Positions 1-64,000 of a stretch of DNA of 64,000 nt are shown piece after piece. Below the pieces are notes generated by a model that saw nothing but the letters and a program-made list of their open reading frames with translations, ran no database searches and was not told the DNA's origin. The translations under genes were made by a program, and so were the position numbers. This stretch comes from Ruminococcus flavefaciens (GTDB lineage Bacteria > Bacillota > Clostridia > Oscillospirales > Ruminococcaceae): the NCBI GenBank assembly GCA_902760805.1, contig CACWHY010000011.1, positions 1 to 64,000 on the forward strand. The letters are read 5' to 3'. Position 1 is the stretch's first letter, and each line of letters starts with the position of its first letter.

Positions 1-67
1 ATTGCCAGAGAGCCAGTATATGCGGCTATGGTGTATGTGTGATGCCGTGATTTCCACATAAACAGAG
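1..67. other. Left edge, unassigned
   Basis: These bases precede a terminator and probably hold the 3' end of a gene lying to the left. Frame 1 stays open to a TGA at 40-42 and frame 2 to a TAA near 56. The fragment is too short to identify, and no start, RNA or repeat is visible. Confidence 0.3.
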
Positions 68-104
68 AGCCGAAGGATTCTGCGTGAGTCCTTCGGCTTT
101 ATTT
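68..104. terminator. Bidirectional intrinsic terminator
   Basis: A perfect 10-bp stem (AGCCGAAGGA at 68-77, TCCTTCGGCT at 89-98) has an 11-nt loop and is followed on the plus strand by TTATTTT. On the minus strand it starts at the stop codon of the XRE gene, so it can end that transcript as well as any transcript entering from the left. Confidence 0.8.
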
Positions 105-464
105 TGTCAGCTCGGCTGTGATCTTCCCCAGTACCGCAAACTGCTCCTGCGTGAGCTGCCTGCCCGTCTGAGCATTTTTGATACGATAGGCATCGACCAG
201 GGCTTTGACGGTCTCGGTCTGTGCTTCGGTCAGTCCGTGAGTAGAGAGCGTACCCTGATGCTTCATACCGCAGAGGGTGTCCATTGAAACATTGAAGATA
301 CTGGCGATAGAGCGAAGTGTTTCAAATGGAGGAGTAGAGGTATTATTCTCATATTTGCAAACGGTAGCTTCGGAAACGCCTAACTGATCCGCTAACTGTT
401 TCTGTGTGATTTTTCTTTCTGTACGAAGTTTCCGTATAAGCTCGCCTCTGTCATATATTTCCAT
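99..464 (-). CDS. XRE-family HTH transcriptional regulator
   Basis: This 121-residue protein has an N-terminal Cro/C1-type helix-turn-helix at about residues 6-60 (ITQKQLADQLGVSEATVCKY) and a C-terminal tail of unknown role. An upstream GTG at 470 is possible, but the ATG at 464 has GAGG 7 nt before it and is preferred. It is transcribed away from the methyltransferase-nuclease pair, like controller proteins of restriction-modification loci. A perfect inverted repeat lies between the two genes and is its likely operator. It probably represses itself and times expression of the neighbours; that role is inferred from position only. Confidence 0.85.
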   Translation of the reverse strand: MEIYDRGELIRKLRTERKITQKQLADQLGVSEATVCKYENNTSTPPFETLRSIASIFNVSMDTLCGMKHQGTLSTHGLTEAQTETVKALVDAYRIKNAQTGRQLTQEQFAVLGKITAELTK

Positions 465-486
465 AGTCACACCTCACTTTCGTTCT

Positions 487-502
487 GGTACTATTATGTA
501 CC
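487..502. promoter_or_regulatory. Candidate operator of the XRE regulator
   Basis: GGTAC-TATTAT-GTACC is a perfect 5-bp inverted repeat with a 6-bp spacer, lying between the divergent XRE and methyltransferase genes. It is 23 bp upstream of the XRE start and just upstream of the methyltransferase -35 box, a typical place for an autoregulating XRE repressor. Assignment to this regulator is inferred. Confidence 0.5.
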
Positions 503-509
503 AAAACAC

Positions 510-538
510 TTGCATTAAAATTAAGATTGTGCTATAAT
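510..538 (+). promoter_or_regulatory. Promoter of methyltransferase operon
   Basis: TTGCAT at 510-515, a 17-bp spacer and a perfect TATAAT at 533-538 match the SigA consensus. Transcription would start near 545, giving a 5' leader of about 58 nt. Confidence 0.7.
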
Positions 539-566
539 GCTTAATGTAGACGCAAGTCAGCGAACA

Positions 567-591
567 AAAACTTGCTTGACTCGCAAGTTTT
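567..591 (+). promoter_or_regulatory. Hairpin abutting the methyltransferase ribosome binding site
   Basis: AAAACTTGC (567-575) and GCAAGTTTT (583-591) form a perfect 9-bp stem with a 7-nt loop ending at the base before GGAGG (592-596). An alternative partner for CTTGC (571-575) exists upstream as GCAAG (552-556), so two exclusive pairings are possible. This could tune translation of the methyltransferase. Confidence 0.45.
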
Positions 592-602
592 GGAGGTGCG
601 AT

Positions 603-1781
603 ATGGCAAATAATAACAAAGCGCTGTCCGCAGCGGGGCAGGCTAAGAAGGATGAATTTTACACACAGCTTGTTGATATAGAAAACGAACTGCGACATTA
701 TAAGGAGCATTTCAAGGGAAAAGTTGTATTCTGCAACTGCGATGATCCATATGAGAGTAACTTCTTCAAATACTTTGCAATAAACTTCAATCATCTTGGC
801 TTAAAGAAGCTGATATGCACCTGTTATGCAGGTTCTCCCGTAGTATATACACAACTGAGCCTGTTCGGAGATGAAGAAGTGATCGGTGAAGAACCATCAG
901 ACAAGAAACCGTATAAAATCGAGATAACCCATGTGGACGATCTGAACGGTGATGGTGCTGTTGACCTGACCGATGTTGAACTGCTGCTCCGCTCGGTGGA
1001 CGGCAAACCTACACTTCTTAAAGGTGACGGAGATTTCCGCTCTGCGGAATGTATCGAGCTGCTGAAAGAGGCTGATATTGTAGTGACGAATCCGCCTTTT
1101 TCGCTGTTTCGTGAATATGTGGCGCAGCTCGTGGCGTATGATAAGAAGTTTATCATTATTGGCAATCAGAATGCGATTACCTATAAAGAGATATTTCCTT
1201 TACTTAAAGATAACAAAATGTGGCTTGGCTTTGGGTTTAAACGGAACTGCGCTCACTTTATTAACAAACACTATCAAGATGTTGCGACTGATGCAGACCA
1301 CAGAGAAGGAATGATAAGGGTTTCGGGTGTGGTATGGTACACAAACCTTGATATAAAGAAAAGACACGAAGATTTGATTCTTTATAAGTCGTATAGCCCA
1401 GAGGAATACCCGCGTTATGATAATTATGATGCAATTGAAGTAAGCAAGACCGCTGATATTCCTTGTGATTATTATGGGATTATGGGAGTTCCTATTACAT
1501 TTATGGATAAATACAATCCTGAACAATTTGAAATTATTGGAAGCAGCAATTATGAAGATACACCTTGTCGAATTGATAAAGATTATCGAAGAATGGGTTA
1601 TAGTTTCTTCAAATCGGACGGAGTGACAGAGTCCAGGTCAGGTGCGTTAAGAGACAAAATGTCAGGAAAAGTATTGAAAAAAGGAAATAGCGATTATGCT
1701 GTAAGTCCAGATGGAAAAATCATATTTAGTGCAGTATATTCTCGTATTTTCATAAGAAAGAGGGGATACCATGCAAATTGA
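603..1781 (+). CDS. EcoRI-family adenine-specific DNA methyltransferase
   Basis: This 392-residue protein resembles the EcoRI methyltransferase family (N6-adenine methylation of DNA using S-adenosylmethionine). The catalytic NPPF motif is at residues 163-166 (VVTNPPFSLF). The family-like N terminus (FYTQL, NCDDPYESNFFKYF) lies in the first 60 residues. Start ATG 603 is 6 nt after GGAGG; an upstream in-frame start at 537 lacks this. Residues 113-124 (DLNGDGAVDLTD) look like a calcium-binding loop just before the catalytic core. The gene overlaps the DUF262-HNH gene by 11 bp, so the two are probably translated together as a restriction-modification pair. By eye the second half (from about 1190) is AT-richer than the first. 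Confidence 0.85.
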   Translation: MANNNKALSAAGQAKKDEFYTQLVDIENELRHYKEHFKGKVVFCNCDDPYESNFFKYFAINFNHLGLKKLICTCYAGSPVVYTQLSLFGDEEVIGEEPSDKKPYKIEITHVDDLNGDGAVDLTDVELLLRSVDGKPTLLKGDGDFRSAECIELLKEADIVVTNPPFSLFREYVAQLVAYDKKFIIIGNQNAITYKEIFPLLKDNKMWLGFGFKRNCAHFINKHYQDVATDADHREGMIRVSGVVWYTNLDIKKRHEDLILYKSYSPEEYPRYDNYDAIEVSKTADIPCDYYGIMGVPITFMDKYNPEQFEIIGSSNYEDTPCRIDKDYRRMGYSFFKSDGVTESRSGALRDKMSGKVLKKGNSDYAVSPDGKIIFSAVYSRIFIRKRGYHAN

Positions 1782-2889
1782 ATTGAAAGAGATAACCGTG
1801 CGTGAGGTTGCAGAAGGGTATCAAGACAGTGCCGAAAAGGGTGTGACCGGCTACGGCGGTAAGCTGAATATCCGTCCTGCGTTTCAGCGAGAGTTTGTCT
1901 ATGGTCAGAAAGAGCGTGATGCCGTTCTTGATACCGTCATGAAAGGCTTTCCGCTAAATGTCATGTACTGGTGTGCGACCGATGACGGCACATTTGAACT
2001 TCTGGACGGACAGCAGCGCACGATCAGCCTGTGTCAGTATGTGAGCGGCGATTTCTCCATAGGTAACCGCTACTTTCATAGCCTGACCGCAACGGAACAG
2101 AAGCAGATCCTCGACTACAAGCTCATGATCTACATCTGCACGGGCAATGACAAGGAGAAGCTCGACTGGTTCAGAACGATCAACATCGCAGGTGTGCAGC
2201 TCTCCGATCAGGAGCTTCGGAATGCAGTATACTCCGGCTCCTGGGTGTCAGATGCAAAGAGATATTTCAGCAAGAATGGCTGTGCTGCTGTCAAGATCGG
2301 AGATAAGCTCCTGTCGGGTAAGATGATCCGCCAGGAATATCTTGAAACTGCTATCGAGTGGATCGCTCTGCCGGAGGGCAAGTCGGTTGACCTCTATATG
2401 TCCGAGCATCAGCACGACAGCACCGCCGCTCCTTTATGGATGTATTTCCAGACCGTCATTAACTGGGTGAATACCATTTTCCCGAAGTGGCGTAAGGAGA
2501 TGAAGGGACTGGATTGGGGAAGGCTCTATCATGAGCACAAGAGCGATGTACTTGATCCAGCGGCATTAGAGACAAAAATAACCGCTCTCATGGCAGACAA
2601 GGAAGTCACCAAGAACAGCGGTATATATGAATATCTGCTGACAGGAAAAGAAAAATATCTGAGCCTGCGTCAGTTTGACGAGGAAGATGCCCGCACAGCC
2701 TACGAACAGCAGCAGGGTATCTGCCCGATATGTAAAAAGCACTTCGATTTCGATAAGATGCACGCAGATCATATCACACCTTGGCACGCAGGCGGCAAGA
2801 CCGTTCCGGAGAACTTGCAGATGCTGTGCGGCAGGAATAACAAAAATCGCCATTACTCTACGGGGGTAATGGCGATTCTGCTATATTAG
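1771..2889 (+). CDS. DUF262 / HNH endonuclease
   Basis: This 372-residue protein has an N-terminal DUF262 (GmrS/ParB-like) domain with the hallmark DGQQR motif at residues 79-83. A C-terminal HNH nuclease follows (CPIC near 318-321, HADHITPWH near 331-339, ENLQMLC near 347-353). Members of this superfamily such as GmrSD and SspE cut DNA depending on nucleotide binding or DNA modification. Overlap with the methyltransferase suggests it is the restriction partner. The last zinc-ribbon cysteine expected after LC is not seen (the sequence runs CGRNNKNR). The final codons are encoded by a perfect hairpin, so the C terminus may be shortened or replaced. Activity is therefore uncertain. Confidence 0.8.
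   Translation: MQIELKEITVREVAEGYQDSAEKGVTGYGGKLNIRPAFQREFVYGQKERDAVLDTVMKGFPLNVMYWCATDDGTFELLDGQQRTISLCQYVSGDFSIGNRYFHSLTATEQKQILDYKLMIYICTGNDKEKLDWFRTINIAGVQLSDQELRNAVYSGSWVSDAKRYFSKNGCAAVKIGDKLLSGKMIRQEYLETAIEWIALPEGKSVDLYMSEHQHDSTAAPLWMYFQTVINWVNTIFPKWRKEMKGLDWGRLYHEHKSDVLDPAALETKITALMADKEVTKNSGIYEYLLTGKEKYLSLRQFDEEDARTAYEQQQGICPICKKHFDFDKMHADHITPWHAGGKTVPENLQMLCGRNNKNRHYSTGVMAILLY
2845..2877. terminator. Hairpin inside the 3' end of the HNH gene
   Basis: AATCGCCATTAC (2845-2856) and GTAATGGCGATT (2866-2877) form a perfect 12-bp stem with a 9-nt loop overlapping the last codons of the nuclease gene. There is no long U-tract after it, so it may be a weak terminator or a 3' stabilising structure. 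Confidence 0.5.
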
Positions 2890-3027
2890 CTATTTGAAGA
2901 CTTCTTGTAATAATTCAGATTAACGGGATAACTGCAATTGATTCAGCAAAATCAGCTAATATTATCTGACTTTTTGATTTATTAAACTGTAAATTTGCAA
3001 AAAAATGTAAAATTGTCGGAATAGCTC

Positions 3028-3056
3028 TTGACAAGTAAAACAAAATGGTGTATAAT
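3028..3056 (+). promoter_or_regulatory. Consensus SigA promoter of AAA ATPase gene
   Basis: TTGACA (3028-3033), a 17-bp spacer and TATAAT (3051-3056) match consensus exactly. GGAGG follows at 3066-3070, so the leader is very short. The ATPase gene is thus a transcription unit separate from the methyltransferase pair. Confidence 0.85.
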
Positions 3057-3078
3057 AGAAAATGTGGAGGTAGCCGCT

Positions 3079-4383
3079 ATGAAAAATGCAATTCTTAAGT
3101 CGATTTCTGCAACCAATTTCGGACCGTTCAATGGTACGATAACATTTGATATGGAGACATCAGTCCCCAAGGGGCAGATTATTGATAATCATACTTTCAT
3201 TGCTGGTGACAATCAGCAGTTTAATAAAATCGCATATATATATGGTGCTAACGGTTCGGGTAAGTCCAATTTCTGCAAGATTATTTTGCAGATACAGAGA
3301 GCCATCATGCTGTCGCCTATCAGAGCATCAAACAATCCTCAGCTTCTCGATATGCTTCCACTTAAGGATGAGCTCGCTGTTCAGAGAAATCACTTTAAAT
3401 TTGATGTATCCGGCAAGGAACGTGCTACATCTTATTCTATACAGATCCTAATCGATGATGTGCTGTATACCTATTCTTTTTCAATAGCCGAAAACTATGA
3501 TGTTATCTCAGAGAAACTGACGAAAAAGAAACGGCGCACGGAAACAATTTTAGAACGCATATCACCTAAATTTGAAAGTATAACGCTAAAATCAGAGCTG
3601 AAGTCATTTGAGAATAACGTATATGTTGTTAAGAACAATGCTTTGTGTCTGTCAATGGCTTCATTCCTTAACAACAAGCTGGCAACCTTGATAGTCTCAA
3701 CTATCACCAATATTCAGGTTGTTAACATGGCCGCTATGAGAGGCCTTTCAAACCTTAGTGAAGAATCATTCTCCGCTGAACAGAAAGAGAAGTATCTGAG
3801 GATTCTAAAAAGTGCTGATCCTACTTTGGAAGATATTCAAGTTGAATTTAATGAAGAAAAAGTAGAAAAACGTGCGCTTGATTCAGAGGACTTTGAAAAT
3901 CGTTCAGTTGTGCTGAAAAGTGTTAGAGTAGATGTTCAGTCAACACATAATATTTATGAAGATCATAAGGCAGTAGAGAGAAGTATTCTCCCATTTTTGC
4001 AGATTGAGTCTAATGGCACTATAAAACTGCTGAATATTTTGCCAACTATTTTTGATGCTTTGAGTACTGGGAATATTCTTATAGTTGACGAAATTGAGAA
4101 CGGTCTTCATCCTACGGTTGTGAAAAGAATGATAGAGCTATTCTATAATCCAGAAACTAATCCGCATAACGCACAACTGATCTGTACAACTCATAATATC
4201 TTGCTGATAAACGAGGCGGTACAGCGTGATGAAGTTTGGCTCATGGACAAGAATGAATACGGTGAGAGCTCAATGAAGCACATCAGTGATATTTCAGGAT
4301 TACGAAGCTACGACAAGCTTGGTCAGAAAATGATTGAAGGTGCGTTCGGAGCAATGCCAAAAATTATTACCAATACGCAATAA
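3079..4383 (+). CDS. AAA family ATPase (COG1106-like)
   Basis: This 434-residue SMC/ABC-type ATPase has Walker A GANGSGKS at residues 56-63, Walker B LIVDEIENGLHP in the last quarter and an H-loop CTTHN shortly after. The N-terminal motif (KSISATNFGPFNG) is typical of the AAA_15/AAA_21 group, found in many defence islands, often beside a nuclease or toxin. ATG 3079 is preferred because GGAGG lies 8 nt upstream; the longer frame from 3028 starts inside the promoter. No canonical RloB-type partner gene follows. What follows is a candidate antisense small RNA, so its effector is unclear. Confidence 0.8.
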   Translation: MKNAILKSISATNFGPFNGTITFDMETSVPKGQIIDNHTFIAGDNQQFNKIAYIYGANGSGKSNFCKIILQIQRAIMLSPIRASNNPQLLDMLPLKDELAVQRNHFKFDVSGKERATSYSIQILIDDVLYTYSFSIAENYDVISEKLTKKKRRTETILERISPKFESITLKSELKSFENNVYVVKNNALCLSMASFLNNKLATLIVSTITNIQVVNMAAMRGLSNLSEESFSAEQKEKYLRILKSADPTLEDIQVEFNEEKVEKRALDSEDFENRSVVLKSVRVDVQSTHNIYEDHKAVERSILPFLQIESNGTIKLLNILPTIFDALSTGNILIVDEIENGLHPTVVKRMIELFYNPETNPHNAQLICTTHNILLINEAVQRDEVWLMDKNEYGESSMKHISDISGLRSYDKLGQKMIEGAFGAMPKIITNTQ

Positions 4384-4394
4384 AGCGATTACAT

Positions 4395-4480
4395 GAAAAA
4401 AGATGCCCGCGTGAGGGGCATCTCTTAAGTTGACAAAAGCATTTCACATACGAAATGAGATACTAATGTCAGTCTGAACA
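4395..4480 (-). ncRNA. Candidate small RNA
   Basis: On the minus strand a SigA promoter (-35 TTGCAT, 17-bp spacer, -10 TATAAT at 4487-4515) is followed about 86 nt later by a strong intrinsic terminator (AGATGCCC/GGGCATCT stem, then TTTTTT). In between is a second hairpin (CATTTC-GTATGT-GAAATG) and no open reading frame of note. The unit lies wholly between the AAA ATPase and YjzC-like genes and runs opposite to both. Promoter and terminator spacing support an independent short transcript. No known RNA family was recognised. Confidence 0.6.
4401..4423 (-). terminator. Terminator of the candidate small RNA
   Basis: AGATGCCC (4401-4408) pairs with GGGCATCT (4416-4423) across a 7-nt loop. The A-tract at 4396-4401 gives a U-tract only for minus-strand transcripts; on the plus strand it is followed by CTTAAG, a poor terminator for the ATPase gene. 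Confidence 0.7.
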
Positions 4481-4486
4481 GCTATT

Positions 4487-4515
4487 ATTATATCACATTT
4501 CCTCACAGAATGCAA
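4487..4515 (-). promoter_or_regulatory. Promoter of the candidate small RNA
   Basis: Read on the minus strand, TTGCAT (4515-4510), a 17-bp spacer and TATAAT (4492-4487) form a near-consensus promoter pointing into the ATPase-YjzC gap. Confidence 0.65.
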
Positions 4516-4589
4516 TAGTTTTTTTGTCAACAGAAAGTAAAAATTAAGCGTGTGATCTCTTTAAATATATTTTAAGGAGAGTGGCTAAA

Positions 4590-4754
4590 ATGGCTACAAA
4601 GACAAAAACCGGGCAGAAAGCCCCTGTTTCGGGTCAGTATAAACCCGTTGGCAGCAAGACGGAGGTTACGCTTGTTAAGGGCAAAACCGTTCCGCCAACA
4701 CCCAAGGGTGCGACTACATTCGTACTCGTTGATAAAACTAAGCATGGAAAGTGA
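4590..4754 (+). CDS. YjzC-like small protein
   Basis: This basic 54-residue protein contains GQKAPVSGQYKPVG at residues 8-21, followed by a Val/Thr/Lys stretch and a VDKTKHGK end. The pattern resembles the YjzC family of small Firmicutes proteins, whose function is unknown. The start ATG follows AAGGAGAG by 8 nt. Its TGA stop overlaps the ribosome binding site of the TIR gene, with 9 nt between stop and next start, so the two are probably co-translated. It likely belongs to the TIR operon. Confidence 0.7.
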   Translation: MATKTKTGQKAPVSGQYKPVGSKTEVTLVKGKTVPPTPKGATTFVLVDKTKHGK

Positions 4755-4763
4755 GGAATACTA

Positions 4764-5546
4764 TTGCAATTTCAATACTATGATTTAAAGAACCTCGAAA
4801 GAGGACAAAGTGTACTGGTATATTTACAGGGTACAGAGGCAAATGTGAGATTACTGGACAGTACCAATTTCAACCTTTATAAGAATGGGCGCAGTCATCA
4901 TTACATTGGTGGACACACAAAAAAATCTCCCATTCGATTAACTACAACACATTCGGGACACTGGTATGTGGCTATTGATTTAGGCGGATATGCAGGGAAA
5001 GTTAGAAGCAGAATAGAGGTACTTCCTCCTTTGTTGCCTGAAATTAAACAAGCACCTTTGTCAACTATGCCATCTCTGGTACATAACAGAGGTTTCGGTA
5101 TTGACGTTGACATTGACAATGATCCTGAGTATGATGTTTTTATCTCTCATGCTTCAGAAGACAAAGACGAGATTGTTCGTCCTCTTGCAAAAGCTCTTGT
5201 AGAGAAAGGCATTAAGGTCTGGTACGACGAATTTGAGATGAAAATTGGTGACAGCCTCCGTCGCAAGATTGATAAAGGACTTGCCAACAGTCGTTTCGGA
5301 ATTGTAGTCATATCAAAAGATTTCATCAAAAAGGGATGGACTAATTATGAACTTGACGGAATTATCACCAAAGCAGTATCAGGCGAACAAATAATTCTTC
5401 CAATCTGGCACAACATCACCAAAAAGGAAGTAATAGATTTCAGCCCCTCATTAGCGGATAAACTTGCCAGAAATACTGCTATCAACACGGTGGATGAAAT
5501 TGCATCAGAAATATCTGAACTGATTATTTCTCAGAGAGGAGAGTAA
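4764..5546 (+). CDS. DUF1883-TIR domain protein
   Basis: This 260-residue protein has an N-terminal DUF1883 beta-rich domain (about residues 1-88), a linker, and a C-terminal TIR domain (about 122-250). TIR motifs are visible: YDVFISHASEDK, VWYDEF, and the catalytic glutamate E196 in the GWTNYEL block. Bacterial TIR domains commonly cleave NAD+ or make cyclic nucleotide signals on infection, so a role as a defence effector is likely but inferred. It starts with TTG; the GAGG before it is formed at the stop codon of the YjzC-like gene. The beta-flower gene begins 1 nt after its stop, giving a tight three-gene operon. Confidence 0.82.
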   Translation: MQFQYYDLKNLERGQSVLVYLQGTEANVRLLDSTNFNLYKNGRSHHYIGGHTKKSPIRLTTTHSGHWYVAIDLGGYAGKVRSRIEVLPPLLPEIKQAPLSTMPSLVHNRGFGIDVDIDNDPEYDVFISHASEDKDEIVRPLAKALVEKGIKVWYDEFEMKIGDSLRRKIDKGLANSRFGIVVISKDFIKKGWTNYELDGIITKAVSGEQIILPIWHNITKKEVIDFSPSLADKLARNTAINTVDEIASEISELIISQRGE

Positions 5547-5547
5547 T

Positions 5548-5916
5548 ATGTTTCCTTTATTTGATTGCAATCAGGAACTAGTTGCCTGGATTTCTCCTGG
5601 TAAGAATATTTTTGATACAGATATGAATTGGGTTGCATATATTCATAACGGTCATATTTGGTCAAGTGGTACTGGCAATTGGCTAGGTCCAATTACAGAT
5701 TCTCTAGTCTGTTTGGATACTAATGGACGAGTTGTTGCATGAAATAATCCTAACAAAGTTGAAGGAGTTCCTAAACCGCCACGTCCGCCTCGCGCTCCAA
5801 GATCCCCACGTCCACCTCGTCCGGCACGTCCTGCAAGACCGAGTCGCCCTGCTCGTCCACCTCGCCCTAGCAGAGGATGGTCATCGCTTTCATTTGATGA
5901 ATGGTTACAACAGTGA
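5548..5916 (+). pseudogene. Beta-flower protein with Pro/Arg-rich tail, split by in-frame TGA
   Basis: The first 64 codons encode a repetitive beta protein with turns such as LFDCNQELVAWI and CLDTNGRVVA, resembling the four-fold beta-flower family. A TGA at 5740-5742 stops it. The same frame continues with NNPNKVEGVPKPPRPPRAP, a long PRP/PAR repeat, and ends GWSSLSFDEWLQQ before a TGA at 5914-5916. Both parts read as one 122-residue protein in which TGA replaces an expected tryptophan codon (VVA-W-NNP). It is either a nonsense-inactivated gene, a readthrough protein or a sequencing error. A shorter 64-residue product can still be made after AGAGGAGAG. Confidence 0.7.
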
Positions 5917-6118
5917 AATATGGCAACACAATGGCAACAAAAAATCAGATACTCCAAATCTGACAGACAACTGAGATAATAGAGATAACACAAGCGATAA
6001 AACTTAACTCAAACTGGTTAAGATTACGGTTCAAGGAGCGAGTGGGAATGATCCCCGATACAAGCGTCCGGTCTGTGCACATAGTGATACAGGATCTGCA
6101 ATAGAATACGAAAATGGA

Positions 6119-6151
6119 ACCGCCCGGTCAAGCAAGACTGGGCGGTTTTTC
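6119..6151 (+). terminator. Intrinsic terminator closing the island
   Basis: An 11-bp stem with one G-U pair (ACCGCCCGGTC at 6119-6129, GACTGGGCGGT at 6136-6146) and a 6-nt loop is followed by TTTTTC. It ends transcripts from the TIR operon. Confidence 0.85.
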
Positions 6152-6280
6152 TGTAGGTCAGTTTCTTCCCGATCTGACAGGAGGCAAGAGGCTCACCCCC
6201 TCCCCCGCCGACCAGACCAGAAGCACCTGTCACAACTTCTCCAAAATACGGCCATATGGGAATTTTTTTGCCGAAAGGTG

Positions 6281-6309
6281 TTGACATTTGTCGGCAAGGG
6301 GTATATAAT
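6281..6309 (+). promoter_or_regulatory. Consensus SigA promoter of Nudix gene
   Basis: TTGACA (6281-6286), a 17-bp spacer and TATAAT (6304-6309) match consensus exactly, 62 bp before the Nudix start codon. Confidence 0.88.
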
Positions 6310-6371
6310 AACTATCGCTGACGGTTTTTGCCCGTGAAAAATGCGCAGTTTACTGCGGATCGGAGAAAAAA

Positions 6372-7139
6372 ATGGAAGACATTGAAATATACCTTAACCG
6401 CCTCCACAACAGCCAGGAGACCTGGAGCGAGACAGCAGACAAGCTGGGTGCTCCTGAGATCAATTCCGGTGAGGCGCTGGAAAAATGGCTGGCGGAGCAC
6501 GGTGAGCTTCCCCAGGTGAAGCTCTACGTTTCAGACGAAAAGGTCGATAATGCGACTGTCGACCAGATCATAGCAGCCTTCGGTGACCGTGCGCAGGTCA
6601 TCGAGGACGAGTTCCTCAACATTATCGACGAGACAGCTCACATCACCTCTCAGAGCAAGCCCAGGTGCCTTGTCCACCGTGACGGCGACCTTCATGCAGC
6701 GGTCCACGTCTGGATCATCAGAAGGCGTGATATGGGCGTTTACGTCCTCCTTCAAAAGCGCTCTCACCTAAAGGACATCAGCCCTGACTGCTATGACGTT
6801 TCCGCAGCCGGACACGTTTCCCAGAACGGTGAGTTCCGCAGCACCGCTGTTCGTGAGACTGCCGAGGAGATCGGTCTTGAGATCCCCAGAGAGAAACTGG
6901 AGCTCATCGGCCTTATGGAAAGCCATTACTCCAGCGGAAAGACCCACGACAACGAGGTCAGAGCTGTTTACCTGTACCGTGGCGATGTGGACGAGGACAG
7001 CCTTGTCCTTCAGGAGAGCGAGGTCGCCGAGGTAGGCTGGGCCGAGCTTGACGAGCTGCTCACTGTTATCAAGAACGAGGAATTCAAGCACTGTCTGGAT
7101 CTGGACGAGCTGGCCATGATCAAAAAGGCAGTTTTCTGA
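6372..7139 (+). CDS. Nudix hydrolase family protein
   Basis: This 255-residue protein has an N-terminal extension of about 110 residues before a Nudix domain of the isopentenyl-diphosphate-isomerase-like (YfcD) type. The Nudix box ends RETAEEIGL, with the metal-binding REUXEE core intact. Upstream the box reads G-HVSQNG-E, so the first conserved glutamate is one residue further on than usual. Family members hydrolyse nucleoside diphosphate-linked compounds; the substrate cannot be told from sequence. The start ATG follows CGGAG by 6 nt. The gene stands alone between its own promoter and a bidirectional terminator. Confidence 0.82.
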   Translation: MEDIEIYLNRLHNSQETWSETADKLGAPEINSGEALEKWLAEHGELPQVKLYVSDEKVDNATVDQIIAAFGDRAQVIEDEFLNIIDETAHITSQSKPRCLVHRDGDLHAAVHVWIIRRRDMGVYVLLQKRSHLKDISPDCYDVSAAGHVSQNGEFRSTAVRETAEEIGLEIPREKLELIGLMESHYSSGKTHDNEVRAVYLYRGDVDEDSLVLQESEVAEVGWAELDELLTVIKNEEFKHCLDLDELAMIKKAVF

Positions 7140-7144
7140 AAAAA

Positions 7145-7176
7145 AAAGCTCCGGCACAGTGTCCGGAGCTTTTCGT
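7145..7176. terminator. Bidirectional intrinsic terminator
   Basis: AAAGCTCCGG (7145-7154) pairs with CCGGAGCTTT (7163-7172), with T-rich flanks on both strands. It separates the convergent Nudix and transglutaminase-dockerin genes. Confidence 0.85.
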
Positions 7177-8691
7177 TTATTCAGTTACAGGCTGAGGGTC
7201 GGTAATGACAGCGGTGTGCTCCAGAATGAGCTGGCGCATGATGATAACATCGAAAACTGTCAGTCGGCCGTCGCCGCTTATATCGCAGGAGAAATCGTAG
7301 GCCTCGCTGCCCATGACCGCCCTTGCACAGCACACCAGGTCGGAAACATTTACTGCTCTGTCGCCGTTGAGATCGCCGTAGATAGGCTCAGGCTCTGTGG
7401 TCACAGGAGCTGTGGTGGTGGAGACTGTAGTGACAGCAGTTGTCACCAAGGTGACAGTTGTGGTCTTGGGAGCCCTCTTTGTAGTGGTCGAGGTGGAAGT
7501 CACCGGCTTTGTGGTAGTTGGAGCAGCGGTGGCGGTAGTTGTGGTCGATGTAGTAGTAGATGTGGTGGAAGTAATGGCCGTTGTGGCCGCCGGCTCAGTT
7601 GTCTCAGGAGCGCTGGACTTCCAGTCAGGATCGTAATTTTCAGCCGAGAGCACAGGATATGTGGTGGTAGTCAGGTTGAAATATGTAGCCTCCTCATGGT
7701 CGGCGAAAAATCTGTCGGAGCCGCTCAAAAAGTAGTAATAGTAGTAGTCCTGGCCGCTTCGTCCGTCACGGTCGTCCCAGGTAACGTCCATTCCGTACCA
7801 CTTGCCGTCGTCCATTTTGACGTAGTTCCACATATGGCCGGTAAGACCGTCATCGTCGAAGTTTCCCACAGCGACAACGCATGGGATGCCCATATTGTCG
7901 CAGATCAGCTTGAAGGCCTTGGCGTAGCCCTCGCAGACCGATCCAGGCTCGACGATAGCGCCAACAGCGGAATTGCTGTAGGGGGAAGTATCGTCATAGT
8001 AGGTGAAAAGGCTGATCCTGTCGTGGATCTCCTTTAGCTGCTCGTAGCGGGTGCCGGAAACGCTGCTGTAGTCCTCCACAGCCGCCTCCAGCTTTTCCTT
8101 GTACTCATTGATCTGGCTGAGGGACTCGAAGGAGTCGTATACTCCCGGTGTGAAGGTCAGCTTCGTGAGCGTGTAGGTGTAGGTCTTGGTTTTGGAGCTG
8201 TAGCTTGAGGAAACGCTTCCTGTGTCAACTCCGATCTTTGATTCGTCCAGCCAAAAGACCTCCGGCATATCAAAAAGGAATAGATCCATGCCGGGCTTGC
8301 AGTTGGAGAAAACAGCCTTAGAAAAGGCCGCATCGCTGTCCTCAGAGGCGCCCACGGTGAACTTCACCGGCTCAGGCAGCTTTACAGTAAAGCTGGAAAG
8401 AGAGGGCGTGGTCAGCTTGGCAAAGGCCTCATAGACGGCAATGTTATTGGCGTCAAGGTTGTCCTTATGGACGAATGAGTCCTCGCTGTAATTTGAGAGA
8501 AACTGCGTAGTTTCGGGCATTGTCAGGGAGATCCCTTCAGCCTCGCCCACATACATCGTTTCCGGCTCATAGGTCCCTGTCACGGTGGTCAGGGCATCCA
8601 CCGCCTCCGCAGCCGCAGCTGCTGCTCCGCCCTGTGCTAATAGGGCTGATGCGGTGATAAACGAGAGAGTTGCTGCTAAAATTTTTTTCAT
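7177..8691 (-). CDS. Secreted transglutaminase-like protein with dockerin
   Basis: This 504-residue protein starts with a signal peptide (MKKILAATLSFITASALLA). A transglutaminase-like domain follows with the expected triad: Cys in GSVCEGYAKA, His in GHMWNYV and Asp in DVTWDD. A Thr-rich linker of about 80 residues leads to a type I-like dockerin with two calcium loops (DLNGDRAVNVSD and DISGDGRLTVFD). It is likely exported and attached to a scaffoldin; whether it cross-links or cleaves proteins is unknown. ATG 8691 follows GGAGG by 8 nt and is preferred over 8706. It has its own consensus promoter. Confidence 0.85.
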   Translation of the reverse strand: MKKILAATLSFITASALLAQGGAAAAAAEAVDALTTVTGTYEPETMYVGEAEGISLTMPETTQFLSNYSEDSFVHKDNLDANNIAVYEAFAKLTTPSLSSFTVKLPEPVKFTVGASEDSDAAFSKAVFSNCKPGMDLFLFDMPEVFWLDESKIGVDTGSVSSSYSSKTKTYTYTLTKLTFTPGVYDSFESLSQINEYKEKLEAAVEDYSSVSGTRYEQLKEIHDRISLFTYYDDTSPYSNSAVGAIVEPGSVCEGYAKAFKLICDNMGIPCVVAVGNFDDDGLTGHMWNYVKMDDGKWYGMDVTWDDRDGRSGQDYYYYYFLSGSDRFFADHEEATYFNLTTTTYPVLSAENYDPDWKSSAPETTEPAATTAITSTTSTTTSTTTTATAAPTTTKPVTSTSTTTKRAPKTTTVTLVTTAVTTVSTTTAPVTTEPEPIYGDLNGDRAVNVSDLVCCARAVMGSEAYDFSCDISGDGRLTVFDVIIMRQLILEHTAVITDPQPVTE

Positions 8692-8781
8692 ATTGAAAAC
8701 CTCCATTCATAGAGTGTTCCCAATCCCGAGCCCTGCTAAAGCCCAGCCTATTTGAGCTTTGCAGGATTTTATCTATCCTAT

Positions 8782-8810
8782 ATTATATAATAGTCCTCTA
8801 AGAATGTCAA
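8782..8810 (-). promoter_or_regulatory. Promoter of transglutaminase-dockerin gene
   Basis: On the minus strand TTGACA, a 17-bp spacer and TATAAT (8787-8782) match the SigA consensus. Confidence 0.85.
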
Positions 8811-8997
8811 TACTGAGGCAATAGATTTGTACGATCTGCACACTCCGCATAAGACTCCCGTAGTGATATTGCCGAAGTCCCCTGCTCTTCCAAATCACGG
8901 TATATTGCCAAAAACGGCATAGTGATATTCCTTGCGGCATATGCTGAAAATGCTAAAAAAAGTGCGATCTATGGCTGATTATTCGTTATGTTGTCTC

Positions 8998-9026
8998 TTG
9001 CAAAAAAAACAGCGCTATGGTATACT
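8998..9026 (+). promoter_or_regulatory. Promoter of aminotransferase gene
   Basis: TTGCAA (8998-9003), a 17-bp spacer and TATACT (9021-9026) preceded by TGG form an extended -10 promoter. Confidence 0.7.
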
Positions 9027-9087
9027 TTTATATAGACTGCAATAACTATATTTTGACAATATATTTACTGAAAGGTGAGATCATTCA

Positions 9088-10365
9088 ATGATTCTATCAG
9101 AAATGAGCAGAGACGAGCTCCTCAGTTTTCGTGACGAAGCCCTCGCTCGCTACAACGATTTCAAGGCTCAGGGACTTTCCCTCAATATGTCCCGCGGCAA
9201 CCCCTGCAAAGAACAGCTGGAGCTCAGCGTTTCCATGCTGGACGTTTTCAATGACGGCGATTTCGTCAGTGAGAACGGCATCGACGTGCGCAACTACGGT
9301 ATGCTGGACGGTATCCCTGAGGCAAAAACGCTCTTTTCAGATATGATCGGCGTTGACCACGATGAAGTCATCATCTTCGGAAATTCCAGCCTTAACGCTA
9401 TGTTCTGGACCGTTCAGACCGCTTTCAACAAGGGCGTTCTGGGCAGCACTCCCTGGGGAAAGCTGGACAAGGTGAAGTTCCTCTGCCCCGTCCCCGGCTA
9501 TGACAGACATTTCAAGGTAACTGAGTTCTTCGGCATCGAGATGATCAATATCCCCATGACAGCTGACGGCCCTGATATGGACCTTATCGAGAAGCTAGTC
9601 GCCGAGGACGACTCTATCAAGGGTATCTGGTGTGTTCCTCAGTATTCAAACCCCGACGGTATCTCCTACAGCGACGAGACTGTAAAGCGCTTTGCTGCTT
9701 TGAAGCCTGCTGCTAAGGACTTCCGCATCTTCTGGGACAACGCCTACTGCATCCACCACCTGACAGACTCCCCCAAGTACATCCTCAACATCCTGGAGGA
9801 AGCTAAAAAGGTCGGCAACGAGAACATCGTTTACATCTTCGGCTCTACCTCAAAAATCACCTTCCCCGGCGCAGGCGTTGCTGTAATGGGCGCCAGCCGT
9901 GAGAACGTGGAGTCTCTGAAGAAGTTCCTGGGGATCAGCATAATCAGCTACGATAAAATGAACCAGCTCCGCCACGTCAAGTTCTTCGAGAACTTCGAGC
10001 ACATGAAGGACCATATGAAGAAGCATATGGCCATAATCGCTCCCAAGTTCAAGCTGGTCTGTGATAAGCTGAACAAGGAGATCGCTCCTCTCGGTATCGG
10101 CCAGTGGACTGAGCCCGAGGGCGGCTACTTCGTTTCCTTCAATGCTATGAACGGCTGCGCAAAGCGCATAGTTAAGCTGTGCAGCGAGGCAGGCGTTACT
10201 CTTACCGGCGCCGGCGCTACATTCCCCTATGGAGTGGATCCCGACGACCGCAACATCAGACTTGCTCCTACATATCCCCCCATCGAGGATCTGGACAAGG
10301 CCATGGATCTGTTCACGATCTGTGTTAAGCTGGCAAGTGCTGAGAAGCTCCTTGGCGAAAAGTAA
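9088..10365 (+). CDS. Class I aminotransferase (MocR-type aspartate aminotransferase)
   Basis: This 425-residue PLP enzyme resembles the Aminotran_MocR group of aspartate aminotransferases, which interconvert aspartate/2-oxoglutarate and oxaloacetate/glutamate. Family features are the N-terminal NMSRGNPCKEQL, the DNAYCIHHL block (PLP-binding Asp/Tyr) and the Schiff-base lysine in GSTSKITFPGAG. Length is normal for the group and there is no DNA-binding domain. SD AAAGGTGAG precedes the ATG by about 9 nt. It is monocistronic, with its own promoter and a terminator after the stop. It probably supplies aspartate or recycles glutamate nitrogen. Confidence 0.85.
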   Translation: MILSEMSRDELLSFRDEALARYNDFKAQGLSLNMSRGNPCKEQLELSVSMLDVFNDGDFVSENGIDVRNYGMLDGIPEAKTLFSDMIGVDHDEVIIFGNSSLNAMFWTVQTAFNKGVLGSTPWGKLDKVKFLCPVPGYDRHFKVTEFFGIEMINIPMTADGPDMDLIEKLVAEDDSIKGIWCVPQYSNPDGISYSDETVKRFAALKPAAKDFRIFWDNAYCIHHLTDSPKYILNILEEAKKVGNENIVYIFGSTSKITFPGAGVAVMGASRENVESLKKFLGISIISYDKMNQLRHVKFFENFEHMKDHMKKHMAIIAPKFKLVCDKLNKEIAPLGIGQWTEPEGGYFVSFNAMNGCAKRIVKLCSEAGVTLTGAGATFPYGVDPDDRNIRLAPTYPPIEDLDKAMDLFTICVKLASAEKLLGEK

Positions 10366-10371
10366 AAAGCT

Positions 10372-10399
10372 GACCGGACGCATATGTGTCCGGTCTTTT
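10372..10399 (+). terminator. Intrinsic terminator of aminotransferase gene
   Basis: GACCGGAC (10372-10379) pairs with GTCCGGTC (10388-10395), followed by TTTTC. Confidence 0.8.
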
Positions 10400-10411
10400 C
10401 TTTGCAAAAAT

Positions 10412-10453
10412 CAGCCGCAGTCTTCATGGTGTTGAAAACTGCGGCTGTTTTTT
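10412..10453. terminator. Bidirectional terminator
   Basis: CAGCCGCAGT (10412-10421) pairs with ACTGCGGCTG (10438-10447). It is followed by TTTTTT on the plus strand and by ATTTTTGC on the minus strand, and lies just past the stop of the minus-strand dockerin gene. Confidence 0.75.
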
Positions 10454-11834
10454 ATGCAACGGGGTCGTCGATAACGATCACTTTCTCAGGAATATACGGT
10501 AATGAGGTGATTGACTTTGCGTCGTACATCTGGATCGCAAGAGCATCCATACCGTTTACTCCGGAGCCGGGATCGTAAACGTCAGCAATATCCATGAGCT
10601 CGGCAGCGATCGGGTACTTTGCAGGAAGTGCTGCGAACTGAAGGATCGCAACTGCATCGTTCAGGTCTACCTCGCCGTCGTTGTTGGCATCGCCGGGAAG
10701 ATCAGTCAGGACAACATCTGTCGGAGGAACTGTAGTAGGCTCAACAACAGGCTTTGTTCCGGCCTTCCAAACAGAGGTCAGGGCAATTCCCAGGCCGGGC
10801 TTTGCGCCCTCGATGAAGAACTCGTCGCCGGGCTGGTAGATGTCGTCTCCGTACTTCCAGCCGTCGAAGTAGTAGCCTTCCTTCACACAGTTGTTCTCAG
10901 GGCAAATGATAGATGTATCAGTAAAGCCCTTGATCTTGATATTGTCAGCAGACTTGCCTGTTCCGGCATTGAACACGATAGTGTACTCAATGGGAGACCA
11001 GACTGCTGAATATGTAACGTCCTCGTGAGGCAGAGTCACAGACTGTCCGGGGCGATATGTCTCGCCGTCAACGCTGGAGAGCCAGCCCGTGATCTCATAG
11101 CCTGTTCTGGAAAGTCTGTCCGCACCGGCAAGCTCCATAGGCATACCCTCGTTGTATTTGAAGGTAACGCTGGGGTTGCCGTTGAGCCTGTCCACATCGC
11201 CGGCAGCGAATGTTACAGCGATCTGATAGGTCCAGATAGGCGTCAGAGTAACATCATGGTCAGGCATGATGATAGAATTCGTTCCGTTGAAAACATGAGT
11301 GCCGTCAGTCATCGTGTAGGAGGTAGCTCCATCAGCATTGACCGCAAGGATCTTGGGGCAGACCACCTGACCGGGCATTACCTTTTTCGGTGCAAAAACG
11401 GTCTCGGGGTCGGTTCCGATAAGCTCCTTGTCGAACTCATATTTGAGGCTGACCGAGTCAGCAAATCCGTCATAGAACACCGGCTCAAGAGTGATCTCAG
11501 TAACGTCCTCAGGCAGTGTGTTCAGGTACATCGGTGCGCCCGGCAGATATCCCACATCACCGTCATAGGTCCAGCCGCTGAAAACATAGCCGTCCTTGTC
11601 CATGCCAACACTTGGCATCTGAACAAAGGATGAAGAAGAGACAGTGACCGGGGCGAAGACCTCATTTGGGTCTACAGTTTTTGCGAACGTGATCGAGTCA
11701 TCGTTCAGGCAGTTGAAATTGACCGTAATGGTCCTTGCTTCGTCAGCGGCAGACACCGGGAAAGCCCCCAGCACGCACACTGACACGACCGCAGCAGAAG
11801 CAGCCGCAGCCAGTCTTGAGAAAATCTTGTTCAT
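10452..11834 (-). CDS. Secreted InlB B-repeat-like protein with dockerin
   Basis: This 460-residue protein has a signal peptide (MNKIFSRLAAAASAAVVSV, ending PVSA) and several Listeria-Bacteroides (InlB B) beta-grasp repeats. Their typical phrases are GYVFSGWTYDG, GYEITGWLSS and GYYFDGWKYGD. It ends in a dockerin of the same subtype as the GH44 and CotH proteins here (DANNDGEVDLNDAVAILQ, then GVNGMDALAIQMYDAK). No enzyme domain is seen, so it may be an adhesive or spacer component on the cell surface. ATG 11834 follows GGGAGGG. It lies 47 nt after the DUF4250 gene, with no terminator seen between them. Confidence 0.82.
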   Translation of the reverse strand: MNKIFSRLAAAASAAVVSVCVLGAFPVSAADEARTITVNFNCLNDDSITFAKTVDPNEVFAPVTVSSSSFVQMPSVGMDKDGYVFSGWTYDGDVGYLPGAPMYLNTLPEDVTEITLEPVFYDGFADSVSLKYEFDKELIGTDPETVFAPKKVMPGQVVCPKILAVNADGATSYTMTDGTHVFNGTNSIIMPDHDVTLTPIWTYQIAVTFAAGDVDRLNGNPSVTFKYNEGMPMELAGADRLSRTGYEITGWLSSVDGETYRPGQSVTLPHEDVTYSAVWSPIEYTIVFNAGTGKSADNIKIKGFTDTSIICPENNCVKEGYYFDGWKYGDDIYQPGDEFFIEGAKPGLGIALTSVWKAGTKPVVEPTTVPPTDVVLTDLPGDANNDGEVDLNDAVAILQFAALPAKYPIAAELMDIADVYDPGSGVNGMDALAIQMYDAKSITSLPYIPEKVIVIDDPVA

Positions 11835-11881
11835 AATACCCTCCCATTTTCTGATGCTTGCGCATCGGCCGGTCACCCGGC

Positions 11882-12058
11882 TTACTTGAACTGATTTTTT
11901 TCTCTGTCGTATGAATAGCCTATAGCAGACAGTTTGCCCTCCAGCTCAGACTGCTGGATCGAAAGGCTTTTGCAGAGCTCCTCAAGATCCGGATATTCAT
12001 CTCGCAGCTTTGTATTTATGTAGCTGAGCAGGATCGCAGGATCGTTTGGCAGCTTCAT
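11882..12058 (-). CDS. DUF4250 family small protein
   Basis: This 58-residue protein begins MKLPNDPAILLSYINTKLRD and ends IGYSYDREKNQFK. Both ends match the DUF4250 pattern of Firmicutes small proteins of unknown function. The start codon follows AAAGGAG by 7 nt. A promoter and a structured leader of about 95 nt lie upstream. It is probably the first gene of an operon with the B-repeat dockerin gene. Confidence 0.82.
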   Translation of the reverse strand: MKLPNDPAILLSYINTKLRDEYPDLEELCKSLSIQQSELEGKLSAIGYSYDREKNQFK

Positions 12059-12155
12059 GACATCGCTCCTTTCAAGGTTATAGGGCGCCGGTATGCAGTG
12101 CAGGACATACCGCCGCAGCTTAGGCTATAGACAGCTAAAATTCGCTGTCTCAGCT
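12059..12155 (-). other. Structured 5' leader of DUF4250 gene
   Basis: From the predicted start near 12155 the leader folds into a GACAGC/GCTGTC hairpin. A long arm follows, GCGGCGGTATG with CATACCGGCGC (one mismatch), enclosed by TATAG/CTATA. No U-tract follows. It is not a riboswitch class I recognise. Confidence 0.4.
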
Positions 12156-12161
12156 AAACTT

Positions 12162-12190
12162 AATATACAATAATATTTCCATTTAGTCAA
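12162..12190 (-). promoter_or_regulatory. Promoter of DUF4250 operon
   Basis: On the minus strand TTGACT, a 17-bp spacer and TATATT (12167-12162) form a good SigA promoter. Confidence 0.7.
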
Positions 12191-12250
12191 CGATTTTCAG
12201 CAAATCCGAAATAACAATTTTTCGTAAATAAGTATTTTGATACAACAAAA

Positions 12251-12271
12251 GCCCGGAGAGTTCCTCCGGGC
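12251..12271 (-). terminator. Intrinsic terminator
   Basis: GCCCGGAG (12251-12258) pairs with CTCCGGGC (12264-12271); on the minus strand TTTTGTT follows. It ends the transcript of the membrane protein gene at 12278-12934. Confidence 0.8.
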
Positions 12272-12277
12272 GCAGTT

Positions 12278-12934
12278 TTATATGCTGTCCATGTCACTGG
12301 GCTTGTGTTCGGGAACGTATTTCTCAAGCTGACCGGAGGCTGTTCCAAGGTCTCCCATGGAGTCAGCGGCGGTCTTCATGCGGCGCTCCATTTCCTGCTG
12401 GAACTGGTCCTTTATGCCACGCTGGATCTTGTTATAGCGCTGCTCCTCAGCACGCTCGTTAAACAGCGGAAAACCAGGCTGTTCCTCCAAATAATGATAG
12501 GTAAGGTTGGTCTTCATATTGAAAGCCCCAAGGATCAGAGCTCCCACAGTATAGATCATGAACACCCAAAATCCGATCATGAGCCTATTGAAAAAATGGT
12601 GCCTTTGCAGAACGATGATCAGCAGCAAGGCAGCAGCGTTCAGCATCATCAGCAGGATCACCGAAAGGTCATTCTGTTTCTGACTGCCCCGATAGGCGAA
12701 GAAAAAACTCAGCGGCGCCAGAACAATTGAAACTCCGATCATTACGAAGCTGATCGGCGACAGCGGGTCAACTCCCCCGGCAACCGCCAGCCAGTCCCAG
12801 GAAAGGCCGGTCATACTGGTAAATGAGTAGATCACCAGCAGCAGACCTCCAACAAGAAAGCAGTAAAAGATCACGGTATACGCCTTTTTGCATTTTTTCA
12901 TAAGGCAAAGGTTTTTTGCGAAGTCGTCCAGCAT
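12278..12934 (-). CDS. Four-helix membrane protein, unknown function
   Basis: This 218-residue protein has about four hydrophobic segments (near residues 22-42, 60-80, 90-105 and 115-135) and a charged cytoplasmic tail of about 75 residues (EEQRYNKIQRGIKDQFQQEM) likely to form a coiled coil. I do not recognise the family. ATG 12934 follows AAAGGGG; a TTG at 12952 is less likely. It has its own consensus promoter and terminator, so it is monocistronic. Confidence 0.7.
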   Translation of the reverse strand: MLDDFAKNLCLMKKCKKAYTVIFYCFLVGGLLLVIYSFTSMTGLSWDWLAVAGGVDPLSPISFVMIGVSIVLAPLSFFFAYRGSQKQNDLSVILLMMLNAAALLLIIVLQRHHFFNRLMIGFWVFMIYTVGALILGAFNMKTNLTYHYLEEQPGFPLFNERAEEQRYNKIQRGIKDQFQQEMERRMKTAADSMGDLGTASGQLEKYVPEHKPSDMDSI

Positions 12935-12973
12935 AAAAGCAGCCCCTTTCAAATATGGATCTTCTATGTATTC

Positions 12974-13002
12974 ATTATAACATTTTCATTTATCTATGTC
13001 AA
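12974..13002 (-). promoter_or_regulatory. Promoter of four-helix membrane protein
   Basis: On the minus strand TTGACA, a 17-bp spacer and TATAAT (12979-12974) match consensus. Confidence 0.85.
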
Positions 13003-13058
13003 CATATTTCCATAACAGAACTGTAATATAAAGGCTCCATTTAGACGAAATTATAGAC

Positions 13059-13074
13059 GTTAGCAAATACTAAC
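13059..13074 (+). promoter_or_regulatory. Candidate hydrogenase regulon operator, copy 1
   Basis: GTTAGCAAATACTAAC is a perfect GTTAG-N6-CTAAC palindrome. In gene direction it matches 14 of 16 bases of the site upstream of the TM1266-hydG operon, and the flanking AAATATCA is also shared. It lies about 90 bp upstream of the hydC -10 box. The cognate regulator is unknown; Rex is one candidate, but the half-site departs from its consensus. Confidence 0.55.
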
Positions 13075-13162
13075 CAAATATCAACACATCATACTGTCAA
13101 AAGTGCACAAGAAAAAAAGTCTCAATTAGTCTAAAATGGCGATAGAAATTTCCCTTATTATA

Positions 13163-13171
13163 TGGTATAAT
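13163..13171 (+). promoter_or_regulatory. Extended -10 promoter of hydCBA
   Basis: TGG-TATAAT (13163-13171) is a strong extended -10. No good -35 box lies 17 bp upstream, which fits a promoter needing an activator. Confidence 0.6.
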
Positions 13172-13256
13172 ACATTAAGATATGTGAGGAGTAATATAAG
13201 CGCCCCACAGCGGAGTTTGTTATTTCTTTCACATGAAAACAAAGGAGGTTCATCTA

Positions 13257-13751
13257 ATGAATTCAGCTAAATCTACTGTTCCTTTTAAGGGCACTCCTGA
13301 ACAGGAGGCTCAGCTCATCGCTGTTATCGACGAGAAAAAGGACGACCAGGGTTCTCTTATGCCTATCCTTCAGAAGGCTCAGGAGATCTATGGTTACCTC
13401 CCTATCGAGGTCCAGAAGATCATTTCTGACAGAACCGGCATCCCGCTTGAGAAGATCTACGGCGTAGTTACCTTCTATGCTCAGTTCTCCCTCTATCCCA
13501 AGGGTGAGTATACCATCTCGGTATGTCTCGGAACTGCCTGCTATGTTAAGGGCTCAGGCGATATCTATGACAAGCTCCAGGAAAAGCTCGGCATCGCCGG
13601 CGGCGAATGTACTGCTGACGGTAAGTTCTCTCTCGAGGCCTGCCGCTGCATCGGTGCCTGCGGTCTTGCACCTGTTCTCACAGTCAATGAGGACGTTTAC
13701 GGCCGTCTCACTGTTGACGACGTTGATAAGATACTCGCTAAGTACGCTTAA
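13257..13751 (+). CDS. hydC: Bifurcating [FeFe] hydrogenase subunit HydC (NuoE-like)
   Basis: This 164-residue thioredoxin-fold [2Fe-2S] subunit is homologous to NuoE/HndA. The cluster cysteines are in SVCLGTACYVKGS and about 40 residues later in EACRCIGACGLAP. With HydB and HydA it forms a cytoplasmic electron-bifurcating hydrogenase that couples NADH and reduced ferredoxin oxidation to H2 formation, as known for Ruminococcus albus HydABC. ATG 13257 follows AAAGGAGG by 8 nt and is preferred over 13233. HydB follows 23 nt later with its own SD. Codon use is strongly biased, as in highly expressed genes. Confidence 0.92.
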   Translation: MNSAKSTVPFKGTPEQEAQLIAVIDEKKDDQGSLMPILQKAQEIYGYLPIEVQKIISDRTGIPLEKIYGVVTFYAQFSLYPKGEYTISVCLGTACYVKGSGDIYDKLQEKLGIAGGECTADGKFSLEACRCIGACGLAPVLTVNEDVYGRLTVDDVDKILAKYA

Positions 13752-13774
13752 AATACCATATAGGAGGTAAACTT

Positions 13775-15673
13775 ATGAAAACTCTTGAAGAACTCAAGGT
13801 TGTCAGAGAATCAATGGAGGGCGAGGTAGCTCTCAGAACTCACGGCAGCGCTTCTTCAAAATACGAAAGACACGTCCTCGTCTGCGGCGGTACAGGATGT
13901 ACTTCTTCCGGCTCTCCCAAGATCATCGCTAAGCTGAAGGAGGAGCTTGCTGCAAACGGACTTTCAGATAAGGTACAGATCGTTAAGACAGGCTGCTTCG
14001 GCCTTTGTGAGCGTGGACCTATCATGATCGTTTATCCCGAGGGCTCATTCTACTCTCGTGTGAACGTTGACGAGATCCCCCGCATCGTTAAGGAGCACCT
14101 TGTTGACGGCAACCCTGTTAAGGAGTTCCTCTATGAGGAGACAGTTGTCGGCGACGAGATCAAGGCTCTCGATGACACAGCATTCTACAAGAAGCAGCAC
14201 CGTGTTGCTCTGAGAAACTGCGGCGTTATCGATCCTGAGAACATCAATGAGTACATAGGCAGAGACGGCTACCGTGCTCTGGGCAAGGTCCTCACTGAGA
14301 TGAAGCCCGAGGACGTTATCCAGACTGTTCTCGATTCCGGCCTTCGTGGAAGAGGAGGCGGCGGCTTCCCCACAGGTATGAAGTGGAAGCTGGCTAGAAA
14401 TATCGTTCCCGATGCTGACATCAAGTATGTCTGCTGTAACGCCGATGAGGGCGACCCGGGTGCTTTCATGGACCGTTCCGTTCTTGAGGGCGATCCCCAC
14501 GTTGTTCTTGAGGCTATGACTATCGCTGGTTACGCTATCGGCGCAACTCACGGCTATATCTACGTTCGTGCTGAGTACCCCATCGCTGTTGAGCGTCTGA
14601 ACATCGCTATCAAGCAGGCTCGTGAGGCTGGTATGCTGGGCGAGGATATCTTCGGCACAGGCTTCTCATTCGACATCGACCTCCGTCTCGGCGCCGGCGC
14701 TTTCGTCTGCGGTGAGGAGACAGCTCTCATGACCTCTATCGAGGGCAACCGTGGTGAGCCTAGACCCCGTCCTCCTTTCCCTGCTGAGAAAGGTCTGTTC
14801 CAGAAGCCCACTATCCTCAACAATGTTGAGACTTACGCTAATATCCCTCAGATCATCCTTAACGGTGCTGAGTGGTTTGCTTCTATGGGTACTGAGAAGT
14901 CCAAGGGTACTAAGGTATTCGCTCTGGGCGGTAAGATCAAGAACACTGGTCTTGTTGAGATCCCCATGGGTACTACTCTCCGTGAGGTGATCGAGGAGAT
15001 CGGCGGCGGTATCCCCAACGGCAAGAAGTTCAAGGCTGCTCAGACCGGTGGTCCTTCCGGCGGATGTATCCCTGCTGAGCACTTCGATATCCCGATCGAC
15101 TACGATAACCTGATCTCTATCGGCTCTATGATGGGCTCCGGCGGTCTCATCGTTATGGATGAGGACAACTGTATGGTAGATATCGCTAAGTTCTTCCTGG
15201 AATTCACCGTTGATGAGTCCTGCGGTAAGTGTACTCCCTGCCGTATCGGTACTAAGAGAATGTGGGAGATCCTGGATAAGATCACCAAGGGCAAGGGCAC
15301 TCTTGAGGATCTGGACAAGCTGGAAGAGCTGGCTTACCACGTTAAGTCTAACTCTCTCTGCGGCCTGGGCCAGACTGCTCCTAACCCCGTTCTCTCCACT
15401 CTCAAGTGCTTCAAGGACGAGTACATCGCTCACGTTGTTGACAAGAAGTGTCCTGCTGGCGTATGTAAGGATCTCCTCAGCTTTGAGATTATCAAGGATA
15501 ACTGCTTCGGCTGCGGTATGTGTGCAAGACAGTGTCCCGCAAGCGCTATCACTGTTACTGATTACACTGCTCCCGGCAAGAAGAAGCCCGCTTACAGCAT
15601 CGACAAGGATAAGTGCGTAAAGTGCGGAGCTTGTATCGCAACCTGTAAGTTCAAGGCGATCATCAAGAAATAA
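13775..15673 (+). CDS. hydB: Bifurcating [FeFe] hydrogenase subunit HydB (NuoF-like)
   Basis: This 632-residue flavoprotein contains, in order: an N-terminal [2Fe-2S] thioredoxin-like domain (CGGTGCTSSG, TGCFGLCERGP), the NuoF core with NADH site RGRGGGGFPTGMKW and FMN site NADEGDPGAFMDR, an SLBB segment, and the [4Fe-4S] site SCGKCTPCRIG. The C terminus carries two [4Fe-4S] ferredoxin motifs (CFGCGMCARQC, CVKCGACIATC). It is the NADH-binding and probable bifurcating subunit. The N-terminal domain takes the place of a separate HndB. HydA starts 15 nt after its stop. Confidence 0.94.
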   Translation: MKTLEELKVVRESMEGEVALRTHGSASSKYERHVLVCGGTGCTSSGSPKIIAKLKEELAANGLSDKVQIVKTGCFGLCERGPIMIVYPEGSFYSRVNVDEIPRIVKEHLVDGNPVKEFLYEETVVGDEIKALDDTAFYKKQHRVALRNCGVIDPENINEYIGRDGYRALGKVLTEMKPEDVIQTVLDSGLRGRGGGGFPTGMKWKLARNIVPDADIKYVCCNADEGDPGAFMDRSVLEGDPHVVLEAMTIAGYAIGATHGYIYVRAEYPIAVERLNIAIKQAREAGMLGEDIFGTGFSFDIDLRLGAGAFVCGEETALMTSIEGNRGEPRPRPPFPAEKGLFQKPTILNNVETYANIPQIILNGAEWFASMGTEKSKGTKVFALGGKIKNTGLVEIPMGTTLREVIEEIGGGIPNGKKFKAAQTGGPSGGCIPAEHFDIPIDYDNLISIGSMMGSGGLIVMDEDNCMVDIAKFFLEFTVDESCGKCTPCRIGTKRMWEILDKITKGKGTLEDLDKLEELAYHVKSNSLCGLGQTAPNPVLSTLKCFKDEYIAHVVDKKCPAGVCKDLLSFEIIKDNCFGCGMCARQCPASAITVTDYTAPGKKKPAYSIDKDKCVKCGACIATCKFKAIIKK

Positions 15674-15688
15674 GCGGAGGAATTATAA

Positions 15689-17437
15689 ATGGAAAATATC
15701 ACAGTTAAAGTCAATGGTTGTGAGATCTCCGTCCCCAAGGGTACTACTGTTCTTGAGGCTGCTCATATGGCAGGTATCGAGATCCCCACACTTTGCTATA
15801 TGAAAGAGATCAACGAGATCGGCGCCTGCCGTATCTGCGTTACTGAGGTAAACGAGGGCAGAGGCTTCCGCCTTGTTGCTGCCTGCGTATACCCCTGCTC
15901 CAATAATATGGAGATCCTCACAAGCTCACCTAAGGTGATCGAGTCCAGAAAGAAGACCTTAGAGCTCATCCTCTCTACTCACGACAGAAAGTGCCTGTCC
16001 TGCGTAAGAAGCGGAAACTGCGAGCTCCAGAAGCTCTGTAAGGACTACGGCGTTGAGGACGCTTCCAAGTACGACGGTACAAGAAATGAGTACGAGATCG
16101 ACGATACCGCTGCTCATATGTACAGAGATAACAACAAGTGTATCCTCTGCCGCCGCTGCGTGGCTGTCTGCTCAAAGACACAGGGTATCGGCGTTATCGG
16201 TGCTAACGAGAGAGGCTTCAAGACCTTCATCGGCTCTGCTTTCGATATGGGTCTTGGCGAGACAAGTTGCGTATCCTGCGGCCAGTGTATCGCTGTTTGT
16301 CCTGTAGGCGCTATCGCTGAGAAGGACTTCACTAAGGAAGTTCTCGCTGCTATCGCAGATCCCGAGAAGACCGTTCTTGTTCAGACTGCTCCTGCTGTTC
16401 GTGCTGGTCTGGCTGAGTGCTTCGGCAATCCTATCGGCACTAATGCCGAGGGCAAGATGGCTGCTGCTCTCCGCAGACTGGGCTTCGATAAGGTATTCGA
16501 TACCGATTTCGCTGCTGACCTTACTATCATGGAAGAGGCTAACGAGTTCGTTGAGCGTGTTTCCAACGGCGGTACTCTCCCCATGATCACTTCCTGCTCA
16601 CCTGGATGGGTAAAGTTCTGTGAGCACTACTATCCCGATCTTCTGGATCACCTTTCCACCTGCAAGTCTCCTCAGCAGATGTTCGGCGCTACAGCTAAGA
16701 CATACTACGCTCAGAAGATGGGTCTTGATCCTAAGAACATCGTTATGGTTTCTATCATGCCTTGTACAGCTAAGAAGTTCGAGATCGGCAGACCCGATCA
16801 GAGCGCTGCCGGCGTTCCCGATGTGGATTACGCTCTCACAACTCGTGAGCTTGGCAGAATGATCGAGCGTGCTGGTATCCTGTTCAACTCTCTCCCTGAT
16901 GAGAAGTTCGACGATCCGCTGGGCATCTCTACAGGTGCAGGCGTTATCTTCGGCGCTACAGGCGGAGTTATGGAGGCTGCTCTCAGAACAGCTGTTCATA
17001 CTCTCACAGGCCAGACTGTAACAGACCTCCCCGAGGTTCGTGGTACAGAGGGCATCAAGGAAGCTACCTACAAGGTAGGCGACCTTGACGTTAAGGTAGC
17101 TGTTGCAAGCGGACTTTCCAATGCAAGAGTTATCCTTGACAAGATCAGAAGCGGCGAGTGCGATGCTCAGTTCATCGAGATCATGGCTTGTCCCGGCGGC
17201 TGTGTAAACGGCGGCGGTCAGCCTCAGGTACCCATGGGTATCAGAAACTTCGTTGACATCAGAGCAGAGCGTGCTAAGGTCCTCTACGATCTTGACAAGT
17301 CAATGCCTCTGAGACAGTCTCACGAAAATCCCGCTATCAAGCAGGTTTACGAGGAATTCTTTGAGAAGCCCGGCAGCCACAAGGCTCACGAGGTGCTCCA
17401 CACTTCCTACGTTAAGAGAACTGTAAACGAGATATAA
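15689..17437 (+). CDS. hydA: [FeFe] hydrogenase catalytic subunit HydA
   Basis: This 582-residue catalytic subunit begins with a [2Fe-2S] ferredoxin domain (CRICVTEV and neighbours). A NuoG-type His-ligated cluster (HDRKCLSCVRSGNCELQKLC) and two [4Fe-4S] motifs (CILCRRCVAVC, CVSCGQCIAVC) follow. The H-cluster signatures L1 TSCSPGWVKFCE, L2 MPCTAKKFE and L3 MACPGGCVNGGGQP are all present. It reduces protons to H2 in the cytoplasm. Active-site assembly needs HydE, HydF and HydG; of these only hydG is in the window. A strong terminator follows. Confidence 0.95.
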   Translation: MENITVKVNGCEISVPKGTTVLEAAHMAGIEIPTLCYMKEINEIGACRICVTEVNEGRGFRLVAACVYPCSNNMEILTSSPKVIESRKKTLELILSTHDRKCLSCVRSGNCELQKLCKDYGVEDASKYDGTRNEYEIDDTAAHMYRDNNKCILCRRCVAVCSKTQGIGVIGANERGFKTFIGSAFDMGLGETSCVSCGQCIAVCPVGAIAEKDFTKEVLAAIADPEKTVLVQTAPAVRAGLAECFGNPIGTNAEGKMAAALRRLGFDKVFDTDFAADLTIMEEANEFVERVSNGGTLPMITSCSPGWVKFCEHYYPDLLDHLSTCKSPQQMFGATAKTYYAQKMGLDPKNIVMVSIMPCTAKKFEIGRPDQSAAGVPDVDYALTTRELGRMIERAGILFNSLPDEKFDDPLGISTGAGVIFGATGGVMEAALRTAVHTLTGQTVTDLPEVRGTEGIKEATYKVGDLDVKVAVASGLSNARVILDKIRSGECDAQFIEIMACPGGCVNGGGQPQVPMGIRNFVDIRAERAKVLYDLDKSMPLRQSHENPAIKQVYEEFFEKPGSHKAHEVLHTSYVKRTVNEI

Positions 17438-17442
17438 AAGCG

Positions 17443-17474
17443 AAGCCCCCGGCAAGTTCCGGGGGCTTTTTTCA
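17443..17474 (+). terminator. Intrinsic terminator of hydCBA
   Basis: AAGCCCCCGG (17443-17452) pairs with CCGGGGGCTT (17459-17468), with a 6-nt loop and a T-tract. A second inverted repeat (GGATGCAGG/CCTGCATCC near 17482-17513) sits just after and may act for the converging gene. Confidence 0.9.
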
Positions 17475-17523
17475 TATAATTGCGGATGCAGGGAGGCGCT
17501 CGCTGCCTGCATCCTCGCATTTT

Positions 17524-18123
17524 TTACTTTGTGAACGGCGCTTCCTTTTCTCGGAGGAAGTAGCCCTGCTCTGCTCTGCACACGGGACACTCCTTCGGCG
17601 GCTCGCTTCCAATGTGGATATGGCCGCAATTCAGGCAGATCCACACCTCCTCGGTGCTGTCCGACCGGAAAAGCGTTCCGGCTCGAAGATGTCCTCCGTA
17701 ATAGGCAAACCGCTCATGGTGGCTGCTCTCGATCTTGGCTATATTCCGGAATTTCTCCGCTGCCTCCGTGAAGCCCTCCTCCGCTGCGATCTGGGCAAAC
17801 TCAGGATAGACCTGTGAAGCCTCCTTCTCCTCCTCGGCGGCGGAGCTGTCCAAAAGCTGCTGTATATCGGTGAATACCGACGCCGGATAGCCGGCAGTGA
17901 TCTCGATTTCCTGGCCTGCTGACTCCTTCATCAGCTTCCAAAAGACCATTGCGTGGCGCTCCTCCTGCTCTGCGGTGAAGCGCAGCATTCGCTCGATACC
18001 GATCAGCTTTTGCTGCTGGGCGATAAGCGCCGCCTGATAGTACCTCTGCCGGGACTGGCACTCCCCTGCGAAGGCTCGCATTAGGTTTTGCCGAGTTCGG
18101 CTCTCATTAAAATTGACCTGCAT
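17524..18123 (-). CDS. Rubrerythrin-like protein
   Basis: This 199-residue protein has an N-terminal ferritin-like four-helix domain with metal-ligand segments (AFAGECQSRQRYY, EQEERHA, and later KIESSHHERF). A C-terminal rubredoxin-like zinc/iron ribbon follows (CLNCGHIHIGSEPPKECPVC). Rubrerythrins reduce peroxide in anaerobes using NAD(P)H-derived electrons. ATG 18123 is 7 nt from GGAGG; the earlier ATG at 18129 is too close. Convergent with hydA, it may protect oxygen-sensitive enzymes, which is inference. Confidence 0.9.
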   Translation of the reverse strand: MQVNFNESRTRQNLMRAFAGECQSRQRYYQAALIAQQQKLIGIERMLRFTAEQEERHAMVFWKLMKESAGQEIEITAGYPASVFTDIQQLLDSSAAEEEKEASQVYPEFAQIAAEEGFTEAAEKFRNIAKIESSHHERFAYYGGHLRAGTLFRSDSTEEVWICLNCGHIHIGSEPPKECPVCRAEQGYFLREKEAPFTK

Positions 18124-18171
18124 AAACATTCCTCCTTTTGAGGTTAGTTTGTGCAGGTCTTTTGGTTTTAT

Positions 18172-18669
18172 TCAAAATTCGCTCAAGAGGAAACTGCCCT
18201 GCTCCTTGTACCACTCCGGGTCAAAGGGCTTTGCGCAGATCCTGTCGATGTCAGCCTTGGTGAAAACGTAGGGACTGGCCTCCATAAACAGCAGGCCCTC
18301 CGGATGAGCGGCGAAATACTGCTCAGCGATGCCCAGCACCAGCCTGTAGCAGCCCCAGAAGGCCTCTATCCAGAAAAGCTGATCCCACAGGCCGCCATTT
18401 TGGTCGGTGTCCGGGAATTCGTCTATTTCGATATAGCTCAGGATATTGCTGTCCCCTTCGTGGGCAAAGACTTGATAGTAAGGGCTGTCCAGCTTGCCAT
18501 TTGACGGCTTTGCCGGAAAGAAAAGGATGTCCCTTTCACCCACAATACCGCCGGCGGCTCTTGTCGCAGTCACGAACTCATTGCAGAGCTCCTCCAGCTT
18601 TGTTGTATCGAAAAGGTCATGATCATCGTCAACCGGACGCTTTACCGCAAAATAGATACAGTTTCCCAT
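18172..18669 (-). CDS. Hypothetical protein
   Basis: This acidic 165-residue protein is not recognised. It lacks a signal peptide or membrane segment and contains Trp/Tyr-rich stretches (GGLWDQLFWIEAFWGCYRLV) suggesting a compact cytoplasmic fold. Its start is 2 nt after the stop of mntP and its SD (GGGAG) is inside mntP, so translation is coupled. This makes it a likely partner or passenger of the manganese exporter operon. Confidence 0.65.
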   Translation of the reverse strand: MGNCIYFAVKRPVDDDHDLFDTTKLEELCNEFVTATRAAGGIVGERDILFFPAKPSNGKLDSPYYQVFAHEGDSNILSYIEIDEFPDTDQNGGLWDQLFWIEAFWGCYRLVLGIAEQYFAAHPEGLLFMEASPYVFTKADIDRICAKPFDPEWYKEQGSFLLSEF

Positions 18670-18671
18670 GG

Positions 18672-19238
18672 TCAGATCACTCCCAGACCGTCCAGCAGCA
18701 GCTTCACGCCGATCAGCATCAGCACTATGCCTCCGCAGAGCTCCGCTTTTTTCTCGTAACGGCTGCCGAAGCGGTTGCCGATGACGACTCCCATGAGACA
18801 GACAAAAAATGTGATCAGGCCGATGACCGCCACTGAGAACGCCACCTTTGCCCTCTGAGCTGCGAAGACGATCCCCACGGCCAGAGCGTCGATACTTGTG
18901 GCGATCGCCAGCAATGTCAGCTCCTTCAGGTCAAGGCGGTAGGGCGAGAGCTCCTCCTCATCGCCGGAGCGAAGAGCCTCCCAGGCCATTTTTCCGCCGA
19001 TAAAGCCCAGAAGTATGAACGCCACCCAGTGACTGTAGCGGCTTATGTAGGCCTCAAAGCGGCTTCCAAGAAAATAGCCCAGCAGAGGCATCGCCGCCTG
19101 AAAACCTCCGAAAAACAGGGCGATCACGGCGGCTCCACGGTAGTCGATCCGCTTCATGCTCAGCCCCTTACAGACTGACACCGAAAATGCGTCCATTGCA
19201 AGCCCCAAAGACAGGAGCAGAAGTTCAGTAATGCCCAT
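18672..19238 (-). CDS. mntP: Manganese efflux pump MntP
   Basis: This 188-residue protein has six predicted membrane helices and two inverted three-helix repeats, each with the family Asp motif: LAMDAFSVSVCKG and ATSIDALAVG. MntP exports Mn2+ from the cytoplasm. ATG 19238 follows GGAGG by 6 nt; an upstream start at 19280 would add an unlikely extension. MntP genes are often controlled by an Mn riboswitch (yybP-ykoY), but the 72 bases upstream do not look like one. Confidence 0.9.
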   Translation of the reverse strand: MGITELLLLSLGLAMDAFSVSVCKGLSMKRIDYRGAAVIALFFGGFQAAMPLLGYFLGSRFEAYISRYSHWVAFILLGFIGGKMAWEALRSGDEEELSPYRLDLKELTLLAIATSIDALAVGIVFAAQRAKVAFSVAVIGLITFFVCLMGVVIGNRFGSRYEKKAELCGGIVLMLIGVKLLLDGLGVI

Positions 19239-19257
19239 ATTTTCCTCCAAAAGAAAA

Positions 19258-19300
19258 GGGTCGCCCCCTGTGCTGTTCAAGCATATGCAGGCGGCGCCCC
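19258..19300 (-). terminator. Probable terminator after acetyltransferase gene
   Basis: On the minus strand GGGGCGCCGCCTG pairs with CAGGGGGCGACCC with two mismatches, followed by TTTTCTTTT. It lies between the GNAT gene and mntP. Confidence 0.5.
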
Positions 19301-19310
19301 GGTTATTCTT

Positions 19311-19811
19311 TTACAGCGTGTACTCCATGATGAAGTCGTCCATGACGTAGCCAGATCCGATGTCGGTGACAGCCTCATCCACCTTCCTGAAGCCCACCTT
19401 TTCGTAGACATCTATGGCATGGCAGTTGTGCTTGTTCACGGTGAGATACACCGAGCTTTTCCCGTAGACCTGAGCCTCCCGGAAAACACGCTCCAGCATT
19501 TTTGAGGCAATTCCCCTGCCCCTTTTGTCCTTGCGAAGATAGAGCTTGCTCAGGAAGAACCTGCTGTCTTCCTCGGGCTTCACGGCGGTATAGCCGCAGA
19601 GCTCCCCGTCATCGTAAACGGCGAAATAGCTGTAGCCCTGAAGGTCTATCTGGTCTGTCATTGCGGGCAGAGACTGGAATTTCTCCACCATGTAGTCGAT
19701 CTGTCCCTGGCTGATGATGCCCACGAAGCATTCGTGCCAGATCTCATCTGCCAGCTCCGCCACTTTCCTCAGCTCAGGCAGGTACTTCACCCGCTTTATC
19801 TCCACTGACAT
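19311..19811 (-). CDS. GNAT family N-acetyltransferase
   Basis: This 166-residue GNAT protein carries the acetyl-CoA binding motif A (LSKLYLRKDKRGRGIASKML, with RGRGIA) and the downstream NCHAIDVYEKVGF block. The acceptor substrate is unknown. Its ATG overlaps the stop of yebC by one base (TAATG), so the two are translationally coupled. Confidence 0.88.
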   Translation of the reverse strand: MSVEIKRVKYLPELRKVAELADEIWHECFVGIISQGQIDYMVEKFQSLPAMTDQIDLQGYSYFAVYDDGELCGYTAVKPEEDSRFFLSKLYLRKDKRGRGIASKMLERVFREAQVYGKSSVYLTVNKHNCHAIDVYEKVGFRKVDEAVTDIGSGYVMDDFIMEYTL

Positions 19812-20545
19812 TATTCTTCCTCGGGCATTTCCCAGTTATGGTAAACGTTCTGAACGTCGTCGTTGTCCTCAAGGTGCTCAAGGAGGAGATTCATCTTCTT
19901 GATCTGATCCTCGTCAGTAAGTGTTGTATAGGTGGAAGGCACCATTTCTGCCTCAGCAGACAGCACCTTGTAGCCCTTAGCTGTAAGAGCCTCGCTTACC
20001 TTGCCAACGCTGTCGGGATCGCACTCGATCTCAACTGTCTCATCAGAAACGTCCAGATCGTCGCCGCCGCAGTCGAAAACGTCCTCCATAACAGTGTCCT
20101 CGTCAAGACCTGTGTTCTCCAGAACGATGATTCCCTTTCTTGTGAACATGAAGGAAACGCAGCCTGTAGTTCCCAGATTTCCGCCGAACTTATCGAAGTA
20201 ATGGCGAACGTCGCCTGCTGTTCTGTTCTTGTTGTCGGTGAGGCACTCAACGATAACTGCAACGCCGTTAGGACCGTATCCCTCGTAGGTGAGGTTTTCG
20301 TAGTTGTTCTTGTCCTCGCCGCCGGCAGCCTTCTTGATAACACGGTCGATGTTGTCGTTAGGCACGTTGTTAGCCTTTGCCTTTGCGATGAGGTCACGGA
20401 GCTTTGCGTTGTTGTTGGGGTCGGGACCGCCCTCACGAACAACTACTGTGATCTCACGGCCGATCTTTGTGAAGATCTTGCCCTTTGCAGCATCAGTGGC
20501 TTCCTTTTTGCGCTTGATATTGTTCCATTTTGAATGACCTGACAT
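19811..20545 (-). CDS. yebC: YebC/PmpR family regulator or translation factor
   Basis: This 244-residue protein shows the family start MSGHSKWNNIKRKKEATDA and the conserved YEGYGPNGVAVIVECLTDN segment. YebC proteins act as transcription regulators, and recent work links the family to translation of proline-rich stretches. Length is normal. SD TAGGAG is 8 nt before the ATG. It heads a coupled pair with the GNAT gene. Confidence 0.93.
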   Translation of the reverse strand: MSGHSKWNNIKRKKEATDAAKGKIFTKIGREITVVVREGGPDPNNNAKLRDLIAKAKANNVPNDNIDRVIKKAAGGEDKNNYENLTYEGYGPNGVAVIVECLTDNKNRTAGDVRHYFDKFGGNLGTTGCVSFMFTRKGIIVLENTGLDEDTVMEDVFDCGGDDLDVSDETVEIECDPDSVGKVSEALTAKGYKVLSAEAEMVPSTYTTLTDEDQIKKMNLLLEHLEDNDDVQNVYHNWEMPEEE

Positions 20546-20654
20546 AATTTTCGCTCCTATCTGATTATTATTCGCTTATCTATTTCATCTTCGCCGGGGC
20601 TCTCAAAGATCCCTGCGAATTATTCTGCATATCCTTCCGCACATCATGATGACC

Positions 20655-21062
20655 TCAGCCATTTTCCGCTTCCTCTTCATCGCTGATTATCAGGGCAAAA
20701 AGCTCTCTGACACGCTCGGTTTTTCCGGTGATATAGAGGAAACCGAAAAGGCTCTCGATCGCCGTAGCTCTGCGGTACTGCAAAGCATCGGCGTGCTTGG
20801 GGACGGTATTTCCGGTGGCGTTCCTGCCACGCTTGAGGACGGCAAGCTCACGTTCGCTGAGCTGCTCTGCCACCTTCTCATAGGCATCTGACTGGAACTC
20901 CGCACAGACCAGCTTGATCTTGGCGGAATGGAGCTTTGAAACGGGCACATTGGCCTTCATCAGAAGGTGCTCCCGGACCAGTGTATCGTAGACGCTGTCG
21001 CCCAAAAAGGCCAAACTCAGCGGGCTGTAGGCATTTGCTTCTCTGTCGGTGAGGTACGTCAT
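20655..21062 (-). CDS. mrnC: Mini-ribonuclease 3
   Basis: This 135-residue RNase III catalytic domain lacks a dsRNA-binding domain, as in Mini-III. The signature LAFLGDSVYDTLVREHLL holds the metal-binding residues, and RRATAIESLFGFLYI holds the second acidic cluster. Mini-III matures 23S rRNA ends. The ATG at 21062 is one base after the obg stop (TGA-T-ATG), so it is coupled to obg; it has no strong SD of its own. Confidence 0.9.
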   Translation of the reverse strand: MTYLTDREANAYSPLSLAFLGDSVYDTLVREHLLMKANVPVSKLHSAKIKLVCAEFQSDAYEKVAEQLSERELAVLKRGRNATGNTVPKHADALQYRRATAIESLFGFLYITGKTERVRELFALIISDEEEAENG

Positions 21063-21063
21063 A

Positions 21064-22368
<1,305 letters not shown>

Positions 22369-22407
22369 TTACGAATAAGTGCGGGAAAAATCCCTGTAAT
22401 AAAGAGA

Positions 22408-22432
22408 GATCCCAAGCGGAACGCTCGGGATC
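22408..22432 (-). terminator. Hairpin between rpmA and obg
   Basis: On the minus strand GATCCCGAGCG pairs with CGCTTGGGATC (one mismatch), followed by TCTCTTTATT. It probably acts as a partial terminator lowering obg expression relative to the ribosomal protein genes. Confidence 0.6.
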
Positions 22433-22446
22433 ATGTCTTTTAACCG

Positions 22447-22728
22447 TTACTGCTCTGTGTAAACAGAAACCTTCTTACGGTCACGGCCGTAACGCTCAAA
22501 CTTTACTCTTCCGCTAACTGTAGCGAATAATGTATCATCAGAACCGATACCTACGCCCTCACCGGGGTGGATATGAGTACCTCTCTGACGAACCAGGATA
22601 TTGCCGGCCTGAACGAACTGGCCGTCGGCTCTCTTGACGCCGAGTCTCTTGGACTCAGAATCACGGCCGTTCTTAGTAGAACCAACACCCTTCTTATGAG
22701 CGAAGAACTGAATACTAACCTTGATCAT
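22447..22728 (-). CDS. rpmA: Ribosomal protein bL27
   Basis: This 93-residue protein carries the Firmicutes-type N-terminal extension ending FFAHKKG, with the cleavage site after FF. The mature part has the usual [20 protein letters not shown]. The extension must be removed by Prp, whose gene is directly upstream. The SD GGAGG lies within the last codons of prp. Confidence 0.95.
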
Positions 22729-22731
22729 TAT

Positions 22732-23046
22732 TTACACCTCCGAAAATGAGATCTTGATAGTGCCCGGATACTCCTCACAGATCATTTCAAGCTGCTGCTC
22801 AAGCATATCCAGCACGGCATGGGTCCTTTCATCGGGCATTTCGGCCTTACAGAGCATAACGTTATCCTCTGCCTGAGCCTTAGCACTGATGTGGAAGCCG
22901 TCCGTGATGATATTCGCAGCCAGCATACACGCTGAGCTCACCGCAGCACAGACAATATCCTGTCCGCTTTCTGCGAAGCCTGCGTGACCGGTGACCCGGA
23001 AGCCGCCGAGCAATCCTTTTGACTGATAGAACTCAGCTTGGATCAT
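22732..23046 (-). CDS. prp: Ribosomal-processing cysteine protease Prp
   Basis: This 104-residue protease has the catalytic His in [13 protein letters not shown] and the catalytic Cys in [10 protein letters not shown]. Prp cleaves the N-terminal extension of bL27 before its assembly. Its ATG overlaps the rplU stop (ATGA), and rpmA follows 3 nt after its own stop, the standard rplU-prp-rpmA order. Confidence 0.93.
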
Positions 23047-23354
23047 GCGTTGATAGCTTCGATCTGTACCTGAGTGTAGGGCTGTCTGTGACCCTGCTTC
23101 TTCTTCTCACCCTTCTTGGGCTTGTAGGTGAAAACAGTGATCTTCTTGGACTTGCCATTCTTGAGGACCTTAGCCTGAACAGCTGCGCCATCAACATAGG
23201 GAGTACCTACCTTGAGGCCGTCATCAGCGCCGAGAGCAACTACCTTATCGAATGTTACCTTCTCGTCAGCCTCTGCTGCGAGCTTCTCGATGAAGATGAT
23301 ATCTCCTTCGCTTACCTGATACTGCTTTCCGCCGGTTTCAATAACTGCGTACAT
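23043..23354 (-). CDS. rplU: Ribosomal protein bL21
   Basis: This 103-residue protein is recognised by [14 protein letters not shown] and the C-terminal [21 protein letters not shown] 23354 is chosen over 23408 because the protein starts there in the family. The SD-like AGGTG upstream is part of a hairpin in the leader, which fits autoregulation by L21. Confidence 0.95.
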
Positions 23355-23432
23355 TTGCGGCACCTGCCTTTTCAATAAACTCGCTGCGGCAGGTGTGCAT
23401 AGGCGCACTTTCTGGACCTGCTTACAAGCGGC
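23355..23432 (-). ncRNA. L21 leader RNA (ribosomal protein leader)
   Basis: The transcript from the promoter at 23439-23467 has a leader of about 78 nt. CACCTGCC and GGCAGGTG (23395-23388 and 23368-23361) form an 8-bp stem that hides the SD-like AGGTG before rplU. Position and arrangement match the Firmicutes L21 leader; family membership was judged by eye. Confidence 0.6.
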
Positions 23433-23438
23433 AATAAT

Positions 23439-23467
23439 ATTCTACCACAACGGCCATGCTTTGTCAA
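23439..23467 (-). promoter_or_regulatory. Promoter of rplU-prp-rpmA
   Basis: On the minus strand TTGACA, a 17-bp spacer and TAGAAT with upstream TGG form a strong promoter. Confidence 0.8.
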
Positions 23468-23505
23468 GGGTTTTTCCGAAAAAAACCGGATATTTCTAGA
23501 AAAAA

Positions 23506-23530
23506 ACGCACGCCCAAAGCGGACGTGCGT
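23506..23530 (-). terminator. Intrinsic terminator
   Basis: On the minus strand ACGCACG pairs with CGTGCGT, followed by TTTTTT. It ends the transcript of the gene at 23537-24712, just before the rplU promoter. Confidence 0.8.
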
Positions 23531-23536
23531 AAGTTT

Positions 23537-24712
23537 TTACCAAACCTTATAGTCAGGCTCTGCGATCTTGTAGGAGGTGCCGGGAACGAACAGGTCGTCG
23601 GGCTTGATCTCCTTGCCCTGCTCCTTGGCAGCGTCCATGGCCTTTCTCATCTCTCTGAAGGCAACGCTGTTGAACACGATGTTCTGAACGGCCTCCTGAG
23701 GGGGACGTGTATTGAGGAACTCAAGGATAGCCTGCTGGAGGTAGAAGTAGGATCTGAGCTGAGTCTTCTTGATCTCGATATTTCCGTCATCGGTGATGAT
23801 GAAGAGGCTGTCGCCCTCTCTGTAGCCGAGGGTCATCTTTGCAAGGATCTCGGGAATGAAGATACGGATCTCAGCAGCAAGGGACTTGTCTCCCACCTCT
23901 TCGAGAAGGCCTTTTGCCATAGCCTCATAGTCCTCACGGCTCTTGATGTCCACCATTTTCTCCAATGCGTACTTAGCGCCCTTCATTACGGTCTCCTTGG
24001 TGAAGGGGCACTGGTCGTCCTCAGTCTGTACGAAGATAGCGTACTGCTTCTCACAAACGAAGTTCTCGCACTCGCCCCAGCTCTTCAGGTACTCCTCAAG
24101 GGGCTTTTTCAGCTCAACGCAGACAGATCCGTTGACTCTTACCTCAATGATCTCTCTTTCCTTGAACTTAGCCATGTAGATCCTTACCCAGTAATACTTC
24201 TTTGAGCCGATATAGCGAGCAAGCTCGTTCTTGATCAGGTTTACCAGCATTGTGGGCTGCTTGGACTCCTCAACGCCGATCCTGACAACTGACTGAGCAT
24301 ACATATCGAACTCATAGTGCTGTCCGAGGTAGTCGATGAGCAGGTGCTGACCGTTCTTCTTCTGGCTGGCCTGGTCGATAGTGTGCCAAACTCCGCCGAA
24401 GAAGATCTGAGCTGCCATCTCAACAGCCTCCTGCGGGGTCTTGCCCTGAGCGTCAACGGGGTCGATAAGGGGCTCGTCGAAGTCATCGTTTCTAACAACG
24501 AATACCACCTGCATAACGTGGATACCGTCGTGCTCCTCATTTCTGGGAACTGTGATGTCGATCGTATAGCCTCTTGGCATGATGATGCAGTTATCGTAAA
24601 GGGTGCCGTTGAGCTTAGCGTTCAGCGCCTCAAGAGCTGCCAGCTTTGCATCGAACTGTTGCTCCTCTGCGGATTTTCCGTTTTTCTGGTTTTTCTTCTT
24701 AAATAAAGCCAC
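23537..24712 (-). CDS. Hypothetical protein, cytoplasmic
   Basis: This 391-residue soluble protein has no signal peptide or clear catalytic motif. It begins with a Lys-rich stretch (ALFKKKNQKNGK) and has a repeated alpha/beta look, with segments such as IIEVRVNGSVCVELKKPLEEY. I do not recognise the family. The start is GTG at 24712 after AAGGAG; longer starts would enter the prmA gap. It is the last gene of a minus-strand run from moxR onward. Confidence 0.7.
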   Translation of the reverse strand: MALFKKKNQKNGKSAEEQQFDAKLAALEALNAKLNGTLYDNCIIMPRGYTIDITVPRNEEHDGIHVMQVVFVVRNDDFDEPLIDPVDAQGKTPQEAVEMAAQIFFGGVWHTIDQASQKKNGQHLLIDYLGQHYEFDMYAQSVVRIGVEESKQPTMLVNLIKNELARYIGSKKYYWVRIYMAKFKEREIIEVRVNGSVCVELKKPLEEYLKSWGECENFVCEKQYAIFVQTEDDQCPFTKETVMKGAKYALEKMVDIKSREDYEAMAKGLLEEVGDKSLAAEIRIFIPEILAKMTLGYREGDSLFIITDDGNIEIKKTQLRSYFYLQQAILEFLNTRPPQEAVQNIVFNSVAFREMRKAMDAAKEQGKEIKPDDLFVPGTSYKIAEPDYKVW

Positions 24713-24758
24713 TGTGATCAATCTCCTTGAAAATATTTTTCCGGCAAGCCGGGTGGGG

Positions 24759-25724
24759 TCATTTTGTAAACAGAGCTGCTGCCCAGCCCTCCTTGACATT
24801 TACGTCAAGTCTTGTGAAGCCGCAGGCCTCGATAGCGCTGAGGACCTCCTCCATGCGCTCCTCGATAATGCCCGAAACTATGAGGAAACCGCCGTCCGTG
24901 ATATAGCGGAGGAAGTGTTCCTTCATGGCAATGAGCACGTCTGCGACGATGTTTGCAGTGATGATGTCGTATTTTCCGTCGATCTCATCTGCAAGAGCCT
25001 CGTCTGTGAGGATATTGCCGAAGTGGGTCTCATAATCCTCAGCCGGGATGTGGTTTTTCTGGGCATTTTCCGCAGCAGTTGCCGCTGCGTTCTGGTCGAT
25101 GTCAACTGCTACGGCCCTCTCAGCTCCCAGCAGGATCGCACCTATCGAGAGGATACCGCTTCCGCAGCCAAGGTCAAGAACGGTGTCGCCCTCCTTGACG
25201 CAGCCCTCCAGGATCTCCAGACAGAGCCGAGTAGTGTGGTGCTGGCCGGTGCCGAAGCTGGATGCGGGGTCGATCTCCAGAACGATACGCTCGTCCAGGT
25301 CGTCGTACTCCTCCCAGGAAGGCTTGACCACAAGAGTGTCGCCCACCTTCAGGGGCTTGAAATACTGCTTCCAGTTGTTGGCCCAATCCTCCTCACGGAT
25401 GCTTGAAAGCTCAGCCTCAAGCCGTCCGTAGGCGTTCTCCCGATCATCGGCCTTCATCTGGGTCAGCATAGAACGGATCATCGAGAGCATATCGGCTCCC
25501 TGCTCATTCCCGGGAAGGTAGACGGTCACGCAGGTCTCACAGCTGGCAAGTCCCATAAGGTCGTCGTCGATGTAGTCCCACTGGCCGTTCTTGTTCTCCA
25601 GGAACTCGCTGAAATCCTCGGCGTCCCTGATCGCAAAGCCCTTTATGCCGATGTCCATGAGCTTTGCACAAAGCAGCTCTATACCGGCAGTTGATGTGTA
25701 AATGTTAACTTCTGTCCACTCCAA
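24759..25724 (-). CDS. prmA: Ribosomal protein L11 methyltransferase
   Basis: This 321-residue class I methyltransferase has the SAM-binding motif VLDLGCGSGILSIGA and the PrmA-specific DPASSFGTGQHHTT. It trimethylates ribosomal protein L11. Translation starts at TTG 25724, 8 nt after AAAGGAG. It lies 15 nt downstream of the C39-dockerin gene, so a housekeeping enzyme shares a transcript with a cellulosomal protein. Confidence 0.93.
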   Translation of the reverse strand: MEWTEVNIYTSTAGIELLCAKLMDIGIKGFAIRDAEDFSEFLENKNGQWDYIDDDLMGLASCETCVTVYLPGNEQGADMLSMIRSMLTQMKADDRENAYGRLEAELSSIREEDWANNWKQYFKPLKVGDTLVVKPSWEEYDDLDERIVLEIDPASSFGTGQHHTTRLCLEILEGCVKEGDTVLDLGCGSGILSIGAILLGAERAVAVDIDQNAAATAAENAQKNHIPAEDYETHFGNILTDEALADEIDGKYDIITANIVADVLIAMKEHFLRYITDGGFLIVSGIIEERMEEVLSAIEACGFTRLDVNVKEGWAAALFTK

Positions 25725-25739
25725 TTGAGGGTCTCCTTT

Positions 25740-26942
25740 CTATTCACATATAGCGAGCAGCAGGCCGACAGCGTCGGCTGTGTCCACTATGCCGTCAGAA
25801 TTTATGTCAGCGGCCGCAGCTTCGCAGCCTCTGAATATAGATACACCGGCGGGAAGGCTCTCCCTGAGCTTGAGAAACTCATTGAGCAGGGACAGATCAT
25901 ACAGATCCGTCACGCCGTCGCCGTTGATATCACCTTTTGCGTGCTCCGGCTCATCAGGAGCAGCCGTCAGTGCGGAAAGCTCCACCCAGCAGGCCTCACC
26001 GGCACCCTGGATCAAGCCCAGATCTCCGCTTTTACCGCAGATCGTGACCACATTTCCGGGAAGGAGCCACGCCGCAGCCCGGTCCTCAGATTCTCTGAGG
26101 ATCGCAGCCCTGGTCTCGCAGTAGTATTCCGCAGGCTCAAAGGGCTCCGTGGTCGTAGTTGTCGTTTTAGTTGTCGTAGTGGTAGTTGTTGTCGTTGTGG
26201 TTGTTGTAGTGGTGGTCGTGGTTGTAGTGGTCGTCGTTGTTGTTGTTGTTGTTGTGGTAGTCGTCGTTGTTGTTGTGGTAGTCTCAGTTGCTGCCGGCTG
26301 AGTGCTTACCGCTGCCGGAAAAGCCGGCGGAGGTGCAATGCTGCTAAAGCACTGGTAGAGGTTGATGTTGTTGTTTGCGTAGGCGCTGAACATCAGCCGC
26401 TCGTCCTTGGCCGGGTCGATCATGTAGACCTCGCCCTGATAAACGCCCTCAACGAAGACCCAATGTCCCCCCACATTTACGATGACGTAGAGACCACTGT
26501 CCATGAGGCTCTGGATCTCCTGTGCCTTGCCCTCGGGAGTTCCCGAGGAAAAGCCCACATTGGCCGTGGCCACGGAGACCTCCGGCACCACCTGGTTTAT
26601 GCTTGCCCAGGAGACCAGTCCGCCGTCCCAGCTGAAGGCGCCGATGCTGTTCAGGTCAGAAGCGAAGGTGCCGGGGTCGAAAGTGTCCGGGTCCCTTGCG
26701 CCTGAATGAACGATCAGCATAGCGATGGACGTGATGTAGCAGCCAACTGAGCCAAGAGTTGACCCTCCCAGAAGCGTAGATGACCAGCGTGGGTCGTACT
26801 GCCTCCAGTAGTGGTAGTCCTCAGCAGCGTATGTATCCATGAGTTTGCAGTTAAGACCCGTCCAGGGAGCTGCGATAGCTCCGAAAAGGGTCACCAGAGC
26901 CAGCAGCAGACCTGCGGCTCTCCTGCGAAGTGAATGTCCCAT
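25740..26942 (-). CDS. Secreted C39-like peptidase with polythreonine linker, SH3-like and dockerin domains
   Basis: This 400-residue protein has an N-terminal signal segment (GLLLALVTLFGAIAAP). A papain-like C39-type domain follows, with Cys in GSVGCYITSIAML, His in GGHWVFVEG and Asp in YMIDPAKD. Then comes a pure run of 38 threonines, one Lys and 6 more threonines (26148-26282), an SH3b-like domain (about residues 275-330), and a dockerin with loops DINGDGVTDLYD and DINSDGIVDTAD. It probably cleaves peptides or bacteriocin-like substrates outside the cell while bound to a scaffoldin. SD GGAGG precedes the ATG. Confidence 0.82.
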   Translation of the reverse strand: MGHSLRRRAAGLLLALVTLFGAIAAPWTGLNCKLMDTYAAEDYHYWRQYDPRWSSTLLGGSTLGSVGCYITSIAMLIVHSGARDPDTFDPGTFASDLNSIGAFSWDGGLVSWASINQVVPEVSVATANVGFSSGTPEGKAQEIQSLMDSGLYVIVNVGGHWVFVEGVYQGEVYMIDPAKDERLMFSAYANNNINLYQCFSSIAPPPAFPAAVSTQPAATETTTTTTTTTTTTTTTTTTTTTTTTTTTTTTTTTTTTTTKTTTTTTEPFEPAEYYCETRAAILRESEDRAAAWLLPGNVVTICGKSGDLGLIQGAGEACWVELSALTAAPDEPEHAKGDINGDGVTDLYDLSLLNEFLKLRESLPAGVSIFRGCEAAAADINSDGIVDTADAVGLLLAICE

Positions 26943-26961
26943 AATTTACCTCCATACGTCC

Positions 26962-29244
26962 TCAGCCGGATCTTGCCGAGGAGCCTCTTTTGTTCTTTCT
27001 GCGCTGTTTCTTTTTCTCTTTCAGCGCTTCATAAGCGGCGATGTAATCCCCTACCGCCCGTTGCTTTTCTGCCTCAGTGAGCTTTGCCTCGCCGTATACT
27101 ACACGGTCGAAGAGCTCCGCAGCCGCCGAAATATCGGCATTTGCGCTGTTCCTCACAAGCCGGGCAGCCTCCTGTGAGGTCTTTGTCCCACGAATGGAGT
27201 AGATCTTGCAGATCCGCTTCATCACCCTGCGTGCAGTTTCCTCCGGTGAGCGCTTTTTGCAGCTTCTCAGGAAGAGCTTGTGGGAGATCGCCGGGTAGAG
27301 CAGTATTGCCGCCAGCACAGCCAGAGACATGAGCAGGATCAGAAGGCCTGCCCGTGCAAGGCTATTCGTGGCGGAGCGTGAGCTGCTCTCGCTGATAAGG
27401 TCGGTCATGGTGGGCTCGAAGGACATCCAGCCGTAGCCCCTGATATAGAGCTCCGGGAAGCCATGGGCGTCGTTTGCCGTAGCCACATATCCGCTGAAGC
27501 CCCGGTCATTCTGGGTCTGGGTCTGCATATTGTAGCCCTCGCAGTACCTGGCCGGGATCCCGGCTGCTCTTGCAAGGAGCACCATGGCCGTGGCGTACTC
27601 ATAGCATACGCCGGTCTTTGTATCGAAAATGAAGTCCTCGGCATTTTCGCCGGAGGATTTCCGGTATTCGGTGTCGTAGGTATAGCCGTTTTTGTAGAAG
27701 TAATACTCCAGCACCTTGGCCTTGTCGTAGTCGTTGTCAATGCCGCCTGTCAGCTCCTCGGCCAGCTCAGCGATCTTCTTGTTATCGCCGTAGTCCAGCA
27801 GCAGACTGCCGTAGCCGTCCATATTGTGGGCAATGTAGGATGCGCCCAGAGCTTCCTCATAATAGCGCATATCATCATCCACGTTCCAGCTGTTATTGTT
27901 GGCGGAATTCATTATATCATAGGCCTCGCTTACGATCTGGCCGTAGTCGTCCCTCATCAGGAGCTTTGCGGCCTCCATATTGTCCTCCAGCAGGAAGAAA
28001 TTGTCCCCTGAATAGCGGAAAACGAAGCTGTCGTCCCGCCCGAAGGCGCCATCGTTGTTGCGGATAAGTCCGGTCAGTATCAGAGACAGGTCGTGGTCGT
28101 AGCCAGTGGACTTGAGTTCCTTTGCGAACTGCGGAACAGGAGCAAAGCTTCCCTGCTGAGAAACGCAGTAGATCGTAACAGTGCGGATACGGGGCTCCTT
28201 TATATTGTAGGAGCAGAACTCCTCCAGGCCGAATTTCTCCTTGAAATCGGGGTCGAGCTCCGCAGCCTTCTGGATAGCCTGCGCTGTATATCCGGCAGAT
28301 GGGATCAGAATGGGAGTTTCGCCGCTGCGGACAGCATAGCTGTCATTGCCGCAAGCTGACCACTGATCCGTCTTGAAATCGTAGGTGGTGAAGGTGGAGG
28401 TCTTCAGGCGAAGAGGCTCCTTTGAATCGGCGAAATACACCGGTGTATTCGAGGTGGTCTGGCGGAACTGGTCTCCGCCGGTGGTGTCACGGAAAACGTT
28501 CAGCATCTCCACCAGACGGTCGGTGAGAGCGTCGGCGTTGATGAGAGTTTCCAGCATATCCCTGTTGGCTTCCACCTGGGGCTTGGGAATGAGAGTTGCC
28601 GCAACTGCGAATACCACAGCGTAGGCCGCAACGCTCTGCCAGGTCTCCTTCCTGCTGACCACGCTGACCTTCTCAGTGCTGCCGAGCTGTCTAAAGCGCA
28701 CCATCAGCAGGACGTAGCCCACAGCCATGAGGATTATCAGCAGCGTAGGCATCTTCTCGTACTCCTTGCCGTAAATGGCGAAGGGTATGATGAAGATCAG
28801 GAAGTTCATGAAGATCCTGTACCTGACTCTGGTGAAGTAATAGATCACCGACATCATGAAGATCTGGAAAAGCAGGAACACCGCCATGGTATACCAGGCA
28901 TTGTACCGGACCGAATCCTGAGGAGTCAAAAACCATAGTCCCCATGAGATCGGGTAGCCATCCTGTCCAAGCTCTATGCACTGTCCCGTCAGGAAAATAA
29001 AGAATGACGAGGCTGCAAGATACAGGACCGAGCCGATGAGTTTGTGCTTCTGCATGAAGTCGAAGAGCCTTATGCCCAGCCACGTTATCACAAGGGAAAG
29101 CAGTCCGTAGACCACCGTCAGCTGTGAGCGGTAGTGGTACATTATGCTCATCATCACCAGGGCAGTGTACAGCAGCACCGGGTCGGAAAGAGTTTTCAGC
29201 AGGAAGCTCCCAAGGGAGCCCTCCTTTTTTATCTTTTCAAGCAT
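26962..29244 (-). CDS. Membrane transglutaminase-like protein (TgpA-type)
   Basis: This 760-residue protein has about six N-terminal membrane helices. An extracytoplasmic transglutaminase core follows (Cys in TGVCYEYATAMVLLARAAG, His in NDAHGFPELY, Asp/Glu in WMSFEP), then another membrane helix near residue 640 and a basic cytoplasmic tail. It is the third member of a MoxR-DUF58-TgpA operon, a widespread trio tied to envelope functions. Its start lies 5 nt after the DUF58 stop, without a clear SD, so it depends on coupling. Confidence 0.88.
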   Translation of the reverse strand: MLEKIKKEGSLGSFLLKTLSDPVLLYTALVMMSIMYHYRSQLTVVYGLLSLVITWLGIRLFDFMQKHKLIGSVLYLAASSFFIFLTGQCIELGQDGYPISWGLWFLTPQDSVRYNAWYTMAVFLLFQIFMMSVIYYFTRVRYRIFMNFLIFIIPFAIYGKEYEKMPTLLIILMAVGYVLLMVRFRQLGSTEKVSVVSRKETWQSVAAYAVVFAVAATLIPKPQVEANRDMLETLINADALTDRLVEMLNVFRDTTGGDQFRQTTSNTPVYFADSKEPLRLKTSTFTTYDFKTDQWSACGNDSYAVRSGETPILIPSAGYTAQAIQKAAELDPDFKEKFGLEEFCSYNIKEPRIRTVTIYCVSQQGSFAPVPQFAKELKSTGYDHDLSLILTGLIRNNDGAFGRDDSFVFRYSGDNFFLLEDNMEAAKLLMRDDYGQIVSEAYDIMNSANNNSWNVDDDMRYYEEALGASYIAHNMDGYGSLLLDYGDNKKIAELAEELTGGIDNDYDKAKVLEYYFYKNGYTYDTEYRKSSGENAEDFIFDTKTGVCYEYATAMVLLARAAGIPARYCEGYNMQTQTQNDRGFSGYVATANDAHGFPELYIRGYGWMSFEPTMTDLISESSSRSATNSLARAGLLILLMSLAVLAAILLYPAISHKLFLRSCKKRSPEETARRVMKRICKIYSIRGTKTSQEAARLVRNSANADISAAAELFDRVVYGEAKLTEAEKQRAVGDYIAAYEALKEKKKQRRKNKRGSSARSG

Positions 29245-29249
29245 ATTGT

Positions 29250-30413
29250 TTATACCAATTTGAAATTATTGTCGCCGTCCAAATACCACATGGGCAGGTC
29301 GGTGGAATTGGGGCTGTCCTTTGAGGGAGCGATCAGGCTGACCTCTCCGCCGTCGCCCTTTGCAGCCTCAGTCAAGGCAGAGATGCCCTCTCCGCAGTCT
29401 GAGGAGGCGATAACGCAGGCGCAGGACGAGCTTCCGGCAGCTCCAAGAGATGCCCTCATGCCGGGCTGTACCTTCACTGCCAGAGCCTTTAGCAGGATCT
29501 GGGAGGGAGCGTCCGGGTTTTCCACGCTCTCAGCCGTCATTGAGCCGTCGCTTCCCCGGTATACCAGAGTGCTGGCAATGCCCTGCTTCACAAGGAGCCG
29601 GGCAAGTCCAAAGGCGGACTGGAGGATCTTCTCCTCCTTGACAACGGCCTCCTCCGGCTTTGCAGAAGGGCTGCGGTACAGATCCACCAGCACCATAGGC
29701 TGAACAGAAGAAGCCGCCTCGTCCAGTCTGACCATGAGCTTATCCTTTTTGGAGGACAGCTTCCAGTTCACACGCTTCAGGGGGTCGCCCTGAATGTACT
29801 CCCTGTGCTCATAGCCGGGGACGGTATTTGCGGAAAACAGCATAGTCGTGTCCTTATCCTCATCGTCATCACTGGTGGTAACGATGTCGGCGATATTTCG
29901 GAAGAGCTGAGATGAGGCCTTGACATCGGGGATCTCGGGGATGACTCCCACGCTTTTTGCCGCAGGGAGGCCCTCCTTCAGCTTTAGGCTGATAAATCCA
30001 AGAAATCCGCAGGAGCTGATCTTAGGCAGCGATACCTCGCCGTTTCCGCCGATCAAAGCCTTGATATTGAATGCGAAGGAGACCGGCTCAGAGCTGAAAA
30101 TGGAGAAACGGTAGGACTTCTCCTGCTTCTCAAAGACCTCTGATGCGCTGGGAGTGATCTCCACCACAGCCAGAGGACACCAGCCCTCCTTCTCGATAGT
30201 GACTGTTACAGGGAGCTCTCCGCCCTTTTTCACATAGCCGTCGCAGTCGAAGCTGACCCGGATCCTTTTCCGGGCATAGACTGCCATTGCCAGCGAAAGC
30301 AGCGGAGCTATCAGCAGGAAGGCGATGAGGATGATCCCCATTTCGCCGTCCACATAAAATGTGAAGATGAACAGCACGAAGGCCACAGCCAGTGCTGCAA
30401 GTACGCTTTTCAT
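29250..30413 (-). CDS. DUF58 domain protein
   Basis: This 387-residue protein has two N-terminal membrane helices, a beta-rich middle and the DUF58 signature EYIQGDPLKRVNWKLSS, followed by a von Willebrand-like region. DUF58 proteins work with MoxR ATPases, probably as their membrane substrate or adaptor. It starts 2 nt after the moxR stop. Confidence 0.9.
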   Translation of the reverse strand: MKSVLAALAVAFVLFIFTFYVDGEMGIILIAFLLIAPLLSLAMAVYARKRIRVSFDCDGYVKKGGELPVTVTIEKEGWCPLAVVEITPSASEVFEKQEKSYRFSIFSSEPVSFAFNIKALIGGNGEVSLPKISSCGFLGFISLKLKEGLPAAKSVGVIPEIPDVKASSQLFRNIADIVTTSDDDEDKDTTMLFSANTVPGYEHREYIQGDPLKRVNWKLSSKKDKLMVRLDEAASSVQPMVLVDLYRSPSAKPEEAVVKEEKILQSAFGLARLLVKQGIASTLVYRGSDGSMTAESVENPDAPSQILLKALAVKVQPGMRASLGAAGSSSCACVIASSDCGEGISALTEAAKGDGGEVSLIAPSKDSPNSTDLPMWYLDGDNNFKLV

Positions 30414-30415
30414 GG

Positions 30416-31354
30416 TCAGCTTCCCATTTCGGGAACAGCACAGCTCTCAAGGATATGGGCGATATAGCCCTCCGGCGAGCCGAACTCGCTGCGTCCCTGG
30501 GGCGAGAGGATCACTCTGTGAGAAAGCACGGAAACAGCCACGTTCTTCACATCGTCGGGAGTGACATACTCCCTCTCATAGATGTAAGCGAAGGCCTTTG
30601 CCGCTTTGTAAAGGGCAATGCTTCCTCTGGGACTTATGCCAAGAGTAGCGTTCCTGTCGTCACGGGTGGCGCTAACTATAGAAACTATGTATTTTTTCAC
30701 CTGCTCAGTGACCCGGATATCCCGGACCTCCTGCTGCATTTGGATGATGTCGTCAACTGTCATGGCCGGCTCTGAGATATTCTCGATGGGGTTGTGCATC
30801 TCAGTGCGCTCAAGGATCCTGATCTCCTCCTCAGCGGTGGGGTAGCCCATGGAGAGCTTCATGAAGAAACGGTCCATCTGCGCTTCGGGGAGGTGGAACG
30901 TGCCGTAGGTCTCAACGGGGTTTTGCGTAGCCATTACCAGGAAGGGCTTTGGCAGACGGTGAGTTTCGCCGTCAAGGGAGATCTGTCTTTCCTCCATAGC
31001 CTCAAGAAGTGCGGACTGCACCTTCGGCGAGGCACGGTTGATCTCGTCAGCCAGGAGGAAGTTGCATATAACAGCGCCGTCACGGTAGACGAAATCGCCT
31101 GTTTTCTGATCCAGCATAGTGAAGCCTGCGATGTCAGAGGGCATAACGTCTGGAGTAAGCTGGATACGGTTGAATTTTCCGCCGATAGAGCGGGATAGAG
31201 CGGTAATTAGCTGAGTTTTGCCGACTCCGGGAACGTCCTCAAGAAGAACATGGCCCTCGCAGAGAAGAGCTGCGATAAGGCGGATAACGGTGTCGTCCTT
31301 ACCAACTATGACCTTCCCTACAGATCCGGCAAGTCTGCTGATCTTTTCGTTCAT
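30416..31354 (-). CDS. MoxR family AAA+ ATPase
   Basis: This 312-residue AAA+ protein has Walker A EDVPGVGKTQL, Walker B LLADEINRASPK and the sensor region ATQNPVETYGTFHLPEAQ. MoxR proteins act as chaperone-like ATPases for VWA/DUF58 partners, here the next gene. GAGGT lies 8 nt before the ATG. It heads a probable operon of six minus-strand genes with very small gaps down to 23537. Confidence 0.93.
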   Translation of the reverse strand: MNEKISRLAGSVGKVIVGKDDTVIRLIAALLCEGHVLLEDVPGVGKTQLITALSRSIGGKFNRIQLTPDVMPSDIAGFTMLDQKTGDFVYRDGAVICNFLLADEINRASPKVQSALLEAMEERQISLDGETHRLPKPFLVMATQNPVETYGTFHLPEAQMDRFFMKLSMGYPTAEEEIRILERTEMHNPIENISEPAMTVDDIIQMQQEVRDIRVTEQVKKYIVSIVSATRDDRNATLGISPRGSIALYKAAKAFAYIYEREYVTPDDVKNVAVSVLSHRVILSPQGRSEFGSPEGYIAHILESCAVPEMGS

Positions 31355-31394
31355 TTGGTGTACCTCGTGATGATATTTTTATCCATTGTATAAC

Positions 31395-31423
31395 ATTATA
31401 TCACAGATCCACTAAAAATGCAA
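31395..31423 (-). promoter_or_regulatory. Promoter of moxR operon
   Basis: On the minus strand TTGCAT, a 17-bp spacer and TATAAT (31400-31395) form a good SigA promoter. Confidence 0.75.
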
Positions 31424-31461
31424 CCTCCACAGAGAAACTTTTCCGAGATTTTTAATAAAAA

Positions 31462-31493
31462 AAGAGCCCTTCCCATTTTGGGGAAGAGCTCTT
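31462..31493 (-). terminator. Intrinsic terminator
   Basis: AAGAGC-T-CTTCCC pairs with GGGAAG-G-GCTCTT around CAAAAT, followed by a T-run on the minus strand. It ends the gene at 31505-32167. Confidence 0.85.
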
Positions 31494-31504
31494 TTGAGCA
31501 CTTA

Positions 31505-32167
31505 TCAATAGAAGTCAGGCTGTGCGTCCTTCTTCTTGCCCTTTACCAGAGATACGATAAGGAGAACAAGTCCAAGGAGAGCAAGAGCTGCACCGCCGAA
31601 GCAAAGGCCCATCATAGCAGGCTTTACCTCGTTGCCAACGATACGCATAGCAGTTGCGTGCTCGTACTCCTCGATACCAACGTTCTTCAGGTCGTCGATA
31701 GCCTCCTGATAATACTGGTCGTAGTCGTCCTCAGAGGGCTGAGAAGCCAGCTTACCCTTGAAATCGATAGAAACTACAGGCTTATCCTCCTCAGCAACGC
31801 TCTCGTCTGTGAAGTAGTTGTACCACTCATCAGCAGCATCGTTGAGCTTAGAGATCATATCCTTGTTGGCAGTTGAGAGAACTACGAAAGCCTCGCCCTC
31901 TTCAAGGTTGCTGACAATGTAGAAGTTTGTCTCTGTCTTGCTTGTAGTGATGCCGTAGTGCTTCTGAGTCTGCTCAAGAACAGCGAAGGGTCCGTAAACG
32001 AAGTCGATAGTTCCCTCAGCCAGAGCGTCATCAGAGAAATCCTCGATGGGAGCTGTCAGATCAACGGTCTTGCCCTTGATCAGAAGCATTGTGTCCTGGA
32101 AGCCTGCGATAGCACACAGCAGACCTGCAACAAAAATGATGAGAAATGCTTTAGTTTTACCTTTCAT
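31505..32167 (-). CDS. Two-helix membrane protein, unknown function
   Basis: This 220-residue protein has an N-terminal hydrophobic helix (KAFLIIFVAGLLCAIAGF), an acidic extracytoplasmic domain of about 150 residues and a C-terminal helix (GGAALALLGLVLLIVSLV) with a basic tail. This is the layout of a membrane-anchored extracellular domain held at both ends. The family is not recognised. ATG 32167 follows GGAGG. It lies 75 nt after tsf, beyond a modest terminator. Confidence 0.7.
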   Translation of the reverse strand: MKGKTKAFLIIFVAGLLCAIAGFQDTMLLIKGKTVDLTAPIEDFSDDALAEGTIDFVYGPFAVLEQTQKHYGITTSKTETNFYIVSNLEEGEAFVVLSTANKDMISKLNDAADEWYNYFTDESVAEEDKPVVSIDFKGKLASQPSEDDYDQYYQEAIDDLKNVGIEEYEHATAMRIVGNEVKPAMMGLCFGGAALALLGLVLLIVSLVKGKKKDAQPDFY

Positions 32168-32193
32168 AATAAACCTCCAATGATCCTTGTCAC

Positions 32194-32230
32194 AAAATAA
32201 AAAGTGGGGCAAGGCATCACCATGCCGCAC
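32194..32230 (-). terminator. Probable terminator of rpsB-tsf
   Basis: On the minus strand GGCAT/ATGCC with an outer GTG/CAC is followed by TTTTTATTTT. The stem is imperfect, so readthrough into the next gene is likely. Confidence 0.5.
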
Positions 32231-32242
32231 AGTAGTCTCTTC

Positions 32243-33160
32243 TTACTTGATCATGTTAGCGATCTCGTCTGCGAAGTTCTCTTCCTTCTTCTCAACGCCA
32301 TCGCCACGCTCGTAGCGAACAACGTCAACGACCTTGATAGAGCCGCCCAGCTTCTTAGCCTCAGCGTCAACATAGCCCTGAACAGTGAGCTTGTCGTCCT
32401 TAACGAAGGACTGCTCCAGCAGGCAGTTCTCAGAGTAGTACTTGCCTACCTTGCCCTCAACGATCTTAACTCTAACCTGCTCAGGCTTGTTAGCCATCTT
32501 AGGATCCTCAGCCATCTGAGCAAGCATGATCTCCTTCTCCTTCTCAATTACCTCAGCAGGTACCTGCTCACGGCAGAGATAGGGAGCATTGAGAGCTGCG
32601 GACTGCATAGCAACGTCCTTACCGATAGCTGCAACTGCATCAGCAGAGAGCTCTGTATCCAGCTTAACGAGAACGCCGATGCTGCCGCCGTTGTGGATGT
32701 AAGAAGCGAGAACGCCCTCCATTCTAACGAAACGACGGATAACGATGTTCTCACGGATCTTCATGCCAGCAAGCTCTGTGAGAGCCTCGCCTACTGTACC
32801 ATTGCCGCCGGAGATCTGCTCGTTCTTGAGAGCCTCAACGTCAGCGGGGTTCTTCTCGATGATGGTCTTAGCAACAGCAGCAACGAAGTTTCTGATGTCG
32901 TCTGTATTAGCAGCGAAGTCTGTCTCAGTATTTACCTCGAGGAGAACACCAACGTTACCCTCAACAACAGCTGTAACTACGCCCTCAGCAGCAGCTCTGC
33001 CGCTCTTCTTAGCCTGTGTAGCCAGGCCTTTTTCTCTCAGGAACTCGATAGCCTTGTCCATATCGCCGTCGTTAGCCTCAAGAGCCTTCTTGCAGTCCAT
33101 CATACCAACGCCGGTAGACTTCATCAGTTCTTTAATTTCTGCAACGGAAACCTTTCCCAT
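32243..33160 (-). CDS. tsf: Elongation factor Ts
   Basis: This 305-residue protein starts MGKVSVAEIKELMKSTGVGM and has the conserved MDCKKALEANDGDMDKAIEF and TDFAANTDDIRNF segments. It regenerates EF-Tu-GTP. The start at 33160 follows AGGAGG. It is downstream of rpsB, the usual order, with an inverted repeat (GGCTGC/GCAGCC) but no U-tract between them. Confidence 0.95.
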   Translation of the reverse strand: MGKVSVAEIKELMKSTGVGMMDCKKALEANDGDMDKAIEFLREKGLATQAKKSGRAAAEGVVTAVVEGNVGVLLEVNTETDFAANTDDIRNFVAAVAKTIIEKNPADVEALKNEQISGGNGTVGEALTELAGMKIRENIVIRRFVRMEGVLASYIHNGGSIGVLVKLDTELSADAVAAIGKDVAMQSAALNAPYLCREQVPAEVIEKEKEIMLAQMAEDPKMANKPEQVRVKIVEGKVGKYYSENCLLEQSFVKDDKLTVQGYVDAEAKKLGGSIKVVDVVRYERGDGVEKKEENFADEIANMIK

Positions 33161-33245
33161 TGTTATTACCTCCTGTTTAGTTATAGATATGATCAAGGCT
33201 GCCGCCCCGTTCAGACGCCGGCAGCAGCCCTTTACGTTTCTTTGA

Positions 33246-33953
33246 TTATTCAGCTGACTCCTCAGCGGGTGCCTCCTCAGCAGGAGCCTCCTCAGCCTGA
33301 GCGTTGTCGTCGCCCTGTCTGCCCTCGATGATAGCGTTAGCAACAGTGCCGGCGATCAGCTTTACAGCACGGATAGCGTCGTCGTTGCCGGGGATAACGT
33401 AGTCAACTTCGTCAGGATCGCAGTTCGTATCAACGATAGCAACGATCGGGATGTTGAGCTTCTTAGCCTCAGCTACAGCGATCTTCTCCTTGCGGGGATC
33501 AACGATGAACAGAGCTGCGGGGAGCTTCTTCATTGTCTTGATACCGCCCAGGAACTTCTCGAGCTTCTCGATCTCGAGGTTGAGCTTAACAACTTCCTTC
33601 TTAGGGAGAAGTGCGAATGTGCCGTCCTCCTCCATAGCGTGGAGCTGCTCAAGTCTCTTTATTCTGGTCTGGATAGTCTTGAAGTTTGTGAGCATACCGC
33701 CCAGCCATCTAGCGTTTACATAGTGAGCGCCTGCACGGGTAGCCTCTTCTCTTACGGAATCGCCAGCCTGCTTCTTTGTACCTACGAAGAGAACTTCGCC
33801 GCCCTGAGCGGAAAGGTCACGAACGAAGAGGTAAGCCTCCTCCAGCTTCTTGACTGTCTTCTGAAGGTCGATGATGTAGATACCGTTTCTCTCTGTGAAG
33901 ATGTACGGTGCCATTTTGGGGTTCCAGCGTCTTGTCTGGTGTACTACTGCCAT
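33246..33953 (-). CDS. rpsB: Ribosomal protein uS2 with N-terminal deletion
   Basis: This 235-residue protein is clearly uS2 ([48 protein letters not shown], acidic C-terminal tail). The N terminus reads [14 protein letters not shown], whereas uS2 normally has about 13 more residues (SMKQLLEAGVHFG) between MAVV and HQTRR. The deletion is in frame, and the SD AAGGAGG is 9 nt before the ATG. The missing first helix is very conserved, so this is either a true variant or an assembly error. Confidence 0.93.
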
Positions 33954-34063
33954 TGTGGTAGTCCTCCTTAAAATTGGTTAAAATTATTCCTCCGCCCGGC
34001 TTAGCTCACGGACGACGCAGAGATCTGCGCACCGGTCCGCAAAAGCACAAGCGTGCGAATTGC
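33954..34063 (-). other. Structured leader of rpsB
   Basis: The leader of about 110 nt contains nested stems, GCGGAC/GTCCGT outside and CGCAGA/TCTGCG inside (about 34008-34040). Such structures suit autoregulation by a ribosomal protein. Not matched to a named family. Confidence 0.4.
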
Positions 34064-34069
34064 CTTAAT

Positions 34070-34098
34070 ATTATAGCATATCCTGTCAATTTTTTCAA
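34070..34098 (-). promoter_or_regulatory. Promoter of rpsB-tsf
   Basis: On the minus strand TTGAAA, a 17-bp spacer and TATAAT with a TGC extension form a strong promoter. Confidence 0.8.
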
Positions 34099-34113
34099 GA
34101 GTATTTCCCTTGG

Positions 34114-34404
34114 TCAATCGAACAGACTTCTCAAACCTCTGCCATACTTTTTTGGTGATATAGCCGAGTCGCTGAGCCTCACCAGTATCACCTCACTGCC
34201 GATGACGGAAATATCCTCACAGGAAACAACGATGTCAGGCTCTCTCCCCAGCAGGCCGAAGAGCCGGTACCTGCCGAAGATCACCAGTCCTCTTACCTGA
34301 GAAGAGGCTGTGTCCAGCCGCACGTCGTCGATAAAGCCAAGGCGCTCGCCGGTGGTCTGGTCGATGACCTCTTTTGACCGCAGCTCCTCCAGTGAACAAA
34401 GCAT
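34114..34404 (-). CDS. YlmC/YmxH family PRC-barrel protein
   Basis: This 96-residue protein begins MLCSLEELRSKEVIDQTTGERLG and continues IDDVRLD and GLVIFGRYRLFGLLG, typical of the YlmC/YmxH sporulation-associated PRC-barrel family in Firmicutes. Its exact role is unknown. ATG 34404 follows GCGGAGGG; the longer frame lacks an SD. Confidence 0.8.
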   Translation of the reverse strand: MLCSLEELRSKEVIDQTTGERLGFIDDVRLDTASSQVRGLVIFGRYRLFGLLGREPDIVVSCEDISVIGSEVILVRLSDSAISPKKYGRGLRSLFD

Positions 34405-34464
34405 AAAGATCCCTCCGCAAATGACTTCTTGAGAAATCATATGCAGAGGGGCCTGTACAAGATA

Positions 34465-34611
34465 TTATTCGTCGCCGTCCTTTTTCTTCAGCAGGAAGGC
34501 AGTTACCAGAACGATCACCGCAACAACAGCGATGATGATCAGGGTCTTTGCCGGGAAATTGTCCCCTGTGAAGGGCACGGCAGCGAGCAGTGCGAGCATT
34601 GTCAGCAGCAT
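34465..34611 (-). CDS. Tiny membrane protein with VPFTGD sorting-like motif
   Basis: This 48-residue product starts with a hydrophobic stretch (MLLTMLALLAA). A VPFTGD motif follows, then a second hydrophobic helix (TLIIIAVVAVIVLVTAFLL) and a KKKDGDE tail. That order (PxTG-like motif, helix, basic tail) is the layout of a sortase signal, yet almost nothing precedes it. AAGGAGAGG lies upstream of the ATG. It may be a small membrane protein that only resembles a sorting signal. Confidence 0.6.
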   Translation of the reverse strand: MLLTMLALLAAVPFTGDNFPAKTLIIIAVVAVIVLVTAFLLKKKDGDE

Positions 34612-34726
34612 GATGGTCCTCTCCTTTTCATGGTTTTCGTCTATAGCAATATTGTACCACAATTGCCATAGCTTGTCAACACCGGGCAGCACATGAGTTG
34701 AGAGTGCTGCGGACTCAAAAAGCAGA

Positions 34727-34745
34727 GGCGGACGATCTGTCCGCC
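34727..34745 (-). terminator. Intrinsic terminator of hydG operon
   Basis: GGCGGAC (34727-34733) pairs with GTCCGCC (34739-34745), followed on the minus strand by TCTGCTTTTTGAG. Confidence 0.7.
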
Positions 34746-34758
34746 CCGGTGTGCTTTT

Positions 34759-36210
34759 TTAGAAACGGAAATCTCTCTTGTTGCCGGACTTGATCTCCTC
34801 AAGGTAGTCGATTGCACGCTGACGGCGCTTCTCATCGGGAACATTCAGGATCTCACGGGCGATGAGCTCCTCGCCGATCTTCTTGGTCTCGGGGCTTGCG
34901 TAGTCAACAAGGTACTCCTGAAGAGTCATGAGGGCGTTGGGGTGGCAGCAGTTCTGGATCTGTCCCACCTTGCACAGTGCCATGAAGCGGTCGCCGGTGC
35001 GTCCCTCACGGTAGCAGGCTGTGCAGAAGGAGGGGATGTAGCCCAGCTCCATGAGCCAGCGCACTACCTCGTCCAGTGAGCGCTGGTCAGAAACGTCGAA
35101 CTGCTCGGTGTCGTGGGGACGCTCATCAGGCGTGTAGCCAGCATAGCCGCCCACAGAAGTTCTGGATCCGCCGGAGATCTGGGAAATTCCCAGGCCAAGG
35201 ACCTTGTTTCTGCAAGCCTCGCTCTCACGGGTGGAGATGATCATGCCGGTGTAGGGAACTGCGATCCTGATACAGGCAATGATCTTTGCGAATGTGTCGT
35301 CGTCGATACCGTTGTCGAAGGTATCAGGGTCGATGTCGCTGGCTCTCTTCAGACGGGGAACGCTGATCGTGTGGGGGCCAACGCCGTGAACAGCCTCAAG
35401 GTGCTCAGCGTGCATGAGGATACCTGCGAACTCATAGCGGTACTTGTCCAGACCGAAGAGAACTCCCAGGCCAACATCGTCGATACCGCCCTCCATAGCT
35501 CTGTCCATGGCCTCGGTGTGGTAAGCGTAGTTGTGCTTGGGTCCTGCCGGGTGGAGCACCTCGTAGCTCTCCTTGTGGTAGGTCTCCTGGAAGAGGATAT
35601 ATGTGCCGATGCCTGCATCGTGGAGCTTCTTGTAGTTTTCAACAGTTGTTGCGGCAATGTTGACATTTACTCTGCGGATAGCTCCGTTCTTGTGCTTTAT
35701 ACTATAAATAGTGTCGATACATTCAAGGATGTACTCGATAGGATTGTTCACAGGGTCCTCGCCGGCCTCGATAGCAAGGCGCTTGTGGCCCATGTCCTGG
35801 AGAGCGATCACCTCGTTGCGGATCTCCTCCTGAGTCAGCTTCTTGCGGGGGATCTCCTTATTCTGGGAGTGATAGGGACAGTAAACGCACTTGTTCACGC
35901 AGTAGTTTGAAAGATACAGCGGTGCGAACATTACGATACGGTCGCCGTAGAAGGCCTCCTTGATCTGGCGAGCCAGGTCGTAGATCTTCTCGGTCATTTC
36001 GGGGATGTCACAGGCCAGAAGCACGCTTGCCTCTCTGTGGGAAAGTCCTGCGCACTCAACTCCCCTGCCTGTCTTCTTGGGAGCAGCCTTCTCAAGCAGA
36101 GACTCGATCAGCGCACGGTCGTGCTTGTGCTGGTCAGCGTACTCCAGAGTAGCAAGGATCTCCTCATCGCTGATGAATTCCTCAGCCTTCATTGATCTTA
36201 CGTCATACAT
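34759..36210 (-). CDS. hydG: [FeFe] hydrogenase maturase HydG
   Basis: This 483-residue radical SAM enzyme has the CX3CX2C cluster motif CVNKCVYC. The C-terminal second-cluster motif (CTACYREG and the later CC of QNCC) is typical of HydG. HydG splits tyrosine to make the CO and CN ligands of the H-cluster. SD AGGAGG is 9 nt before the ATG. It forms an operon with the TM1266-type gene upstream. Its product is needed by HydA, encoded about 17 kb away; hydE and hydF are not in the window. Confidence 0.94.
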   Translation of the reverse strand: MYDVRSMKAEEFISDEEILATLEYADQHKHDRALIESLLEKAAPKKTGRGVECAGLSHREASVLLACDIPEMTEKIYDLARQIKEAFYGDRIVMFAPLYLSNYCVNKCVYCPYHSQNKEIPRKKLTQEEIRNEVIALQDMGHKRLAIEAGEDPVNNPIEYILECIDTIYSIKHKNGAIRRVNVNIAATTVENYKKLHDAGIGTYILFQETYHKESYEVLHPAGPKHNYAYHTEAMDRAMEGGIDDVGLGVLFGLDKYRYEFAGILMHAEHLEAVHGVGPHTISVPRLKRASDIDPDTFDNGIDDDTFAKIIACIRIAVPYTGMIISTRESEACRNKVLGLGISQISGGSRTSVGGYAGYTPDERPHDTEQFDVSDQRSLDEVVRWLMELGYIPSFCTACYREGRTGDRFMALCKVGQIQNCCHPNALMTLQEYLVDYASPETKKIGEELIAREILNVPDEKRRQRAIDYLEEIKSGNKRDFRF

Positions 36211-36297
36211 ATTATAATACCTCCTGAGTTTGTTTCAAGTTATAAGTGCTTAGCTAAGAGCTGCTGTATTCGCTCACATTATCTTTCCGCTCTCAGC

Positions 36298-36546
36298 TCA
36301 TTTCTTCGAGACTGCTGCCTTTACCGAAACTCCGGGAATGTGTCCCAGCCTTCCGGTGAGGCTGCTTATGCGGTCGGGAGTTGCATCCAGAGCGACCGAG
36401 ATCAGCGAGATCCCACGCTCCCTGTAAGGCAGTCCCATTCGTCCGATGATGATGTCGTTGAACTCATGGAGCACGCTGTTCACCTCGGGGACAGCCTGCT
36501 GCTCGTCGATCACCACCGCCGCAACTGCGATGCGTTTTTCTTCCAT
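36298..36546 (-). CDS. TM1266-family hydrogenase-associated regulator
   Basis: This 82-residue ACT-like protein (MEEKRIAVAAVVIDEQQAV, IIIGRMGLPYRERGISLISV) matches the TM1266 family found beside hydEFG genes and annotated as an iron-only hydrogenase system regulator. It lacks a DNA-binding domain, so it may bind a ligand or a partner. ATG 36546 follows AGGAGG. A long structured leader precedes it. Confidence 0.88.
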   Translation of the reverse strand: MEEKRIAVAAVVIDEQQAVPEVNSVLHEFNDIIIGRMGLPYRERGISLISVALDATPDRISSLTGRLGHIPGVSVKAAVSKK

Positions 36547-36711
36547 ATTACCTCCTGTCATCAGGCGGCACACAACAAAAAACCGCCTGCAAACGGGCAG
36601 ACGGGGGCAATTACACATTATGTACTGCTGACCGATAGCAAAGCCGTAGCTCCGCTGCCCGAAAACATTTTTGTGAAAGCTGTCGGCGGAGGAATAAATC
36701 CCTTCGTCCAC
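36547..36711 (-). ncRNA. Candidate riboswitch / attenuator leader of hydG operon
   Basis: A leader of about 165 nt runs from a strong promoter to the TM1266 start. It contains a full intrinsic terminator (36577-36604) about 30 nt before the start codon. GGGCAG (36660-36655 in RNA sense) can pair with CTGCCC of the terminator's 5' arm, which would break the terminator. A separate 7-bp pairing (CAGGCGG/CCGCCTG) involves its 3' arm. CTCCGC/GCGGAG forms a further stem upstream. This is the layout of a transcription-controlling riboswitch; the class is not recognised. Confidence 0.55.
36577..36604 (-). terminator. Leader terminator of hydG operon
   Basis: On the minus strand CCGTCTGC pairs with GCAGGCGG (one mismatch), with a 6-nt loop followed by TTTTTTG. 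It stands inside the leader, before the SD. Confidence 0.75.
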
Positions 36712-36717
36712 GCTTTA

Positions 36718-36746
36718 ATGATAGCACATTGACAGAGAAATGTCAA
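36718..36746 (-). promoter_or_regulatory. Promoter of TM1266-hydG operon
   Basis: On the minus strand TTGACA, a 17-bp spacer and TGC-TATCAT form an extended -10 promoter 20 bp downstream of the shared palindrome. Confidence 0.75.
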
Positions 36747-36765
36747 TATCGCCGCTGATATTTTT

Positions 36766-36781
36766 GTTAGTATTGGCTAAG
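36766..36781 (-). promoter_or_regulatory. Candidate hydrogenase regulon operator, copy 2
   Basis: In gene direction CTTAGCCAATACTAAC differs at only two positions from the site upstream of hydC and keeps the same orientation and the flanking AAATATCA. It sits just upstream of the -35 box. Confidence 0.55.
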
Positions 36782-36797
36782 TGCACGCAGAAAAAGA

Positions 36798-36819
36798 CCC
36801 GGAGAGCATCGCTTCCGGG
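36798..36819 (-). terminator. Intrinsic terminator
   Basis: CCCGGA (36798-36803) pairs with TCCGGG (36814-36819), followed on the minus strand by TCTTTTTC. It ends the metG-LRR-dockerin transcript. Confidence 0.75.
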
Positions 36820-36826
36820 GCAGTTC

Positions 36827-38053
36827 TTATTTTTCAGATGCTAAAAATTCAGCTATGCCGAGAGTTCCGCCTGTCTGAGTATAGGCAAAATATTGCAGGA
36901 TATCTGAGGCATCTGTTGCGTCGATCGAATCGTCAAAGTTGACGTCCCCCGCTTTTTTCTGAGCCTCATCAAAGGGCTCTCTTGTGTAAAAGCTGGTCTG
37001 GATCATGGCGTACTCCTCAAGTACCATTGACGCATCGGCGGAATCGATGATGCCGTCCTCGTCAACATCGCCCAGCTTATACAGAGCTTCGAACTTGTAG
37101 CCGTAGTTTTCCGCATATTTCTGGGCTGTAGAGCCTTTATACCCGACTATCGCTCCGGTGAATTTCGGCGAATAGATGATCGTACCGCCTCTGTTTTCAT
37201 AGCTGGAGCACACAGTGGAGCCGCTGTCAAAGACCTGGCAGTCCTTTGAAAGGATAGTCAGCTTTTTCAGAGAAGCCGCACAGCTTGCTGCTCCCCTCTC
37301 GATGACCTTTACGCTCGCCGGGATGGTGATCTCTGAGAAGCTGCCATCCGGGATAGATCCGGTCTTTATCACAGTCAGCGGAAGTCCTCTCACCTCATCG
37401 GGAAGCACGATCGAGCCGTTCCCTTTCGTGTCCTTATAGGTGATCTTCGCCAGCTCTACATGATCCTCCCACATATGGTATGTCACGTCGTCATCCACCA
37501 GCGAGATATAGCTCACTGTCGGCTTTTTGTTGACATCCACGAAGGTATAGCCGTACTTTTCCGCATATTTCTGAGCCGCAGAGCCTTCATTGCCAATGAT
37601 CGTCCCCCAGAAATGGGGAGTGAGCTTGACACCGGCTTTACCGGCATACTCTTCGATCAGGGTGCAGATAGTTTCTCCCGAATCCACGATCTGACAGTCG
37701 TCAGCCATGATCGTGACCTTTTTGAGCGAATTGCCGTACAAAGCGTGCTCATGGATCTCCTTTACCGTTTCCGGAAAGACCACAGCATCTACATCGCTGC
37801 TAAAAAAAGCATTTTTTTCCACGGAGGTCACTGGGACGCCGTTCACGCTCTCCGGGACTACTGCCGGAGAACTCTTAGCGATGCAACTTGTCACCTCAGC
37901 ATGATCGTCGTATACATAATATTCAAACCAGTCATCTGATACGAGAGCAGCTTCGCTGGCCGCAAAGCAAACGTCCCTGGGCGCCGTAGCCAAAGTTCCC
38001 GGCACCAGCATTGCCGCTGCCGCAGCAGCCGCTATCATCCTGTTGAGCCTCAA
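36827..38053 (-). CDS. Secreted BspA-like leucine-rich repeat protein with dockerin
   Basis: This 408-residue protein has a signal peptide (MIAAAAAAAMLVPGTLA) and LRR_5/BspA-type repeats (VVFPETVKEIHEHALYGNSL, ITIPASVKVIERGAASCASL). A twice-occurring Ig-like motif (GSAAQKYAEKYGYTF and GSTAQKYAENYGYKF) and a dockerin with loops DVDEDGIIDSAD and DVNFDDSIDATD follow. It is probably a surface binding protein. Translation starts at TTG 38053, about 6 nt after GGAGG. It lies 16 nt behind metG and shares its transcript. Confidence 0.82.
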   Translation of the reverse strand: MRLNRMIAAAAAAAMLVPGTLATAPRDVCFAASEAALVSDDWFEYYVYDDHAEVTSCIAKSSPAVVPESVNGVPVTSVEKNAFFSSDVDAVVFPETVKEIHEHALYGNSLKKVTIMADDCQIVDSGETICTLIEEYAGKAGVKLTPHFWGTIIGNEGSAAQKYAEKYGYTFVDVNKKPTVSYISLVDDDVTYHMWEDHVELAKITYKDTKGNGSIVLPDEVRGLPLTVIKTGSIPDGSFSEITIPASVKVIERGAASCAASLKKLTILSKDCQVFDSGSTVCSSYENRGGTIIYSPKFTGAIVGYKGSTAQKYAENYGYKFEALYKLGDVDEDGIIDSADASMVLEEYAMIQTSFYTREPFDEAQKKAGDVNFDDSIDATDASDILQYFAYTQTGGTLGIAEFLASEK

Positions 38054-38069
38054 GTTTACCTCCTTCTGA

Positions 38070-40058
38070 TCAGCGGATCTTTGAGCCTACGGGGATCGAG
38101 TCGTCCACGAAGATCACTTTCACGCCGTCGGGCGTATCCGCTGCACAGATCATGCCGTTGCTGTCAACGCCTCTGAGCTTCACAGGCTTCAGGTTGGCGA
38201 TGAGCTGGAGCTTCTTTCCGATGAGGTCCTCAGGTGCGTAATACTGCGCAATTCCCGAAACTACCTGTCTGCCGCCCATGCCGTCGTCCAGCTGGAGACA
38301 GAGCAGCTTATCAGACTTCTTCACCTTCTCGCAGGCAATTACCTTGGCAACACGGATCTCCACCTTTGCGAAATCGTCGATAGCGATCTCGGGAGCGAGC
38401 TCGATCTTCTCAGCAGGAGCTGCCTCGCCTTTTTCAGCAGCGGAGAGCTTGGCCTGAGCAGCCTCCATGTTCTTCTTGAGGATCTCGTTGAGCTCCTCGA
38501 TCTCCTTGTCCACGTCGATACGAGGGAAGAGGATCTCTCCCTTATGAACTGTCACATTCTCAGGCAGCACGCCGAATGTTGAGAGTTTTTCGTACTTCAC
38601 GTCGTCCTCGGAAGCGCCGATCTGCTCCCATACCTTAGGCATGGTGTTGGGCATGAAGGGCGACAGCAGAGTTGAGATGATACGGATGCCGTCCAGCAAA
38701 TTGTAGAGGACTGTGGCCAGTCTTGCCTTCTTGGTCTCGTCCTTGCCCAGCTTCCAGGGCTCGGTCTCGTCGATATACTTGTTTGCACGGTCAACTGCCC
38801 GGAAAATAGCCTCCAAAGCGCCCTTGATACGGGTGCCGTCCAGCTCCTGATCCACCTCAGTGACAGCCTTCAGGCAGACTGCCTTGAAGTCCTCATCAAG
38901 GGGATCGGTCTCACGGTCAGCAGGAAGAGTCCCGCCGAAATACTTGTCCGCCATTGCAACTGTACGGGAAACCAGGTTTCCGAAGCCGTTTGCCAGGTCG
39001 GAATTTATGCGGTTTATCATGATCTCGTTGGAGAAAGCGCTGTCTGCTCCCAGAGCCATCTCACGGAGGATGTGGTATCTTATAGCGTCAACGCCATAGC
39101 GCTCGCCCAGCATGAAGGGGTCAACAACGTTGCCCAGAGACTTGGACATCTTCTGGCTCTCGCCGGACTTGCTCTGCATTGTGATCCAGCCGTGGATAGC
39201 AAGGTGCTTGGGCAGCGGAATCTCCAGAGCCATGAGCATTGCAGGCCAGATGATAGCGTGGAAGCGCATGATGTCCTTGGCTACCATGTGGACGTCTGCC
39301 GGCCAGTATTTAGCGAAATCGTCATAGGCAGAGTTCTCATAGCCAAGAGCTGTGATGTAGTTTGAAAGAGCGTCGATCCAAACGTAAACAACGTGGCCGG
39401 GGTCGAAGGTAACGGGTATGCCCCACTTGAATGTAGTTCTTGAAACGCAAAGGTCCTCAAGGCCGGGCTTGATGAAGTTGTTTACCAGCTCGATAGCACG
39501 GGTCTTGGGCTGGAGGTAGTCTGTCTCTAGCAGCAGCTTCTCGATGCGGTCTGCGAAGGGAGACATCTTGAAGAAGTAGGCCTCCTCCTTTGCGATGGTA
39601 ACAGGTCTGTGGCACTCAGGACAGCAGCCGTGCTCGTCCAGCTGAGAATCGGTCCAGAAGCTCTCACAGGGAGTGCAGTATTTTCCGGAATACTCGCCCT
39701 TATAGATGTAGCCCTTGTCGTAGAGAGCCTTGAAGATCTTTTGCACAGACTCAACGTGATAGTCGTCAGTTGTGCGGATATATCTGTCGTAGCTGATATT
39801 CATGTAATCCCAGAGCTTCTTGAACTTGGCAACGATGCCGTCAACGTATTCCTTGGGAGTAACGCCCTGCTCGGCAGCCTTCTGCTCGATCTTCTGGCCG
39901 TGCTCGTCAGTGCCTGTAAGGAACATTACGTCGTAGCCCTGCATTCGTCTGTACCTGGCGATAGAATCGCAGGCTGCTGTGGTGTAGCAGTGGCCGATAT
40001 GTGGGTCTCCCGAAGGATAATAGATCGGCGTGGTGATGTAAAAGGGTTTCTTTGACAT
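38070..40058 (-). CDS. metG: Methionyl-tRNA synthetase
   Basis: This 662-residue class I synthetase has the HIGH motif (PSGDPHIGH), a zinc-binding knuckle (CTPCESFW, CCPEC), the KMSKS motif and a C-terminal tRNA-binding OB domain (FAKVEIRVAKVIACEKVKKS). It charges initiator and elongator tRNA-Met. ATG 40058 follows GGAGAG by 7-8 nt; the longer frame would start within the promoter. No T-box leader is seen; the leader is only about 55 nt. Confidence 0.95.
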   Translation of the reverse strand: MSKKPFYITTPIYYPSGDPHIGHCYTTAACDSIARYRRMQGYDVMFLTGTDEHGQKIEQKAAEQGVTPKEYVDGIVAKFKKLWDYMNISYDRYIRTTDDYHVESVQKIFKALYDKGYIYKGEYSGKYCTPCESFWTDSQLDEHGCCPECHRPVTIAKEEAYFFKMSPFADRIEKLLLETDYLQPKTRAIELVNNFIKPGLEDLCVSRTTFKWGIPVTFDPGHVVYVWIDALSNYITALGYENSAYDDFAKYWPADVHMVAKDIMRFHAIIWPAMLMALEIPLPKHLAIHGWITMQSKSGESQKMSKSLGNVVDPFMLGERYGVDAIRYHILREMALGADSAFSNEIMINRINSDLANGFGNLVSRTVAMADKYFGGTLPADRETDPLDEDFKAVCLKAVTEVDQELDGTRIKGALEAIFRAVDRANKYIDETEPWKLGKDETKKARLATVLYNLLDGIRIISTLLSPFMPNTMPKVWEQIGASEDDVKYEKLSTFGVLPENVTVHKGEILFPRIDVDKEIEELNEILKKNMEAAQAKLSAAEKGEAAPAEKIELAPEIAIDDFAKVEIRVAKVIACEKVKKSDKLLCLQLDDGMGGRQVVSGIAQYYAPEDLIGKKLQLIANLKPVKLRGVDSNGMICAADTPDGVKVIFVDDSIPVGSKIR

Positions 40059-40123
40059 AATGATCTCTCCATTTCTGAATAAAAATCCCATTTTCCTAAT
40101 GGAAGAAAAAGGTCTGTCCTTAT

Positions 40124-40152
40124 AGTATACCACATTTTTTCAGGAAATGCAA
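40124..40152 (-). promoter_or_regulatory. Promoter of metG operon
   Basis: On the minus strand TTGCAT, a 17-bp spacer and TGG-TATACT form an extended -10 promoter. Confidence 0.75.
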
Positions 40153-40234
40153 GGGCTTGGCGCTGGGATCCATGATCCATGATGCAGGCTCACAATAGAT
40201 ACGAAACAATTTACAAAAAAATCGCCCAAAGCCC

Positions 40235-40263
40235 TTGAAATATCTTTCTCGCTGTGCTATAAT
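40235..40263 (+). promoter_or_regulatory. Promoter of purA operon
   Basis: TTGAAA (40235-40240), a 17-bp spacer and TGC-TATAAT (40258-40263) form a strong promoter divergent from metG. Confidence 0.8.
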
Positions 40264-40317
40264 AAATTGTAAGTGTGCATTTTTAGCACAGATATTTTTA
40301 TGAAAAGAGGAAAAGCA

Positions 40318-41592
40318 ATGCCTGCTATTATTGTTGTAGGAACCCAGTGGGGCGATGAAGGAAAGGGTAAGATCATCGACATCATCTCCTCCCGTGCTGA
40401 TGTTGTTGTTCGCTCTCAGGGCGGAAACAACGCTGGTCATACTGTTGTAAATAATGGTGAAGTATACAAGCTCCACCTTATCCCCTCCGGTATCCTTTAT
40501 AAGGACACCCTCTGTCTCATCGGAGCCGGCGTCGTTCTGGATCCTAAGGATTTCATCGGCGAGCTGGACAGCCTTGAGGCTAGAGGCATCTCCACAGCCA
40601 ACCTGAAGGTCGACCCCCGTGCTCACATCGTTATGCCCTGGCATATCGCTCTGGACGGTCTTTCTGAGGCCTTCCGCGGAGGCAAGGACATCGGTACTAC
40701 CAAGCGTGGTATCGGCCCTACTTACATGGACAAATACGAGCGCTGCGGCATCCGTATGTACGACCTTGTACACCCTGAGGTGCTGGCTGAGAAGATCCAG
40801 TCTACAGGCAAGCTCAAGAATAAGATCATCACTGAGGTATACGGCGGCGAGGCCTTCGACCTGGACGCTGTTACCGCTGAATATACCGAGTACGGCAAGC
40901 GCCTGCTCCCCTACATGGACGACGTGTCTGTCCTCACATTTGAGGCTCACAAGGCCGGTAAGACCATCATGTTCGAGGGCGCTCAGGCTACTCTGCTGGA
41001 TATCGACTTCGGTACATACCCCTATGTAACCTCATCCCACCCCCTCTCCGCAGGCGTTTGCGTAGGTACAGGCGTGGGACCTAAGGTCATCACAAATATA
41101 ATCGGCGTCGCTAAGGCATACACCACCCGTGTAGGCAAGGGGCCCTTCCCCACTGAGCTGGATGACGAGATCGGCGACCAGATCAGAAACGTGGGCGGCG
41201 AGTTCGGTACAACTACCGGACGTCCCAGAAGAACGGGCTGGTTCGACGCTGTTATAGTACGTCATTCCGTAAGAGTCAACGGTCTGGACAGCCTGGCTAT
41301 CAACAAGCTGGATACCCTCGCAAACCTGGATACCCTCAAGGTATGCGTGGCTTACAAGAAGCCCGACGGCACTGTTACCGAGCACTTCCCGGCTACCCTG
41401 GAGGAGCTTGAGGGCTGTGAGCCTGTTTATGAGGAGTTCCCCGGCTTCACTGAGGACATCTCAAAGTGCAGGAGCTTTGACGAGCTTCCTGAGAATTGCA
41501 GGAAGTACATCGCTCGCCTTGAAGAGCTGGTGGGCTGCCATGTGAGCATGGTAGGCATCGGCCCCGACAGATCTCAGATCCTGGAAAGATAA
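40318..41592 (+). CDS. purA: Adenylosuccinate synthetase
   Basis: This 424-residue enzyme has the GTP-binding start GTQWGDEGKGKIID and conserved QGGNNAGHTVV, GTTKRGIGPTY and TTGRPRRTGWFD motifs. It makes adenylosuccinate from IMP and aspartate in AMP synthesis. ATG 40318 is the family start, after AAGAGG. The transglutaminase-dockerin gene follows 42 nt later with no terminator. Confidence 0.96.
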   Translation: MPAIIVVGTQWGDEGKGKIIDIISSRADVVVRSQGGNNAGHTVVNNGEVYKLHLIPSGILYKDTLCLIGAGVVLDPKDFIGELDSLEARGISTANLKVDPRAHIVMPWHIALDGLSEAFRGGKDIGTTKRGIGPTYMDKYERCGIRMYDLVHPEVLAEKIQSTGKLKNKIITEVYGGEAFDLDAVTAEYTEYGKRLLPYMDDVSVLTFEAHKAGKTIMFEGAQATLLDIDFGTYPYVTSSHPLSAGVCVGTGVGPKVITNIIGVAKAYTTRVGKGPFPTELDDEIGDQIRNVGGEFGTTTGRPRRTGWFDAVIVRHSVRVNGLDSLAINKLDTLANLDTLKVCVAYKKPDGTVTEHFPATLEELEGCEPVYEEFPGFTEDISKCRSFDELPENCRKYIARLEELVGCHVSMVGIGPDRSQILER

Positions 41593-41634
41593 GCCGGCGT
41601 CCGGAGGAACTTTTACGTTCCAAGGAGGATCGCT

Positions 41635-42822
41635 ATGAAGCTATACCGCAAACTGCTGGCGGCTGCCCTTTCAGCCGCCTTAACAGGGTCATTGGTCGCC
41701 GGACTGCCTGCAAGGGCTGCTCTGGATGCACCGGATCTGAGCTATGCTGCTGAACTTGACAAAACCGCCACCCTTTCCTCAAAGGAGGCTGCCGCTCTGC
41801 TGATCCGTGAGAATTTTAGGGAGCGAAACGCAAGCTTCACTGTCACTGTGGGCTCATCTCTCATCAGCAGCAAAAACGACATCTCAGATATGATCTCAAT
41901 GGCTTTGGCTGAGACCGGAGACCCCCATGAGGGCGACTATCTCCGCTGGACCATCAAGCGCTACAGCTACACTACCACCGCAAATTCCCGAAACGGCACC
42001 ACCAGCGTCGCCTTCACCATCACCTATAACTCCACTGCTCAGCAGGAGGCTCAGGTGGATAAGGAAGTCGACGAGCTGATAAAAAAACTTGACCTGAATG
42101 GGAAGTCGAATTATGAGAAGATCAGCAAGATCTACAGCTATATCGCCGGGAGCGTTACCTATCCCGACAGCATCGAGGATCTTCCCAGAGAGTATTTCTC
42201 AGCCTATGGAGCCCTTGTCAATAACGCCGCTGTCTGTCAGGGCTATGCTCTGCTGCTCTACAGGCTGCTGTCTGAGGCTGATGTTCCGTGCAGGCTCATC
42301 CCCGGTACCGCCAACGGCGGCAACCACGCCTGGAATATCGCCGAGGCAGGCGGAAAATACTACTACCTGGACGTGACCTGGGACTCTACCCTTGGCAACA
42401 GCAAGCCCTGCTACCTTATGCGAGGCACAAGTGATTTCGACTCGCTGCTGCCTCAGTATAGCCATTCAGCCGGTGCTTGGGACCCCAACTCTCCCCTATA
42501 TTCCGACTACTCAGCAAATTTTTTCGCAAGATACCCCATGTCAGAGACCGCCTATGATCCGGCCTCCAGGCTATCCTTCCGCCTTGGAGACCCGGACAGT
42601 GACGGCAAGATCGACTCTACCGACGCATCTGTGATACTTGCTGCCTACGCAAGGCTCTCCACCGGCCAGACCAGCGGTCTGACTGAGCCGTCTAAGGCTG
42701 CGGCTGATGCAAATTCTGACGGTGCTATCGACTCAAACGACGCCTCTCTGATCCTGAGCTATTACGCCTTGACCTCTACAGGCTCATCGCTCAGCCTTGC
42801 GGACTATATAAAAACACTTTAA
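41635..42822 (+). CDS. Secreted transglutaminase-like protein with dockerin
   Basis: This 395-residue protein has a signal peptide (LLAAALSAALTGSLVAG). A transglutaminase-like core follows with Cys in NAAVCQGYALLLYRLL, His in GGNHAWNIAEAGG and Asp in YLDVTWDS. The dockerin has loops DPDSDGKIDSTD and DANSDGAIDSNDAS and a tail (YYALTSTGSSLSLADY) like the LRR-dockerin proteins here. There is no long Thr linker, unlike the paralogue at 7177. SD AAGGAGG precedes the ATG. It is probably co-transcribed with purA. Confidence 0.85.
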   Translation: MKLYRKLLAAALSAALTGSLVAGLPARAALDAPDLSYAAELDKTATLSSKEAAALLIRENFRERNASFTVTVGSSLISSKNDISDMISMALAETGDPHEGDYLRWTIKRYSYTTTANSRNGTTSVAFTITYNSTAQQEAQVDKEVDELIKKLDLNGKSNYEKISKIYSYIAGSVTYPDSIEDLPREYFSAYGALVNNAAVCQGYALLLYRLLSEADVPCRLIPGTANGGNHAWNIAEAGGKYYYLDVTWDSTLGNSKPCYLMRGTSDFDSLLPQYSHSAGAWDPNSPLYSDYSANFFARYPMSETAYDPASRLSFRLGDPDSDGKIDSTDASVILAAYARLSTGQTSGLTEPSKAAADANSDGAIDSNDASLILSYYALTSTGSSLSLADYIKTL

Positions 42823-42834
42823 TGAGGTGAACAC

Positions 42835-43953
42835 ATGAACGACGAGAACAATTTCGGCTCCGGCCTCGACGAGATCGAGTACACCGCTCCGCCGAAAAAA
42901 GACGGTCCGGAGGGAGTAGCCGCTCCCGTGCTGGACGACATAGACTACGTTCCCCCTTCGGCTAAGAAGGGCGGCCCCACCGGAGTTTCCGCTCCTGTGC
43001 TGGACGACATGGACACTTATACCCCTCAGAGCGAGAAAAAAGGCGCTCCTACGGGAGTTTCCGCACCTGTTCTTGACGACGGAGACCAGACATTCAGCTC
43101 AGCTCCCAAGAAGCTGATCCTCTCCGATGAGGAGATCATCGCCGGACTTACTCCTGAGCAGGCTCAGGTCTTCGCAACTCTCCCTGAGGACAAAAAGCAG
43201 CAGATCCTTGATATGAGAAGAGCTCAGCTTGGCGCCGAGGCTCCTGCTCCGGCAGTTACTGCTCCTGTTTTGGACGAGGACAACTACACTCCCCCTCCGA
43301 AGAAGGAAGAGCCCCCCGCAGAGCCTGCTGCTCCTGTGACTGCACCTGTGCTGGACGACGAGCCTGAGGCTCCAAAGTACGTTTCTAAGTACCAGGACGA
43401 GGACCTGGAAAAAATCAAGGCCGAGGCTAAGAAAAAGGCCGTTTCCTCAGCTCTTACCTCCAACCAGAAGGACTCTAAGGAGAGCCTGCGCATGATGCTG
43501 GAGCTGAAAGAAGAGCGTATGGCTGAGCTGGCCAAGAAGGGCTTCGTGATCACGATCGTGCTGGCTGTGATCGGTATCCTGGCAGCCGCCGCATTCTACT
43601 TCCTGTACTCCGGCTCACTGGGCATGGAATACAAGGACGACCTGGGCGGCATCAGCAAGTTCATCCAGAATTCCTCACTTTACATCGCTATCGCCATTGC
43701 AGTTTGCTCGGTGCTCCTGATCACCGGCGTGGGCTTCTTCAAGTCCATCACCTCTCTAGTGCTGCTTTTAGCAGGTATAGCTCAGATCTTCCCGGGTCTG
43801 CCAATGCTTCCTCAGCACGAGGGCGGCATCGCTAAGGCCGGTCTGTTCTACGGAGTGGCTCTGGTGGGAACTGTGGCTGTTTTCGTCACTCTCTCAGCAA
43901 GCGAGGCTGTTGGTCAGTATTTCAAAAAGAAAAAGCCCAGTAATTACGACTGA
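42835..43953 (+). CDS. Membrane protein with APVLDD repeats
   Basis: This 372-residue protein has a long cytoplasmic N-terminal half with five copies of an APVLDD/APVLDE motif, mostly preceded by GV or VT and spaced by Lys/Pro-rich linkers. A charged coiled-coil-like segment follows (about residues 180-235), then four membrane helices. The motif copies are regularly built, suggesting a repeated docking site for a partner. The family is not recognised. It starts 12 nt after the transglutaminase-dockerin stop with SD GAGGTG. Confidence 0.7.
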   Translation: MNDENNFGSGLDEIEYTAPPKKDGPEGVAAPVLDDIDYVPPSAKKGGPTGVSAPVLDDMDTYTPQSEKKGAPTGVSAPVLDDGDQTFSSAPKKLILSDEEIIAGLTPEQAQVFATLPEDKKQQILDMRRAQLGAEAPAPAVTAPVLDEDNYTPPPKKEEPPAEPAAPVTAPVLDDEPEAPKYVSKYQDEDLEKIKAEAKKKAVSSALTSNQKDSKESLRMMLELKEERMAELAKKGFVITIVLAVIGILAAAAFYFLYSGSLGMEYKDDLGGISKFIQNSSLYIAIAIAVCSVLLITGVGFFKSITSLVLLLAGIAQIFPGLPMLPQHEGGIAKAGLFYGVALVGTVAVFVTLSASEAVGQYFKKKKPSNYD

Positions 43954-43958
43954 GCATA

Positions 43959-43990
43959 AAAAGATCCCCCACAACGGGGATCTTTTCTTT
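43959..43990 (+). terminator. Intrinsic terminator of purA operon
   Basis: AAAAGATCCCC pairs with GGGGATCTTTT around a short loop, followed by CTTTTTT. Confidence 0.85.
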
Positions 43991-44008
43991 TTTATGTGAG
44001 AATTCCTG

Positions 44009-44037
44009 TTGACAAAACTCCCCCGGTGTATTAAAAT
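44009..44037 (+). promoter_or_regulatory. Promoter of Phd-like gene
   Basis: TTGACA (44009-44014), a 17-bp spacer and TAAAAT (44032-44037). A TATAAT overlaps at 44037-44042 but is too far from the -35. Confidence 0.6.
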
Positions 44038-44075
44038 ATAATCAGAAAGAATCGTGCCGAAAGGAGCCACCTGTT

Positions 44076-44342
44076 ATGATGACGATAAAATTCGAGGATT
44101 TTTGCAACAACTATGACCTGTTCGTCAAGCTCTGCGAGATGACCAGCGAGCCCATGAAGATCTCAAAAAACGGCCGCACTGACCTTGTGGTGATCAGCGC
44201 CGAGGCCTATGAGCGGAGAAAGAAAATGCTTGACCTGCGTGAGAAGCTCCTGCGGGTCAGCGACGATGAGCCCTTCGGAGACCGAGGCATCTCCCTGGAA
44301 GAGCTTGGCAGGTACCTCACAGAGATCGAAAGCGGCAAATAA
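44076..44342 (+). CDS. Phd/YefM-like antitoxin, orphan
   Basis: This 88-residue protein resembles prevent-host-death antitoxins (MKISKNGRTDLVVISAEAYE is the core DNA-binding fold signature). Such proteins neutralise a toxin and repress their own operon. No toxin gene lies next to it on either strand; the next gene is pspA, with its own promoter. It may be a solitary regulator or act on a toxin elsewhere. AAAGGAG lies 9 nt before the ATG. Confidence 0.75.
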   Translation: MMTIKFEDFCNNYDLFVKLCEMTSEPMKISKNGRTDLVVISAEAYERRKKMLDLREKLLRVSDDEPFGDRGISLEELGRYLTEIESGK

Positions 44343-44387
44343 TATTTGACAGATCGATGAAAAATTGGTGAAATGACAAAAAAATCC

Positions 44388-44416
44388 TTGACAACTCACC
44401 GGGAATATTCTATAAT
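44388..44416 (+). promoter_or_regulatory. Consensus promoter of pspA operon
   Basis: TTGACA (44388-44393), a 17-bp spacer and TATAAT (44411-44416) match consensus. A GACGGTG/CACCGTC hairpin (44426-44446) follows in the leader. Confidence 0.88.
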
Positions 44417-44484
44417 TATTCTAGTGACGGTGCAGGGGTCACCGTCCAAGATATCTTTTCATTACCATGAAGGAGGATTTTAAA

Positions 44485-45192
44485 ATGGGTGTATTTCGTA
44501 GATTAAGCGATCTGCTCAAGTCAAATGTCAATGACCTTATCGACAGAGCTGAGGATCCTGAGAAGATGGTCAAGCAGATCATCATTGATATGCAGAAGGA
44601 GCTGACTAAGGCTACTCAGAATTACGGAAAGGCTAAGGCCAGTGAGCGCCTTGCTGAGAAGAAGTATGAGGACGCTAAGAAGGTATCTCTCAATTGGGAG
44701 TCAAAGGCTAAGGCTGCTCTGGCTGCCGGCGACGAGGCTCTTGCTAAGCAGGCTCTTGCCAGAAAGGTAAAGGCTGACGAGGACGTTGAGAGCTACAAGG
44801 AGATGTATGAGTCTATCTCTGACCAGACCGAGGCTATCGGTGATCAGGTAGAGGTGCTCAAGGCTAAGCTGGATGAGGCTAAGAGCCGTCAGGCTATGCT
44901 CATCGCTCGCTCTCAGATGGCTGATACTAAGAAGCAGCTCGCTCAGGCAGCCGGCGGCTTCGACGGCAATTCCGCTATGGAGAAGTTCGACCGTATGGAA
45001 GAGAAGATCCAGCGCAAGGAGGCTGAGGCTGACGCTTTCAATGAGATCGCCGGTAATGCTTCTGTAGACCCGGAGCTTGAGGATTCATTCGCTAAGATCG
45101 AGTCCGACGCTAAGGTAGATGCTGAGCTTGCTAGACTTATCGCTGAAATGAACGGCGGCGAGGCTGCTCCTGCTGCTGAGGACGCTGAATAA
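44485..45192 (+). CDS. pspA: PspA/IM30 family membrane-stress protein
   Basis: This 235-residue, almost wholly helical coiled-coil protein starts MGVFRRLSDLLKSNVNDLID, with the amphipathic N-terminal helix of PspA/IM30. These proteins form ESCRT-III-like assemblies on damaged membranes. ATG 44485 follows AAGGAGG by 8 nt. The C terminus is Ala/Glu-rich. A small membrane protein gene follows 21 nt later, and a YhfC-type protease comes after a terminator. Confidence 0.9.
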   Translation: MGVFRRLSDLLKSNVNDLIDRAEDPEKMVKQIIIDMQKELTKATQNYGKAKASERLAEKKYEDAKKVSLNWESKAKAALAAGDEALAKQALARKVKADEDVESYKEMYESISDQTEAIGDQVEVLKAKLDEAKSRQAMLIARSQMADTKKQLAQAAGGFDGNSAMEKFDRMEEKIQRKEAEADAFNEIAGNASVDPELEDSFAKIESDAKVDAELARLIAEMNGGEAAPAAEDAE

Positions 45193-45213
45193 TTAAAGTC
45201 TGAAGGAATTTTT

Positions 45214-45384
45214 ATGAGCAAAAAAAAAGATGATATCACTCCCGACAATGTTCTGAATATGTTCCTCCCTATCATGGGAGCGCTGTTCATCGCAATTTCG
45301 TCTATCCTCTACATTCTCTATAAAAGCTGGAGCAACAAGCTCTACTTTGAGAAGTGGAAGGATTACGACGACTGCGGGATCTGA
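45214..45384 (+). CDS. Small single-helix membrane protein
   Basis: This 56-residue protein has a charged N terminus (MSKKKDDITPDN), one membrane helix (FLPIMGALFIAISSILYILY) and a C-terminal tail rich in Trp, Lys and Asp. SD AAGGAA is 6 nt before the ATG. Its place right behind pspA suggests a membrane partner for PspA, an inference from position. Confidence 0.65.
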   Translation: MSKKKDDITPDNVLNMFLPIMGALFIAISSILYILYKSWSNKLYFEKWKDYDDCGI

Positions 45385-45397
45385 AATATCAACAATG

Positions 45398-45426
45398 GCG
45401 GCAGGATAACTGCCGCTTTTTGTTTG
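45398..45426 (+). terminator. Terminator/attenuator before the YhfC gene
   Basis: GCGGCAG (45398-45404) pairs with CTGCCGC (45410-45416), followed by TTTTTGTTTG. The SD of the next gene begins a few bases later and no separate promoter is seen. Confidence 0.75.
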
Positions 45427-45436
45427 TGGAGGTGCT

Positions 45437-46180
45437 ATGGAAGATACTATCAGGATCCCGGGAATGGCCATTTTCGCCCTGATCTTGGAGTCAGTGCCAA
45501 GGATCGTGCTGCCGTTCCTGCTGCTGTATTTCTGGCGGAAGAAAACCTCAGCGCCCATGAAGCCTGCTCTCATAGGAGCGGCTGTATTCATGGTGGTCAT
45601 ACCGGCGAAGAACCTTCTTATGAAGTCCTTCGGCCTGGAGGACACACCGTGGATCTACTACATACTGTCGGCTTCGCTGGCAGGAGTTTTCGAGGAATGT
45701 GGGCGGTATTTCGCCTTTTCAAAGCTGCTCTCTGACAGCGACGACCGCAAGCACTCGATCACATACGGTATCGGCCACGGCGCCGTAGAGTGCGTGATCT
45801 CGGGCTATCTCAGTTTTCAACAGCTTATCGTTGCACTGTGGATAAACGGCGGCGGAAAGGACAAGTCTGCGGAGATGCTTGCTGACTCTCACCCCTTTGT
45901 GTCGGTGTTCTTTTTCCTCTCAAGCGCCGAAACGCTTATTTCCCACATTGCACTGTCAGTGATCGTATTCGCCGCAGTCCACAAGGTGGACGGGAAGAAG
46001 TTCCTCATAGGAGCGATCGGCGCCCACGCCATTCTCGATATGTGCATGGCTTTCATGTACATGGGGAAGCTGGAGCCCTTGGAGCTCTTCCTGCTGGAGA
46101 TCCCCATGGCCGTAGTGCTGGTGATCGCTGCAAGGGCGATCTACCGGGATCTGTACAGCTGCGACGACATTTACGAATAA
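45437..46180 (+). CDS. YhfC-family intramembrane protease
   Basis: This 247-residue protein has seven or eight predicted membrane helices. It carries the YhfC-type glutamic/metalloprotease-like motifs GVFEECGRYF, YGIGHGAVECV and GAHAILDMC. Related proteins include PrsW. The substrate is unknown. SD TGGAGGTG precedes the ATG. Expression would rely on readthrough of the upstream terminator, so it may be made at low level with PspA. Confidence 0.8.
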   Translation: MEDTIRIPGMAIFALILESVPRIVLPFLLLYFWRKKTSAPMKPALIGAAVFMVVIPAKNLLMKSFGLEDTPWIYYILSASLAGVFEECGRYFAFSKLLSDSDDRKHSITYGIGHGAVECVISGYLSFQQLIVALWINGGGKDKSAEMLADSHPFVSVFFFLSSAETLISHIALSVIVFAAVHKVDGKKFLIGAIGAHAILDMCMAFMYMGKLEPLELFLLEIPMAVVLVIAARAIYRDLYSCDDIYE

Positions 46181-46184
46181 ACAA

Positions 46185-46217
46185 ACCGCCCAGTGGAGCT
46201 CACCGGGCGGTATTTTT
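46185..46217. terminator. Bidirectional terminator
   Basis: ACCGCCC-A-GTG pairs with CAC-C-GGGCGGT, flanked by T-rich tracts in both directions, between the convergent YhfC and CotH genes. Confidence 0.85.
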
Positions 46218-48950
46218 TTACTTTTTAAGAGGAAGATCCTCCTGCTTCACCAGCTTGGCATCTACCTGCTGGATCACAAGTGCGTCAATTCCGGAAAGTC
46301 CGTCCTTTCCGTCAACATCGGCCTGCTTTGCACCCTTTTCTGTAAGGGGATATTTTGCGGGAAGTGCCACGTTTTGCAGGATCGCTACTGCGTCCTGGAG
46401 GTCCACCTTGCCGTCTTCAGTGGCGTCGCCATAGAACAGCTTCTCCTCAGGATCAGTGGGCTGAGGCTCAGTTGTCTCAGGCTCAGTGGGATCCTCGCCG
46501 GCCTCGTAAACAGCAGTGAGAGTCACTTCACTGTCAGCCTTGAACTGGATCACAGGTGTGTTCAGAGTTGTGCTCAGAACCGATCCGCCGCTGACCTCCC
46601 AGTGGTCGAAGCGGTAGCCTTCCTTGGCAGAGGCCTCGGCCTCCATGGTGTAGTCGGAGTGATACTTGCCTGTCCAGGTGGAAAGGCTGTCGTCCAGAGC
46701 AATGGTATTCAGCCGCAAACTGCCCTTTGTGCCGTCGTTGTTCACGGTGACTGAGCTGAGCTGCTGGCTCAGATCCAGGTGCTGCTTGAGCTGTCCTTCT
46801 GAGATCTCATAGCGGCGCTCATAGAACTCGGTGATCGTGTTGTACTCCTTCTGGAATTTATCGGTGCCCATGCTGCCGCTGAGGCTGTCGGAGTAAAATC
46901 TCTCATAGGTGTCCAGGATCTGCTGGCGGTATTTATCCTTGAAATAGCCGATCATCTCGGAGGTCTTCTTGGTGTCCATGTTGTAGTTTGCGATGTCCAT
47001 GTAGGTACGGGCGAAGTCCAGACGGAACTGGTCGTCCTTCAGAAGAGTGATGAACATCCGGCTGAGATCATCGGTATTTCGGCTTATCCTGCCGATCTGG
47101 TCGAAGTTCACGCTCTTGGTCTCGCTGCCGTAGAGCCCCTGTCCGCTCTCAGTGTCGAAGAGGAACATCCTCCAGCGTCCGTCGGCGTACTCAGAGCTCT
47201 CATCGGGAGCATTCGTGCGCCATACAGCCACGTTGTTGCCCGGCCAGTCGTCATTTCCCCAGTAGATCTGGGCTGCGAAATAGTCCAGATAGCTCCGCAT
47301 ATCGATCTTCTCGGAGAGCTGGCTGTAGGTGATGCCGCCGTTGGCTGCGCTCTGGATCAGAGCATTCCACTCCTCCAGATCCTTGTCAGTTCCCTCCTCA
47401 AGCTCGCCGTTTTTGATCAGAGCGACATCGCTCTTCTTGATGCCGAAGTGGTCGTCTATGAAGTCGTCGCTGACCTTCTCGGTGAGCTGATAGATCCCCC
47501 AAAATTCGCCGTCTATGAAGAGTATGCACTCGTCGTTTGCCTGAGTAGCCATGGCTCTTCCACGGATAAGGCGCTGGTTTATGCTGTCACGGAAGTAGGC
47601 GTTGCCCACGTCATTTCCGCCGTTTCTGATAACGATCGAGGAGAACTTCTTCAGGGCCTTGCCGTTTTTCTCCTTGACAGCGCTTCCCGAGAAAAAGTCG
47701 AAATCCAGCACATCGTTGCCGTAATCGGCTCTTGCGTAGATGTTGAAGCTCTTCTGAGGAGCGCTTCTTGTAGCGGCGCCCTTTATGCGTATGCCAACGT
47801 TCTGGTCAACTGCCAAAGTTCCGCTGTCGAAGACCTGCATGGAAGCCTCACGCTCCCATTCTCGGCCCTTCTGAGTGTAGTTGGCAGCCATTTTCCACGG
47901 CTCCATCATTCCCCAGCCGAAGCCTCCCCAAGGACCGCCCCAGGGATCCTGCGGGCCGCCGGGCTGAGTGCCGTTCTCCTCATCGAAGACCTTGCCCTTG
48001 CAGTAGATACCGGTCTCGTAGTTGAACAGGTTCTCCGGGTCAGTGACCAGCGAGATCACCTTCATTTCCTTATAGTAGCCGCTATTGGTCTTTCCGATGA
48101 AGTATGTCTTGGTCACAGGTGCGCTGACTCTGCCCTGAGAGTCCACCGCAACTGCCCTTATGATGGCGGCCTTATCCACAGGCTTTGTGGGAGCAGCCAC
48201 GTTCTGGGCGCTTATGTCAGTTCTTGCGCTGAGCACGTTGGGAGTATCGCTCATGTCGTCAACAGTGATAGCGCCATCGTATTTCTTCGACTCAGCCGTA
48301 GGGTCAGAGCCGTCTGTGGTGTAGTAAACTGTGCAGCCCTCCGGAGCTGTGATAGTCAGCTGGAAGGAGCTTCCGTAGAAGCCGCTCTCCTGCGAAAATT
48401 CCGGCAGACGTACTGCATCGCTGCCCTCGGGAGCTGCGTTGGCATTTCCGGGAGTGCAGGCCATAACGTAGTATTCGCCGCTTCCGTCGGGGTACTGTCC
48501 GTAGGCGGTATCAGAGACAAGCGCTCCAAAGGTGATAGTATCTGCAACAGTGCCGTCAGGAGCTGTGAGAGTGATAGTCTCGCCGGAAGCAGACATTCCA
48601 AAGGGCGCGATCGACGGATCGGTCTCAGCGGCAGTTGAGTCGCAGTAGATCAAAAATCTTCCGCCGGCAGCAATCGTAGTTCCTGCCGGGATAGTGAAGC
48701 GGAAGGGTTTTGTTGCCTTGTCAGAAAGGCCGTAGCCGCCCAGGTCGATCGCAGAGCCGGTAGGATTTATCAGCTCGACGTAATCGTAAAGTCCGCCGTC
48801 CGGTGCAGGCATAGTGGTGTTCTTGGAGCAGACCTCGTTGATGGAAAGGCCTCCTGCGGCGTTTGCCTGCGGAATTCCGGGCAGACACCCTGCCAGCATA
48901 CCAAGGCAGAGGATCCCAGCGGCAGTTTTTCTTGCAAGTGATCTTCTCAT
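46218..48950 (-). CDS. Secreted CotH-kinase-like protein with lamin-tail and dockerin domains
   Basis: This 910-residue protein starts with a signal peptide, possibly lipoprotein-like (CLGMLAGCLP). It has a lamin-tail domain (SINEVCSKN, YDYVELINPTG), a chitobiase-like beta domain (CTVYYTTDGSDP), and a CotH kinase-like domain (RIKGAATRSAPQKSFNIYA, GEFWGIYQLTEKV, WRMFLFDTESGQGLY). A beta-grasp repeat (GYRFDHWEVSGG) and a dockerin (DATEDGKVDLQDAVAILQ, GLSGIDALVIQQVDAK) follow. CotH domains are atypical protein kinases of spore coats; the role in a cellulosome is unknown. A Gly/Trp/Pro-rich insert (PWGGPWGGFGWG) interrupts the kinase domain. Confidence 0.87.
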   Translation of the reverse strand: MRRSLARKTAAGILCLGMLAGCLPGIPQANAAGGLSINEVCSKNTTMPAPDGGLYDYVELINPTGSAIDLGGYGLSDKATKPFRFTIPAGTTIAAGGRFLIYCDSTAAETDPSIAPFGMSASGETITLTAPDGTVADTITFGALVSDTAYGQYPDGSGEYYVMACTPGNANAAPEGSDAVRLPEFSQESGFYGSSFQLTITAPEGCTVYYTTDGSDPTAESKKYDGAITVDDMSDTPNVLSARTDISAQNVAAPTKPVDKAAIIRAVAVDSQGRVSAPVTKTYFIGKTNSGYYKEMKVISLVTDPENLFNYETGIYCKGKVFDEENGTQPGGPQDPWGGPWGGFGWGMMEPWKMAANYTQKGREWEREASMQVFDSGTLAVDQNVGIRIKGAATRSAPQKSFNIYARADYGNDVLDFDFFSGSAVKEKNGKALKKFSSIVIRNGGNDVGNAYFRDSINQRLIRGRAMATQANDECILFIDGEFWGIYQLTEKVSDDFIDDHFGIKKSDVALIKNGELEEGTDKDLEEWNALIQSAANGGITYSQLSEKIDMRSYLDYFAAQIYWGNDDWPGNNVAVWRTNAPDESSEYADGRWRMFLFDTESGQGLYGSETKSVNFDQIGRISRNTDDLSRMFITLLKDDQFRLDFARTYMDIANYNMDTKKTSEMIGYFKDKYRQQILDTYERFYSDSLSGSMGTDKFQKEYNTITEFYERRYEISEGQLKQHLDLSQQLSSVTVNNDGTKGSLRLNTIALDDSLSTWTGKYHSDYTMEAEASAKEGYRFDHWEVSGGSVLSTTLNTPVIQFKADSEVTLTAVYEAGEDPTEPETTEPQPTDPEEKLFYGDATEDGKVDLQDAVAILQNVALPAKYPLTEKGAKQADVDGKDGLSGIDALVIQQVDAKLVKQEDLPLKK

Positions 48951-49025
48951 AGTTTCATTTCCTCCATTTTGGAAATAGATTTTCCCCTTCGCTGCGGTGT
49001 ATATGTCTGTTCCGCATACAAGTGA

Positions 49026-49054
49026 ATTATATCTCTTTCACCAAAAAATGTCAA
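49026..49054 (-). promoter_or_regulatory. Promoter of CotH-dockerin gene
   Basis: On the minus strand TTGACA, a 17-bp spacer and TATAAT (49031-49026) match consensus. Confidence 0.85.
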
Positions 49055-49179
49055 CTATTTGCAGTAATATTCCGCAAAATTTGGGCAGAAATGAGCAATT
49101 TAGCTTATTATCATGCAAAAAAGCGGGGAGGGCGCTCTCGGGCTCCCGGCGGTTTGGACAACATATGGAGAAAACAACA

Positions 49180-49205
49180 CGGGCGGATATTATCCGCCCC
49201 TACAC
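49180..49205 (+). repeat. Palindromic interspersed repeat, copy 1
   Basis: GGGCGGAT-ATT-ATCCGCCC followed by CCTACA. It shares architecture and the CCCCTAC tag with the copies at 55324-55493. Confidence 0.6.
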
Positions 49206-49255
49206 GGTGTTTCCGGAAACATCGGCCCAAAGGCCATCGAATATAAATATAATTG

Positions 49256-49304
49256 TTGACATCGGGGCGGAGGCGTGGTATAATTGAATTTGATGATCAT
49301 TTTC
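49256..49304 (+). promoter_or_regulatory. Promoter of zinc regulon with possible operator
   Basis: TTGACA (49256-49261), a 17-bp spacer and TGG-TATAAT (49279-49284) are followed at about 49289-49300 by an ATGATCAT-centred partial palindrome that may be the binding site of the Fur-family product. Confidence 0.65.
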
Positions 49305-49320
49305 ATTTTTGGAGGACATA

Positions 49321-49743
49321 ATGAAACGAGACTCTGGTTATAATACTAAACAAAAGGAAATGCTGCTGGATTTCCTTATGACAAATCGCTCACGCCATAC
49401 GAATGTGGCCGAGATCGGCGCTTTTCTGGCCTCTGAGGGCAAGCCCCTCGGCACAGCCACTATCTACCGTCAGCTGGACAAGCTGGTGGAGCGTGGCGTT
49501 GTGCGGAAGTACAGCTTCGACGGCAAGACCGGCGCCTGCTATCAGTACGTCGAGGACTCTGACTCCTGCCGGGAGCACTTCCACCTGAAATGCCTGTCCT
49601 GCGGCCGTCTGATCCATTTGGACTGCCAGCACCTCATGGGCATAAATCAGCACATCGCTCAGCACCACGGCTTCCACATCGACCCCGTACAGACTGTTTT
49701 CTACGGAAAATGCGCCGATTGTGCCGAAAAGGAGGAGCCATGA
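49321..49743 (+). CDS. Fur-family regulator, probably zinc-responsive (Zur-like)
   Basis: This 140-residue Fur-family protein has a winged helix (IYRQLDKLVERGVVRKY), the metal-sensing HFHLKCLSCG region and a second CX2C (CADC), giving a structural zinc site. It is followed directly by znuACB, so zinc is the likely signal. ATG 49321 follows GGAGG by 7-8 nt. Its stop overlaps the znuA start (ATGA). Confidence 0.88.
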   Translation: MKRDSGYNTKQKEMLLDFLMTNRSRHTNVAEIGAFLASEGKPLGTATIYRQLDKLVERGVVRKYSFDGKTGACYQYVEDSDSCREHFHLKCLSCGRLIHLDCQHLMGINQHIAQHHGFHIDPVQTVFYGKCADCAEKEEP

Positions 49744-50720
49744 GACAGCGTGCTGCACTGCTTTTTATGGCAGTTATGCTGCTGGTGACCTGCGCACTTT
49801 CCTCCTGCGGAAGCTCCGCAAAGGCCGAGGACGGTAAGCCTCTCTCTATCGTCACCACCAGCTTTCCGCCATACGACTTCGCACGGGCAGTTGCCGGAGA
49901 CAGTGCCCAGCTGACTATGCTGCTGTGCCCCGGTGCCGAGGCTCACTCCTACGAGCCAACTCCCCTTGACATAGCCAAGATCCAGGCCTGCGACGTCTTC
50001 GTTTACATCGGCGGAGAGGGCGAGGTCTGGGTGGACAAGATCCTGGACTCCATCGACACCTCTGACAAGACCGTGATCCGGCTCTTCGACTTTGTCTCTC
50101 CCCTTGAAGAGGAGGAGGTTGGCGGCGAGCACCACCACGACCATGACCACCACGACGAGGAGGAAGAAGAGGAGCCTGAGTACGACGAGCACATCTGGAC
50201 ATCTCCACGAAACGCCATGCTCTGCGTTGAGGGCGTCTGTGAGGGGCTTTGTCAGGCTGCTTCCGAGAAGGGATCCTCCGATCTGGAGGAGAGCTTCAGA
50301 GCCAGCTCCTCCGACTATATCCAGCGGCTAAGCAGCCTTGACCAGCGCTATGAGGAGATGTCCGCAGCCGCTCCCTCTCACCTTATCGTGGTGGGAGACC
50401 GCTTCCCCTTCCGCTATCTGGCCAGCGATTACGGCCTTGAGTACATGGCGGCATTCAGCGGTTGCAGCTCAGAGACAGAGCCCGGCGTCTACACCATGGC
50501 ACTGCTCATCGACGAGATCCTCGAACACCATGTGGACACAGTATTCTGCCTGGAATTCTCCACGAAAAAGCTGGCGGAGAAGCTCTGCTCAGCCACCGGC
50601 GCTCAGATGCTGACTCTCCACTCCATGCACAACGTTTCCGCAGAGGACTTCCGCAGCGGAGTCACCTGCGCCGACCTTATGGAAAACAACCTTGACGCTT
50701 TGAAGGAGGCGCTGTATTGA
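49740..50720 (+). CDS. znuA: Zinc ABC transporter substrate-binding lipoprotein
   Basis: This 326-residue lipoprotein has a signal ending in the lipobox LSSCG. The cluster A-I fold has metal ligands in GAEAHSYEPTP and later His/Asp motifs, and a His/Asp/Glu-rich loop (EHHHDHDHHDEEEEEE) is typical of zinc-binding ZnuA. The ATG overlaps the regulator stop by 4 bases. It delivers zinc to ZnuB. Confidence 0.92.
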   Translation: MRQRAALLFMAVMLLVTCALSSCGSSAKAEDGKPLSIVTTSFPPYDFARAVAGDSAQLTMLLCPGAEAHSYEPTPLDIAKIQACDVFVYIGGEGEVWVDKILDSIDTSDKTVIRLFDFVSPLEEEEVGGEHHHDHDHHDEEEEEEPEYDEHIWTSPRNAMLCVEGVCEGLCQAASEKGSSDLEESFRASSSDYIQRLSSLDQRYEEMSAAAPSHLIVVGDRFPFRYLASDYGLEYMAAFSGCSSETEPGVYTMALLIDEILEHHVDTVFCLEFSTKKLAEKLCSATGAQMLTLHSMHNVSAEDFRSGVTCADLMENNLDALKEALY

Positions 50721-51424
50721 AATTACTGGAATGTGAAAAGATCGCCGCAAGCTACGACGGAACAGGGGTCATCGAAAACCTGAGCTTCTCCGTAGGCGAG
50801 GGCGATTACCTTTGTATACTGGGCGAGAACGGCTCCGGAAAGAGCACCCTGGTGAAGTGCCTGCTGGGGATCAAGCAGCTTGACGGCGGAAAGATCACCA
50901 TGGGCGAGGGCCTGCGTCAGACCGACATCGGCTACCTTCCTCAGCACATCGACCTGAAAAAAGGCTTCCCGGCAACAGTCTACGAGGTAGTGATCTCGGG
51001 CTGTCTGGGAAGGCGTGGGCTGCGTCCCTTCTACAATTCAAAGGAGAAGGCTCTGGCAAAAAGCGCCATGGAGCGCCTGGGCATCGCTGATCTGGCAGAA
51101 AAAAGCTGCCGTGAGCTCTCAGGCGGCCAGCAGCAGAGAATGTTCCTTGCAAGGGCTATGTGCGCTGCCAAGAAGCTGATCCTCCTTGACGAGCCAGTTA
51201 CCGGACTTGACCCGGCGGCCACCGGCGAGATGTACGCTCTGATCAATGAGCTGAACAAAAAGGACGGCATGACCATAATCATGGTAACTCATGACATCAT
51301 GCGGTCCCTGAATTACGCCACACACATCCTCTGCCTTTGCTCCAGCAAGGAGAGCTTTTTCGGCACGGCTGAGGAATACGCAGACAGCCACCTTGCGGCT
51401 GCTATGATGGGAGGAGGCGCATAA
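50717..51424 (+). CDS. znuC: Zinc ABC transporter ATP-binding protein
   Basis: This 235-residue ABC ATPase has Walker A GENGSGKSTLVK, signature LSGGQQQRMFLARAM, Walker B LILLDEPVTGLD and H-loop MVTHD. The start is TTG at 50717, overlapping the znuA stop, with AAGGAGG 7 nt upstream. Confidence 0.93.
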   Translation: MKLLECEKIAASYDGTGVIENLSFSVGEGDYLCILGENGSGKSTLVKCLLGIKQLDGGKITMGEGLRQTDIGYLPQHIDLKKGFPATVYEVVISGCLGRRGLRPFYNSKEKALAKSAMERLGIADLAEKSCRELSGGQQQRMFLARAMCAAKKLILLDEPVTGLDPAATGEMYALINELNKKDGMTIIMVTHDIMRSLNYATHILCLCSSKESFFGTAEEYADSHLAAAMMGGGA

Positions 51425-52245
51425 TGGAAGAGATCCGCATAATGTTCTCGCCGGAGTTTTTCCGGTCTATCCTGCTGCCTGCCCTTATCGGCGGACTGGC
51501 AGTCACTGTCTGTGCTTCCCTGCTGGGAGTTACCCTTGTGCTGAAAAAATACTCCATGATCGGTGACGGACTTTCCCACATCGGCTACGGAGCACTTTCC
51601 GTGGCGGCGGTCATGAATTTGGCTCCCCTGAAAGTCGCCCTGCCGGTAGTCGTTATCGCAGCCTTCATTCTGCTGCGGCTCAGTGAAAACAGCAAGCTCA
51701 GCGGAGATTCGGGCATTGCGCTGTTCTCCACAACGGCTCTTTCTGTGGGAATTTTAGTCTCCTCAAAGGCCGGCCTCACCAACGATGTGAGCCACTATAT
51801 GTTCGGAAGCATCCTGGCAATGAGCAGGAGCGACGTGATCCTGAGCATAGTCCTTTCCCTGGCAGTCATCGCCGCCTTCATCTTCCTCTACGACAGGATC
51901 TTCTCAGTGACCTTTGATGAGAGCTTTGCCCAGGCCACCGGCGTGCGGGTGAAGCTGTACAGCATGATCTTCGCCGTGCTTACGGCAGTTACCGTGGTTT
52001 TGGGAATGATGATGATGGGCTCGCTGCTTATCTCAAGCCTGATCGTTATCCCGACCCTGACTGCAATGCGGGTCTGCCGCAGCTTCAAGGGAGTCGTGCT
52101 GGTTTCGGGAACGGTCTCTGCGGTCAGCTTCCTGATCGGTATGTTCTCGGCGCTGCTGCTGAACACCGCTCCCGGAGCAAGCGTTGTCATCGTAAATGTG
52201 ATCTTCTTCCTCGCATTCTCACTGGCCGGAAAGCTCAGGAAATAG
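51424..52245 (+). CDS. znuB: Zinc ABC transporter permease
   Basis: This 273-residue membrane protein of the ABC-3 family has eight or so helices (YSMIGDGLSHIGYGALSVA, GMMMMGSLLISSLIVIP). The start overlaps the znuC stop by one base (TAATG). It completes a Zur-like/ZnuACB zinc uptake operon. Confidence 0.93.
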   Translation: MEEIRIMFSPEFFRSILLPALIGGLAVTVCASLLGVTLVLKKYSMIGDGLSHIGYGALSVAAVMNLAPLKVALPVVVIAAFILLRLSENSKLSGDSGIALFSTTALSVGILVSSKAGLTNDVSHYMFGSILAMSRSDVILSIVLSLAVIAAFIFLYDRIFSVTFDESFAQATGVRVKLYSMIFAVLTAVTVVLGMMMMGSLLISSLIVIPTLTAMRVCRSFKGVVLVSGTVSAVSFLIGMFSALLLNTAPGASVVIVNVIFFLAFSLAGKLRK

Positions 52246-52339
52246 GCGGATAGATCCTGACCTCCTCGGTCAGATCTACGGGAGAGCTCTCCTTGGGGCG
52301 CTCCGGAGGAACATAGATCTTCACGTTTTCTTCTTCCAA
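52235..52339 (-). CDS. Possible 34-residue antisense small protein
   Basis: On the minus strand a TTG codon at 52339 lies shortly after GGAGGTGATC, a near-perfect anti-SD complement. It opens a frame for an acidic, Pro-rich peptide (MEEENVKIYVPPERP and on to YPPIS). It overlaps the last 11 bases of znuB in the opposite direction. No clear promoter is seen. The ribosome site is the main support. Confidence 0.35.
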   Translation of the reverse strand: MEEENVKIYVPPERPKESSPVDLTEEVRIYPPIS

Positions 52340-52402
52340 ATGATCACCTCCGCAGAGTTAGTTTCCCCAAAAGCTGCGGAAAATATACATCAAGGAGCAA
52401 TT

Positions 52403-52909
52403 ATGGATACTTCACTTCTCATACAGCGCTGCGGAAAGGCGATCCTCAGCGTGATCATCTCGGCAGTGCTGGGAGTTTTCCTGTCAATGTCGATCGGCGC
52501 TTTTTTGGGCGGAGGAGACTCCCCCATGATCCGGGTGGTGTCTTCCCTGTTCACAGTTGGACTTCTCTGCGTTTTCGTGGGGAATTGCGGACTGAAGGAC
52601 GCTGAGGCTGACAAAAAGTCCGGCGCCAGCTCTATGGGCTCAGCCGCTATGGTCTCAGGAGCAGCCGCCCTGCCAACCATGCTGAGCTGGATCGTCCTCA
52701 TCATCACAAAGCCCTTTGCAGGGGGCTTTTACCGCATTTTCAAGCTGGTGAACGGCTGGGGCTTCCAGCTGTGCAACCTCATAAATCGCAGCGCCTCCTC
52801 CAAGGATCTGACCCCCGGCCAGACCGCTCTTCTGGCATCCCTGATCATTGTTCCGGCGCTAGTATACTGGTGCTTCTACGCCAGTGTACGCATGGGCAGG
52901 GAGGACTGA
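52403..52909 (+). CDS. Membrane protein, unknown function
   Basis: This 168-residue protein has four hydrophobic segments (near residues 14-34, 44-60, 85-103 and 140-160). No family was recognised. SD AAGGAG is 6 nt before the ATG. The AEC transporter gene starts 3 nt after its stop, so the two are one operon. Confidence 0.65.
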   Translation: MDTSLLIQRCGKAILSVIISAVLGVFLSMSIGAFLGGGDSPMIRVVSSLFTVGLLCVFVGNCGLKDAEADKKSGASSMGSAAMVSGAAALPTMLSWIVLIITKPFAGGFYRIFKLVNGWGFQLCNLINRSASSKDLTPGQTALLASLIIVPALVYWCFYASVRMGRED

Positions 52910-52912
52910 GCC

Positions 52913-53854
52913 GTGTCAGAAACTATCCTCCGCCAGACCCTGATAATGCTGATCCTTATGGCCGTGGGAGTGCTCTGCGCCAAGATCGGCATGATCCGCC
53001 CTGAGACCAACAAGGACCTTTCCAAGATCGTGCTCCAGGTGGTCAACCCGGCCACGATCTTCATGTCATACCAGACCGACTACCGCCCGGAGCTGGCCAA
53101 GGAGCTTATCCACTCCTTCGCCCTTTCCGCAGCTGTCTTCGCAGCCCTTATCGCCGGAGCATACATTCTCGTTAGGAAAAAGCCCGGCCGTGACCTGGGA
53201 GTTGAGCGGTTTTCCGCAATTTACTCCAACTGCGGCTTCATGGGGATCCCCCTTGCGGACGCTCTTTTCGGAGCAGAGGGCGTCTTCTGCCTCACCGCAT
53301 TCATCACAGTTTTCAACATAATGGTGTGGACCCACGGCGTGATCCTGATCTCAGGCGAAAAAAGCCTGAAGCAGGCCGTGAAGGTGCTCTACTCCCCTAC
53401 GATCATCTCCATCGTGCTGGGCATCGTCTGCTTCTTTGGCAGGATACGTCTGCCGGAGGTGCCCCTTTCGGCTGTGGGCTTCATCAAGGAGCTGAACACA
53501 CCCCTGGCAATGATCGTGTCCGGCGTGACCATCGCCTCCACCGACCTAAAGGCTCTGGTGAAAAAAATGGCAGTCTGGAGGACCTGTGGGATACGCCTGA
53601 TAATTCTACCCGCAGTTATATCCCTGCTGGTTTCAGTGATCCCCGTGGAGGAGAAGGTACGGCTTGTGGTCCTCCTTGCAGCAGCGGCTCCACCGGCGGC
53701 AATGTGTACATTATTCAGCATTCGCTACGGTCGTGACTCACTGCTGGCCTCCGAAATATTCACCTGCGGTACTATACTTTCAGTTATCACCTTACCGGCT
53801 GCCGTTCGTTTTACGGAATTTTTAACAAAAATACTAACTCCCCTTTGTGAATAA
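52913..53854 (+). CDS. AEC family transporter (auxin efflux carrier-like)
   Basis: This 313-residue protein has about ten membrane helices. It carries the family's conserved broken-helix motifs (VVNPATIFMSY, YSNCGFMGIPLADALFG and AAPPAAMCTLFSIRYG). AEC proteins export or import organic acids; the substrate is unknown. It starts with GTG after GGGAGG. Confidence 0.87.
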   Translation: MSETILRQTLIMLILMAVGVLCAKIGMIRPETNKDLSKIVLQVVNPATIFMSYQTDYRPELAKELIHSFALSAAVFAALIAGAYILVRKKPGRDLGVERFSAIYSNCGFMGIPLADALFGAEGVFCLTAFITVFNIMVWTHGVILISGEKSLKQAVKVLYSPTIISIVLGIVCFFGRIRLPEVPLSAVGFIKELNTPLAMIVSGVTIASTDLKALVKKMAVWRTCGIRLIILPAVISLLVSVIPVEEKVRLVVLLAAAAPPAAMCTLFSIRYGRDSLLASEIFTCGTILSVITLPAAVRFTEFLTKILTPLCE

Positions 53855-53885
53855 CGCTGATTTTAATAATTTTAGCTAAAAAACC

Positions 53886-53914
53886 TTTGATTTCCATGGG
53901 AAATGTGTTATAAT
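53886..53914 (+). promoter_or_regulatory. Promoter of ROK-like regulator
   Basis: TTTGAT (53886-53891), a 17-bp spacer and TGT-TATAAT (53909-53914). Confidence 0.65.
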
Positions 53915-53928
53915 ATATTTAGAAATTA

Positions 53929-53960
53929 GACAATTGCTTTACAATTGTCTTTCTATTTTT
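53929..53960 (+). promoter_or_regulatory. Inverted repeat at ROK regulator transcription start
   Basis: GACAATTG-CTTTA-CAATTGTC is a perfect 8-bp inverted repeat just downstream of the predicted start of transcription and followed by TTTCTATTTTT. It could be an operator for autoregulation or a short attenuator. Confidence 0.55.
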
Positions 53961-54053
53961 ATGATCGTTGCCACCGGACTTCCTCATGTTTTGCCCCACA
54001 AACAGGCGGATAACAGGTGATGTTATTATATTATGGAACGGAGTTTTGTACCA

Positions 54054-55274
54054 ATGGAAAAAAGAGGAATCAGTAAACTAGATCTTAAAAGAAGAAACAG
54101 GATGCAGATCCTCCGTGTTATCAGAGAATCTGGTCCCATTTCCCGTGTGGACGTGGCAAGCGCTCTTGAGATCACCAGAGCCGCTGTTACCATCATTACC
54201 AACGAAATGATCGAGGAGGGCGTGCTCGTTGAGATCGGTGAGGCGCCTGTCAATACCGAAAAGCTCCAGAAGGGCAGAAGAAAGATCCTCATCGACATCA
54301 ATGTCAACAGCCGCTTCGCTCTTGGAGCTACCGTTGACGAGAAGGAGGTCAGCATCGGCCTGACTAACCTCAATTCTGAGGTGCTGGATAAGTCCAGCAT
54401 GGTCATCGACGAGCGTACCACCAGCAAGGACATCATAAACTACATAATCAAGACCAGCAATACCATGATCGAGAACAGCGCTCTCACTAAGGACAAGATC
54501 TTAGGCCTGGGCGTGGGCGTAGTTCCCTCTATGTGGGGCAAGCTCAAGATCTTCTACAAGGACGGAGTTCTGGACTTCTCCAACTTCATCGAGAAGCTCT
54601 CAGGCGGCCTTGACCTGGATATCCACTGCGGAAACGCTATCGGCCTTATGGCTCTGGCAAGCAACGACTTCCGGACCCAGAACGGCTATCAGACCAACAC
54701 GGTCTTCCTCCACAACGGAAATCAGGTCAACCTGGCCATCGTCAATAAGAACGAGCTTTCTGCCGACTATATCTCCTACACATCAATGATCGAGAAGTAC
54801 ATCGTTTGCCCAGACGGACGCTCATATGAGGGCTATCCCAACGGCTCGGTGAAGGCTGAGCTCTCCCGTGGAGCTATGCTCAGCGCTGTGTATGAGATTT
54901 ACTCAAAGGAGAAAACTCCCCTGCTCTACGAGCTCACAGACGGCGACAAGAGCAAGATCTCTATGGACACCGTTTTCATGGCTCTCATGAGAGGCGAGGA
55001 GCCGGTTAAGGCTCTTGTGGACAGCATTATCGCCAAGTATACAGTCCTCATCAACAACCTGGCTATCAGCCACTTCGCAAAGAAGATCGTACTGCACAAC
55101 TACAAGCTCAATGAGAAGCAGTTCGACTACGTCAAGCGTGAGATGATCCGCCTTGTCAGCGAGGAGATCGCAGACAGGGTAGTCCTCAGCAAGCTGGACG
55201 GCAAGAACAACTTCCTGGGCGGCTGCGCTCTTATCATTCAGGATAACTTCTACGTTCGTGGAGGTATGCAGTAA
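54054..55274 (+). CDS. ROK-family transcriptional regulator, kinase-degenerate
   Basis: This 406-residue protein has an N-terminal winged helix (RRNRMQILRVIRESGPISRVD, ALEITRAAVTIITNEM) and a ROK-like ASKHA domain with GLGVGVVPSMWG and GNAIGLMALAS. The ROK zinc motif CXCGXXGC is absent and the usual ENDANA motif is altered, so it is probably a sugar-sensing regulator without kinase activity. ATG 54054 follows CGGAG; an alternative ATG at 54033 is farther from any SD. Confidence 0.8.
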   Translation: MEKRGISKLDLKRRNRMQILRVIRESGPISRVDVASALEITRAAVTIITNEMIEEGVLVEIGEAPVNTEKLQKGRRKILIDINVNSRFALGATVDEKEVSIGLTNLNSEVLDKSSMVIDERTTSKDIINYIIKTSNTMIENSALTKDKILGLGVGVVPSMWGKLKIFYKDGVLDFSNFIEKLSGGLDLDIHCGNAIGLMALASNDFRTQNGYQTNTVFLHNGNQVNLAIVNKNELSADYISYTSMIEKYIVCPDGRSYEGYPNGSVKAELSRGAMLSAVYEIYSKEKTPLLYELTDGDKSKISMDTVFMALMRGEEPVKALVDSIIAKYTVLINNLAISHFAKKIVLHNYKLNEKQFDYVKREMIRLVSEEIADRVVLSKLDGKNNFLGGCALIIQDNFYVRGGMQ

Positions 55275-55279
55275 ACTCA

Positions 55280-55310
55280 AAGCCGGAGCATTTGCTCCGG
55301 CTTTTTTTGG
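55280..55310 (+). terminator. Intrinsic terminator
   Basis: AGCCGGAGC (55281-55289) pairs with GCTCCGGCT (55294-55302), followed by a T-tract. Confidence 0.9.
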
Positions 55311-55323
55311 GCGAATGACAAAA

Positions 55324-55493
55324 TGTAGGGGGCGATTCCCACATCGTCAAAACCGTCGGGCGAACGGAATACGCCCCTACAGAGCGTTTCCGCATACGAT
55401 ATGTAGACGACTGGGAGGCCGAGGGCGGCCTCCCCTACAATTTGTTGAGCGATATGCTTAATAAATGGCCGGGCGCACAATGTTCGCCCCTAC
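55324..55493. repeat. Cluster of four palindromic repeats with CCCCTAC tags
   Basis: Four units lie here: 55324-55345 (inverted), 55357-55381, 55413-55439 and 55470-55493. Each is an inverted repeat of different stem sequence (for example GGGAGGCCG/CGGCCTCCC, GGGCG/CGCCC) ending in CCCCTAC(A). The conserved tag with variable but self-complementary stems marks a family of small mobile or REP-like elements. The last copy supplies the stop codon of cwlD. Confidence 0.7.
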
Positions 55494-56221
55494 TGAGCCT
55501 CCGCAACAAAATCGCTGATCCCCGCAAAGATCGTCAGCGCCACCTTCTCCTGATATTCCTCCGTGTTCAGCAGCGCCGCTTCCTCCGGGTTGGACAAAAA
55601 TCCGCACTCCACCATTACCGTGGGATTGGTGCTATAGTAGCACAGAAAAAGCTCCTTGCCGCACAGCTTGATCTCCCGGCGGTTTTCCGGCTGCAAAAGC
55701 TCCCCGAAGCGTCCCTGGAGCTCCCGGGCAAGAGCCTCGCTGCGCCGATTTGTGGCGGAATAGAACATCTGGGCGCCGCTGTAGTATGGATCAGTGAACT
55801 CGTTCTGGTGGATCGACAGGCAAATGGCGTTCTGGCGGCTGTTGAACAGCGCCAGCCGGTTGTCCATGTCGGAGCTCTTCTGGCTGGCCATGCCCTCTAT
55901 CCCCTCGTCATGTATGGAAATATCGCTGTCCCGGGTGACCTGCACCTCATAGCCGTTTAGCTCAAGCAGATCCCTCAGCCGCAGGAGAATGCTCAGATTT
56001 ATGCCCTTTTCCGGCACGCCCTCCGCCGACACGCAGCCCCCGTCAAAGCCTCCGTGTCCAGCGTCGATGATGATGACAGGCGGCTCCTCGCTGTAGGGGG
56101 CAGATGCCGGAACAGCGCTGTTTTCCGCCTTTCGTGACAGGTGGGAAAGTGCTCCCATAGCCGCCGCTGCGCAGACTATGAGGATACCTCCGCTGATGAT
56201 CTTTCTGTGGATCTTGTTCAT
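55490..56221 (-). CDS. cwlD: N-acetylmuramoyl-L-alanine amidase (CwlD-like)
   Basis: This 243-residue Amidase_3 protein has an N-terminal membrane anchor or signal. Its zinc ligands and catalytic glutamates are in IDAGHGGFDGG, GVPEKGINL, SIHQNEF and VMVECGFLSN. CwlD trims spore cortex or cell-wall peptidoglycan. It ends within a palindromic repeat copy whose CCTAC tag provides the TAG stop, so the natural C terminus may have been slightly changed. Confidence 0.9.
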   Translation of the reverse strand: MNKIHRKIISGGILIVCAAAAMGALSHLSRKAENSAVPASAPYSEEPPVIIIDAGHGGFDGGCVSAEGVPEKGINLSILLRLRDLLELNGYEVQVTRDSDISIHDEGIEGMASQKSSDMDNRLALFNSRQNAICLSIHQNEFTDPYYSGAQMFYSATNRRSEALARELQGRFGELLQPENRREIKLCGKELFLCYYSTNPTVMVECGFLSNPEEAALLNTEEYQEKVALTIFAGISDFVAEAQ

Positions 56222-56385
56222 TCTTGCAGCTCCTTCCGATGCTTGTTTCTAGGAAAATATATGCGCCCTCCCCATGGATCATGCAGTGAGAGCTGTGCAT
56301 GAGCTCTATTTTAGTTAGTTTAGCACGGGTCAACTATTTTTCTGACAGCTCAACGGTTGGTTGTTTTCTGTAGCGGGATTTTCGC

Positions 56386-56414
56386 TTGCACTCAACTATG
56401 CGTTGTGGTATAAT
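56386..56414 (+). promoter_or_regulatory. Promoter of the regulator-GH44 operon
   Basis: TTGCAC (56386-56391), a 17-bp spacer and TGG-TATAAT (56409-56414) form an extended -10 promoter. Confidence 0.75.
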
Positions 56415-56459
56415 TATTTTAGAAGGCAACAGTCCTTCAGTATACTCCGGAGAAAAACT

Positions 56460-57356
56460 ATGGATAAAAAGAATATTTTTCGCAAAAATCTTGTTGCACG
56501 GCGCAAGGAACTGGGTCTGACTCAGGAACAGCTTGCTCAGCGCATGAACGTTTCTGCCCAGGCGGTCTCAAAATGGGAGAACTCCAGCTATCCCGATGCT
56601 GAGCTGCTCCCCCTTCTGGCAAAGGCGCTGAACACCTCCCTGGACGCACTTTTCGGCGTAAAGGCTCCTGACGGGTCTATCGACCTGCTCCAGCTGATCC
56701 ACGACGCTGTTCAGAGCGCTGCCCCGGAAAAGCGGCCTGAGCTCATGATGCAGATGTTCTACGCTGCGGTCTGCGCTTATCAGCCAAATATCCAGAATGC
56801 GGTGCATCTGAAGGACGACTACGATCAGGAGACCTTCGCCGGCGGCAAGACAGAATTTGAACAGATACTCTCTCGGCTCAACCGTGATCTGAGATACTTC
56901 GTTTACATGGAAAATCCCAAGGACGGCGTGAACAATTACTTCACCAACACCAAGAATATGGCTAGGCTGCTGAAGACCCTTGCCGACCAGGACGCTATCC
57001 GCATCATCAGCTACCTGGGAAGCGGCAGGCGCAACAGGATGCACTCCCCAGAGGTCATCTCCAAAAGGCTGGAGATCCCCGTGGACAAGGTGAGGTACGT
57101 TATCGACAGGCTGGACCGCTTCGGGCTGGTCTGGCGTGTCAGCGTGGACCTGGAGGAGGGCGAGTCGATCATGTACGGCTATACTCACAGCCAGGCACTG
57201 ACCATGATCCTGGTGCTGGCGGAGAGTATCAGCAACTACTTCCGAGCATGGGACCCCAATTTTGACACATACTCACATGGAGTTTTCAAGGACGAGGCCG
57301 GAGATCTCTCCGCAGAATTCCCGCAGGTATCCTGGTGGGGAGAGGACGAGGTCTAA
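56460..57356 (+). CDS. Two-HTH regulator beside GH44 gene
   Basis: This 298-residue protein has an N-terminal XRE-type HTH (LTQEQLAQRMNVSAQAVSKW). A second winged-helix-like region lies near residues 180-235 (LADQDAIRIISYLGSG, SKRLEIPVDKVRYVIDRLDR), and the C terminus is of unknown fold. It starts at 56460 after CCGGAG. The cellulase gene follows 24 nt after its stop, so it probably controls that gene or shares its induction by plant cell-wall sugars, which is inference. Confidence 0.8.
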   Translation: MDKKNIFRKNLVARRKELGLTQEQLAQRMNVSAQAVSKWENSSYPDAELLPLLAKALNTSLDALFGVKAPDGSIDLLQLIHDAVQSAAPEKRPELMMQMFYAAVCAYQPNIQNAVHLKDDYDQETFAGGKTEFEQILSRLNRDLRYFVYMENPKDGVNNYFTNTKNMARLLKTLADQDAIRIISYLGSGRRNRMHSPEVISKRLEIPVDKVRYVIDRLDRFGLVWRVSVDLEEGESIMYGYTHSQALTMILVLAESISNYFRAWDPNFDTYSHGVFKDEAGDLSAEFPQVSWWGEDEV

Positions 57357-57380
57357 ACCATTTTTTCAGGAGGAATCAAA

Positions 57381-59684
57381 ATGAAAAAGGCAATAGCCGC
57401 TATTTCAGCGCTGATCATCGCAGCGCCATCACTTCTGCCCGCAGCTGATGCACAGGCTGCCGACACCTACAACATGAAAGTTACCGTGGACATGACCGAC
57501 AGCGGTAAGGCCATAAGCCCCTATATTTTCGGTATCAACGAGTACGGACATCAGGACGATCTGAAAAACCTAAACGTCAACGCTGTCCGTCAGGGCGGAA
57601 ACCGCATGACAGCTTATAACTGGGAGACAAACGCTTCCAACGCAGGCTCTGACTGGAAGCACAGCTCCGACAACAACCTCTCCAATTCCGACCGCCCTGC
57701 TGACTGTGCACAGGTGCTTTCGGCTGAGGGAGCAAAATACGGCTTTGATTACAAGCTCACCACACTTCAGCTGGCCGGATACGTCGCCGCAGATAAGGAC
57801 GGTCCGGTAAGCGAGGCAGAGGCTGCACCTTCATCACGCTGGAATAAAGTCGAGCTGGTGAAGGGAGCTCCCTTTGCTGAAACTCCCGACCTTGAGGACG
57901 GAACAGTCTATATGGACGAGTACGTCAACTACCTGGTGAACACCCTTGGCGGAGCTAAGACCTCCACCGGTATGCAGGGCTACAGCCTGGACAACGAGCC
58001 GGCGCTCTGGGCACATACACATTCCAGGATTCACCCCCAGCCTGTCACTATCGAGGAGCTGGCTGCAAAGTCCATCACCATGGCCGCTGCGGTAAAAAAG
58101 ATCGACCCCGATGCTGAGATCTTCGGACCTGCTCTTTACGGCTATACCGCCTTTGACCACCTGGCTGACGATGACTCCTCCACTGAATGGGAGGACGCTA
58201 AGAAGGCCGGCAACTATCACTGGTACCTGGACTGCTATCTGGACCAGATGAAGAAGGCCAGCGATGAGGCCGGTACACGTCTGCTGGACGTTCTGGATAT
58301 CCATTATTACTCAGAGTCTGCCCGTGAAGGCGCTGCTGACAGAGTGCAGTCTGTCCGCACTCTCTACGAAAAAGGCTTCGTGGAGAACAGCTGGATCGGT
58401 CAGTGGTGTCAGGAGAACGTGCCTATCCTCCCCACGGTAAAGAACTCTATCGACACCTACTTCCCCGGAACTAAGCTGGGTATCACCGAGTACAACTTCG
58501 GCGGACCTGACGATCCCTCCGGTGCTATCGCTCAGGCCGAGGCGCTGGGCTGCTATGCTGACCAGGGAGTTTACTTCGCAACTCTCTGGGGCGGAAGCGG
58601 CTTCATCCTCTCAGGTATCGACCTGTACACCAACTACGACGGCCAGGGCGGCTGCTTCGGAGACACCCTCCTGAGCACCTCCACTGAGGACGTTTCTAAA
58701 GCAAGCGCCTATGCTGCAATAAATTCCGGCGACGACTCAACTGTTACAGTTATGGTAACTAACAAGGACTTCGAGTCACCTGAGAACGTGAAGATCGTTC
58801 TGGACGGCGCTAAGAAGGACTACAAGTCCGCTGCTGTTTACGCAGTTTACGGCGACAGCACCGATGTTCGCCTGATCGACGTTCAGGATATAGACGGCAA
58901 GTCCGTTGATGTTGAGCTCCCTGCACTTTCCGCTGCAATGGTCGTTATCAAGGACGAGGCAGCTGATATAACTATCCCTTCGGAGCCTGTGATCAAGTCA
59001 GTGGTCTACGACGACCCCATGGACCGCATCAACGAGAACGGCTTCGTTGAGATCCCCATCACCGATCCTGAGCACCTTAGCAAGATCGTGATCACCGGCG
59101 ATGTTACTTCCTCTCTTGGCTCTGCCTGGGGAAATGCCGGCTGTGCAGTCTGCATAAACGCTGTTGACGAGGACGGAACAGCCTTCTGGACCTCCAAGAG
59201 CTACAGCCTCAACCTGGGATCCGGCTCAAAGGCAACTGTTGAGTTCGACGGCACCCTCAAGAACAAGGAGGAAGAGGTCAACGCAGTTGTGGCCGACGGC
59301 AAGGTGGAGCTCCAGAAATGGTGGGATTCCTCCGAAAAGAAGGAGCAGGAGCTGGACGACGTGATCGACGTAAGCTACACCAAGGTAGAGGTATTCTACG
59401 AGTATCCCGCCGAAGAGCAGCAGCCTGCTGAAGCTGACATGGGCGATGCAAACTGCGACGAAAAGGTTGACCTGAATGACGCAGTTGCGATCCTCCAGTA
59501 CGCTGCACTTCCTGCGAAATACCCCCTGACCGACCAGGGTATGCTCAATGCCGATGTTATCGACAACGGTACCAGCGGAGTCAACGGTGTTGATGCTCTT
59601 GCAGTCCAGATGGTGGACGCAAAGCTCATAAGCACAGATAAGCTCCCCATTACCAAGGCGGCTATGGAAGAACTGAAAAAGTAA
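57381..59684 (+). CDS. GH44 endoglucanase/xyloglucanase with dockerin
   Basis: This 767-residue secreted enzyme has a signal peptide (AAISALIIAAPSLLPAADA) and a GH44 catalytic domain (about residues 30-510). Family motifs are VRQGGNRMTAYNWETNASNA, the acid/base Glu in SLDNEPALWAHTH and the nucleophile Glu in GITEYNFGG. A beta-sandwich module of about 150 residues, possibly CBM76-like, follows, then a dockerin (DANCDEKVDLNDAVAILQ, GVNGVDALAVQMVDAK). GH44 enzymes cut cellulose, xyloglucan and mixed glucans. SD AGGAGG precedes the ATG. Confidence 0.92.
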   Translation: MKKAIAAISALIIAAPSLLPAADAQAADTYNMKVTVDMTDSGKAISPYIFGINEYGHQDDLKNLNVNAVRQGGNRMTAYNWETNASNAGSDWKHSSDNNLSNSDRPADCAQVLSAEGAKYGFDYKLTTLQLAGYVAADKDGPVSEAEAAPSSRWNKVELVKGAPFAETPDLEDGTVYMDEYVNYLVNTLGGAKTSTGMQGYSLDNEPALWAHTHSRIHPQPVTIEELAAKSITMAAAVKKIDPDAEIFGPALYGYTAFDHLADDDSSTEWEDAKKAGNYHWYLDCYLDQMKKASDEAGTRLLDVLDIHYYSESAREGAADRVQSVRTLYEKGFVENSWIGQWCQENVPILPTVKNSIDTYFPGTKLGITEYNFGGPDDPSGAIAQAEALGCYADQGVYFATLWGGSGFILSGIDLYTNYDGQGGCFGDTLLSTSTEDVSKASAYAAINSGDDSTVTVMVTNKDFESPENVKIVLDGAKKDYKSAAVYAVYGDSTDVRLIDVQDIDGKSVDVELPALSAAMVVIKDEAADITIPSEPVIKSVVYDDPMDRINENGFVEIPITDPEHLSKIVITGDVTSSLGSAWGNAGCAVCINAVDEDGTAFWTSKSYSLNLGSGSKATVEFDGTLKNKEEEVNAVVADGKVELQKWWDSSEKKEQELDDVIDVSYTKVEVFYEYPAEEQQPAEADMGDANCDEKVDLNDAVAILQYAALPAKYPLTDQGMLNADVIDNGTSGVNGVDALAVQMVDAKLISTDKLPITKAAMEELKK

Positions 59685-59688
59685 CTTA

Positions 59689-59720
59689 AAAGGGACTGCA
59701 AATGCAGTCCCTTTTTCTTG
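59689..59720. terminator. Bidirectional terminator
   Basis: AAAGGGACTGCA pairs with TGCAGTCCCTTT, with T-tracts on both sides. It ends the GH44 transcript and the converging LRR-dockerin transcript. Confidence 0.9.
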
Positions 59721-59753
59721 GTCTTGTAAGGCAGCATAGAGCCGGTCTTCCTT

Positions 59754-62700
59754 TTAGGCGCTTGCCAGGAATTCTCTCATAGAGCTTGTGCCGCCGGTCT
59801 GTGTATATGCGTAATACTGAAGGATCGTAGATGCGTCAGAGGCGTCCACAAAGTCGTCGAAGTTTACGTCTGCGATCGCCTTATCCAGTGTGGGAGCAGC
59901 TCCGGTCTGGGTAGCTGCATACTCTGCCAGCACCACTGATGCGTCAGAGGCGTCGATGTAGCCGTCATAGTTCACATCGCCCAGATCTCCATCCTCAGGA
60001 TTGGGGCCGCTTTCCTCGCCCTGTGTCAGCAGCTTCACTGCGCTGCCTGAGGCTGTTCCTGCGTAGCTGAGTGCGTCAGCTGTGATGTTCACAGAGGCTC
60101 CCGCAAGGTCAGTGGTCTCAATGGGTGTCAGGGTATAGGTGATCGAGCAGCCGGTGGAGTTGCCCTCCTCCTTCACAGCCTTTACCTTAGCAGGTATCAC
60201 TGTGCCGTCAGCTCCGGTGAGGAACAGGCTGTCCCCTGTCAGGGTCTCGTCCTGCATATGACGGGTGAAGGTAACGGTTGCTCTTGTGGAATTGTACTCA
60301 GCGCTCTTTATCTCGGCAGGAGAAACGCTCTTCATGTTCAGGTCAATGTTCACCTGTACGGGAAGAACAGGCAGCCACTCTGACTCAGTGCTCTCATAGC
60401 CCTCAGCAGTCAGCTTTATCTTCCACATACCCTCGGGAACGTCCCATGCGAACCAGCCTGCGCTGTCGGTTATCTGGGGATTGAGCTGTTCGTAGTCAAC
60501 AGCATTCCAGAGGACTTCGTTTCCGTCCTCGTCCTTATAGTAGATCTCGGCCGTGGCTCCCTTGATCGGGTTGCTTGGCAGGAACTCATAAGCGATACCG
60601 CTTGGGTCGATCAGGTAGCTTATATCGCCGTCATTGCCGACCTTTGCATCGCCGATGATCAGTCCCTTGAGCCAGCTGCTCACGCCGTCGATGACCTTTC
60701 CGGCCGCCCATACGGTCGCAACAACTGCGCCAACTGCCAGAAGCTCGGGAAGGATAGCAGCTCCGCCTGCGATAGCGATAGCACCGGCAGCAAATGCCTC
60801 TGCCACAAGGCTTCCGCCAACGATAGTGAGAGTGGCCTTGCTCATAGTAGTTCCTACGGAGACTGCCAGCAGCTCGTTCTCATGCTTCTGGACTCTGGGA
60901 TCCTTGGAATTGATGATGTCACGGATCTCGCCTACCATTCCGGCGCCCTGATTGGCGACCTCAAGGTAAGTAAGCGTGTTGTTTACTCTGTCCAGACCCT
61001 TGCTGTACTTGGTGACCTTCAAGCCAAGCTCCTTAGAGAGCTTTGCGTCCTTGGCCTTCATCAGCTCAGTCAGCAGCCCCTTTTCGGTCTCTGTGGTGGC
61101 ATTTACTGTGAAGTCGTAAGCTGCATCGTCACGGGGACCAACTGCCCAGGAAGCAGGCATATCTATACAGATCGAGCCGCTTGTACACTTGCTTACTGTG
61201 TCGGAGGACTTGCCCCAATCAGCGATCCAATTAAGGACTCTGTTACCAAGGGAGCCGTCCTTCACATCCTTGTAAGGATCCTCTTTCACTTCGGTCTTAT
61301 TTCCGCCGGAAGCGCCCTGCTCCTCAGGGAGAGGGATATTTCCGAGAATGTCCATCATCTCGTCGCCGTCTGTAATGATCTTCACAAGGTAGTGGTGGAT
61401 CTCGCCTTTGCCGTCCTTGTAGGTCATGGGAGACATCACGAAGCCGAAGCTCTCAGGGTCTGCCATAACGTCTTCTGGAGTTACCTCAGTTCCGCCCATT
61501 ACGAGAGTTTTCTCACGGGTCTCAGCGTGGACAAATCCGGCTGACTCATCCATGGTCTCGGATACATCGAATGCAGCGATCACTGTGTCCTCATCGCCCT
61601 CCACCGTGGTTTTGGACAGTGCGAGAAGGTCGTCGGAGATGTCGGGCGCCTTCTGATCGTCCTCGGTCTCCAGGAACTTGTGTCCGTCGATGTAGGCTGT
61701 ACCGCCTCTGTTTTCCACCATAGCGGAGGAAGTTTCAGGGATAACGTTGATATTCAGCGTGCCGGGTACTCTTGTGTCGAAGAAGCCCTCGCCCTTCCAG
61801 GTGCCGGACTCCTCATCGAAAGTCAGAGGGATGTCGGACTCCTGACCGTTGACAGTTGAGCTGACATAAACAGCCAGAAGGTCGTTGTGTGAAAGAGTTA
61901 CCTCGAAGTTCAGAGGATGACTGGGATTTAATGTGATGTGAGGCGAAGCGCCTACTGTGAATACATCTGTCAGATCATCTACAACAAAATCATGTGTGTA
62001 GTGGGTAAGGAGGACCTTTTCGATGTTTACAGTGTTTTCTGTACATTCAACAGTTCTCAGCTCAGACTTGTTATTGCCTGACTGAGCATAGAGAACGATC
62101 TGCTGGCCTTCCTCTGCTTGGATCTCGATGGTGCCTTTGAATTTGCCGCTGTACTTGATGGCAGTAAGTGAAGCAGCTTCCACACCGTCTGCGAAGATCG
62201 TAACATCATCGCTGCCGTGAACATAGCCCACAACATTTATCAGAGATACGCCGTCCCTCAGAACTGCCTTCTGAGGAGCTTTCATGGTAACAGCGCCCTG
62301 TGCTACAGCGTAATTGTCCACCAGGATCGGGTCAGCGAATTCTCTGTAGCTGTTGTTGTAAGTAACGTTCAAGTAAGCGTTGACCGATATATCTGCGCCA
62401 GGCTCAGGCACGGTGCTGAAACGGAAGATGCCCTCAGTCTCATTGGGGTCGAGGGTGAAGTAATGAGAATACTCAACGCCTTCCGTATCGTCTGACGTGA
62501 AGCTGCGCTTGGCGATAGGATTGCCGGAATTAGTGCTGACATAGATGCTGCCTTTTTCAAACAGATCATCAAAGGTGGGATTGAGCTTGTAGTAGACCGT
62601 ATAGTTTATCAAACCGTTTTCGCCCACAGAAGTTTCCACCCTGTTGATGAAGGAATTGGAGCGGTCTGCAACATTGACTCTGCTGTCGTTAAGAGCTTCG

Positions 62701-64000
62701 CAGTCACGGAATGTGTAATAGTAGTAGTTCACGTTGGGGACAAGCTCTCCGGGCTCGAAGGGCATATCCAGCTCCTCCAGCTTGTGGCACTTGTAAAATG
62801 CCGAGCCGCCGATCTCCTTAACAGAGCCGGGGATATGAGCGACTTTCAGATTTGGAGAATCTCCGCAGATATCCGCTGGGATGACCTCTATGCCGTCCTC
62901 AAACCATATCTCGGTAAGACCGCTGCCGTAGAAGCAGTTTCCGTCTGTGCTCTTTATGCTTTTAGGAATAGTGATACTGCTCAGTGCAAAGTCCTTTCCA
63001 AAGGCAGTTCTTCCCAGAAATTCAAGGTTTGCAGGAAGATGAACAGCCTCCAGACCGGTACACCAGTAGAAAGCGTCGCCGTTTATCTTAGTCACGGAAT
63101 CGGGGATATTGATGCTTCTCAGGCTCGGACAGTCCCAGAATGCACGGTACTGGATCTCATCCAGACCGTCAGGCAGATCGACCTCCCTGAGAGAAGGACA
63201 GCTATAGAAAAATCTGCTTGGGATAAAGGTGTTGCCCTCAGCGAAGGTAACTGTTTCCAGCGCTTCGCAGGCATGGAACGTATACTCACCGTTGTTGAAG
63301 GTGAGCCCGGCAGGGACAGTGACTTCCTTCAGAGCATCATCATGATAGAATACATAATTACCAAGCTCACAGCCATTTTCCGGGATATGCAGGTCAGTCA
63401 GCGACTTACAGTACTGGAATGCCTGTCCTCCGATCTTTTTGACTGTATCAGGGATATGGATAGTTTCGATACCTGTGCAGTTAGCGAAGGCATAGCTGCC
63501 TATGGTGGTCAGGTTTGCAGGCCAGTTGATAGTTTTGAGAGCCTCTGCGTTTTGGAACATAGACTCCGGTATCTCAGTGCGGTCTCCTTCAAAGCTGAGC
63601 GTTTCCACGCCGGAATATGAGATAACATTAGAGCCGGCGGTTATCTGGGCAGGGAGCGTGAACTCCTTGATAGCCTTATCATAGTTGAAAAGGTTGTTTC
63701 CCAGATCGGTCACGGAATCAGGGATATTCAGCGTTGTGACCACAGAGCTTGCACACAGGCTGCTTGGTATCTTTTCCATGCCGTCGGCAATGGTGACGGT
63801 CTCAACATAGGACTTCTCAAAAGGCGACCATGTTTCGGTGAGGGTCGAAGGAACAGTTACCTCCTTCAGCTTTTCGCAGCCGTTGAAAAGATACATTCCA
63901 AGATGCTCCAGGCCCTCATTCAGCTCCACCTTTTCAAGAGAGGTACAGGTATGGAAAACTTCATTTCCAAGAGTTTTCACAGTAGAGGGGAGTTTTATCT
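59754..64000 (-). CDS. Giant LRR (BspA-like) protein with dockerin, N terminus outside window
   Basis: At least 1414 residues are visible and the frame stays open to the window edge; the in-frame GTG at 63980 is inside an LRR repeat and not a true start. About 430 residues of LRR_5/BspA repeats (LNIPDSVTDLGNNLFNYDKA style) come first. A long beta-rich region, a Gly/Ala-rich hydrophobic segment (about 60632-60860), more Ig-like domains and a C-terminal dockerin (DVNYDGYIDASDAS, DVNFDDFVDASDAS) follow. It is probably a large surface protein bound to a scaffoldin. The stop is TAA at 59754. Confidence 0.85.
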   Translation of the reverse strand, partial: IKLPSTVKTLGNEVFHTCTSLEKVELNEGLEHLGMYLFNGCEKLKEVTVPSTLTETWSPFEKSYVETVTIADGMEKIPSSLCASSVVTTLNIPDSVTDLGNNLFNYDKAIKEFTLPAQITAGSNVISYSGVETLSFEGDRTEIPESMFQNAEALKTINWPANLTTIGSYAFANCTGIETIHIPDTVKKIGGQAFQYCKSLTDLHIPENGCELGNYVFYHDDALKEVTVPAGLTFNNGEYTFHACEALETVTFAEGNTFIPSRFFYSCPSLREVDLPDGLDEIQYRAFWDCPSLRSINIPDSVTKINGDAFYWCTGLEAVHLPANLEFLGRTAFGKDFALSSITIPKSIKSTDGNCFYGSGLTEIWFEDGIEVIPADICGDSPNLKVAHIPGSVKEIGGSAFYKCHKLEELDMPFEPGELVPNVNYYYYTFRDCEALNDSRVNVADRSNSFINRVETSVGENGLINYTVYYKLNPTFDDLFEKGSIYVSTNSGNPIAKRSFTSDDTEGVEYSHYFTLDPNETEGIFRFSTVPEPGADISVNAYLNVTYNNSYREFADPILVDNYAVAQGAVTMKAPQKAVLRDGVSLINVVGYVHGSDDVTIFADGVEAASLTAIKYSGKFKGTIEIQAEEGQQIVLYAQSGNNKSELRTVECTENTVNIEKVLLTHYTHDFVVDDLTDVFTVGASPHITLNPSHPLNFEVTLSHNDLLAVYVSSTVNGQESDIPLTFDEESGTWKGEGFFDTRVPGTLNINVIPETSSAMVENRGGTAYIDGHKFLETEDDQKAPDISDDLLALSKTTVEGDEDTVIAAFDVSETMDESAGFVHAETREKTLVMGGTEVTPEDVMADPESFGFVMSPMTYKDGKGEIHHYLVKIITDGDEMMDILGNIPLPEEQGASGGNKTEVKEDPYKDVKDGSLGNRVLNWIADWGKSSDTVSKCTSGSICIDMPASWAVGPRDDAAYDFTVNATTETEKGLLTELMKAKDAKLSKELGLKVTKYSKGLDRVNNTLTYLEVANQGAGMVGEIRDIINSKDPRVQKHENELLAVSVGTTMSKATLTIVGGSLVAEAFAAGAIAIAGGAAILPELLAVGAVVATVWAAGKVIDGVSSWLKGLIIGDAKVGNDGDISYLIDPSGIAYEFLPSNPIKGATAEIYYKDEDGNEVLWNAVDYEQLNPQITDSAGWFAWDVPEGMWKIKLTAEGYESTESEWLPVLPVQVNIDLNMKSVSPAEIKSAEYNSTRATVTFTRHMQDETLTGDSLFLTGADGTVIPAKVKAVKEEGNSTGCSITYTLTPIETTDLAGASVNITADALSYAGTASGSAVKLLTQGEESGPNPEDGDLGDVNYDGYIDASDASVVLAEYAATQTGAAPTLDKAIADVNFDDFVDASDASTILQYYAYTQTGGTSSMREFLASA

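Follow-up and report, generated by a model that had tools for sequence, protein, structure and literature searches.

The DNA analysed here, a stretch of 64,000 nucleotides from Ruminococcus flavefaciens that we refer to as the window, carries near-identical palindromes ahead of two hydrogenase operons, one for the enzyme and one for an H-cluster maturase, and this raises the question of which regulator reads the box and in which direction it acts. A sequence-only reading had proposed a hydrogenase regulon with a DNA-binding regulator of its own. The boxes and the genes that follow them are:

13059..13074, + strand: box GTTAGCAAATACTAAC ahead of hydCBA, centred 99.5 bp upstream of the -10
13257..13751, + strand: hydC, NuoE/HoxE-like subunit, start codon picked via its Shine-Dalgarno sequence
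13775..15673, + strand: hydB, NuoF-like subunit
15689..17437, + strand: hydA, NADH-dependent group A6 [FeFe] hydrogenase (NF040763, 878.8 bits)
36781-36766, - strand: box CTTAGCCAATACTAAC ahead of TM1266-hydG, centred 50.5 bp upstream of the -10
36298..36546, - strand: TM1266-family gene, 82 aa counted from ATG (TIGR03959)
34759..36210, - strand: hydG, H-cluster radical SAM maturase (TIGR03955, 905.9 bits)

The box pair and its conservation in the genus

The two boxes are identical at 14 of 16 bases and have the same orientation, each being directed at its own operon, just as the sequence-only reading had it. The flank AAATATCA that was said to be shared does lie behind both boxes, but it stands one base further off in the second and is lost in relatives; since it is not conserved there, it is probably due to chance. 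Seen in the window only, the pair carries little weight and is hardly above chance: with up to three mismatches allowed, four matches were found versus 1.5 expected, and 10 of 100 shuffles reached four.

The exact pattern GTTAG-N6-CTAAC occurs 13 times in the window's genome as compared with 0 for a reversed control pattern; 60 genomes of the genus contain 204 exact occurrences, against 28 for the control. Our box matrix was built from 34 sites, 14 from the window's own genome (both hyd sites left out, the NifU-like site kept in) and 20 from feo regions of relatives. Across the genus, a box scoring at least 7 is present upstream of hydC in 33/47 regions and upstream of TM1266 in 26/46, for which shuffling predicts 2.6/47 and 1.9/46, and this conservation bears out the claim that hydCBA and TM1266-hydG have one operator in common. 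The box is absent or weak in 14/47 hydC, 20/46 TM1266 and 19/38 NifU-like upstream regions. Pairwise identity is 0.84-0.89 in the half-sites and 0.44-0.54 in the spacers. A chance similarity without function, which the count inside the window would by itself allow, has next to no probability against this genus-wide conservation and the stepped spacing described below.

Box-bearing genes and a candidate regulator

Most exact boxes in the window's own genome are found at iron-uptake and other genes, not at hyd genes, and feoB has a box with at most one mismatch upstream in 28/30 loci. A hydrogenase regulon would have been expected to include hydE and hydF, and GTTAN8TAAC with at most one mismatch is absent from the ~4-kb loci of both hydE (C6:63727) and hydF (C32:24556). 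Judged by the genes that carry it, the box defines a regulon that is of the iron type and not a private hydrogenase operator. A private regulon run by a dedicated H2 or redox sensor could draw on the box being common to two hyd operons and on the additional fixed elements at hydC, which could be redox or H2 inputs; the box-free hydE and hydF loci, the preponderance of iron-type genes and an operator spacing that differs from that of Rex make it highly improbable.

Rex is a redox-type regulator of fermentation genes and as such a candidate for clostridial hydrogenase genes. Its operator consensus, which we take to be TTGTTAAN4TTAACAA, has GTTA/TAAC half-sites N6 apart, and those of the box are N8 apart, two bases wider, so that the dissimilarity to Rex pointed out from the sequence holds. 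The best match to the Rex consensus per upstream region has 2-6 mismatches out of 14 at hydC, where a single region gets down to 2, and between 3 and 7 at TM1266, and we rejected a Rex operator as a candidate. Rex control differs from the present case in operator spacing and in that the regulon here holds iron uptake.

The window's genome has two PF02742 matches, one of them above cut-off. The main DtxR-type protein, 128 aa long and encoded at C5:107108, keeps the Cys, Glu and His of DACKIEH, presumably the metal-ligand positions of DtxR, and the paralogue at C30 is without them. The C5:107108 protein is the likely predicted regulator in this genome. A box at its own gene was looked for and rejected, because a strong box lies within its locus in only 1/30 cases. 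Six further DtxR paralogues were examined in relatives: four have a box ahead of their own gene, behind TATAAT, and three lie within 5 kb of feoAB; the paralogue at locus L357 has neither a box in front nor feo genes.

That some other regulator reads the box, either a member of the Fur family or one that responds not to iron but to another metal such as Mn, is improbable in our view, though not negligible. The NCBIfam models closest to the main DtxR protein are MntR models, below cut-off, and Fur handles iron in C. difficile according to excerpts of PMC6311696. Against this, the box is present at feo genes and in the promoters of some DtxR genes themselves, and the DtxR consensus TTAGGTTAGSCTAACCTAA, as excerpted from PMC1382209, contains TTAG-N6-CTAA.

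Position of the box and the leader of TM1266-hydG

In the window's own genome the box centre lies 15.5-23.5 bp downstream of the start of the -10 at feoA, DUF2325, two DUF6796 genes and a methyltransferase gene, as well as at genes for an ABC exporter, enolase and DUF3793. Just behind the -10, the site at feoA/feoB, DUF2325, DUF6796, the ABC exporter and enolase would mostly be a repressor position. In feo regions of the genus, the box is 13.5-25.5 bp behind the called -10 in 11/30 loci. Second boxes are found upstream of such repressor-type promoters, at 75.5 bp for feoA and at 45.5 bp for DUF3793, so that a box in an upstream position is not in itself a sign of activation. Paired feoA boxes are 97-98 bp apart in five loci of the genus and have other spacings in more. 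Two boxes of the window's genome fit neither class: one, 60.5 bp behind the -10, belongs to a Shr-like gene and the other, 88.5 bp upstream, to a TetR gene.

At the two hyd operons the box is found further upstream, in front of the following elements:

13095..13109, + strand: TGT-N9-ACA, second hydC promoter element, beginning 71 bp upstream of the -10
13126..13134, + strand: third hydC promoter element TTAGTCTAA (genus form AATTAGGCTAA), beginning 40 bp upstream of the -10
13143-13148, + strand: poor hydC -35, TAGAAA
13166..13171, + strand: hydC extended -10, TGGTATAAT
36718..36746, - strand: TM1266-hydG promoter, TTGACA-17-TATCAT
36624..36717, - strand: leader RNA, structured and conserved (model R1; window copy 83.6 bits)
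36583..36604, - strand: intrinsic terminator hairpin with a T-run behind, before the TM1266 start codon

For TM1266-hydG we assembled 42 rows (38/42 leader matches of one set and 4/14 of another, namely L077, L078, L082 and L085), of which two have insufficient upstream DNA, leaving 40 readable, and 12 are without a box; L266 (weak match, box at 51.5) and three opposite-strand matches were left out. The box is upstream of the promoter, at distances to the -10 of 39.5-41.5 bp (21 rows), 50.5 and 52.5 bp (2), 61.5-62.5 bp (4) and 72.5 bp (1), and all 28 box-bearing rows are in phase. Anchoring on the TM1266 start instead places 3/26 promoters (26.5, 48.5, 58.5) outside these classes; with the RNA leader and its promoter as the anchor, L301 and L295 move to 62.5 and 72.5, and L308, the box of which is far upstream, is left without one. 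The box of L077, L078 and L082 lies further upstream, before the leader RNA. A spread of the TM1266 box to other genera was looked for and rejected: of 80 named HydG loci, TM1266 was found in 66, and the seven that show a plausible box, at 230-246 bp upstream, all have a HydG 89-90% identical to the query; outside this group, L121 has one further full GTTAN8TAAC match.

At the NifU-like/GGGtGRT operon the box is likewise upstream of the promoter (61.5 bp in 15 rows, 60.5 in two and 51.5 in two), and all 19 box-bearing rows out of 38 fit a step pattern that was fixed ahead of the search. The 47 box-bearing promoters of TM1266-hydG and the NifU-like operon thus place the box at whole helix turns from the -10, at ~40, 51, 61 and 72 bp, although lineages are not independent and the spacing classes represent few events rather than 47. 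With a period of 10.5 bp, R is 0.94 for TM1266-hydG and 0.98 for the NifU-like operon, at a common phase (8.94 and 8.95), and phasing as good as that of the four distinct TM1266 classes arises in 0.1% of random sets. This arrangement is activator-like and suggests activation. The promoters of hydG and the NifU-like operon come close to consensus (TTGACA or TTGATT; TATAAT-like), so it is not evident that they need an activator.

At hydC the box is 98.5-99.5 bp from the -10 in 21/32 rows of the genus and elsewhere in 11/32 (L189, in which the -10 is missing, was left out), about half a turn out of phase with the others (4.36 versus 8.95). The best-conserved parts of this promoter are two elements other than the box. 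One, TGT-N9-ACA, searched for from 85 to 46 bp upstream of the -10, turned up in 35/43 of the genus promoters that were read; its distance is 71 bp in 34 of them and 70 bp in the remaining one. The direction of regulation at hydCBA is less certain because the box is mostly 99 bp off and on a different helix face. The divergent gene at 12278-12952 was rejected as the true target of the hydC box, since the box persists beside upstream ORFs of the same direction: by rough ORF calling, the nearest upstream ORF has the same direction in 6/33 box-bearing cases at hydC, 5/26 at TM1266 and 4/19 at the NifU-like operon.

The R1 leader model was built from 22 sequences, the window's copy among them. Double changes in 13/25 pairs support its helices, and for every one of five measures 0/500 shuffles reached the observed value, with the structure derived from the same alignment as the test and helix 2 nearly invariant. 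Rfam 15 covariance models gave no family at the gathering score for the leader, all matches being far below it. Terminator-type riboswitches and attenuators combine a structured leader, a terminator before the gene and an antiterminator; the present leader resembles them in its structure, in the terminator ahead of the gene and in a possible antiterminator, and differs in being without an Rfam 15 family. We consider it a candidate attenuator or orphan riboswitch. Tentatively, at somewhat less than even odds, synthesis of the maturase may be gated twice by the state of a metal or cofactor, at the promoter by an iron-loaded DtxR-family protein as a helix-phased activator and after it by the leader, an orphan riboswitch or an RNA read by TM1266, choosing between terminator and antiterminator.

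Proposed regulation and known systems

We put at about two in three the probability that the 16-bp palindrome is the operator of a DtxR-family iron regulator that represses uptake and, when iron-loaded, favours maturation and Fe-S genes. The box, its enrichment and conservation, where it stands relative to called promoters, the spacing classes and a contextual link to DtxR are observed; binding by the C5:107108 protein, iron as the signal and activation from the upstream sites are what we infer. Iron-loaded regulator just behind the -10 would block transcription of feoAB and other genes. At TM1266-hydG and the NifU-like/GGGtGRT operon, an iron-loaded dimer bound upstream on a fixed helix face may contact RNA polymerase and raise transcription, and hydCBA would be tied to the same signal via its upstream box, at a promoter with two more conserved elements. 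Iron-poor cells would open iron uptake and turn down the Fe-S-rich enzyme system.

Within an iron regulon, the upstream hyd boxes might instead repress, the iron-loaded dimer blocking polymerase or looping to a second protein, so that hydrogenase would go up in low iron. In most relatives the hydG box lies just ahead of the -35, with a gap of 8-10 bp; helical phasing fits repressor-polymerase contact too, and the paired feoA boxes are compatible with looping. We nevertheless hold this to be unlikely, if the most serious of the alternatives, as a second box is absent at the hydC (0/33) and TM1266 (0/26) promoters, C. glutamicum offers a precedent for activation, and the direction reported elsewhere is down in low iron: iron shortage lowers GGGtGRT/NifU 11-12.8-fold and hydGEF 2.9-3.6-fold in B. 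thetaiotaomicron (PMC10434189), and hydrogenase genes decrease in low iron in the Fur response of C. difficile (PMC6311696).

Among titles and abstract starts in the open-licence PMC literature, our search found none that dealt with a DtxR site or an iron box at Ruminococcus hydrogenase genes. In the rumen, methanogens are fed by the H2 that cellulolytic Ruminococcus releases. Were transcription of hydrogenase and maturase to be set by iron status, the supply of iron would offer a direct, testable lever on the flow of H2 and electrons. The known range of dual iron regulators would, if true, be widened by a short protein of the DtxR type acting as an activator of Fe-S and hydrogenase genes, and the leader RNA may provide a new handle on sensing during H-cluster assembly and on the TM1266 family.

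Mycobacterial IdeR is a dual-function iron regulator of the DtxR family; it shares family, metal and dual function with the regulation proposed here, and differs in phylum and target genes. The C. difficile Fur response has the same direction for hydrogenase genes but uses Fur boxes, and 'DtxR' has 0 occurrences in the text of PMC6311696. The closest parallel in arrangement is C. glutamicum DtxR (PMC1382209): where genes are repressed its sites fall inside the promoter, and at cg2782 ftn, cg3327 dps and cg0445 sdhCD, which are down in the dtxR mutant, they fall upstream of the -35. The half-sites TTAG/CTAA, repression of iron uptake and sites upstream of the -35 are common to both systems. The C. 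glutamicum consensus, as excerpted, is 19 bp long and the operator here is a single 16-bp palindrome, GTTAG-N6-CTAAC; the protein here is short (128 aa), and its predicted targets are an [FeFe] hydrogenase, its maturase and the NifU-like operon.

The box in the genome and genus, and its candidate regulator

The sequence-only reading had placed a 16-bp palindrome, GTTAG-N6-CTAAC (the box), at 13059-13074 (+) before hydCBA and at 36781-36766 (-) before TM1266-hydG. Both sites were borne out, an operator common to the two operons is confirmed, and so are the identities of hydC, hydB, hydA, TM1266 and hydG (NCBIfam). That reading had also proposed a hydrogenase regulon with its own regulator, to be checked at hydE and hydF; no box was found at either gene (about 4 kb of each locus covered), and the genome- and genus-wide distribution of the box indicates an iron regulon instead, probably of DtxR type.

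The 2.73-Mb own genome holds the exact box at 13 places and the reversed pattern at none; with at most one mismatch the counts are 35 and 15, and 60 genus genomes hold 204 exact sites versus 28 control sites. In the own-genome neighbourhoods read, exact boxes lie upstream of FeoA (two), DUF2325 (two), two DUF6796 proteins, a methyltransferase, an ABC/FtsX exporter, enolase, an NPXTG-anchored protein with a Shr-like domain, hydC, and a NifU-like/GGGtGRT operon that runs divergently to a gyrase-B-type gene; one lies within an ORF (C7:17590, contig and position). FeoB and DUF3793 have boxes with one mismatch, and 28 of the 30 FeoB loci of the genus carry an upstream box with at most one mismatch. 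Given these FeoB loci, the neighbouring genes and the excess over control sites, the box set is an iron-type regulon. At the enolase gene the exact box stands immediately behind the -10 (locus L047, 5990 = C4:22989).

By HydG, the closest named relatives are rumen Ruminococcus including R. flavefaciens, at up to 90% identity. At least 16 genus genomes, the own one included (window 13233 to 36210), have hydC and hydG on one contig, spanning about 20-26 kb, with varying relative strand. Neighbouring genes in the window are:
17524-18129 (-), rubrerythrin-like gene, convergent with hydA
36827-38053 (-), dockerin plus BspA-type leucine-rich-repeat protein, directly upstream of the hydG box

Two own-genome proteins have a DtxR C-terminal domain. 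The one at C5:107108 finds some match in 59 of 60 genus genomes (at least 72% identity in 48), and its closest solved relatives are E. coli-type MntR, IdeR and DtxR; its recognition region SRPTVS is similar to SGPTVS of IdeR, and its DACKIEH aligns with EACRWEH, the metal-ligand stretch. The paralogue at C30:13425 (L065) has lost the metal-ligand residues, and second DtxR matches of low identity occur in most genus genomes. Further paralogues were read at six loci of relatives (L353, L354, L355, L356, L357, L358): the box precedes the paralogue gene, behind a TATAAT, in four (L353, L354, L356, L358), feoAB lies within 5 kb in three (L353, L354, L355), and L357 has neither. This context ties the DtxR family to the box as its putative operator.

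Position of the box at its promoters

Eight own-genome boxes have centres that follow the -10 start by 15.5-23.5 bp, at about +4 to +12, a position that would block transcription; in the genus, 11 of 30 feo loci have a box 13.5-25.5 bp behind the called -10. Paired feoA boxes are 97-98 bp apart in five loci (L051 6273-6385; L206, L210, L214, L220) and 86, 102 or 113-114 bp apart in five others, an arrangement compatible with repression by looping.

At TM1266-hydG, the NifU-like operon and hydCBA, the box lies upstream of the promoter. The second of these encodes a NifU-like protein and the GGGtGRT protein, named after its own GGGTGRT motif (L048 5929 = C5:27928). Its box distance (box centre to -10) is 61.5 bp in the own genome, and helix-turn steps were predicted before the genus search. 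There, 19 of 38 NifU-like upstream regions had a box scoring at least 7, at 61.5 (15), 60.5 (2) and 51.5 (2), and 19 had none at that score; the own site was in the box matrix, and its removal leaves 18 of 37. With the leader RNA and its promoter as anchor, 40 TM1266-hydG rows were readable; a box is present in 28, at 39.5-41.5 (21), 50.5, 52.5, 61.5 (3), 62.5 and 72.5. The two sets share one phase at a period of 10.5 (8.94 and 8.95). Shared descent inflates these counts, but there are at least four different lengths, and random sets of four lengths are equally well phased in 0.1% of trials. Half-sites are better conserved than spacers, with identities of 0.84-0.89 against 0.44-0.54, in 16-18 rows each, taken at the most frequent distance. 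The pattern suggests a box held upstream and in phase at maturase and Fe-S genes of a DtxR-type iron regulon.

The hydC promoter has an extended -10, no good -35 and two further elements fixed in position among genus promoters:
13095-13109, TGT-N9-ACA, 71 bp upstream of the -10
13126-13134, AATTAGGCTAA element, 40 bp upstream of the -10

TGT-N9-ACA occurs in 35 of 43 hydC promoters read, 34 times at 71 bp. Boxes were found in 33 of 47 hydC upstream regions, 98.5-99.5 bp away in 21 of 32 measured and otherwise at 87.5, 94.5-95.5, 109.5, 114.5 and 119.5, on about the opposite helix face from those of TM1266-hydG and the NifU-like operon. Given this face and the two other fixed elements, hydC probably takes iron as one input among several.

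A structured leader ahead of TM1266-hydG

The hydG operon is preceded by:
36717-36573 (-), structured, covarying leader with terminator

This leader did not figure in the sequence-only reading. Two of its domains are conserved, and a terminator stands directly before the gene. Among 22 leaders, double changes occur at 13 of 25 predicted pairs; on five measures covariation is higher than in any of 500 shuffles, and it drops when partners are slid. Taken singly, the own leader has an unexceptional fold energy (z -1.7); the case for a structured RNA rests on covariation. In 13 of the 22, CGGAUGG of the second domain can form 6 or 7 pairs with the terminator's 5' arm, some with changes on both sides (CGGACAG/CUGUCCG), suggesting a possible antiterminator in many relatives; these 13 do not include the leader of the window itself.

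No family in Rfam 15 matched. The covariance model recovers 38 of 49 genus hydG loci at E <0.001, 22 of which are part of the model itself, and 11 of 80 named HydG loci, nine named as Ruminococcus and two only as Bacillota and Clostridiales; it had no match in 68 other loci searched, 27 from the own genome. In one locus (L077), where an alpha/beta-hydrolase gene precedes TM1266, RNA and box together lie ahead of the hydrolase gene. The leader is a candidate orphan riboswitch or TM1266-read attenuator, and as a candidate attenuator RNA is worth separate study.

Direction of control at the upstream boxes

The upstream boxes would activate, to judge from their position, the DtxR precedent of C. 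glutamicum and data from another phylum. Against activation, the promoters are near consensus, and feoA and DUF3793 combine a second, upstream box with one in the repressor position. A study of C. glutamicum offers DtxR as a precedent for activation (PMC1382209), and one of C. difficile reports that hydrogenase genes also drop in low iron (PMC6311696). In B. thetaiotaomicron, which belongs to another phylum, iron shortage is reported to lower GGGtGRT/NifU and hydGEF (PMC10434189), the two operon types at which the upstream box is present here.
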